Origin: Candidatus Atribacteria bacterium
GTDB taxonomy: Bacteria > Atribacterota > Phoenicimicrobiia > Phoenicimicrobiales > Phoenicimicrobiaceae
Length of the DNA stretch: 31,748 nt
Reading direction: 5' to 3'
NCBI GenBank assembly: GCA_003513845.1
Contig: DOTB01000008.1
Location: forward strand, 1-31,748
The notes under the pieces are model-generated. The model worked only from the letters and a program-made list of their open reading frames with translations, was not told the DNA's origin and did not search any database. Position numbers and translations under genes: made by a program. Shown here in pieces: positions 1 to 31,748 of this stretch (position 1 is its first letter; every line of letters begins with the position of its first letter).

Positions 1-1
1 T

Positions 2-517
2 GCTGGCGGTTATCTTGCTACTGAGTATCTGATTAGTTTGGGACACCGAAATATTGCTCATATCGCTGGGCCTTATAATACTACAACTGCCTTAGATAGA
101 ATTAAGGGATTTAAAAAAGCATTACTCACTTACGGAGTTCCCTTTCAGAAACAGTATATTGGGGAAGGAGATTTTAGAATTAAAGGTGGATACCAGGTTA
201 TGAAACAATTTTTAGAACTTGATAATCCTCCCACAGCTGTATTTACAGCCAATGATTTGTTAGCAGTTGGTGCCATTGAGGCGATTCGTGAGAATGGTTT
301 TGATGTTCCTGCTGATATTTCTATTATCGGATTTGATGATATTAAATTAGCTTCTTATTTCTCACCACCTCTTACTACGATTCGCCAGCCTATGGTAGAG
401 ATGGGTTCTTTAGCAATTGTCAAATTATTAGAAAGAATTGAGCATAACATAACTCACCCCAATATACTTATAAAACCGGAATTAGTGGTGAGAAAGTCAT
501 GTCGAAGAATTAACTAA
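2..517 (+). CDS. LacI-family transcriptional regulator, C-terminal part (partial)
   Basis: The reading frame is open from the first bases of the window, so the N-terminal DNA-binding helix-turn-helix lies outside. The 171 visible residues match the periplasmic-binding-protein-like effector domain of LacI/GalR repressors: a GHRNIAHIAG segment, a TAVFTANDLLAVGA segment, an ISIIGFDD segment, and the typical end PPLTTIRQP followed by a C-terminal leucine-rich helix. LacI proteins are usually about 330-340 residues, so roughly half is seen. The effector is presumably a sugar or polyol. The gene ends 70 bases before iolM, so it probably regulates the inositol genes downstream, but no clear operator was found in that gap. 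The family call is firm; the target is inference. Confidence 0.9.
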   Translation, partial: AGGYLATEYLISLGHRNIAHIAGPYNTTTALDRIKGFKKALLTYGVPFQKQYIGEGDFRIKGGYQVMKQFLELDNPPTAVFTANDLLAVGAIEAIRENGFDVPADISIIGFDDIKLASYFSPPLTTIRQPMVEMGSLAIVKLLERIEHNITHPNILIKPELVVRKSCRRIN

Positions 518-587
518 GATGATATAAAGATAACATAAATCTTTTATTTTTATAATTCCTATTTAAAGTAATAAATTAAAGGAGAAG

Positions 588-1790
588 ATGAATATGTCAA
601 AAAAAATGAAGACCGTTGTTTTGGAGGCTACCTGGGATCCGAAGCCTGATTTTATACTTGGTGCTAAAGATATAGAGGGTAAGTTAACTTATTTAGGAAG
701 TAAGGTCTGGAGTAATCCCAAATTAAAGATTGTTGAAAAAGATATTCCAGAGATAGGGCCGACTGATGTTTTAATTAAGGTTAAGGCTTGCGGTATCTGT
801 GGCAGTGATGTGCATATGGCTCAACCTAATGATGATGGTTATATCTGGTATCCTGGTCTTACTGCCTTCCCGGTTACCTTGGGACACGAGTTCTCTGGAA
901 TTGTAGTTCAGGCTGGAGAGAAGGCCTTTAATAAACGGACCGGGAAAAGATATGAGGAAGGGGAGACAGTTACTGCAGAGGAGATGTTCTGGTGCGGAAC
1001 CTGCCGTCCCTGTGTAGATGGGTATCCCAATCATTGTGAGAAATTACAAGAAATTGGCTTTAGTGTAGATGGCGCCTTTGCCGAATACGTGAAGGTTGAT
1101 GCCAAATATACCTGGAGTTTGGAAGAACTTCGAAAGGTGTACCAAGGTGATGATTTATTTCTGGCTGGTAGTTTGACTGAGCCCACTTCGGTTGCTTATA
1201 ATGCAGTGATTGAGCGTGGTGGTGGAATTAGACCGGGAGATAATGTAGTTATTCTCGGTGGTGGACCAATTGGGCAGGCGGCAGTAGCAATATTAAAAAG
1301 AGCAGGAGCGGCCAGGGTAATACTTTCTGAACCTTCAGAAGACCGGGCTAAATTAGCCAGAAAAATGGGAGCTGATTATATCATTAATCCCAGTAAAGAA
1401 GATTTTACTAAACGTGTTTTGGAAATTACTGGTGGATTAGGTGCCAAATTATATCTAGAGGCTACTGGATTACCTGATAAGGTCTGGCCGGGAATCGAAC
1501 AATGTATCTGGGAAGGTAAGATGATTAACAGCACTGTGGTGATTGTAGCCAGGGCTGATAAAAAAATTCCTTTAACCGGAGAGGTTTTTCAAGTAAGAAG
1601 AGCTGAGATTGTTGGTTCGCAGGGGCATTCTGGTCACGGCACCTTCCCTAGAGTAATCAGTTCTATGGCTACCGGTATGGATATGACTCCTCTTATTACT
1701 AAAAAGATAAAGTTAGAAGAAGTTCCTGACCATATTGTATTGCTCAGGACCTGCCGGGAAGAATGTAAGATTACCTGTGTGTTTGATTAA
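588..1790 (+). CDS. iolM: Zinc-dependent medium-chain dehydrogenase, IolM-like (scyllo-inosose dehydrogenase)
   Basis: NAD(P)-dependent alcohol dehydrogenase of the MDR superfamily, 400 residues. Catalytic zinc ligands are visible as C71 (GICGSD), H100-E101 (GHEF) and E198; structural zinc cysteines as C136, C139, C142 and C150; the Rossmann motif is GGGPIG at 224-229. The long N-terminal extension before the catalytic core is shared with the Thermotoga scyllo-inosose 3-dehydrogenase IolM, which oxidises 2-keto-myo-inositol to a diketo-inositol. The next two genes look like IolN and IolO, so this specific assignment is favoured over erythritol or sorbitol dehydrogenase. The AGGAG at 580-584 sits only 3 bases from ATG 588 but 9 bases from ATG 594, so translation may really begin at 594. 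The first pathway enzyme, IolG, is not in view. Confidence 0.8.
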   Translation: MNMSKKMKTVVLEATWDPKPDFILGAKDIEGKLTYLGSKVWSNPKLKIVEKDIPEIGPTDVLIKVKACGICGSDVHMAQPNDDGYIWYPGLTAFPVTLGHEFSGIVVQAGEKAFNKRTGKRYEEGETVTAEEMFWCGTCRPCVDGYPNHCEKLQEIGFSVDGAFAEYVKVDAKYTWSLEELRKVYQGDDLFLAGSLTEPTSVAYNAVIERGGGIRPGDNVVILGGGPIGQAAVAILKRAGAARVILSEPSEDRAKLARKMGADYIINPSKEDFTKRVLEITGGLGAKLYLEATGLPDKVWPGIEQCIWEGKMINSTVVIVARADKKIPLTGEVFQVRRAEIVGSQGHSGHGTFPRVISSMATGMDMTPLITKKIKLEEVPDHIVLLRTCREECKITCVFD

Positions 1791-1875
1791 TCTCTATTTT
1801 TAAAAATATTACCTATGAGTGAAATTGAAAGATATAAGATATACTTATCCTTAAGATATACAAAGGAGAAAGATA

Positions 1876-2985
1876 ATGGAAAATCAATGGTTAACTACGG
1901 ACTATCCCAATATTTTCTTTGAAAATAATAAAGTAGGGCAACTGAAGAAGAAAATTTTTGATGCCTCAAAGAGGGAGATTGAGGATATTTTAAAGGAATA
2001 TAACATTCCTTCCCCCTCTGAATTAGGTAAAGCAGGTAGCTATATCCAGAATACTCCCAGAAGGTGGGTAATTGAAGAGCGACGAAAGAATGATATTGTT
2101 TTTGTTCCAGTCGGTTGTACCGAATGTCATGGTGATTATGCCAATTCTGGTCTGGATACCTTTATGGTGACTCAAATTTGTGAAGGAATTAGAAGATATA
2201 CCAGCAAGAGAGGTTATCCAGTCAGCCTGGCCTTACCTCCTTTGAATTATGGTGCTCATCCCTATCATCATTGTGGTATGGCTGGCACTGTCATTATGCC
2301 CGAGGATGTAGTTAGAGAAACTATAATCAATGTTATGCTGGGACTCTGGAACGATGGTTTTAGAAAACAAATCTGGGTTAATAATCATGGACAGTTATGG
2401 GTATTGGAATCAGCATTACAGGAGTTTTGTAAACGCTATCAATTACCGGGTATTTATCGGGTTATTGACTGGCATCGTGCCATCAGAGAGTTTTTTATTC
2501 CTATAAAAAGAGAGGATAGTTTATCTACTGACTTTATACATGCTGATGAAGCCGAAGCCTCTGTGGGATTATTGCTCTTCCCAGAAATGTTAGACCTGAA
2601 ATATGCCGTTGATACAGAGGGAGAGTCCTTGTTGCCTGGTGGACACTTTGATACCTCTGTTGATCCCTATCGGCGACCACAGCAGTGGCAACAGGGAGAA
2701 GGTCATTCTGCTATCGAAAGAGCAGCTGTACCGGAGGGTGTGGTAGGTAAACCCACCAGAGCGAGTGCGGAAAAGGCTAAAAGACCTGTTGCCGCCATTT
2801 TGAAATATCTAACTCTGGTTCATGATGAGATTTTGGAAAACTATCCCTCCGGTAAATTACCACCAGTGGAAAAAATTAGTTTGAGAGATCCGATTGAGAT
2901 GGAACCTTTCTTGAGAGAACCCATGAGTAAAGGTTGGAAATCGGTCTTTGAATTACCATATATTGGCCAGATAAATAGTCTATAA
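1876..2985 (+). CDS. iolN: Creatininase-family hydrolase, IolN-like (diketo-inositol hydrolase)
   Basis: A 369-residue metal-dependent hydrolase of the creatininase family. The family metal-binding motif appears as GCTECHGDY at 80-88 with D94 (E83, H85, D94), followed by a NNHGQ segment (H171) and HADEAEAS at 222-229 carrying the later acidic ligands. It starts at ATG 1876 behind AAGGAG (1863-1868). It lies between an IolM-like dehydrogenase and an IolO-like epimerase, the arrangement expected for IolN of Thermotoga, which opens the ring of diketo-inositol to 5-keto-L-gluconate. A creatinine or formamide amidohydrolase role is possible from the fold alone, but the neighbours argue against it. 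Family is firm; the substrate is inferred from context. Confidence 0.78.
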   Translation: MENQWLTTDYPNIFFENNKVGQLKKKIFDASKREIEDILKEYNIPSPSELGKAGSYIQNTPRRWVIEERRKNDIVFVPVGCTECHGDYANSGLDTFMVTQICEGIRRYTSKRGYPVSLALPPLNYGAHPYHHCGMAGTVIMPEDVVRETIINVMLGLWNDGFRKQIWVNNHGQLWVLESALQEFCKRYQLPGIYRVIDWHRAIREFFIPIKREDSLSTDFIHADEAEASVGLLLFPEMLDLKYAVDTEGESLLPGGHFDTSVDPYRRPQQWQQGEGHSAIERAAVPEGVVGKPTRASAEKAKRPVAAILKYLTLVHDEILENYPSGKLPPVEKISLRDPIEMEPFLREPMSKGWKSVFELPYIGQINSL

Positions 2986-3123
2986 TATTCAGTCGTTTGT
3001 AATGAGTATTACCTATTGCCTGACCAGAATGAAATTTCAGTAAGAGCAAACCTTGTGTCTGCCCGAGATAGCTTTAGTATGATATTATAGTATCAATTGT
3101 AATGATTACCAGAGGATTTAGTT

Positions 3124-3933
3124 ATGAAAAAAAGTATTGTTGTTTCTACACAACAAACCAATTTTTCTGCACTGGCTTTTAAGGAAGATTTAGAAATAAA
3201 TGTCAAAAAAATTTCTGAATTTGGCTTTGATGGAATTGAACTGGCTATTAGAGATCCAAAATATTTGGAAAAAGAAAAAATAATACAATTGATTAGGGAT
3301 TGCCATCTAGAGGTTCCGGCCATTGGCACAGGGCAGGCCTGGGGAGAAGAAGGGTTAAGTTTTTCTGATCCCAATGAGATTATCAGAAAAATGGCTGTGG
3401 AAAGGATAATTGAGCAAATCAAATTTGCCTCTTATTTTGGTTCCCAGGTGATTATAGGTTTAATTAGAGGAATTGTGAAGGAAGGGGTTGCCAGAGAAGA
3501 TGCCGAGGCATGGGCTACATCCTGTCTAAGAGAATGTGCCAGATTTGCCCAGGAAGAAAATGTTAAATTGACTTTAGAACCAGTAAATCGCTATGAGAGT
3601 AATTTTATCAATTCATTGGAAGAAGGTGTAGAATTCATAAAAAAAATTAACAAGCCTAATATAGGATTACTGGCAGATACCTTTCATATGAATATTGAAG
3701 AAGCTTCCATTTATGAAAGTCTAAAACAGGCTAAAGAATATATTACTCATGTTCATTTTGCTGACAGTAACCGCTGGGCTCCAGGTTATGGTCACCTCGA
3801 TTTTCCCAAAATAGTAGACACTTTAAAAGAAATTGGATATCAAGGATATGTTTCGGCAGAAATACTTCCCTTCCCTAATCAAACTGCTGCTGCAGAGATG
3901 ACTATAAAAACCTTACACCTCTTGCCTATATAA
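3124..3933 (+). CDS. iolO: Sugar epimerase of the TIM-barrel AP-endonuclease-2 family, IolO-like
   Basis: A 269-residue TIM-barrel isomerase/epimerase. Active-site elements of the tagatose 3-epimerase-like group are present: LEPVNRYE at 151-158 (E152), DTFHMN at 185-190 (D185, H188), a HFADSNRWAPG segment at 211-221 (H211, R217) and E246 near the end. As I recall it, the T. maritima 5-keto-L-gluconate epimerase IolO (TM0416) has nearly the same length and shares the NRYE, ADTFHMNIEE and ADSNRWAPG blocks. The product of IolO is D-tagaturonate, the substrate of the UxaE encoded at the end of this window. The start is ATG 3124 with AGAGGA at 3111-3116. The preceding 138 bases (2986-3123) hold no gene. 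Confidence 0.82.
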   Translation: MKKSIVVSTQQTNFSALAFKEDLEINVKKISEFGFDGIELAIRDPKYLEKEKIIQLIRDCHLEVPAIGTGQAWGEEGLSFSDPNEIIRKMAVERIIEQIKFASYFGSQVIIGLIRGIVKEGVAREDAEAWATSCLRECARFAQEENVKLTLEPVNRYESNFINSLEEGVEFIKKINKPNIGLLADTFHMNIEEASIYESLKQAKEYITHVHFADSNRWAPGYGHLDFPKIVDTLKEIGYQGYVSAEILPFPNQTAAAEMTIKTLHLLPI

Positions 3934-4030
3934 ATTGTAGAAATATAAAAAAGAGCAATAATTTTATAGGATAATAAGAGCACTATTAAATGGTTTGAAA
4001 ATTAATTGTAAGTAATGAGAATCTAATAAC

Positions 4031-4055
4031 TCTAAGAATCGCCTTAGATATTTTT
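4031..4055 (+). terminator. Candidate weak rho-independent terminator after iolO
   Basis: TCTAAG (4031-4036) and CTTAGA (4043-4048) form a perfect 6-bp stem with a 6-base loop, followed by TATTTTT. It lies between iolO and the separate promoter of the IclR gene, where a transcript end is expected. The stem has only two G-C pairs, so it is weak. The rest of 3934-4113 is AT-rich and shows nothing else recognisable. Confidence 0.4.
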
Positions 4056-4113
4056 CTAATAATATGTTAATACAAAATTAGTAGTACAGTAAAAAATATT
4101 GCCCACCATAAAG

Positions 4114-4142
4114 TTGACAAAAAGAAATATATTTTTTATAAT
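4114..4142 (+). promoter_or_regulatory. Consensus sigma-70 promoter of the IclR-family gene
   Basis: TTGACA at 4114-4119 and TATAAT at 4137-4142 are perfect consensus hexamers separated by exactly 17 bases. Transcription would start near 4149, giving a leader of about 50 bases before ATG 4201. It is the best promoter match seen in the window. Confidence 0.85.
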
Positions 4143-4148
4143 ATAGAT

Positions 4149-4165
4149 ATAGAATATAATTCTAT
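4149..4165. promoter_or_regulatory. Inverted repeat over the predicted start point, candidate IclR operator
   Basis: ATAGAAT-ATA-ATTCTAT is a perfect 7-3-7 inverted repeat covering the expected +1 to +17 of the upstream promoter. A repressor dimer here would block transcription, so autoregulation by the IclR-family protein encoded 36 bases downstream is the simplest reading. The surroundings are AT-rich, so chance palindromes are more common than usual. Confidence 0.5.
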
Positions 4166-4200
4166 TATATAGAAATTAAAATATATGTAAAGTTAAAATT

Positions 4201-4983
4201 ATGAATGATATAATTCCTAATTACCCTATAAAAGTTCTCAATAAAACATTTTTAGTCCTGGATACTATATTGAAAAATAATGCCCCAATGAGTATGACTG
4301 AAATCAGTGAAAGACTGGATTATTATCCTAGTACCGTACATCGTATACTAGATACTTTAAAATACGGCGGCTATGTAGAACAGGATCCCCTTACCCAAAA
4401 ATACCAATTGGGTATGAAGCTATTAGAATTAGGGATGGCCAAACTTAACCAAATTGACCTGGTAAAAGAAGCAAGACCATATTTAAAAGAATTAGCCAAA
4501 AAATGTAATGAAACCGTTCATCTGGCAATTTTAGAGGATACTAATGTTCTTTATTTAGCCAAAGAGGAATCATCACAAACTATTAGAATGATTTCTTATG
4601 TTGGTAAACGGGCACCTTTACATTGTACCGCCTTAGGGAAAACCATATTAGCTTTTCTTCCCTTAGCTAAAAGAGAACAATTATTAGCTAAAATAGAACT
4701 TTCTAAGCTTACTGAAAATACCATTACTGATAAACAAAAATTAATAGAAGAGCTTAACAAAATTGAACAAGAAGGATTTGCCTTAGATAGAGAGGAGAAT
4801 GAAAAAGATGTTCGCTGCATTGCTGCACCGCTCAGAAATTACCAGGGTAAAGTAATTGCTGCGGTAAGTATTTCAGGTCCTGCTTATAGAATCAATGAAG
4901 GAAATCAAAACCATCTGAAAGATGAACTGATTAATACCTGTCAAGAAATTTCTGTTCGACTGGGATTTCAATTACAGACTTAG
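4201..4983 (+). CDS. IclR-family transcriptional regulator
   Basis: A 260-residue regulator with the standard IclR layout. An N-terminal winged helix-turn-helix occupies about residues 11-62, with APMSMTEISERLDYYPSTV as the HTH and a YVEQDPLTQKYQLG wing. A C-terminal GAF-like effector domain spans about 80-255, including RAPLHCTALGKTILAF and the DREENEKDVRCIAAP block. IclR proteins in sugar-acid loci often respond to KDG or related keto acids, and kdgA-kdgK lie directly downstream, so a role as KDG-responsive regulator is plausible but inferred. The ribosome site before ATG 4201 is poor, unlike its neighbours, which suggests low expression. The gene has its own consensus promoter and a probable self-operator. 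Confidence 0.93.
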   Translation: MNDIIPNYPIKVLNKTFLVLDTILKNNAPMSMTEISERLDYYPSTVHRILDTLKYGGYVEQDPLTQKYQLGMKLLELGMAKLNQIDLVKEARPYLKELAKKCNETVHLAILEDTNVLYLAKEESSQTIRMISYVGKRAPLHCTALGKTILAFLPLAKREQLLAKIELSKLTENTITDKQKLIEELNKIEQEGFALDREENEKDVRCIAAPLRNYQGKVIAAVSISGPAYRINEGNQNHLKDELINTCQEISVRLGFQLQT

Positions 4984-5004
4984 TTAAATTTATTTTGATG
5001 AGAA

Positions 5005-5080
5005 CTCACCCCTAAAGGTGGGGATAAGAGATACAAGACAGAATAGTTTGAGTTTAGACCTACCATACCCCAAAGGTATG
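5005..5080 (+). other. Two small hairpins in the leader of kdgA
   Basis: Between the IclR gene and kdgA two stem-loops can be drawn. CTCACC/GGTGGG (5005-5010 with 5017-5022, one G-T pair) has the loop CCTAAA, and CATACC/GGTATG (5064-5069 with 5075-5080, perfect) has the loop CCAAA. Neither is followed by a T-run, so they do not look like simple terminators. Their similar loops suggest a repeated RNA element or protein site in the kdgA leader. Function unknown. Confidence 0.45.
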
Positions 5081-5108
5081 CGAATCGATGGTTTTTAATC
5101 TAAATAAT

Positions 5109-5126
5109 AAGGAGGATAGAAAATTG
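5109..5126 (+). promoter_or_regulatory. Ribosome-binding site that fixes a TTG start for kdgA
   Basis: AAGGAGG at 5109-5115 lies 8 bases before TTG 5124. The in-frame ATG at 5088 lies upstream of this site and has no ribosome site of its own. Starting at TTG gives the normal N-terminus of KDPG aldolases, [18 protein letters not shown]. Confidence 0.85.
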
Positions 5127-6083
5127 AGTGATGTGCTCAAAGAAATTGGAGAATTGGGGATTGTCCCGGTAGTAAAGATTGATAGAGCTCAGGATGCCGT
5201 TCCTTTAGGTAAGGCACTTCTAGCCGGAGATCTTCCGGTGGCTGAAATTACTTTTCGAACCTCTGCTGCCGAAGAGGCTATTCAGGCTTTGACTCGTGAG
5301 TTACCTGAACTTTTAGTGGGAGCTGGCACGGTCTTAACCATTGAACAGGCTAAGAAAGCCGTGGCAGCTGGTGCCAGATTTATTGTTTCTCCTGGTTTTA
5401 ACCCTAAAGTGGTAGATTATTGTTTAGAAAACAATATTCCGGTAACCCCCGGGGTTAATAGTCCTACCCAGATTGAAATGGCTCTGGAGAGGGGACTTAA
5501 GGTGGTAAAATTTTTTCCAGCAGAGGCCTCAGGAGGTTTGGCTCTTCTTAAGGCTCTATCTGGACCTTTTTCTGAGATTAAATTTATACCCACTGGAGGA
5601 ATTGACCAGAATAATTTGTTATCTTATCTGGCTCATCCTCAAGTTCAAGCCTGCGGTGGAAGCTGGATGGTCAAAGCCGAACTCATTTCCTCCGGGGATT
5701 TTACCCGTATTACCGAACTGACCAGGGAGGCGGTTTCCACTATGTTAGGTTTCCAACTAGCCCATTTAGGTATTAATGAGGAAAACCCGGATAGGGCACT
5801 TAATTCGGCTAATTTACTTTCTCATATCTTTTACTTTAACACCAAAGAAGGAAGCAGCTCTGTCTTTGCCGGTACTGGCTTTGAATTGATGAAAAAGAAA
5901 TACTTAGGTGAACATGGTCATATTGCTATTGCTACTAATAATATCAATAGAGCTATAGCCTATCTGAAAAGAAAGGGTATCTCCATCTTATCTGAAACAG
6001 CCAAAGAGACTGATGGCAAATTGAAGGCTGTTTATCTAGATATGAATGTATCTGGATTTGCCATACACCTGATGCAGAAATAG
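5124..6083 (+). CDS. kdgA: KDPG / 4-hydroxy-2-oxoglutarate aldolase with extra C-terminal VOC-like domain
   Basis: Class I aldolase that splits 2-keto-3-deoxy-6-phosphogluconate into pyruvate and glyceraldehyde 3-phosphate. Numbered from the TTG start (319 residues), the aldolase domain covers 1-210: catalytic E41 in [10 protein letters not shown]45, the GAGTV loop, and the Schiff-base lysine K129 in VKFFPAE, followed by PTGGI. Residues about 225-319 form a second domain with a [20 protein letters not shown] segment and a final beta-strand GFAIHL, resembling a glyoxalase/VOC-type module. Ordinary KdgA is about 205-215 residues, so this is a natural fusion, known from some Clostridia-like bacteria. 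It ends 20 bases before kdgK, so the two are co-transcribed. The aldolase call is very firm; the role of the added domain is unknown. Confidence 0.93.
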
Positions 6084-6103
6084 ATACCAAAAAGGAGGAA
6101 ACC

Positions 6104-7132
6104 ATGGAAAGGTATATTACCTTTGGTGAAATTATGTTAAGGCTAAAACCACCTCAGTTTGAGCGATTTTTACAGAGTCCTCTTCTGGAGGCTACTTTTG
6201 GTGGTGGTGAAGCAAACGTAGCGGTCGGGCTAGCCCGCTTTGGTCTGGAGGTCGCCTATGTTTCTGTTATTCCTGATAATCCTATTGGTGAGGCCTGTAT
6301 CAGAGAATTAAAAAGACAGGGCATCGATACCTCCCTCATTGTTAGGAAAGGGGAAAGATTAGGTATCTATTTCTTAGAGGCCGGGGCAAACCAGAGACCC
6401 TCGGTGGTGGTCTATGATCGTTCCCACTCAGCTATTGCTGAAGCAATGATTGGTGATATTGACTGGGATAAGGTATTTCAAGAGGCCAGCTGGTTTCATA
6501 TTACTGGTATTACTCCAGCCATCTCTTCCTCTGCAGCAGACCTTTCCTTAGCAGCAGTTAAAAAAGCAAAGGAAATGAATATTACTGTGTCCTGTGATCT
6601 TAATTTCCGGAAAAATCTCTGGAAATATGGTAAATCTGCACCGGAAATTATGGGGGAGCTGGTCAAATATGTGGATATGGCAGTGGGTAATGAAGAGGAT
6701 TGTCAGAAATCACTGGGTGTAAAGATTGATATTGATGTTGAGTCTGGAGAACTGCAACCAGAAAAATATCAGGAGTTAACCAGCAAGGTTTTGGCCTTAT
6801 ACCCCAATATGCAAAAGATAGCTATTACTCTAAGAGAGAGCCATTCTGCTGATTACAATGGTTGGTCAGCAGTGCTGGATAACCGGAAAAATTTCTTTGT
6901 TTCTAAGAAGTATGAAATCCATGATATTGTAGATAGAGTGGGAGGAGGAGATGCCTTTGCTGCCGGGCTAATCTATGGTTTGAATCATCTTTCGAGTGAT
7001 CAGGAAGCCCTGGAATTTGCGGTAGCCGCCTCCTGTCTCAAGCATTCTATACCTGGTGATCTACCCTTACTTTCCTTAAAAGAGGTGAAAAACCTGATGG
7101 CCGGGGCGGCCTCTGGGCGAGTGCAGAGATAA
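6104..7132 (+). CDS. kdgK: 2-keto-3-deoxygluconate kinase (PfkB family)
   Basis: PfkB/ribokinase-family sugar kinase of 342 residues, phosphorylating KDG at C6. N-terminal signature [15 protein letters not shown] begins at 33; DLNFR is at 165-169 and NEED at 196-199; the C-terminal anion-hole motif DRVGGGDAF at 277-285 carries the catalytic base D283. The usual DTTGAGD form is slightly changed to DRVGGGD. It starts at ATG 6104 behind AAAGGAGG (6091-6098). It lies directly after kdgA, making a KDG-to-pyruvate pair that would drain the hexuronate and inositol routes. Fructokinase is the alternative by family, but the neighbour makes KDG kinase much more likely. Confidence 0.92.
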
Positions 7133-7153
7133 TAGAAAGAGGAAAATAATTAT

Positions 7154-7942
7154 ATGAAGAAGAATAGGCTTAAAGAAGCTTTAAAAAATGGAAAGACTGT
7201 ATTTGGTCCCTTTCTGAAATTAACTGATCCAGCAGTAGTAGAAATTATGGGTTTTGCTGGCTTTGACTTTGTCATCATAGATCAAGAACATGGTCCCATC
7301 TCCATCGAAAGTGCTCAGAATATGATAAGAGCTGCTGAAGCTGCAGATGTTACTCCCATTATCCGGGTCCCTGATAATGATGAACCCCTTATCTTAAGAG
7401 CTTTGGATATCGGAGCCCAGGGAGTAGAAATTCCACAGATTAATTGTAAAGATGATGCCTTGAAAGCAGTAAAGTCAGTGAAATACTCCCCTCAGGGTGC
7501 TCGTGGAGTCTGTCGATATGTTCGAGCAGCAAATTATTCTTCTATAGATAAATTTGATTATTTTAAATCTGCAAACAATGAAACAATGATAATTGCTCAT
7601 ATTGAAGGAGTTCAAGGTATTAATAATCTGGACGAAATATTATCAGTACCAGGTTTGGATATTATCTTCATTGGCCCATATGATCTTTCTCAATCTTTAA
7701 GTATACCGGGAAAAGTAAATGACCCTTTAGTAGTAGATAAGATGAGAGAAGTGATTTCTAAATGTAAGGAAAATAATGTTGTTGTAGGTACTTTTGCAGA
7801 TGATGTAGAAACAGCTAAATTATGGACTTCCTTAGGTGCACAGTATATTTCTTTTTCTGTTGATGTAGGGATTCTTTTTGAAGCTAGTAGGAATATTGTT
7901 AATGAATTAAAAAGTGAAATATTTTCTGCTCATTTAACCTAA
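7154..7942 (+). CDS. HpcH/HpaI-family class II aldolase (2-keto-3-deoxy acid aldolase)
   Basis: A 262-residue metal-dependent aldolase. Key motifs are DQEHGP at 43-48 (catalytic H46), R71, the metal-ligand E151 in HIEGVQG, and GPYDLSQS at 174-181 (metal-ligand D177). Members act on 2-keto-3-deoxy acids such as KDR, 2-dehydro-3-deoxyglucarate or 4-hydroxy-2-oxoheptanedioate, yielding pyruvate and an aldehyde. It follows kdgK by 21 bases and probably belongs to the same operon. It may cleave an unphosphorylated keto-deoxy acid in parallel with KdgK/KdgA, and the aldehyde product could feed the AOR encoded next. The exact substrate cannot be told from sequence. Confidence 0.88.
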   Translation: MKKNRLKEALKNGKTVFGPFLKLTDPAVVEIMGFAGFDFVIIDQEHGPISIESAQNMIRAAEAADVTPIIRVPDNDEPLILRALDIGAQGVEIPQINCKDDALKAVKSVKYSPQGARGVCRYVRAANYSSIDKFDYFKSANNETMIIAHIEGVQGINNLDEILSVPGLDIIFIGPYDLSQSLSIPGKVNDPLVVDKMREVISKCKENNVVVGTFADDVETAKLWTSLGAQYISFSVDVGILFEASRNIVNELKSEIFSAHLT

Positions 7943-7983
7943 GTGTATTTCAATTGCTAATAATTTAGTGCAGTTTGGTTATT

Positions 7984-7997
7984 ATGCATTAATGCAT
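7984..7997. promoter_or_regulatory. Perfect 14-bp palindrome upstream of the AOR gene
   Basis: ATGCATTAATGCAT is its own reverse complement and lies 29 bases before ATG 8027, where an operator would be expected. The 9-mer TAATGCATT within and beside it occurs again at 30682-30690, 32 bases before uxaE. A dimeric regulator site is the simplest reading, but no protein can be assigned. Confidence 0.4.
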
Positions 7998-8026
7998 TTT
8001 AGTATAAATGATGGGGGGAGTTTATA

Positions 8027-9919
8027 ATGAAAGGTTTTTTTGGGAGGTATTTGGATATAAACCTAAATGATGAAGTTGTAAGGGATTTTAAGATACCGTA
8101 TGATTGGTATAACAAATATTTAGGTGGAAGAGGAATTGGTTTAAGAATCCTTTTACAAGAGTTAAAGGGAAATGAAAATCCTTTGAGTCCTGAAAACATT
8201 ATTGTGTTCGCAACAGGGCCATTACAAGGCGCTGGTCTTGCAGGAACAGGCCGTCATGCTGTAATTACTAAATCCCCAAAAACTGGAAGTCTTAGCGATA
8301 GTTACGCTGGCGGGTATTGGGGGTATGAACTAGGCAAATCAGGATATGATGGGATTATTGTTAGAGGGAAAGCAGTTAAGCCTGTGTACTTATCCCTTAT
8401 GTATGGTGAATTAGTAATTCATAGTGCTGAAGATCTTTGGGGATTAGATGTAGGTGAAACTGATTATAAATTAAAAGAGAAATATAAAGGAGGTCGAGTC
8501 TTATGTATAGGACCTGCCGGAGAGCATCTTGTTAAATTTGCATGTATTATGAATGATATCACTAGGGCTGCTGGAAGGCCTGGTTTTGGTGCAGTGATGG
8601 GTAGTAAAAATTTAAAAGCAATAGTAGTTAGGGGAAAAAGTAAAAGATTAGTATATGATATTGAAATGTTAAAAGAAACTAAGAAGAAAATTAATCAAGA
8701 ATTATTGAATAATCCAGGTATTCAGGAATTCGGTAGATTAGGTTCTTCAGCTGCTGTTGTTGGGCTTAACGAAGAAGGAATTCTTCCAACTAAGAATTTT
8801 CAAGAAGGTGTTTTTAATGAAGCTGAAAAAATTGATGGAGCAAGTTGTATTTTTAAAAATATATTAGTAGGGCGCGAAACTTGTGCAGGTTGCCCAATTC
8901 GTTGTAAAAGGGTTGTAAAAGGTAATTATAAAGGAATAGAAATTGAAGAAAAATATGGTGGCCCAGAGTATGAAACATTGGCTGCGTTTGGTTCCAACTG
9001 TTTGAATGCAGATTTATATTCAATTAGCTTAGCAAATCAGCTTTGTAATAAATATGGTTTGGATACTATAAGCACTGGAGTTACTATTGCTTTTGCAATG
9101 GAAGCTAGCGAAAAAGGACTGATAAAAGAATCTATTAAGTGGGGAGACCCCGATGTTATTGTAAAATTAATAGAAGATATTGCATTTAGAAGAGGATTGG
9201 GAAACATATTATCTGAAGGAATAGATTTAGTTGCTTCAACGATTGGTGCAGATTTTGCTATGCATATTAAAGGTCAAGAGCTTCCAATGCATGATCCCCG
9301 AGGAAAAAAAGCTCTTGCTATAAGCTATGCAACAACTCCCCGTGGGGCTCAACATATGGAGGCAATGCATGATGATGGAGCTGAAGGACTGGGCAAGTAT
9401 GGTACTCCAGAAATTGGTATTTTTGGACCAGTAAAAAGAATGTCGTGGAATAAAAAACCACGTTTTTGTAAAATACATCAGGATTTAGCGTCTTTTGCAA
9501 ACTCAATTATTGCATGTGATTATGTTGGATTCGACGCTGCTTTATGTTCAGGTTATAACCCGTATCCACGTTTTCGTGAAGCTATCTATGCAACTACAGG
9601 TTTAGAAATTGGAGTACCAGAGATGCTACTTATTGGTGAACGAAATTTCAATATGCTCAAAATAGCCGCGGCTTGGGTAGGTTACACACAAAAAGATGAC
9701 GATTTACCAAACCGCTTAAAAGAAGCACTTCCTTCAGGTAATAGTGCTGGCGACCCAATACCAAATAGTATTCTTAAAAAAGCAATAGATGAATATTACG
9801 AACTCAGAGGATGGGATAAATATGGACCTACTGATGATAAATTGACTCAACTTAATATGCAAGAATTTATAGGAACTATCAAAAGAGATGATAAAGGAAA
9901 TAATAAAAAATTATTATAA
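8027..9919 (+). CDS. Aldehyde ferredoxin oxidoreductase family protein (tungsten/molybdenum bis-pterin)
   Basis: A 630-residue AOR-family enzyme, the usual length. The N-terminal domain has GGRGIG at 33-38, the ATGPLQGAG and TGRHAV segments, and the AGRPGFGAVMGSKNLKAI signature at 182-199. The 4Fe-4S cluster ligands are C286, C289 and C293 (CAGCPIRC) with the fourth probably C497 (IIACDYVGF). GGPEYETLAAFGSN at 311-324 is the typical middle motif. Such enzymes oxidise aldehydes to acids, reducing ferredoxin, in the cytoplasm of anaerobes. It starts at ATG 8027 behind GGGGGAG. It heads the AT-rich catabolic block, so a sugar-derived aldehyde (glyceraldehyde, its phosphate, or an aldose) is a likely substrate; this is inference. 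Confidence 0.93.
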   Translation: MKGFFGRYLDINLNDEVVRDFKIPYDWYNKYLGGRGIGLRILLQELKGNENPLSPENIIVFATGPLQGAGLAGTGRHAVITKSPKTGSLSDSYAGGYWGYELGKSGYDGIIVRGKAVKPVYLSLMYGELVIHSAEDLWGLDVGETDYKLKEKYKGGRVLCIGPAGEHLVKFACIMNDITRAAGRPGFGAVMGSKNLKAIVVRGKSKRLVYDIEMLKETKKKINQELLNNPGIQEFGRLGSSAAVVGLNEEGILPTKNFQEGVFNEAEKIDGASCIFKNILVGRETCAGCPIRCKRVVKGNYKGIEIEEKYGGPEYETLAAFGSNCLNADLYSISLANQLCNKYGLDTISTGVTIAFAMEASEKGLIKESIKWGDPDVIVKLIEDIAFRRGLGNILSEGIDLVASTIGADFAMHIKGQELPMHDPRGKKALAISYATTPRGAQHMEAMHDDGAEGLGKYGTPEIGIFGPVKRMSWNKKPRFCKIHQDLASFANSIIACDYVGFDAALCSGYNPYPRFREAIYATTGLEIGVPEMLLIGERNFNMLKIAAAWVGYTQKDDDLPNRLKEALPSGNSAGDPIPNSILKKAIDEYYELRGWDKYGPTDDKLTQLNMQEFIGTIKRDDKGNNKKLL

Positions 9920-10011
9920 AATAATAAGATAATTAATTTAGTAAAAATGATATTTATAATAATACCTATCATAAAAATAAAAGATATAAGAAAAGAAAGG
10001 AAGAAATATTA

Positions 10012-10470
10012 ATGAGTTTTGAAGATAAATTAAAAGAAATTGGGATAAAAATATCCGAAGTTTCTAAACCGGCTGCTGAATACATCCCCGCAAAGAAAGT
10101 TGATAATTTGGTTTATTGTTCTGGTCAAGGTCCTTTGAAAGACGGTAAATTTATTTACATTGGTAGAGTGGGTGATGAGGTAAGCTTAGATGATGGCTAT
10201 GAGGCTGCAAAAATATGTGCAATTAATTGTTTAGCAGCAATAAAATCAGTAATTGGCTCTCTAGATGAAATAGAGGAAATCATTAGTCTCAGGGGTTTTG
10301 TAAATAGTAATTTAGATTTTTATAGGCAACCTGAAGTGATTAATGATGCTTCTGAATTAATGGTTTAAATATTTTGGGTAAAGGGGAAACATGTAAGATG
10401 TGCTTTAGGCACTTCAGTTTTGCCAAGTAATATTCCTGTTGAATTAGAAATGGTGGTTAAGATTAAGTAG
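10012..10470 (+). pseudogene. RidA-family enamine/imine deaminase interrupted by an in-frame stop
   Basis: The first 118 codons encode a RidA/YjgF-type protein and end at TAA 10366-10368. The same frame then continues without any shift for 33 codons, reading IFWVKGKHVRCALG and so on, to TAG 10468-10470. This tail aligns residue for residue with the tail of the intact paralogue at 27952 (EVFSEKGKHSRCALS), with the stop exactly replacing that protein's Glu. One change, GAA to TAA, explains it. The lost part contains the conserved Arg that binds the imino acid in RidA proteins, so the short product should be inactive. It follows the AOR gene by 92 bases. A sequencing error or very recent mutation is possible because the tail is otherwise well preserved. 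Confidence 0.85.
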
Positions 10471-10586
10471 TATTTATATTTATTGTGGGAAAATGGTCGA
10501 AAATATTTAAAATAGCAATAGAGAAAAGTGAAACCTCAATACTCAATATTAACGTACAATACATAATAATTGTAGAGTAAAATATA

Positions 10587-10643
10587 CTTGGTTTTCACAA
10601 TATAAGGAGGTGATTTATGGTTTTATAAATTTATTAAACCAAG
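10587..10643 (+). promoter_or_regulatory. Leader with inverted repeat, very strong ribosome site and 3-codon ORF before the ABC transporter
   Basis: CTTGGTTT (10587-10594) and AAACCAAG (10636-10643) are perfect 8-base inverted repeats. The loop holds AAGGAGGTGAT (10604-10614), fully complementary to the usual 3' end of 16S rRNA, then ATG-GTT-TTA-TAA at 10617-10628 (Met-Val-Leu-stop). The real substrate-binding-protein start follows at 10676 with its own AAAGGAG. A second inverted repeat, TACAAT/ATTGTA (10555-10560 with 10569-10574), lies upstream. It may be a translation-coupled leader or a standby site that raises expression of the binding protein. The rest of 10471-10554 shows nothing clear. 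Confidence 0.45.
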
Positions 10644-10675
10644 ATTGATTAAAAAATATGAAAGGAGAAAATTAA

Positions 10676-11698
10676 ATGAGAAAGAAATTGGCTATTAGTT
10701 TATTAAGTATATCATTAATAATGTTATTAGGGATAAGTGTAATTGCTTCTGATAAAGGAGTTGTGTACTATCTCAGTCCAAATCAATTTGATGAAATGCA
10801 AACAGCTGCTTCAAATATGATTAAAGATGCTGTGGAAGGAGCTGGCTATACCTGTCGGATAATGGTAGCAGGCAATGAGGATTCTAATTTACAAATGAAT
10901 CAATTGGAAAATGCAATTACTCAAGATCCTGTGGCTATTATTGTTGCTGCAGTTGATGGTAATGCAATTATTCCTGGAGTGGAACAGGCAAAAGCAGCAG
11001 GGATTCCAGTGATTGCGTTTGACAGAGTAATTAGTGGAACAAAAGTTGATTTCACTTCTGTTGCCGGTTGCAAAAGAATCGGTATCATGGCAGCACATAA
11101 AATAGCAGAACTTCTTGAAGAAAAGTACGGAGAACCAAAAGGCAAAATTTTAGATATTATGGGCGATCCCGGGGATTCGTACACTGTCTTAATCGAAGAA
11201 GGATTGAGAGAAACCATGGAAAGTGAGTATCCAAATATTGAAATTGAAACAAAAATAGCTTATGGATGGGAAGCTACAACTGCAGCAAATATTGCTGATG
11301 ATTATTTACTAGCAAATCCTGATACAGATTTAATTTTCCCACATTCAGACCACATGGCAGTATCTATTGCTTCAGTTCTTCAAACCAAGGGTTTAAATAA
11401 GAATGATATTTTGCTAGTATCAACTGCCGGTATGCCCAGTGGACTTCAATTAATTCGTGATGGTTGGATGAAGGCAACTGTAGAGCAGCCTGTAAGCGCT
11501 CAAGCAGAGGGAATTGCTATGTTTTTAGATGATATCATTCAAGGGAATGAGATAAAACTAGGTTCCTATGAAGTATTAGGTATACCAGCTGAAATTATTG
11601 AGCAGCCTTATGGTCTTGAACTAAGAATTTCTGGATCTGTAATTACTGCAGAAAATGTTGATGACCCTTTATTCTGGGGAAATCAGGTTGGAGAATAA
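10676..11698 (+). CDS. Sugar ABC transporter substrate-binding protein (RbsB-like, CUT2)
   Basis: A 340-residue periplasmic binding protein of the Peripla_BP_4 type. A signal peptide covers about residues 1-25 (MRKK, hydrophobic core LLSISLIMLLGISVIA, then SD). No lipobox cysteine is present, so the mature protein may be soluble in a periplasm rather than a lipoprotein, which suits a diderm cell. Family marks include SPNQFDEMQTAASNMI, VAAVDGNAIIPGVEQAKAAGIPVIAFDR with the sugar-contacting DR, and MGDPGDSY. It starts at ATG 10676 behind AAAGGAG. It forms one transporter with the permease at 11822 and the ATPase at 15364. The ligand is unknown; the family takes ribose, xylose, galactose, inositol or autoinducer-2. 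Confidence 0.92.
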   Translation: MRKKLAISLLSISLIMLLGISVIASDKGVVYYLSPNQFDEMQTAASNMIKDAVEGAGYTCRIMVAGNEDSNLQMNQLENAITQDPVAIIVAAVDGNAIIPGVEQAKAAGIPVIAFDRVISGTKVDFTSVAGCKRIGIMAAHKIAELLEEKYGEPKGKILDIMGDPGDSYTVLIEEGLRETMESEYPNIEIETKIAYGWEATTAANIADDYLLANPDTDLIFPHSDHMAVSIASVLQTKGLNKNDILLVSTAGMPSGLQLIRDGWMKATVEQPVSAQAEGIAMFLDDIIQGNEIKLGSYEVLGIPAEIIEQPYGLELRISGSVITAENVDDPLFWGNQVGE

Positions 11699-11708
11699 TT
11701 TTTAAAAT

Positions 11709-11746
11709 AATTTTGAACAGGCCTAGATATGGGCCTGTTCAAAATT
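11709..11746 (+). terminator. Strong 15-bp hairpin between binding-protein and permease genes
   Basis: Positions 11709-11723 and 11732-11746 are perfectly complementary over 15 bp (core GAACAGGCC/GGCCTGTTC), with an 8-base loop TAGATATG. A and T tracts flank the stem. It begins 11 bases after the binding-protein stop. Such hairpins in sugar ABC operons act as partial terminators or 3'-end stabilisers, giving more binding protein than permease. The upstream in-frame ATG at 11729 lies inside this hairpin and is therefore not a credible permease start. Confidence 0.8.
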
Positions 11747-11821
11747 TATTTCCACATTTTAGCTAATATTTTTTTTAATCTAATCTTGATCTATTTAAAA
11801 ATACAGAAAGGCACAATAAAT

Positions 11822-12805
11822 ATGGCAATAGTTAAGAGAAAAGAAATACTAAGATGGATATTAGATAATATTGCATGGTTTATTTTATTAGCAATGCTTA
11901 TTATATTTTCGTTTACTGTGAGAGGTTTTGCTCAATGGCCTATATACAGAAATATACTTTACCATTCTGTTTTTATCGGAATATTGGCGATAGCAGAAGC
12001 TATTTGTATTTTGAGCAAAGAAATGGATTTATCTGTAGAATCAGTACTTGCATTATCTGCTGTCGTAACAGCTTATTTAGCCGGAATAGGTCCTGATGCT
12101 TCAGGACTGCATCTTAATGCTCCTATTACTTTAATTATCGTACTTTTAATGGGCGCAGGAATAGGACTTTTTAATAGTTATTTTATTGTAAAAATGAAAA
12201 TTAGTTCTTTTATTGTTACTCTTGCTGGATATTTAATCTTTCGAGCGGTGGGTCTTGTAATTACAAAGGGACATGGTGTGGTTAATATCAGTAAAGATAT
12301 TGTTGCTATAGCTAGAACTAATATTGGGCCTGTGCCGTTGATGATTATTATACTCATTTTCATGTATGTCATATTTTCTTTATTCTTATCAAGAACTCAA
12401 TTTGGTAGATATATTTATTTTGTAGGTGATAATAGAGAGGCAAGTTACAATGCAGGGATTAAAGTAGACAGAGTTTTAGTTATTGTTTTTATAATTAGTG
12501 GTATTTTATCTGCTTTAGCGGGGTGGCTGCTTGCTGCCAGGACAAATGGCTCTTCACCATCTTTGGGTCAAGGAATATTGTTTGAAGCTATGGCTGCAGT
12601 AGTAATTGGAGGAGTAAGTTTACAAGGCGGAATTGGAAGATTAAGTGGTGTTTTTGCAGGTGCTATAATACTGAGCTGTATATCTACGGTTGTTAGTATT
12701 GTCGGCATTAATCCTTATTATATGAATATCATACGAGGAGGAATGATTATTGTTGCAGTTATTCTTGATGCGATCATAAGAAAGATTCGTCCTAGGTTAA
12801 TATAA
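11822..12805 (+). CDS. Sugar ABC transporter permease (BPD_transp_2, RbsC-like)
   Basis: An inner-membrane permease of 327 residues from ATG 11822. Hydrophobic segments recur along the protein, including IAWFILLAMLIIFSF, VFIGILAIAEAICIL, LILFEAM and the C-terminal MIIVAVILDAI region, consistent with about 8-10 helices. The family motif appears as SKEMDLSVESVLALSA, and the conserved cytoplasmic loop as AAVVIGGVSLQGGIGRLSG. The start at 11822 is chosen over the in-frame ATG 11729 because it has AGAAAGG 10 bases upstream and gives a normal N-terminus MAIVKRKEILRW. The 11729 start would fall in the hairpin after the preceding gene. It is one of the three parts of the CUT2 transporter. Confidence 0.92.
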   Translation: MAIVKRKEILRWILDNIAWFILLAMLIIFSFTVRGFAQWPIYRNILYHSVFIGILAIAEAICILSKEMDLSVESVLALSAVVTAYLAGIGPDASGLHLNAPITLIIVLLMGAGIGLFNSYFIVKMKISSFIVTLAGYLIFRAVGLVITKGHGVVNISKDIVAIARTNIGPVPLMIIILIFMYVIFSLFLSRTQFGRYIYFVGDNREASYNAGIKVDRVLVIVFIISGILSALAGWLLAARTNGSSPSLGQGILFEAMAAVVIGGVSLQGGIGRLSGVFAGAIILSCISTVVSIVGINPYYMNIIRGGMIIVAVILDAIIRKIRPRLI

Positions 12806-12840
12806 GAAATTAATATTACACAAAAAGGTGTGGATATTTT

Positions 12841-13281
12841 ATGAATATTGAAATATTAGAAATTAATAAAAGTACTTTTAAAGCTTTTGGAAAAGTCCTT
12901 GTTCCATCTACTAGGGCAAATCCTGAGGTTTATGAGGATAACATTTTTAAATTTTACGTGACATTCAAAGAAAAAGCCAATAGTTGGCAAATTGGATATT
13001 TAGATCAAATTGGGAAAAAAGTTGAAAAGCTGGAATGCCACCCCAATACTTCAGAAGTGTTTATTCCAATTTTTGGGGAGGCTGTTATGCTTCTTTCTAT
13101 TGATCCTCCCAAAGATATTTCTGCATTTAAATTAAAAAAGCCTATTGTTATTAATAAGGGAGTATGGCATGCAGTGATTTCTTTAACAGAAAGCTCAAAA
13201 ATGATTATTGTGGAAAGTTCAGATGTTGTAGATAAATATTATGAACTTGGTAGGCCAATTAATAATAATAACTTGATATAA
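12841..13281 (+). CDS. Ureidoglycolate-lyase-like cupin protein
   Basis: A small, 146-residue cytoplasmic protein resembling the ureidoglycolate hydrolase/lyase family (cupin fold). Visible family features are FKAFGKVLVPS near the N-terminus, ECHPNTSEVFIPIFGEAVMLL in the middle (cupin metal-site region) and INKGVWHAVISL toward the end. No allantoin or purine genes are nearby, so a true ureidoglycolate role is unlikely. In sugar loci such proteins more probably act as sugar isomerases, lyases or binding accessories. It lies 35 bases after the permease behind AAAGGTG and 46 bases before the next start, so it is in the transporter operon. The fold is fairly sure; the reaction is unknown. Confidence 0.7.
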   Translation: MNIEILEINKSTFKAFGKVLVPSTRANPEVYEDNIFKFYVTFKEKANSWQIGYLDQIGKKVEKLECHPNTSEVFIPIFGEAVMLLSIDPPKDISAFKLKKPIVINKGVWHAVISLTESSKMIIVESSDVVDKYYELGRPINNNNLI

Positions 13282-13327
13282 TTTGATGAATTGGAATAAT
13301 AAAATTATTTACAGAAAGGGTGTTTCT

Positions 13328-14380
13328 ATGAATAAAAACAATAAAACAATGAAGGCAGTTGTTTGGGATGGGCCATTTAAAGTTTCTTTAAAAGAAGTTG
13401 AAAAACCTTCTCCTGAAAAAAAAGAAGTTTTAATAAAAACCAAAGCAGTCGGTATTTGCGGGAGTGATCTGGAAATATATGATGGGCGCTTCAAACAAAG
13501 TACCCCCCCTCTTATTATTGGACATGAAGGAGGTGGAATAGTAGAAGACGTGGGAGATAGTGTAACTAAAGTAAATAAAGGTGACAGGGTTATTGTAGAA
13601 TGCTTACTCTATTGTGGTGAATGTGAAAATTGTAGAAAAGGTCTATATAATTTATGTTTTAATCATAAGGTAATTGGGATGATAGGGCATGATGGTGAGT
13701 ATGCTGAATATTTTGTTGCTCCAGAGCAAAATGTGCATAATCTTCCTGAAAATATTAGCTGGGAAGAGGCAGGTCTTATTGATACATTAGCTGGTCCTGT
13801 TGCAGGAATTGAAAAGACAAATATTCATTTAGGGCAAACTGTTGTAGTGTATGGTCCGGGACCAGCAGGATTGTTTTTTTGTAAACTAGCAAAATTAAGA
13901 GGGGCCGGTAAAACCTATCTTGTAGGAACACGTGACAGTAGACTTGCTTTAGGAGAAAAATACGGTGCTGATGTGATACTCAATGCTAAAAGAGATAATG
14001 TGGAGGAATACATATTAAAAGACACTAATGGAAGAGGTGTAGATTTAGTAATTGAAGCCGCAGGCTCACACGAGGCCCTTAATAGTGGTATGCAAGTCAT
14101 AAAAAAGGGTGGAGAATTACTGATTTACGGAGTATTTGGAGGAGGGCCGGTTCCGGTTGATATACAGCCAATCCAGATAAATGAACTTGTTATTAAGGGC
14201 TTAAACGGTTCACCTTTTAAATACCCTGATACTATTAATCTAATCAGTAAAAAAATGATTAATGTTAAGGATGTTATATCTCATACATTTAAGATTGAAC
14301 AACTTCCTGACTTGTTTTCAAGTGGTTTTATTGCCAACAGAAAGGAAAACTACATGAAGGGGGTCGTTCTTTTCGATTAA
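13328..14380 (+). CDS. Zinc-dependent sugar/polyol dehydrogenase (MDR family)
   Basis: A 350-residue NAD(P)-dependent dehydrogenase from ATG 13328. Catalytic zinc ligands are C44 (GICGSD) and H66-E67 (GHEG); structural zinc cysteines are C96, C99, C102 and C110; the Rossmann motif is YGPGPAG at 175-181. The chosen start has AGAAAGGG 7 bases upstream and yields MNKNNKTMKAVVWDG; the in-frame TTG 13283 has no ribosome site. It resembles sorbitol, threonine or galactitol dehydrogenases. A lactonase gene follows at once, so oxidation of an imported aldose at C1 to a lactone, or of a polyol to a ketose, are the two likely roles. It is diverged from the IolM-like enzyme at 588 and is not a recent copy of it. 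Confidence 0.9.
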   Translation: MNKNNKTMKAVVWDGPFKVSLKEVEKPSPEKKEVLIKTKAVGICGSDLEIYDGRFKQSTPPLIIGHEGGGIVEDVGDSVTKVNKGDRVIVECLLYCGECENCRKGLYNLCFNHKVIGMIGHDGEYAEYFVAPEQNVHNLPENISWEEAGLIDTLAGPVAGIEKTNIHLGQTVVVYGPGPAGLFFCKLAKLRGAGKTYLVGTRDSRLALGEKYGADVILNAKRDNVEEYILKDTNGRGVDLVIEAAGSHEALNSGMQVIKKGGELLIYGVFGGGPVPVDIQPIQINELVIKGLNGSPFKYPDTINLISKKMINVKDVISHTFKIEQLPDLFSSGFIANRKENYMKGVVLFD

Positions 14381-14429
14381 TCTAAAAACAGCGAAAGTTT
14401 ATTCTATTTTTAAAAGTTGGAGGATTTTT

Positions 14430-15305
14430 ATGTCAAAGCCTTTAGTTGTAAGCAATATCAAATGCCATATAGGAGAAAATCCAATTTGGCATCCTCTAGA
14501 AAAACAAATATATTGGCTTGATATACCAATAGGTGTAATTTATGGATACAATCCAAAAAATGGCATAGTTAAAAAAATATTTGAAGGTGATTGTGCTATA
14601 GGCGGTTTTACAATCCAAGAAGATAGTTCTTTGCTCCTTTTTATGGAGAAAGGAGCAGTAAAAATATGGCGAAATAGTAAGTTGACTAATGTAATAGATG
14701 AGATCTCCATCTTAAAAGATACAAGATTCAATGATGTTATTGCAGATCCAGCAGGGAGAGTTTTTTGTGGTACAATGCCGGATAAAAATGGGTCTGCATA
14801 TTTGTTTCTTCTTGATATAAATGGAGAAATTAAGCTAGTTTTAGATAATGTGGGACTTTCAAATGGAATGGGCTTTACTCCGGATAAACAGCAAATGTAT
14901 TTTACTGATTCTAAAAAAAGGAAAATAAGTATATTCAATTATAATAAAAAAAGTGGATCCTTGAGTAATCAAAGAACTTTTTTAGAAGTAAAGGAAAAAA
15001 ATCCTTATTTGGTTCCTGATGGATTGACAGTTGATTCTGAAGGATATGTTTGGAGTGCACAGTGGAATGGTGGATGTGTAAAAAGATATAGTCCAAAAGG
15101 TAAGGAGGTTATGAAAATCATTTTACCCACTGAAAAAATTACTTCTTTAACTTTTGCTGGAGAAAATTATCAAGATATATATATTACAAGCGCATTAGGA
15201 GAAGAAGGTACTATTGAAAATGAAGAGAGTGAAGCCGGTGCCTTATTTAATGTTAAAACTGAGATTGCAGGTTTGCCGGAAAATATGTCTAAAATTTTTG
15301 TTTAG
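14430..15305 (+). CDS. SMP-30/gluconolactonase-family lactonase
   Basis: A six-bladed beta-propeller lactonase of 291 residues. The four metal ligands of the family are visible: E16 (IGENPIWHP), N101 (RFNDVIADPAGRVFCGTM), N145 (GLSNGMGF) and D197 (VPDGLTVDSEG). These enzymes hydrolyse sugar lactones (for example glucono- or arabinolactone) to free aldonic acids, usually right after a sugar dehydrogenase, which is exactly the gene before it. The start ATG 14430 has GGAGGA just upstream. No signal peptide is seen, so it acts in the cytoplasm. Family and reaction type are firm; which lactone is not known. Confidence 0.92.
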   Translation: MSKPLVVSNIKCHIGENPIWHPLEKQIYWLDIPIGVIYGYNPKNGIVKKIFEGDCAIGGFTIQEDSSLLLFMEKGAVKIWRNSKLTNVIDEISILKDTRFNDVIADPAGRVFCGTMPDKNGSAYLFLLDINGEIKLVLDNVGLSNGMGFTPDKQQMYFTDSKKRKISIFNYNKKSGSLSNQRTFLEVKEKNPYLVPDGLTVDSEGYVWSAQWNGGCVKRYSPKGKEVMKIILPTEKITSLTFAGENYQDIYITSALGEEGTIENEESEAGALFNVKTEIAGLPENMSKIFV

Positions 15306-15363
15306 AAAAATCATAGTCAATTAAAATTTTAAAGTAAGAAAAGAATAATTGATTATAGGAAGG

Positions 15364-16152
15364 ATGAGAATATTGGTAAACGATAGCTTTAAAAATAAAG
15401 AAAATCGACCTATTTTAACCGTAAAGAATATTAGTAAACGATTTGGCAATGTACAGGCTTTAAAAAATGTCAGCATGGAAGTATGCAAAGGCGATATTGT
15501 CGGTTTATTAGGAGATAATGGGGCTGGTAAGTCTACTCTTATAAAAATAATATCGGGGAATTTTTCTGCAGATGAAGGAGAAATATTTTTAGAGGGTAAG
15601 AAAGTACATTTTAATTCACCTTCAGAAGCTCGTGCCGCAGGGATAGAGACAGTTTATCAAAATAGTCCCGTTTGTATTAATGCAGCAGTATATGAAAATT
15701 TTTTTATTGGCAGAGAAATAGTGAATAATTATCTTGGTATTAAATTTGTAAAAAACAAAGAAATGCAAAAAAGCACCTTAGATGCTTTACAAAATATTGG
15801 TATTTCTATACCATCTGAGAAAGCTGAAATTGGCTTATTATCTGGAGGGGAAAGGCAAGCAATTATTTTGGGAAGATTTTTTCATTGGGGAGGGAAAGTG
15901 GCTTTGCTTGATGAGCCATTTGCAGCTCTAGGTGTTGCTGAATCAAGAAAAGCTCTAAAACTTATTCATAATGTTAGTCAAAAAGGGCTTCCTATTATTC
16001 TAGTTACTCATAATATAGAATATGCTTTTCAAGTAATGAATAAATATGTTGTTCTTAGGCATGGCGAAGTTGTTGGTGTTGGGGAAAAGAAAGATGTATC
16101 AGTTGATGATGTTGTATCCATGATAACCGGAGCAATCGAAATTAAGGATTAA
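15364..16152 (+). CDS. Sugar ABC transporter ATP-binding protein, single ATPase domain
   Basis: An ABC ATPase of about 262 residues. Walker A is GDNGAGKST at 50-58, Q-loop VYQN at 97-100, signature LSGGERQ at 159-165, Walker B VALLDEP at 179-185 and the H-loop VTHN at 214-217, all intact. Most CUT2 sugar importers have a fused double ATPase of about 500 residues (RbsA type); this one has a single domain and would work as a homodimer. It lies about 2.6 kb after its permease, with three enzyme genes between. The start is uncertain: ATG 15364 is used here, but TTG 15373 has a better placed AAGGA, and TTG 15349 is also in frame. Confidence 0.92.
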   Translation: MRILVNDSFKNKENRPILTVKNISKRFGNVQALKNVSMEVCKGDIVGLLGDNGAGKSTLIKIISGNFSADEGEIFLEGKKVHFNSPSEARAAGIETVYQNSPVCINAAVYENFFIGREIVNNYLGIKFVKNKEMQKSTLDALQNIGISIPSEKAEIGLLSGGERQAIILGRFFHWGGKVALLDEPFAALGVAESRKALKLIHNVSQKGLPIILVTHNIEYAFQVMNKYVVLRHGEVVGVGEKKDVSVDDVVSMITGAIEIKD

Positions 16153-16178
16153 TTAATAAACGAATAGGAGAGTTTAAA

Positions 16179-17504
16179 ATGAAAAAAATAAAAGTCGGAG
16201 TTATTACTTTAGCTTCACCTAGAGAAAGGGTCGACCTGGCAAGACAATTTCATTTTAAGGCAATTTCTTCTTTGAAGAAGAATAATCTTGATTTATATTA
16301 TCGTGATGAGTTAATTTATGAAACAAACGAATGTATTGCTCAAGCCAGGGAATTTAAAAAAAAGGGTGCTTGTGCAATTTTATTACTCATGGGGACCTGG
16401 GTAGATTCACCAACTGTTGTTGATACTATTAGGGAGATACAAATTCCTTTTGCCATTTGGGCTGAAGATAATCCTGCTTCTTTTTCTCTGACTGCTGGCG
16501 GTATTGTTCATGGTTCATTAGATGAACTGGGTTTAGAGCATAAATTTTTTTATGGCTCAACCAATTCAGCGAATTTATTGGGGCAAATAGTTACTTATAT
16601 CAAAGCCTGTTCAATTATGAAAAATTTAGATAATCAAAAGTTATGCGTAGTTGGTGGACGAGTTCCAGGCATGTATACAACTATGGCTGATATTATTCAG
16701 ATAAAAAAAATATTTGGGATTGAAATAGAGCATATAGACTCTCTACAAATATACTTAGAAGCTGTTAATGCCCCCGATAAAGAGATTGAAGAATTAAAAA
16801 AAGTATATCTACCACAGTTTGGAAAAGTTAAGCCAGAAAAGCAGGTTATTGATAAATCTTTAAGACTTTATTTTGCACTAAAAAAATTATTGACAAATAA
16901 AAACTATAAAATTGCAGCTATTAAATGTATGGATGAAATGATAAATCATTATTCTTCTTTTTGTCTGGCAAATTCTCTTCTTAATGATGAAGGATATACA
17001 ATTTCTTGTGAAGGTGATATTTATGGAGCTATAAGTATGATGGTTTTAAGGTTAGCATCTGGAAATATTTCCCTCTTTGGGGATATAAATCATTTGGATT
17101 ATCAAGAGAATATGTTAAGAATTGTTAATTGTGGTTCCATGCCTTCTTTAATGTCTGAAAATAGAAAAGAGGTTGATCTGGCTTGCCAATATAGTTATTT
17201 AAGTAAAGCGGGTGGAGTTACAACTGTTTTTTCAGTAAAAGATTCACCAGTGACTGGTGCAAGATTATTTAGAGTTAAAGGAAATCTAGGTGTGTTTGTA
17301 TTTAGTGGCAATACAGTTAAACAACCAAAAGAAAGGTTAGGAGAATCAAGAGAACGTTGGCCACAAGCATTTGTTAAATTTGGATGTAATGCAGAAAAAT
17401 TAGTTCAAAATTTTCGCTCCAATCATATGCATATATGTTTTGGCGATTGTCTGAATATTGTTAAAGAATTTTGCAGTTTAAAGGATATTAGTTGTATTTC
17501 ATAA
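16179..17504 (+). CDS. L-fucose/L-arabinose isomerase-like protein
   Basis: A 441-residue protein of the fucose/arabinose isomerase superfamily. N-terminal region: IKVGVITLASPRER, with an ILLLMGTWVDSPTV segment like the family's LLxxGxW block. Centre: VVGGRVPGMYTT. C-terminal region: SCEGDIYGAIS at 276-286 (E278), FGDINHLD at 300-307, and a late NHMHICFGD. These acidic and His positions correspond to the metal site of aldose-ketose isomerases. It is shorter than FucI (about 590 residues), so it belongs to the smaller, largely uncharacterised relatives. It follows the ABC ATPase by 26 bases with TAGGAG before ATG. It presumably isomerises an imported aldose or a derivative; the substrate is unknown. 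Confidence 0.82.
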   Translation: MKKIKVGVITLASPRERVDLARQFHFKAISSLKKNNLDLYYRDELIYETNECIAQAREFKKKGACAILLLMGTWVDSPTVVDTIREIQIPFAIWAEDNPASFSLTAGGIVHGSLDELGLEHKFFYGSTNSANLLGQIVTYIKACSIMKNLDNQKLCVVGGRVPGMYTTMADIIQIKKIFGIEIEHIDSLQIYLEAVNAPDKEIEELKKVYLPQFGKVKPEKQVIDKSLRLYFALKKLLTNKNYKIAAIKCMDEMINHYSSFCLANSLLNDEGYTISCEGDIYGAISMMVLRLASGNISLFGDINHLDYQENMLRIVNCGSMPSLMSENRKEVDLACQYSYLSKAGGVTTVFSVKDSPVTGARLFRVKGNLGVFVFSGNTVKQPKERLGESRERWPQAFVKFGCNAEKLVQNFRSNHMHICFGDCLNIVKEFCSLKDISCIS

Positions 17505-17524
17505 AAAGGTGAAAGGAGAAACGA

Positions 17525-18655
17525 ATGGTCACATTTGAAAGTTTAGGAGTTAAGAAAGTTATTAATGCAGCAGGAAATAATTCACGATTGGGTAGTTCAA
17601 CTCTTAGTCCAGAAGTTTTGAATGCAATGAATGAAGCCTCGAAGATTTATGTTAACATGAACGAATTACAACTTCGTTGCGGTGAGTATATTTCAAAAAT
17701 TACTGGAGCAGATGGTGGTTTGGTAACATCAGGAGCAGCTGGTAGCCTTTTGCTTGCAGCATCAGCATGTATTACCGGTACTAATGTAGCCTTAATATTG
17801 GAAATGCCAAAACCAGCTATCGGTAAAGAAATAATTGTACAAAAAGGGCATAGGACACCTTATGACCAGGCTATTACAATATCTGGAGCTCGATTAGTAG
17901 AAGTCGGTATCCCTCACCAAACTTATGTAGAGCAGATTGAAAATGCCATAAATGAAAATACAGTTGCATTTTTATATACATTTGGTGAAACTGTAAATAG
18001 AAGTGGAGAAGTTTCTCTAAATGATGTTATGCAAATTTCAAAAAAATATAAAATACCAACAATTGTTGATGGCTCGTTGATAAATTATCCTTTTACAAGA
18101 ATCAAGGACTGTATAAAGATGGGTGTAGATTTGTTAGTAACAAGTGGAGGAAAGCACATTTTTGGCCCTTCTTGTACTGGTTTTATTTGTGGGAAAAAAG
18201 AATTAGTGGAGGCATCTCGTTTGCAAGCTTTCCCAAATTATGGTATCGGAAGGGTAATGAAAATCGGCAAAGAAGAAATTATTGGATTTATGACTGCTTT
18301 AGAAATCTATCTTAAAAGAGATTCCCAAAAAGAACATGCAGAATGGGAAGATAAGATTAATTATTTGGTATCTGAATTAAATAAATTTCCATACTTAAAA
18401 ACAATAAAAGCTGAATACGATGAAGTAAACCGACCAGTTCCTAGAACTCAAATACTGATTGACGAAAAAAGAATAAAACACGATGTTTATGAAATAGTTT
18501 CATATTTTAAGGAAAATAACCCTCCAATATGGTTTCAAGAATTTAGTTTACATAAAAGTATTATTTTATTAAATCCGGTTTGTCTTGCTGATGGAGAAGA
18601 GGAAATTATTGTAAAGGAATTTCAAAATCTGTGGAATTTATGGAACTTATTTTAA
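17525..18655 (+). CDS. SelA/DgaE-like PLP-dependent lyase, copy 1
   Basis: A 376-residue fold-type I PLP enzyme of the SelA-like group, which includes D-glucosaminate-6-phosphate ammonia-lyase (DgaE). N-terminus: LGVKKVINAAGN, the group's hallmark. The cofactor phosphate site is TSGAAGSL at 68-75, the PLP aspartate D182 (IVDGS), and the Schiff-base lysine K210 in TSGGKHIFGPSCTG. True selenocysteine synthases are about 460 residues with an added N-terminal domain, missing here. A role in eliminating ammonia from an amino-sugar acid fits the lactonase upstream and the RidA genes nearby, but this is inferred. It starts at ATG 17525 behind AAAGGAG. A paralogue lies at 22265. Confidence 0.85.
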   Translation: MVTFESLGVKKVINAAGNNSRLGSSTLSPEVLNAMNEASKIYVNMNELQLRCGEYISKITGADGGLVTSGAAGSLLLAASACITGTNVALILEMPKPAIGKEIIVQKGHRTPYDQAITISGARLVEVGIPHQTYVEQIENAINENTVAFLYTFGETVNRSGEVSLNDVMQISKKYKIPTIVDGSLINYPFTRIKDCIKMGVDLLVTSGGKHIFGPSCTGFICGKKELVEASRLQAFPNYGIGRVMKIGKEEIIGFMTALEIYLKRDSQKEHAEWEDKINYLVSELNKFPYLKTIKAEYDEVNRPVPRTQILIDEKRIKHDVYEIVSYFKENNPPIWFQEFSLHKSIILLNPVCLADGEEEIIVKEFQNLWNLWNLF

Positions 18656-18717
18656 AATATCAAGTATATTGAGAATTTATCAGTATTCTACTTATTTTTT
18701 TAAAAGGATAATAGAAA

Positions 18718-19935
18718 ATGAGTTTGTCAACAAAGAAAAATGCAATTGTGGGTCAATTAGGTGGCCCGACTTCAGTAGTTAATTCCAGCCTTTCTGGCAT
18801 TATTCAAGAAGCAATAAAGTCAAAAAAAATAAATAATATACTTGGAATGAGAGATGGGATTTTAGGGTTAATGACAGATAGAATAGTTGATTTAGAAAAG
18901 ATAAATTCAAAAGATTTATATAGATTGCAACATACACCTTCATCAATTTTAGGTTCTTGTAGGTATATTTTAAAAAAAGAAGAATTTCCCCATCTATTAA
19001 GGCAGTTTGAAAGATATAATATCGGATATTTTTTCCTTATTGGGGGAAATGGTACCATGGAAACCGGCCGCCAAATAGAGCAATATTGTAAAAAAAACAG
19101 TTATCAAATAAACATAATTGGGATACCGAAAACAGTAGATAATGATCTTTGTAACACTGATCATGCTCCAGGCTTTCCTTCTGCGGCAAAATATATTTGT
19201 CTTTCTGTATTACAGGGAGGAAGACTTGCCCGAGATATGCAAAGTGTAGATAAATATGTTATTCTGCAGACAGTAGGGAGAAGTTCAGGATGGTTAGCTG
19301 CCTCATCAGTATTAGCAAAAAGAAAGAAGGTGGATGCCCCTCATCTTATTTATTTACCAGAAAGGCCTCTATCACGTAAATTATTCCTATCCGATGTGAA
19401 AGAGTGTATTAAAAAATATGGGTGGGTTTATATTGTATGCGGCGAAGGTATTCGTTGGGAAGATAAAAGTTTTATCGCTAGTCATTATTCACAGAATAAT
19501 AATGAAATTGAATATGGTGCAATGGGCGGGGGCAGTGCAGCGCTTAATTTACATAAAATTATTTATCAAGAAACAAATTACAGAGGAGAATTTCAAATTA
19601 CAGAATCCTTATCAATGTGCGCCATAGATAGAGTAAGTAATGTTGATGTTGAGGAAGCTTATGCTTGTGGTGTTAGAGCAGTTGAATTAGCTGAAGAGGG
19701 AATTTCAGGGGTAATGATTTCAATTATTCGTGCTAATTCTAAACCTTATAAAATAACATTAAGTTTTGTACCTTTTGAAGAAGTAGCCCTTAAAATTAAG
19801 CCAATGGATGATAAGTACATTAACAAGCAAGGCAATTTTGTAACTGATGAATATATTAAATATATAAAACCTCTTGTTGGTAAAATTCCCAAATATTATG
19901 AATTAAATTTTAAAAAAGCATATATTTGTATATAA
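18718..19935 (+). CDS. 6-phosphofructokinase-family (PfkA fold) sugar phosphotransferase
   Basis: A 405-residue PFK-fold protein. N-terminal nucleotide or PPi loop is GQLGGPTSVVNSSL at 12-25. The donor-site motif is IGGNGTMETG at 108-117, where ATP-dependent enzymes have GGDG and PPi-dependent ones GGDD. The catalytic motif is PKTVDNDL at 137-144, whose lysine is typical of PPi-dependent enzymes. GRSSGWLA follows. The mixture (Gly as in ATP type, Lys as in PPi type, Asn replacing the usual Asp) leaves the phosphate donor open. It sits in a sugar catabolic locus far from glycolysis genes, so it may phosphorylate another sugar phosphate or ketose, perhaps the product of the isomerase at 16179. 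Fold is certain; substrate is not. Confidence 0.88.
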   Translation: MSLSTKKNAIVGQLGGPTSVVNSSLSGIIQEAIKSKKINNILGMRDGILGLMTDRIVDLEKINSKDLYRLQHTPSSILGSCRYILKKEEFPHLLRQFERYNIGYFFLIGGNGTMETGRQIEQYCKKNSYQINIIGIPKTVDNDLCNTDHAPGFPSAAKYICLSVLQGGRLARDMQSVDKYVILQTVGRSSGWLAASSVLAKRKKVDAPHLIYLPERPLSRKLFLSDVKECIKKYGWVYIVCGEGIRWEDKSFIASHYSQNNNEIEYGAMGGGSAALNLHKIIYQETNYRGEFQITESLSMCAIDRVSNVDVEEAYACGVRAVELAEEGISGVMISIIRANSKPYKITLSFVPFEEVALKIKPMDDKYINKQGNFVTDEYIKYIKPLVGKIPKYYELNFKKAYICI

Positions 19936-20029
19936 AAATTAAATGGAAATAATAAATAAAAAGATAAGAATAAGATAGTTAAATTATATTTATAATATTA
20001 TAGTATTATGAGAGAAGTTAAGAAAGTGT

Positions 20030-20836
20030 TTTGAAATAAAAGAAATTAAGGATTGTTTAAAAAACAAGAAATATGATTTATTGGCAGTCGTACATGGTGA
20101 AACTTCTACGGGAATGCTAAATCATTTGGAAGAGTTATTACTAATATGTCAAAAAGAAGATATTTTATTTATAGTAGATGCAGTATCAATATTGGGGGAG
20201 TAAAGATATCTGTTGACAAACTAGGCATTGATTTTTTATATCAGCAAGCCAAAAGACCTTGGGTTCAATTCCAGGGTTATCTACAATTTCTATCAGTTTG
20301 AAGGGGTGGAAAGGATGGCATTGGAGTCTGATATTCCTGGCTGGTATCTTAATTTGAGAACATGGCAGAGGTATGAAAAAGAATGGGGTGATTGGCATCC
20401 GTTTCCTATAACTTTGCCCGTTCATTTATTTTATGCTTTAAATAAAGCCTTTGATATAATTTTAGAAGAAGGATTAAAACAAAGATGGACTAGACATAAA
20501 AAAGTTGCTGGTATACTTTGTGATTACTTAGAAGATGCAGGAATATCTTTATTAGTTACAGATAAAGATTGTCTTTTACCAACAGTGACGTCAGCAGTTT
20601 TACCAAGTCCAATGAAATCTGAAGATTTACAGAAATATATGCAAGCAAGATATGGAATAATAATTGCCGGAGGAGTAAGGCTATTAAGAAAGCGCGTTTT
20701 TAGAGTTGGACATATAGCTTATTCTGCTAATGAATTTCTAATTAATAGAGTCATATCAGGTATTGATTGTTTTATGAAGAATAATCGTTTAAGTAATTTC
20801 ATAGAAACAGTAGTCATAACTTGCACTTTAACTTAA
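20030..20836 (+). pseudogene. Decayed class V aminotransferase, truncated and frameshifted copy of the gene at 25687
   Basis: Homology to the intact aminotransferase begins at its residue 112 (FEIKEI against FEIQEI); the first 110 or so codons are absent. The frame runs to an ILG segment and then shifts near 20196-20202, giving a TAA at once. It resumes as VKISVDKLGIDF in another frame, shifts again around 20235, where ISASQKTLGSIPGLST can be read, and once more near 20310 before MALESDIPGW. From there to the end it is clean and almost identical to the intact gene: over 49 residues from WYLNLRTW, three differ. The PLP-lysine region falls in the shifted part. It cannot encode a working enzyme. 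The gap 19936-20029 shows nothing recognisable. Confidence 0.9.
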
Positions 20837-20892
20837 TTAAATTGAAATAATCTTTAATCTTACAATAAATAAGAAAGAGAGAATAGCTATTT

Positions 20893-22143
20893 ATGGTTAA
20901 AAATATGATTTTACGTTGTAGTGGTTGTAATAGAGAATACCCATTCGGCACATATTCATGTAAATGTAATGCTGGCGTGTTGCTAGCAGAGTATAAGTTT
21001 AAAAAAGTGAAATCAGTTGTTGAGATTGAAGACCATTCAAAGCCTGGTATTTGGAGGTTTTCAAATGTATTACCTGATGTTAAAGAGTGCTTTTCATTTA
21101 ATGAAGGGGGAACACCTTGTATAAAAAGTCAAAAAATAGGTCCAAAAAATAATATTTTACTCTATATCAAAGATGAAGGTCGGAATCCAACAGGGTCTTT
21201 TAAAGATCGTGCGGCAACTGTACTTGTATCGACAGAAAAAGAGTTAGGTCACAGAGATATTACAACAGCATCAAGTGGGAATGCAGCAGGTTCACTTTCA
21301 CTTTATTCTACACTTACTAATATGAGTTTATATATTTTTATGTACCAACCTACAGAAGGAAAATTTTTACATACTGTAAGCTTTGGCCATAAGATATTTT
21401 TAGTAGATAGTACGAAAGAATCCGATGCCCATCAAATGGCAGAAGATGCAAGTAAAAAATTTGGTTGGTCTTGGTTAACAACTATGTCATCGGCAAACCC
21501 CTTTAATATTGAAGGTTATAAGACTATAGCTTATGAAATTGTTCGTGATATCGGCTTACCTGACGTAGTGATAATACCAATGGGTTCGGGTACGTTAGTC
21601 TTGGGTATATGGAAAGGTTTCAATGAGCTAATCCAAATGGGTATTATTTCCAAATTACCTCGTTTAATTGGGATCCAATCTGAGCAGGTTAATCCAATAG
21701 AACAGGCTTATCAAAGAGGTGAGACAACTGTAAGGCCAGTAACTCCGGGGAAAACAATGGCTACTGGAGTTGTTGTTGATAATCCTGGTATTGCTGGCTC
21801 AGTTGCTTTAAATGCCATAATAGAGACTGGGGGGCTTGTTATTTCGGTTTCAGAAGAAAATATTCTAAATAGCTTTAAATTACTTCCCAAAGAAGAGGGA
21901 ATTTTCGCTGAACCAACTGGAGCTTTGAGTGTTGCAGGGTTGAAATCTTGTTTAGATAAGAAAATTGTTTTAGAAGGTCAAAAAGTTGTTTGCATTAACA
22001 GTGCAAGTGGATTTAAAGATTTAAGTGCTTTTAAAAAAGTTAAAAGAAGTGGATTTCAGGTCAAAAATGTTCCCCCTAATTTAGATTTAGTAGAAGATTT
22101 CTTAAATAAACAAAAAGAAAAAGATGATAGTTATATCGTTTAA
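20893..22143 (+). CDS. Threonine-synthase-like PLP-dependent lyase, copy 1
   Basis: A 416-residue fold-type II PLP enzyme of the threonine synthase/threonine dehydratase superfamily. A short N-terminal zinc-ribbon-like stretch has C9, C12, C23 and C25, one residue short of the usual second CxxC. The Schiff-base lysine is K104 in GRNPTGSFKDRA, and the phosphate loop is TASSGNAAGS at 125-134. Real threonine synthase belongs with homoserine genes, which are absent here; the setting among RidA and other PLP enzymes suggests an ammonia-lyase or racemase acting on a hydroxy-amino acid. It starts at ATG 20893 with only a weak GAGAGA upstream. A diverged paralogue is at 28480. Confidence 0.88.
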   Translation: MVKNMILRCSGCNREYPFGTYSCKCNAGVLLAEYKFKKVKSVVEIEDHSKPGIWRFSNVLPDVKECFSFNEGGTPCIKSQKIGPKNNILLYIKDEGRNPTGSFKDRAATVLVSTEKELGHRDITTASSGNAAGSLSLYSTLTNMSLYIFMYQPTEGKFLHTVSFGHKIFLVDSTKESDAHQMAEDASKKFGWSWLTTMSSANPFNIEGYKTIAYEIVRDIGLPDVVIIPMGSGTLVLGIWKGFNELIQMGIISKLPRLIGIQSEQVNPIEQAYQRGETTVRPVTPGKTMATGVVVDNPGIAGSVALNAIIETGGLVISVSEENILNSFKLLPKEEGIFAEPTGALSVAGLKSCLDKKIVLEGQKVVCINSASGFKDLSAFKKVKRSGFQVKNVPPNLDLVEDFLNKQKEKDDSYIV

Positions 22144-22264
22144 ATTCAAATAATATTTTACTTATATGACATTTTTTCCTAAAAATTATTGAAATATTTG
22201 TTCAATTACTCCATTAAAAAATTGAATTCATAGGATTATTTATTATTGAGAAAAGGAGATATTT

Positions 22265-23401
22265 ATGGTATTTATGGCAAGCTATAATGATTTAGGAGTA
22301 AGAAAAATAATTAACGCCGCGGGAACTTATACGAAATATGGCGGTTCCTTGATTTCTTCTGAGGTAATTAAGGCAATGGAAGCTGCTTCGAGTACTTTTG
22401 TAGATGTTGATGAATTATTACAAAAATCTGGCGAATACATTGCAAAATGTCTTAATATCGAGTCAGCATTGATTACAGCGGGAGCAGCGGCTGGGCTAAC
22501 ATTATCAGCGGCAGCATGCATGGCAGGCTCTAACCCAGATTTTATAAAATCACTGCCTAATACAGAAAATATGAAAAATGAAATTATTATTATGCGTTGT
22601 CACCGAAATCCGTATGATAATGCAATGATAATGGCTGGTGCAAAATTTGTGGAAATTGGTAATGCCATTGAAACTCACCTTTGGGAATTAGACTCTGCTA
22701 TTGGTGAAAAAACAGCTGCAGTAGCCTTTTTTGTTCAATCAGAGATGCTAGAAGCCTCTCTTTCATTAAAGGAAGTAATTAACATAGCACATGCAAAAAG
22801 TATTAGAGTTATAGTTGACGCGGCAGCTGAATTGCCACCAATTGATAATTTAAATAGATTTGCTAAAATGGGTGCGGATATTACTGTATTTAGCGGTGGA
22901 AAAGATATACGTGGTCCACAGTCTTCTGGGTTAATGGTAGGGAAAAAAGATATTATCAATATTTGTCGTTTACATGGATATCCACATCATGCAATTGGTA
23001 GACCAATGAAATTAGATAAGGAAACGATTATGGGTTTTGTAAGAGCAATGGAGTTATATTTAAATGAAGATCACCAGAAGAGAGTAAAAAAATGGGAAGA
23101 ACAAGTTGGGCATATTGTTAATGGATTAAAAGGTATTTCACATATTCAAGTTTTTCAGGGATACCCTACTCAACCCTTAACACAGCCTGCTACGATACCT
23201 CGAGTCTATGTTACTTTTGATGAAAAATCTTTGGGAATGACAAAAGAAGACATTGCCCTAGAGTTATATGAAGGTAATCCACGTATTGCTGTTGTAGTTG
23301 AAAAAAAATACCTTACTCTTAATCCTCATATGCTTGCGAGTGGGGAGGAAGATATAATAATTGAGAGAATAAAAAAGATAATTATAAGGAATAATTCTTA
23401 A
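22265..23401 (+). CDS. SelA/DgaE-like PLP-dependent lyase, copy 2
   Basis: A 378-residue paralogue of the enzyme at 17525. The same layout is seen: DLGVRKIINAAGTYTKYGG at the N-terminus, TAGAAAGL at 71-78, D185 in IVDAAAE and the PLP lysine K213 in FSGGKDIRGPQSSG. The two copies agree in the hallmark motifs but differ in most other positions, so they probably use different substrates rather than being a recent duplication. The start ATG 22265 has AAGGAG at 22253-22258; ATG 22274 is a less likely alternative. The 121-base gap before it contains inverted heptamers that may be an operator. It is followed by nagA, which supports amino-sugar chemistry. Confidence 0.85.
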   Translation: MVFMASYNDLGVRKIINAAGTYTKYGGSLISSEVIKAMEAASSTFVDVDELLQKSGEYIAKCLNIESALITAGAAAGLTLSAAACMAGSNPDFIKSLPNTENMKNEIIIMRCHRNPYDNAMIMAGAKFVEIGNAIETHLWELDSAIGEKTAAVAFFVQSEMLEASLSLKEVINIAHAKSIRVIVDAAAELPPIDNLNRFAKMGADITVFSGGKDIRGPQSSGLMVGKKDIINICRLHGYPHHAIGRPMKLDKETIMGFVRAMELYLNEDHQKRVKKWEEQVGHIVNGLKGISHIQVFQGYPTQPLTQPATIPRVYVTFDEKSLGMTKEDIALELYEGNPRIAVVVEKKYLTLNPHMLASGEEDIIIERIKKIIIRNNS

Positions 23402-23549
23402 ATGATGTATAACTGTAAGGTGTTTAATCTGTCCAGGAATACCTACCTATTAGAAGTCATTAATATTAAAATAGAAATAAGAAATCAGCATAAAATAGAT
23501 TTACAAATTTTAAAAATTTACTATTAATTATTATTAGAGAGTAGCGACT

Positions 23550-24740
23550 ATGATAAAGAAAAACCGGAGAACCGTTATTTTACAAGGTACTCTCTTTACT
23601 TCTTTTCGATCCTTTGAAGGGGAAATAATGATTGAAAAGGGGAAAATTATATCCATTATAGATAGCAATAACAAAGAAAATCTATCTTTTTTTCAAAATG
23701 CGGAGATAATCGAAGCTCAAGATAAATATGTTATGCCTGGTTTTATTGATCTCCATGTTCATGGAGGTGGCGGGGCAGATGTGATGGACGGAGAATATGA
23801 AGCTATTAGGAAGGTTGCTGCTACTCATGCCCGTTTTGGTACGACTGCCTTTCTTCCTACTACCTTAACCATGCCTAAAGATAAAATTATAAAAAGCTTA
23901 CAAAGTATTAAAGAGGCAAAATTAAAAGGCACTGGCACTGCTGCTATTTTAGGGATACACCTGGAAGGACCTTATATTAACCCGGAAAAGAAAGGTGCTC
24001 AAAATGAAGAAGGCATTATGCCGCTTTCTAAGAATGAGTTTTTGGAATTAAACCAAGCTTCTGGTTATTTAATACGACTAGTGACCTTAGCACCGGAGAT
24101 GCCTGGGGCAATAGATTTTATTCGTTGGCTACACAGAAAGAATATTATTATTTCAGCAGGGCATACGAATGTTACTTATCAGAAGATGCAGGAAGCGATA
24201 CAAGTCGGTTTAACTCATGTTACCCATCTCTTTAATGCTATGCGAGGCTTGCATCATCGTGAGCCAGGAATAGTGGGAGCTGCTTTATCTGATTCTAGGC
24301 TTACAGTAGAAGTCATTGCTGATGGGATACATATCCATCCCATCATATTGAAAATGATATATCAAATGAAGGGAAGCGAAAAAATAGTCCTGGTTACCGA
24401 TGCTATAAGGGCAGCATGTTTGGAAGAAGGTAATTATGATCTTGGAGGAAAGGAAGTTATTGTGGTTCGGGGACAAGCCAAACTCGGGGATGGTACTTTA
24501 GCTGGTAGTGTGTTAACGAAGAATCAAGCAGTGCACAATATGGTAGCCCAAGCCGGTATTTCATTGTTAGAGGCAGTTCAGATGTCAACTTACAATCCGG
24601 CAAAGTGTCTGGGAACAGAGTATAGGAAAGGTAGCTTGGAACCAGGAAAAGATGCGGATATCGTTATTTTAAATCAAGACTTTGAAGTTGAGCTAACTAT
24701 GGTTTCAGGGCAGGTTATCTTCAGGAAAGAAGATATATGA
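23550..24740 (+). CDS. nagA: N-acetylglucosamine-6-phosphate deacetylase
   Basis: A 396-residue amidohydrolase-fold enzyme that removes acetate from N-acetylglucosamine 6-phosphate. Metal and catalytic residues: H69 and H71 (FIDLHVHG), E139 (HLEGPY), H205 (AGHTN), H226 (THLFNAM) and the catalytic D284 (VTDAI). The GLHHREPG segment that contacts the substrate is also present. Its stop overlaps the nagB start by four bases (ATGA), so the two are translationally coupled. In the 148-base gap before it, TTTACA (23500-23505) and TATTAA (23522-23527) form a possible promoter. The ribosome site is weak. No GlcNAc kinase or PTS gene is in view, so the phosphorylated substrate must come from elsewhere. 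Confidence 0.95.
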
Positions 24741-25462
24741 AAGTTGTTATTGTAAAAGACTATCATGAGCTCAGTGTCCAAGCGGCTCAATTAGTTGCTG
24801 AACAAATTGCAAAGAAGAAAAATACAGTTCTGGGCTTGGCTACCGGCCAAACGCCTGCCGGTATGTATATGGAATTAGTCAAGAAATACAAAAAAGGTGA
24901 GATAGATTTTTCCCAGGTTGTTACCTTTAACCTGGACGAATACTACGGCTTATCACCGGAATGTACCCAGAGCTATTATTATTTTATGTGGAACACCTTT
25001 TTCCGATATATAAACATCAAAAAAGAAAATGTACATTTATTGAATGGAATGACAGATAATGCTGAAAAAGAATGTCAGCAATATGAATATTTTATTCAAA
25101 AAAGTAGTGGTATAGACTTACAAATATTGGGGATTGGTGTTAATGGACACCTGGGTTTTAATGAGCCGGGGACTAGTTTTAGTAGCAAAACTCGCCTGGT
25201 AACTTTGGCAGAAGAAACTATACAGGATAATTCTAAATATTTTAATGACATTTGTGAAGTCCCTAGGCAAGCCCTTACTATGGGTCTCGGGACGATTATG
25301 AAAGCCCAAAAGATTATTTTATTAGCAAACGGTAGGGAAAAAGCTCCTGTTGTTGCTAAGACTATAAATGGACCAGTTAGTACTGAAGTACCGGCAACTG
25401 TTCTCCGGCTTCATAATGATGTAACCATGCTTATTGATAAAGAAGCTGCTTGTGAAATTTGA
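24737..25462 (+). CDS. nagB: Glucosamine-6-phosphate deaminase
   Basis: A 241-residue isomerase/deaminase converting glucosamine 6-phosphate to fructose 6-phosphate and ammonia. Diagnostic motifs are [11 protein letters not shown] from 34, FNLDEYYGL at 64-72 (catalytic D67) and [17 protein letters not shown] at 132-148 (H138, E143). Length is typical of the short form, which lacks the C-terminal allosteric extension of the E. coli enzyme. It overlaps nagA by 4 bases. The 224-base gap after it (25463-25686) holds a small TTTGATT/AATCAAA hairpin at the stop codon and otherwise no gene. Confidence 0.96.
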
Positions 25463-25686
25463 TTGGTCTATAATCAAAAAACTTTAGAAAGATATCAAAA
25501 ATATAATAGATAATTAATAAATAAAATTTCTTTTCTAAAGATATTATTATAAAAGATGGTAGTAAGCAGTAATACTTTAACCAAAATATTAAGAAGAATT
25601 CTTATTTTTTGACGATGAGTATGTTTACTTTTTGAGGGGGAAATTCTATATTAATTCTAAATAAATTAAAATTAGGAGGATATTTT

Positions 25687-26781
25687 ATGAAAAGATATCA
25701 ATTATCAATTCCAGGACCTACAGAATGTGATCCTGAAGTTCTAAATGAGTTAAACCGTCCTAATCTACCACATTATGGGGATCTTTGGATGGATTATTAT
25801 TTGGAAACACTACAAAAGTTGCAAAGAATTTATCAAACTAAGAATAGTGTTTATATTATTCCTTCTTCAGGGTCCGGAGCTTTAGATGCTACCTTTGCAA
25901 GTTTAAACGGTAAAAAAGGACTAATACTAGATAATGGTACATTTGGAGAACGCTTAGTAGACATTGCTTCACATTATTTAAGTGAAGTAATAGTTATTCA
26001 TAAAAATCCTGGAGAACATTTTGAAATACAAGAAATAGAAGAAGCTCTTCAAAAAAATAAAGTTGATTTATTGGCTGTTGTACATGGTGAAACTTCTACG
26101 GGTATGTTAAATAATTTAGAAGAACTATCAAGAATATGCCAAGAGGAAAATATTTTATTTATAGTTGATGCTATATCAACCCTGGGAGGTGTAGAACTAT
26201 CTGTTGATAAACTAGGTATTGATTTTTGTATATCGGCAAGTCAGAAGGCACTTGGTTCTATCCCTGGTTTATCTACTGTTTCTATCAGCTCTAAAGGGTG
26301 GGATAAAATGGCAGCAGAAAATGATATTCCAAGCTGGTATCTAAATTTAAGAACATGGCATCGTTATGAAAAAGAATGGGGAGACTGGCATCCTTTTCCA
26401 ATTACATTGCCCGTTCATCTTTTTTATGCCTTAAATAGAGCATTTGATATTATCTTAGAAGAAGGCTTGGAGCAAAGATGGAACAGACATAAGGAAATTG
26501 CTAATATGCTTTGTACTTCTCTTGAGGAATTTGGAATATCTTTATTTATCAAAGACAAAGAATATCGTCTTCCTACTGTTACATCAGCAATTTTACCTGG
26601 AAAGATGACATCTGAAGGTTTACAGATGTATATGAGAGAAGAATACGGAATATTAATTGCTGGAGGAGTAGGGCCGTTAAGAAAGAAAGTTTTTAGAGTC
26701 GGGCATATGGCATATTCTGCCAATGAATACCTAATTAAAAGAGTTATAGTAGGTATTAAAAATTTCATGAATAATAACTAG
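25687..26781 (+). CDS. Class V aminotransferase (alanine-glyoxylate / serine-pyruvate type)
   Basis: A 364-residue fold-type I PLP aminotransferase. It shows LSIPGPTECDPEVL at the N-terminus (typical of AGXT proteins), SSGSGALD at 60-67, HGETSTGM at 133-140, D161 (IVDAIST) and the PLP lysine K187 in SASQKALGSIPG. Members transfer amino groups from alanine, serine or similar donors to glyoxylate or pyruvate. The gene starts at ATG 25687 behind TAGGAGGA. A nearly identical but broken copy lies at 20030, so this is the surviving member of a duplication. Next to RidA and threonine-synthase-like genes it may handle an amino acid released from an amino sugar; the substrate is not determinable. Confidence 0.92.
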   Translation: MKRYQLSIPGPTECDPEVLNELNRPNLPHYGDLWMDYYLETLQKLQRIYQTKNSVYIIPSSGSGALDATFASLNGKKGLILDNGTFGERLVDIASHYLSEVIVIHKNPGEHFEIQEIEEALQKNKVDLLAVVHGETSTGMLNNLEELSRICQEENILFIVDAISTLGGVELSVDKLGIDFCISASQKALGSIPGLSTVSISSKGWDKMAAENDIPSWYLNLRTWHRYEKEWGDWHPFPITLPVHLFYALNRAFDIILEEGLEQRWNRHKEIANMLCTSLEEFGISLFIKDKEYRLPTVTSAILPGKMTSEGLQMYMREEYGILIAGGVGPLRKKVFRVGHMAYSANEYLIKRVIVGIKNFMNNN

Positions 26782-26873
26782 TGCCTTGTTAAATAATAAA
26801 TGATATAATCTATAGTGGCATTTATAAAGTTTTATGATATCCTTCTTTATAATAGTATAGGAAGGAGGCTATC

Positions 26874-27559
26874 ATGAATTTATATATTCGTTCTTTGATA
26901 TCCGAAGAAGAAAAGGTTGTTTGAGATGGAGAATAGTTACCAAAGGAATATCTGCACATAGTTCTGAGCCAGAAAAAGGCAAAAATGCTATTTATTTTAT
27001 GAGCGAGGTAATCAACGCTCTGCAGAATAAGCTTATTCCCCTTTGCAAAAAAAAGTCCCATCCTCTTGTTGGTTCTCCTGCTTTAATTTAAGTGTGAATA
27101 TTATTCAGGGGGGGGGGACTCAAATAAACATTATTCCCGATAAATGCTTTATTGAAATAGATCGAAGGGTGATACCCGGTGAAAATAACCAGAGTATTTT
27201 AAGAGAAGTAGATAATTTTTTGGATAAATTAAAAGAGGAAAATCCTCTGTTGGAGTTAGAAAGAGAAGACCCTTTTGTTGCAAGTCCTTCCATGCAAATA
27301 AATAGAGATGAAGAAATAGTTCAAGCTTTATTTAGATGTATAAAGGATACCAGAGCTACTGAACCCGAAATTAGAGGAGGTAGATTTGGCACAGATGCAG
27401 CGATTTTTTGTTGCTAAAGGTATTCCTGCTGTAGTTTTTGGCCCAGGGAATATTGCCCAGGCCCATTCTGAGGATGAGTGGATAGAGATAAAGCAAGTGG
27501 TTCAAGCAGCGGAAATAATTGCCAGGACGGTTATTGTTTGCCAGAATGGATTACTTTAA
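26874..27559 (+). pseudogene. Remnant of an M20-family metallopeptidase (ArgE/DapE type)
   Basis: A strong AGGAAGGAGG precedes ATG 26874, and the first codons read MNLYIRSLISEEEKVV, like the start of an M20 protein, then a stop. The sequence jumps directly to the dimerisation domain (TKGISAHSSEPEKGKNAI), so about 150 codons with most zinc ligands have been lost. Frameshifts follow near 27084 (GSPAL to NLSVNIIQ) and near 27400 (TDAAIF to VAKGIPAVVFGPG). The tail IAQAHSEDEWIEIKQV, normally holding the final zinc-ligand His, ends at TAA 27557-27559. The middle piece INIIPDKCFIEIDRRVIPGE is well preserved. M20 members deacylate N-acyl amino acids, which would fit amino-sugar or amino-acid use, but this copy is dead. 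Confidence 0.85.
27108..27117 (+). repeat. G10 homopolymer inside the M20 pseudogene
   Basis: Ten consecutive G residues follow CA and precede ACT. The intact family has about two glycine codons here (IIQGGTQ), and the present tract gives three, so the local frame is kept. The tract may be a slippage site, or its length may be a sequencing artefact. Confidence 0.9.
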
Positions 27560-27570
27560 CAACATTTAAT

Positions 27571-27603
27571 CGGTGATATAGGGTATTCACCGCTCCTTTT
27601 TTT
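27571..27603 (+). terminator. Rho-independent terminator after the M20 remnant
   Basis: CGGTGA (27571-27576) and TCACCG (27587-27592) pair perfectly across a 10-base loop. CTCC and a run of seven T (27597-27603) follow. It lies 12 bases after the pseudogene stop and is the clearest intrinsic terminator in the window. Confidence 0.82.
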
Positions 27604-27951
27604 AGTTATATTATGTTAAAACTATAAATTGCATTACTGTCTTGGACATAAGAAGTACTTTGAGCATAGCAAAATTATTAAACACGAGATGATAAAGTTT
27701 GAGAATTGGATTAAGAATTTAATGATATTTTTTGATAGAGTAGTGCTTAAAAACCTGGAATAAGCAGCAAATAAATCTGTAAATTAGATACTTGTGTAGC
27801 CAAAGATAGTCTTAGTGGCCGCCTACTCACTCAATAAATATAGACTATGGAAATTTGTACAAAATATTTATTAAATTTTTACTTAAAAATTTTGCAATAT
27901 CTAAGTTGATTAAGTGTAATAATTTAAAGATTTAAAGAAAGGATAAAAAAA
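27604..27951. other. Gene-free AT-rich stretch before the intact RidA gene
   Basis: No coding potential or RNA gene was recognised in these 348 bases. The only structure seen is a perfect inverted repeat, AAATTTTTA-CT-TAAAAATTT at 27873-27892, followed by a weak promoter-like TTGCAA (27892-27897) and TAATAAT (27917-27923). Since a terminator lies just upstream, a new promoter for ridA and the threonine-synthase-like gene is expected here. Confidence 0.5.
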
Positions 27952-28413
27952 ATGAAAATTGAAGAGAAAATTAAGAAAATGGGAATTGAAATTCCGGAAG
28001 CACCTAAACCAGTCGCTTCCTATGTTCCCTTTAGAAGAGCTGGGAATTTAATTTATATATCTGGTCAGGATTGTCGCGTAAATGGTAAATTAAAATATGA
28101 AGGGAAAGTAGGAAAAGATGTTACAGAACAAGAAGCTTATGAAGCAGCCAGAATTACTGCAATTAATTTACTTGCAATCCTAAAGAGTGCCATTGGAGAT
28201 CTTGATAAAGTAGTAAAAATAGTTAACCTCCATGGTTATGTAAATAGTGCAGACGGCTTTGTTAAGCAGCCAATGGTTATTAATGGTGCCTCAGATTTTT
28301 TATTAGAAGTATTTAGTGAAAAGGGTAAGCATTCGAGGTGCGCTTTATCTGCAAATGAGCTACCCTTTAATACTCCTGTTGAAATAGAGATGATTGTAGA
28401 AGTTGAGGATTAA
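27952..28413 (+). CDS. RidA-family enamine/imine deaminase
   Basis: A 153-residue, intact RidA/YjgF-family protein of the longer subtype. Visible family features are NLIYISGQD near the N-terminus, AARITAINLLAILKSAIGDLDKVVKIV in the helical middle, and the C-terminal HSRCALSANELPFNTPVEIEMIVEV with the conserved substrate-binding Arg. RidA proteins hydrolyse reactive 2-aminoacrylate and other imines or enamines made by PLP-dependent dehydratases to keto acids and ammonia, which fits its position 66 bases before a threonine-synthase-like PLP gene. The start ATG 27952 follows AAAGAAAGGA. It is the working counterpart of the nonsense-bearing copy at 10012; the two are clearly diverged in sequence. 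Confidence 0.92.
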   Translation: MKIEEKIKKMGIEIPEAPKPVASYVPFRRAGNLIYISGQDCRVNGKLKYEGKVGKDVTEQEAYEAARITAINLLAILKSAIGDLDKVVKIVNLHGYVNSADGFVKQPMVINGASDFLLEVFSEKGKHSRCALSANELPFNTPVEIEMIVEVED

Positions 28414-28479
28414 TTATAAATAGATAAACAACCAACTCTATTATTTTAGCGTAAGTAAGTTAAGGAGAAATGAAATAAA

Positions 28480-29721
28480 ATGTATGCTAAAAGCCTTAAA
28501 TGTTCAGTCTGTGGCACGGAATACCCTCTAGATTTATATTATACCTGTGAGAAGTGCCATGGGATCCTGATGGTAGATTATGATTATAATAAAATGAAAG
28601 ATAATTTAGACATAGCGATTTTTGGTACTCCTAAGGCTAATCTCTGGCATTATAAGGATTTATTGCCAATTGAGAATGAAGAAAATATCGTTTCAATGAA
28701 TGAAGGTTTAACTCCTCTTTTACAAAATTTGAAAAACCTGAAAAACAAATATAACTTGAAGTCAATCTATATTAAGGACGAAACGAGAAATCCAACTGCT
28801 TCTTTTAAAGATAGACCAACATCAGTTGGGATTTCCAAAGCTTTAGAATTGGGTTATAGAATTGTGACCATAGCTTCATCGGGAAATGGAGCGGCAGCAA
28901 CAGCAGGTTATGCTGCAAAGGCAGGGGTTAAGAGTTATGTTTTTGTACCCGAAAATACTCCGGAAAGTAAGATAAATCAGGTTTTAACATATGGAGCAGA
29001 GATTATAAAAGTAAAAGGTGTTTACAGTAATTCTTATAAATTAGCTTTGGAGGCAAGTAAAAAATTCAATTGGGCAAATCTTACATCGACTTATTTAAAC
29101 CCCTATACCTTGGAAGGAGACAAGACAGTTGCTTATGAGCTTTTTTATCAAATGGAAGGTGAAGTGCCTGATTACATCCTTGTACCAATAGGAGCTGGTC
29201 CACTTCTGTATGGAATATTCAAAGGGTTTAAAGAATTAAATATTCTTGGGCTTTGTAATAAAATACCTGCTATGGTAGGAGTTCAAGCGGAAAAATGTTC
29301 CCCAATAATTAGTGCATACAAGCAGAATAAAAAATATGTAGTTGCGTGGGAAAAGACAGATACCATTGCTTCTGGCATTGCTGATCCATTAATAGGATAC
29401 GATCAAGATGGTACTATGACTCTGGATGCGATTTATAAGACTAATGGAATAGGTGTTGCTGTAAGTGAAAATGAAATAATAAATGCAGTTTATGAATTGG
29501 GAAGTTTGGAAGGAATTTTTGCTGAGCCTGCTGCTGCGGCTGCTTGGGCTGGCTATAAAAAACTGCTCAACGAAGAGAAAATAACTAGAAAAGATAAAAT
29601 TGTTTTAATGATAACTGGTCATGGGCTTAAACAATCAATAACTTCACTAGTTAATGCTAATAAAATACCGGTTATCGAACTCTCCATTGGGCAACTGAAA
29701 AGCAATCTTAATCTACAATAG
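28480..29721 (+). CDS. Threonine-synthase-like PLP-dependent lyase, copy 2
   Basis: A 413-residue fold-type II PLP enzyme related to the one at 20893. It has an N-terminal zinc ribbon with C8, C11, C23 and C26 (two regular CxxC pairs), the PLP lysine K110 in TRNPTASFKDRP, and the phosphate loop ASSGNGAAAT beginning at 132. A late LEGIFAEPAAAAAWAG segment is typical of the family. It starts at ATG 28480 behind TTAAGGAG. The absence of homoserine-pathway genes and the RidA gene directly upstream favour an elimination reaction giving an enamine rather than threonine synthesis. It is the last intact gene before a decayed stretch. Confidence 0.88.
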   Translation: MYAKSLKCSVCGTEYPLDLYYTCEKCHGILMVDYDYNKMKDNLDIAIFGTPKANLWHYKDLLPIENEENIVSMNEGLTPLLQNLKNLKNKYNLKSIYIKDETRNPTASFKDRPTSVGISKALELGYRIVTIASSGNGAAATAGYAAKAGVKSYVFVPENTPESKINQVLTYGAEIIKVKGVYSNSYKLALEASKKFNWANLTSTYLNPYTLEGDKTVAYELFYQMEGEVPDYILVPIGAGPLLYGIFKGFKELNILGLCNKIPAMVGVQAEKCSPIISAYKQNKKYVVAWEKTDTIASGIADPLIGYDQDGTMTLDAIYKTNGIGVAVSENEIINAVYELGSLEGIFAEPAAAAAWAGYKKLLNEEKITRKDKIVLMITGHGLKQSITSLVNANKIPVIELSIGQLKSNLNLQ

Positions 29722-29769
29722 ATGTTGCAATGCAATTTCTCCAGAAAGTTAACTATTTAATGAAGTATA

Positions 29770-29797
29770 TTTACTTAATAAGTGTATTTGGTATAAT
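29770..29797 (+). promoter_or_regulatory. Extended -10 promoter upstream of the decayed region
   Basis: TATAAT at 29792-29797 is preceded by TG one base upstream (TGGTATAAT), an extended -10 element. TTTACT at 29770-29775 lies 16 bases away and matches four of six -35 consensus bases. It points into a stretch of gene fragments. Confidence 0.5.
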
Positions 29798-29843
29798 ATA
29801 AACATAACGCAACGGAAGCTAAAAATAAGAGATACAACATAAA

Positions 29844-30134
29844 ATGAAAACTTCATATTACCTACCAGCACCCTTAAAAATACAGTGGCTTACTTCAGAT
29901 GCTAAATATAAAAGACGTAAAGGGAGGAAGTTAAAAGGGGTCACTTACAATTATCTAATCAAAAATTAACTCTTCTTAAAACTTATCCAGATAGGACAAT
30001 TGTTTAATACAAATTACTTGGTAGTTTCTCAAGCAGTGAAGAGACTCAAAAATAAATATAAAGAGGATGGAGGAACAGAGCAGATAGGAAGAAGTCATTA
30101 TTATTTTGAAAAGAGAATGAATGTCAAATGTTGA
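29844..30134 (+). pseudogene. Transposase-like C-terminal fragment (possible REP-associated Y1 type) with an in-frame stop
   Basis: One frame reads from ATG 29844 through KYKRRKGRKLKGVTYNYLIKN, a TAA, then LFLKLIQIGQLFNTNYLVVS and QAVKRLKNKYKED to TGA 30132-30134. The second part resembles the DnaA-like helix-turn-helix tail (iGxxFxxxYsxVSqaxkR) found at the end of REP-associated tyrosine transposases. The catalytic part of such a protein is missing. It is therefore probably a dead end of a mobile element, but identification rests on a short motif only. Confidence 0.35.
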
Positions 30135-30722
30135 AACCTGCTCCTTATACTTTTTTGTAGCTCGTCAAGGACTCCTGTCTATTCTACAAAGGAAGGAGAA
30201 GAATCACCAATGTGAAGGAAAATCGCTGAGGGAGATCTGGGAAGAATTAAAAAAAATTCTCCATTGGTTATCTTAAGATAGGGGAGGAACTAGATTACCA
30301 AGTAGATAAATCCACAGAAATACAATCTAAGATTTTAACCTTTTTAGGGTTAAAAGTGGATCAGGAAAGGTATTCCCAGGTTATTTAGTAAGTAAAAACT
30401 GCATCAAACCCTTGATAGATGAGCATTAGAAACAAGAAAAAGGTATCTTCCCTCTGGTCTTCCAGTGCCGGTCCAGTTTGTGATGGAAGAAAGATCTTAT
30501 CTGAGGGGAGTCGCTTTGAGGTGTTTGACCGCGTTATTTGCCGAACATTAGGTAAATTATGGTCCACTGGAGCAATTTCAAAAGAAGGAGCTTTTAGGGC
30601 TACTAAGGGACTGATGATAGAAAATCAAAGGAAAATTTTTCAATTATAAAACTGATGATAATAGTTTTCGGTTTATCTAAATAATGCATTCCAATAATTA
30701 ACAATAAATAAGGAGAATAAAG
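30135..30722 (+). other. Decayed stretch with further gene fragments before uxaE
   Basis: Broken coding sense can be followed. GKSLREIWEELKKI (about 30220-30260) runs, after a shift, into YLKIGEELDYQVDKSTEIQS and KILTFLGLKV up to TAG 30386-30388. This pattern recalls the C-terminus of IS1634/IS4-type DDE transposases, but only loosely. A 76-codon open frame at 30419-30649 (GPVCDGRKILSEGSRFEVFD, STGAISKEGAFRATKGLM) has no ribosome site and was not recognised; it may be another fragment. The bases just before uxaE carry TAATGCATT (30682-30690). Confidence 0.4.
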
Positions 30723-31748
30723 ATGGTAGGGGAAAGAATTATAGATTTATTCGGGAAAATATTTGAGCAACGATATGAAATTTATCTTTCTTCTTTTAAA
30801 GAAAAGGATAGCTATTCCTTTTTTATGATGAAAGATAGGCAAAAAAAGTATCTAACGGTAGCAGGTCTCCCGAAAAAGTTAAAAGAGCTGAAATTTCAGG
30901 CTGTGGAGGAAAAATTAATAAATAGCGATGAGAATATGTTATTTCAGATTTGTCCTGTGACCCATGATAATTTAGTTCAATTACAAATTTTCTTGAATTA
31001 TCTCAAGCCATCTTGCACTAAGGAGAAATCTATCCCTTCCTTTGGTACTGGAGACCGGTTGGGTATTGCTACCCCGGCTCATATTCAGGCATTTCAAGGG
31101 AAAAATATTTTTCCGGTCTTAGCCCAATTGTCTACCAGGGAAATTACCAGAACAGAGAGTAGTTTACAAAGAGTACTGGATAATGCCCTCTGGGGATGTT
31201 TCGAAGTCGGCTATGAGGGACCCTTTGGTGCCGATGCCGACCATATTAAAGATTTGGATAATCTACAAGAAGCAATCAATTGCGGATTTAAGCTTTATAC
31301 CTTGGATCCTTCTGACCATATTAATAATGATGTTATGAAATTAACTCGAGAGGAGTTAAGAAAGGAATATCAAAGATTACCGGAAAGAGGTGAGATGGAA
31401 AAGATATACCTTAATAAGGAATATAAAATAGGAAAGCATAGCCTGGTTTTCGAACAAGATAAGCTGGCAGAAATAATATTAATCTATATTAATGCCATTA
31501 AATATGTTGCCGATTACTATCAATTTTTAAAAGAAAAAAATAAAGCGGATTTTGAACTGGAGATGTCTATAGATGAGACACCGCAGCCCACCTCCCCCTT
31601 AGCTCACTTCTGGATTGCCTCTGAATTACAACGTAGAGGAGTAGATTTTCAGAATTTAGCTCCCCATTATATGGGAGACTGGGAGAAAGGGATTGATTAT
31701 ATTGGGGAGGTGGATACTTTTCAGAAAGAATTTAGGTTACATTGCCAG
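30723..31748 (+). CDS. uxaE: Tagaturonate epimerase UxaE, N-terminal part (partial)
   Basis: The frame is open from ATG 30723 to the window end (342 residues, incomplete; family members are near 480). It matches the UxaE tagaturonate/fructuronate epimerase family known from Thermotoga: FGTGDRLGIATPAHIQAF at 107-124, GPFGADADHIK at 166-176 (probable metal site, D171, D173, H174), SIDETPQPTSPLAHFW at 282-297 and LAPHYMGDWEKG at 312-323. The enzyme converts D-tagaturonate to D-fructuronate, which UxuB and UxuA take to KDG. It thereby links the IolM-N-O genes at the left of the window with kdgK-kdgA. The start is fixed by TAAGGAG at 30709-30715. It lies after 1 kb of decayed DNA, separated from its pathway partners. 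Confidence 0.87.
   Translation, partial: MVGERIIDLFGKIFEQRYEIYLSSFKEKDSYSFFMMKDRQKKYLTVAGLPKKLKELKFQAVEEKLINSDENMLFQICPVTHDNLVQLQIFLNYLKPSCTKEKSIPSFGTGDRLGIATPAHIQAFQGKNIFPVLAQLSTREITRTESSLQRVLDNALWGCFEVGYEGPFGADADHIKDLDNLQEAINCGFKLYTLDPSDHINNDVMKLTREELRKEYQRLPERGEMEKIYLNKEYKIGKHSLVFEQDKLAEIILIYINAIKYVADYYQFLKEKNKADFELEMSIDETPQPTSPLAHFWIASELQRRGVDFQNLAPHYMGDWEKGIDYIGEVDTFQKEFRLHCQ

What the first reader, a model, noticed from the sequence alone, without database searches (positions are those of the whole stretch)
8027..29721. Candidate undescribed amino-sugar or amino-sugar-acid catabolic system
A CUT2 importer is interleaved with a zinc dehydrogenase, an SMP-30 lactonase and a cupin. Next to it are a fucose-isomerase-like enzyme, a PFK-family kinase, two SelA/DgaE-like PLP enzymes, two threonine-synthase-like PLP enzymes, a class V aminotransferase, RidA proteins, NagA/NagB and an AOR. 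Dehydrogenase plus lactonase would turn an aldose into an aldonic acid. A DgaE-like lyase acting on a 2-amino aldonic acid would give a 2-keto-3-deoxy acid and ammonia, with RidA clearing the imine. KdgK/KdgA or the HpcH/HpaI aldolase just upstream could finish the job. I know of no described pathway with this full set of genes.
Basis: inference. Interest (0 to 1): 0.75.

Follow-up and report, generated by a model that had tools for sequence, protein, structure and literature searches.

The report
Glucosamine/galactosamine oxidation and deamination cassette
[quoted passage not shown] the chemistry is of a known kind but the gene set is unusual and testable.

Summary
The gene list is right, with corrections. 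Sixteen window genes (IclR, Eda, KdgK, HpaI, Rid, binding protein, permease, cupin, Zn-dehydrogenase, SMP-30 lactonase, ATPase, FucI-like isomerase, SelA1, PFK-like, SelA2, class V aminotransferase) recur in order at 67-87% identity in an Atribacteria MAG of another family; shorter versions occur in Bacillota and Stahlbacteria MAGs. AOR, the threonine-synthase-like genes and NagA/NagB are not shared. The binding protein's closest solved relative, Avi_5305 (42-45% identity), is reported to bind D-glucosamine and D-galactosamine through Tyr168; that Tyr is conserved here. Best model: amino sugar -> aminolactone -> 2-aminoaldonate -> (SelA1/SelA2, Rid) 2-keto-3-deoxyaldonate + NH3 -> KdgK/Eda. 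Both SelA proteins lack the His pair and two of three phosphate-site Arg of DgaE, favouring an unphosphorylated substrate and a released enamine that needs Rid. The isomerase (fold and metal ligands conserved), PFK-like protein, cupin and aminotransferase have no assigned step. The route type is known and was predicted for Natrarchaeobius; the gene set and ammonia-lyases make a new variant. All functions are inferred.

The parts
4201..4983 (+). IclR-family regulator (KdgR/BhcR-like), start of the block shared with G014
   Evidence: NCBIfam (best 220.6 bits, below cut-off); 72% to L041
5088..6083 (+). KDPG/KHG aldolase (Eda)
   Evidence: TIGR01182 259.8 bits, cut-off 156; 83% to L041
6104..7132 (+). 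KDG-type PfkB kinase (KdgK-like)
   Evidence: NF041633 489.4 and NF041332 212.4 bits, both below cut-off; 87% to L041
7154..7942 (+). HpaI/GarL-type pyruvate aldolase
   Evidence: TIGR02311 190.1 bits, below cut-off; 79% to L041
10012..10368 (+). Rid family protein (imine/enamine hydrolase)
   Evidence: PF14588 55.5 bits; 69% to L041
10676..11698 (+). CUT2 solute-binding protein, predicted GlcN/GalN binder
   Evidence: 4y9t/5br1 5.6e-84; Tyr169 aligns with Tyr168 of Avi_5305
11729..12805 (+). CUT2 permease
   Evidence: PF02653; 84% to L041
12841..13281 (+). AllA-like cupin, role unassigned
   Evidence: PF04115 30.5 bits; 70% to L041, 49% to L043
13283..14380 (+). Zn-dependent MDR dehydrogenase, proposed C1 oxidation of the amino sugar
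   Evidence: PF08240/PF00107; 79% to L041 and to L043
14430..15305 (+). SMP-30/gluconolactonase family lactonase
   Evidence: PF08450 210.6 bits; aligns with regucalcin
15349..16152 (+). Single-domain CUT2 ATPase
   Evidence: PF00005; 81% to L041
16179..17504 (+). FucI/AraA-fold isomerase of an uncharacterised family, role unassigned
17525..18655 (+). SelA1, DgaE-related PLP ammonia-lyase lacking His162/163 and Arg332/346
   Evidence: TIGR01437 250.6 bits, below cut-off 385
18718..19935 (+). PFK-family phosphotransferase; relatives sit next to NagB or SIS genes
22265..23401 (+). SelA2, DgaE-related PLP ammonia-lyase
   Evidence: TIGR01437 238.1 bits, below cut-off; 78% to L041
25687..26781 (+). 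Class V aminotransferase (AGXT/PhnW type), next to SelA2 in L041
   Evidence: PF00266; 78% to L041
23550..25462 (+). NagA and NagB, local addition not in the L041 cassette
   Evidence: TIGR00221 382 bits, TIGR00502 312 bits, both over cut-off; no hit in L041

Best explanation
A catabolic cassette, probably moving between lineages, for free D-glucosamine and/or D-galactosamine. The CUT2 importer (10676, 11729, 15349) takes up the amino sugar; the Zn-dehydrogenase (13283) oxidises C1 to the aminolactone; the SMP-30 lactonase (14430) opens it to the 2-amino-2-deoxyaldonate; SelA1 and/or SelA2 remove water and ammonia by PLP-dependent beta-elimination on the unphosphorylated acid; Rid (10012) hydrolyses the released enamine/imine to the 2-keto-3-deoxyaldonate; KdgK (6104) phosphorylates it and Eda (5088) gives pyruvate and glyceraldehyde-3-phosphate, or HpaI (7154) splits it directly. 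Shown: genes, conserved cassette, binding-protein relationship and key Tyr, SelA active-site differences, isomerase fold and metal ligands. Inferred: every catalytic step and substrate. Unassigned: FucI-like isomerase, PFK-like protein, cupin, aminotransferase.
Against: Four conserved genes (isomerase, PFK-like, cupin, aminotransferase) have no step. An ordinary aldose-ketose isomerase cannot use a 2-amino sugar. The dehydrogenase is nearest threonine 3-dehydrogenase and IolM models, all below cut-off. Eda/KdgK in the window lie between inositol (IolMNO) and hexuronate (UxaE) genes, so may serve those too; in G021 the Eda-KdgK-HpaI-lactonase set occurs without a SelA hit. SelA-like proteins on two of the plasmids looked at lie in settings with no clear amino-sugar link (Mesorhizobium L092; Rhizobium L093, with peptide-type ABC genes). 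The annotated Rhizobium relatives of the binding protein have no SelA or lactonase nearby. No expression or assay data.
Confidence: 0.55

Rival explanations
1. Phosphorylated variant: the amino sugar is oxidised, the PFK-family protein phosphorylates the 2-aminoaldonate, and SelA1/2 act as DgaE-like enzymes giving KDPG directly.
For: PFK sits between SelA1 and SelA2 in L041; the Natrarchaeobius scheme needs an unknown kinase at this point (PMC12343721); Eda present.
Against: Both SelA proteins lack Arg332 and Arg346 of the docked phosphate site and both His, though Arg301 is kept; a KdgK-like kinase is in the cassette, not needed if KDPG forms directly.
Confidence: 0.15
2. Phosphorylative amino-sugar route: the PFK-family protein phosphorylates free GlcN/GalN, or F6P after NagB, and NagB or a SIS protein deaminates; the SelA branch serves something else.
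For: In 9 of 9 relatives fetched with a 68-74% identical PFK, the next gene downstream is NagB (4) or a SIS protein (5); 7 of 9 have CUT2 genes beside it; NagA/NagB are in the window.
Against: No NagA/NagB in the G014 cassette (a 60% NagB is on another contig); leaves dehydrogenase, lactonase, SelA and Rid unexplained; substrate-site residues of the PFK could not be settled.
Confidence: 0.12
3. The cassette acts on another amine-bearing sugar (3-, 4- or 6-amino, or a ketosamine) that the isomerase can convert; GlcN/GalN binding is incidental.
For: Isomerase is present in the window and in the four loci that define the cassette, with its metal ligands conserved, and such enzymes need a 2-hydroxyl; the Hadesarchaeal locus pairs it with a 54% PFK and a DegT aminotransferase.
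Against: Binding-protein evidence; the Hadesarchaeal protein is only 43% identical and sits with a different transporter.
Confidence: 0.1
4. Unrelated catabolic genes lying together by chance in a decaying region.
For: Two gene remnants (20228, 27043); AOR, PALP genes and NagAB not shared with G014.
Against: 16-gene conserved order between families and matching subsets in loci of two other phyla.
Confidence: 0.08

Closest known systems
D-glucosaminate PTS pathway DgaABCD-DgaE-DgaF of Salmonella (PMC9529869, parts 1 and 2 of 3 read)
   Same: PLP SelA-family ammonia-lyase plus KDPG aldolase turn a 2-aminoaldonate into pyruvate and G3P.
   Different: Here CUT2 import of an amino sugar, proposed oxidation inside the cell, a KdgK-like kinase, no PTS in the cassette; SelA proteins lack the His pair and two of three phosphate-site Arg.
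Predicted GlcN -> glucosaminate -> KDPG scheme of Natrarchaeobius (PMC12343721, passages read)
   Same: Dehydrogenase, DgaE homologue, IclR and RutC/Rid, Entner-Doudoroff ending.
   Different: No CUT2 importer, lactonase, FucI-like isomerase or PFK named in the passages read.
Avi_5305 GlcN/GalN-binding protein (4y9t/5br1; Yadava 2016 not held, seen as a citation)
   Same: 42-45% identity, Tyr168 conserved.
   Different: Two annotated Rhizobium plasmid relatives sit with a ROK regulator and an SDR, not with SelA or a lactonase.
L-fucose / L-arabinose isomerases
   Different: 14% identity; separate family with its own invariant residues.

Membership tests
[quoted passage not shown]
   202/207 vs 600 and 251/238 vs 385 bits
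[quoted passage not shown]
   SelA1 Glu-Thr, SelA2 no His; four of four DgaE-named sequences aligned have His-His
[quoted passage not shown]
   Only Arg301 kept in both
SelA-like fold-I PLP ammonia-lyase | Family match and PLP lysine | tested here: met
   PF03841 67 and 50 bits over 22.8; Lys at aligned chain position 213 in all rows (the paper calls the lysine 217)
Avi_5305-type GlcN/GalN binding proteins | Tyr168 cation-pi residue | tested here: met
   Window Tyr169
Avi_5305-type GlcN/GalN binding proteins | Measured binding of GlcN/GalN | not testable with these tools
   needs protein
FucI/AraA isomerases | Fold | tested here: met
FucI/AraA isomerases | Metal ligands (E. coli FucI E337, D361, H528; that these are the ligands is recalled) | tested here: met
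   Window E278, D302, H416 in two alignment modes; 37, 38 and 38 of 38 rows keep them
FucI/AraA isomerases | Isomerase activity on a sugar | not testable with these tools
   needs protein
Sulfoquinovose isomerase SftI | NF048012 cut-off 700 bits | tested here: not met
   121 bits
PPi-dependent PFK (PRK14072 subfamily) | Model cut-off | tested here: met
   406.8 vs 273 bits
PPi-dependent PFK (PRK14072 subfamily) | F6P 6-phosphate Arg (recalled R252 of E. coli PfkA) | tested here: inconclusive
   two alignment modes disagree
SMP-30 lactonase | Family match over cut-off | tested here: met
   PF08450 210.6 vs 26.3 bits

The most novel reading that the evidence does not exclude
An oxidative, non-phosphorylated Entner-Doudoroff route for free GlcN/GalN with a new class of SelA-fold ammonia-lyases that release a free enamine to an obligatory Rid partner, together with a new FucI-fold enzyme acting on amino sugars (for example a deaminating isomerase giving a ketose and ammonia) and a PFK-fold amino-sugar kinase.
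Probability: 0.15. Interest if true: 0.7.

Novelty: new variant of a known kind. Interest (0 to 1): 0.5.

Why it matters
It would tie an amino-sugar importer, a SelA-type ammonia-lyase lacking DgaE's proton-donor and phosphate-site residues, and a Rid protein into one testable pathway in uncultured anaerobes, giving Rid a physiological partner and a context to an uncharacterised isomerase family (91 of the 120 listed homologues come before identity drops below 51%). [quoted passage not shown]

Tried and rejected
Plain-pentose import was set aside: the next best solved binding proteins score at most 77 bits against 285 for Avi_5305. Sulfoquinovose isomerase: 121 of 700 bits. An early reading that the PFK-like protein has lost the fructose-6-phosphate Arg was withdrawn: two MAFFT modes place different residues there. 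Only the GGNG and QTVGR motifs, which differ from the PDB 3k2q sequence, are stable across the 11 Atribacterota PFKs aligned; the Hadesarchaeal L045 sequence has GGND and QSIGR.

FucI-like protein in plasmids: no match at 1e-40. RecA as a yardstick for transfer failed because the incomplete window genome gave no match. No Rfam hit at gathering thresholds. Promoter-like sites were 96 against a mean of 88.0 in shuffles, uninformative; terminator-like 14 against 9.3. Six annotated plasmid regions around SelA-like relatives or the like were looked at, in mixed settings: polysaccharide lyase 8, a sulfatase and an AGE epimerase in Haloarcula (L091), sulfatases in Natrononativus (L090), RidA in Rhizobium (L093), enolase-family dehydratases and Rid in Natrinema (L094), LysR and ABC genes in Mesorhizobium (L092); so SelA-likeness alone does not fix the substrate (two searches found 234 and 236 plasmid records; five of these regions were opened). 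Paper searches (open-licence PMC only; listings capped, for example 25 of 251 and 25 of 2,442) showed no description of this gene set in what I saw; subscription papers are not covered. Cofactor preference, stereochemistry and GlcN versus GalN were not tested.
Full report
WHAT IS THERE. The window is contig C26 (1-31748) of a 2.1-Mb, 81% complete MAG. The nearest named genome with the same cassette is a Candidatus Atribacteria MAG. Genes 10676-19935 are nine in a row with gaps of 1-62 bp. Two members of the list are remnants: 20228-20836 is the end of a decayed copy of the class V aminotransferase (62% over 269 aa, with in-frame stops), and 27043-27417 matches only the later part of M20 peptidase models.

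CONSERVATION. A profile of 38 isomerase homologues (A1) gave 11 loci in the genome collection. Four of the 11 have isomerases at 56-80% identity (L041-L044), seven at 37-43% (L045-L051). In L041, 16 window genes recur in order: IclR, Eda, KdgK, HpaI, Rid, binding protein, permease, cupin, Zn-dehydrogenase, lactonase, ATPase, isomerase, SelA1, PFK, SelA2, aminotransferase, at 67-87% identity. AOR, the PALP gene at 20893 and NagA/NagB, which lie inside this block in the window, gave no hit there, and L041 has one aminotransferase copy. L042 (3.2 kb) holds part of the ATPase gene, isomerase and SelA1. L043 (Bacillota) holds two binding proteins, permease, cupin, dehydrogenase, lactonase, ATPase, isomerase and a SelA-like gene cut by the contig end (42% to SelA2). 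L044 (Stahlbacteria, 5.3 kb) holds the end of a dehydrogenase, Rid, a PALP enzyme, lactonase, isomerase and ATPase; no SelA is on this contig. So, of five loci counting the window, three hold SelA-like, lactonase and isomerase together and two are short contigs that do not show all three. None of the seven distant loci gave a hit to the lactonase, binding protein or SelA within the stretch held; L045 has a 54% PFK.

DISTRIBUTION. Among 148 relatives the binding protein was found at 1e-30 only in the window genome and G014; SelA1 in 6 of 148, at 79% in G014 and at 37% or less in four others; the lactonase in 5 of 148, at 67-69% in G014 and G021 and 33% or less in two. The isomerase is in 2 of 50 genomes of the phylum at 1e-60, the window genome and G014; one search lists 55 of 148 genomes at 1e-10, but beyond these two the matches are 35% identical or less. 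In a PFK tree the window groups with G014 (support 0.996), although the two genomes belong to different families; the five other PFKs from the window's family lie elsewhere in the tree. This single-gene tree suggests transfer of the cassette. Four longest-contig lengths (31748, the window itself, and 66478, 13505, 13922) are shared between the isomerase and SelA1 protein lists, as expected if the two genes lie on the same contigs.

CHEMISTRY. SelA1 and SelA2 belong to the family that holds DgaE but fall below its cut-offs. In DgaE, His163 is the C3 proton donor, His162 is conserved, and Arg301/332/346 are near the docked phosphate (PMC9529869, parts 1 and 2 of 3 read). In an alignment of 34 sequences (27 of them my choice from the 120 listed), the four database proteins named DgaE keep all five; the 19 SelA1-group rows have Glu at 162, no His at 163 and no Arg at 332 or 346; SelA2 and its G014 copy likewise lack both His and have Val and His at 332 and 346; Arg301 is kept in SelA1 and SelA2. 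The tree separates SelA1, SelA2 and DgaE. H163A DgaE stays active but releases the enamine, which the authors link to RidA-type detoxification. The cassette's Rid gene fits this, and SelA-like genes have Rid neighbours in G017 (SelA2 62%, Rid 62%), Rhizobium and Natrinema. L043 and L044 carry PLP enzymes of two other families next to the same core, a BhcC/D-serine-dehydratase-like protein and a CuyA/D-cysteine desulfhydrase-like protein, both below their model cut-offs. I infer that an ammonia- or group-releasing PLP elimination is the conserved need.

COMPARISON. The route type is known: DgaE/DgaF in Salmonella and the predicted GlcN to glucosaminate to KDPG scheme of Natrarchaeobius with IclR and RutC; Cupriavidus genomes are noted for a glucosaminate deaminase and KDG kinase (PMC2842291, passage read) and a similar cluster in strain H16 (PMC3734047, passage read). 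What differs is the importer, the dehydrogenase-lactonase pair, the modified ammonia-lyases, and the isomerase and PFK. I rate it a new variant of a known kind.

LIMITS. Everything is sequence inference. The binding-protein link rests on 42-45% identity and one residue described in a review. Eda and KdgK in the window lie between inositol genes (IolM, IolN, IolO) and a UxaE gene, so they may serve several routes; in G014 they stand directly before the cassette, and in G021 Eda-KdgK-HpaI-lactonase stands with another CUT2 transporter and no SelA hit.

Noticed in passing
window 588-3933: IolM, IolN and IolO, the Thermotoga-type inositol pathway (origin recalled), all above NCBIfam cut-offs, in a MAG of the Atribacteria group.
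   Followed up: no
window 30419-31748: A UxaC-like C-terminal stretch (22.1 bits, below cut-off) followed by UxaE tagaturonate epimerase running off the contig end: hexuronate genes that could share Eda/KdgK with the inositol genes.
   Followed up: partly
window 20228-20836 and upstream to about 19980: Decayed second copy of the class V aminotransferase of 25687, with in-frame stops.
   Followed up: yes
L067-L075: PFK-family gene followed in all nine loci by NagB or a SIS-domain protein, in seven with CUT2 genes and in five with an uncharacterised protein of about 416 aa; a second amino-sugar cluster of this phylum.
   Followed up: partly
L045 9989-18888: Hadesarchaeal locus with a 43% isomerase, 54% PFK, DegT aminotransferase, MocA-type oxidoreductase, Zn-dehydrogenase and sugar ABC transporter: a possible amino-sugar locus in archaea.
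   Followed up: partly
L076 (G021): Eda, KdgK, HpaI and lactonase with a different CUT2 transporter and an enolase-family dehydratase, no SelA hit: perhaps the same ending for a plain aldose.
   Followed up: partly
L091 (Haloarcula plasmid): SelA-like gene near a polysaccharide lyase family 8 gene, a sulfatase and an AGE epimerase, suggesting a glycosaminoglycan amino-sugar role.
   Followed up: no
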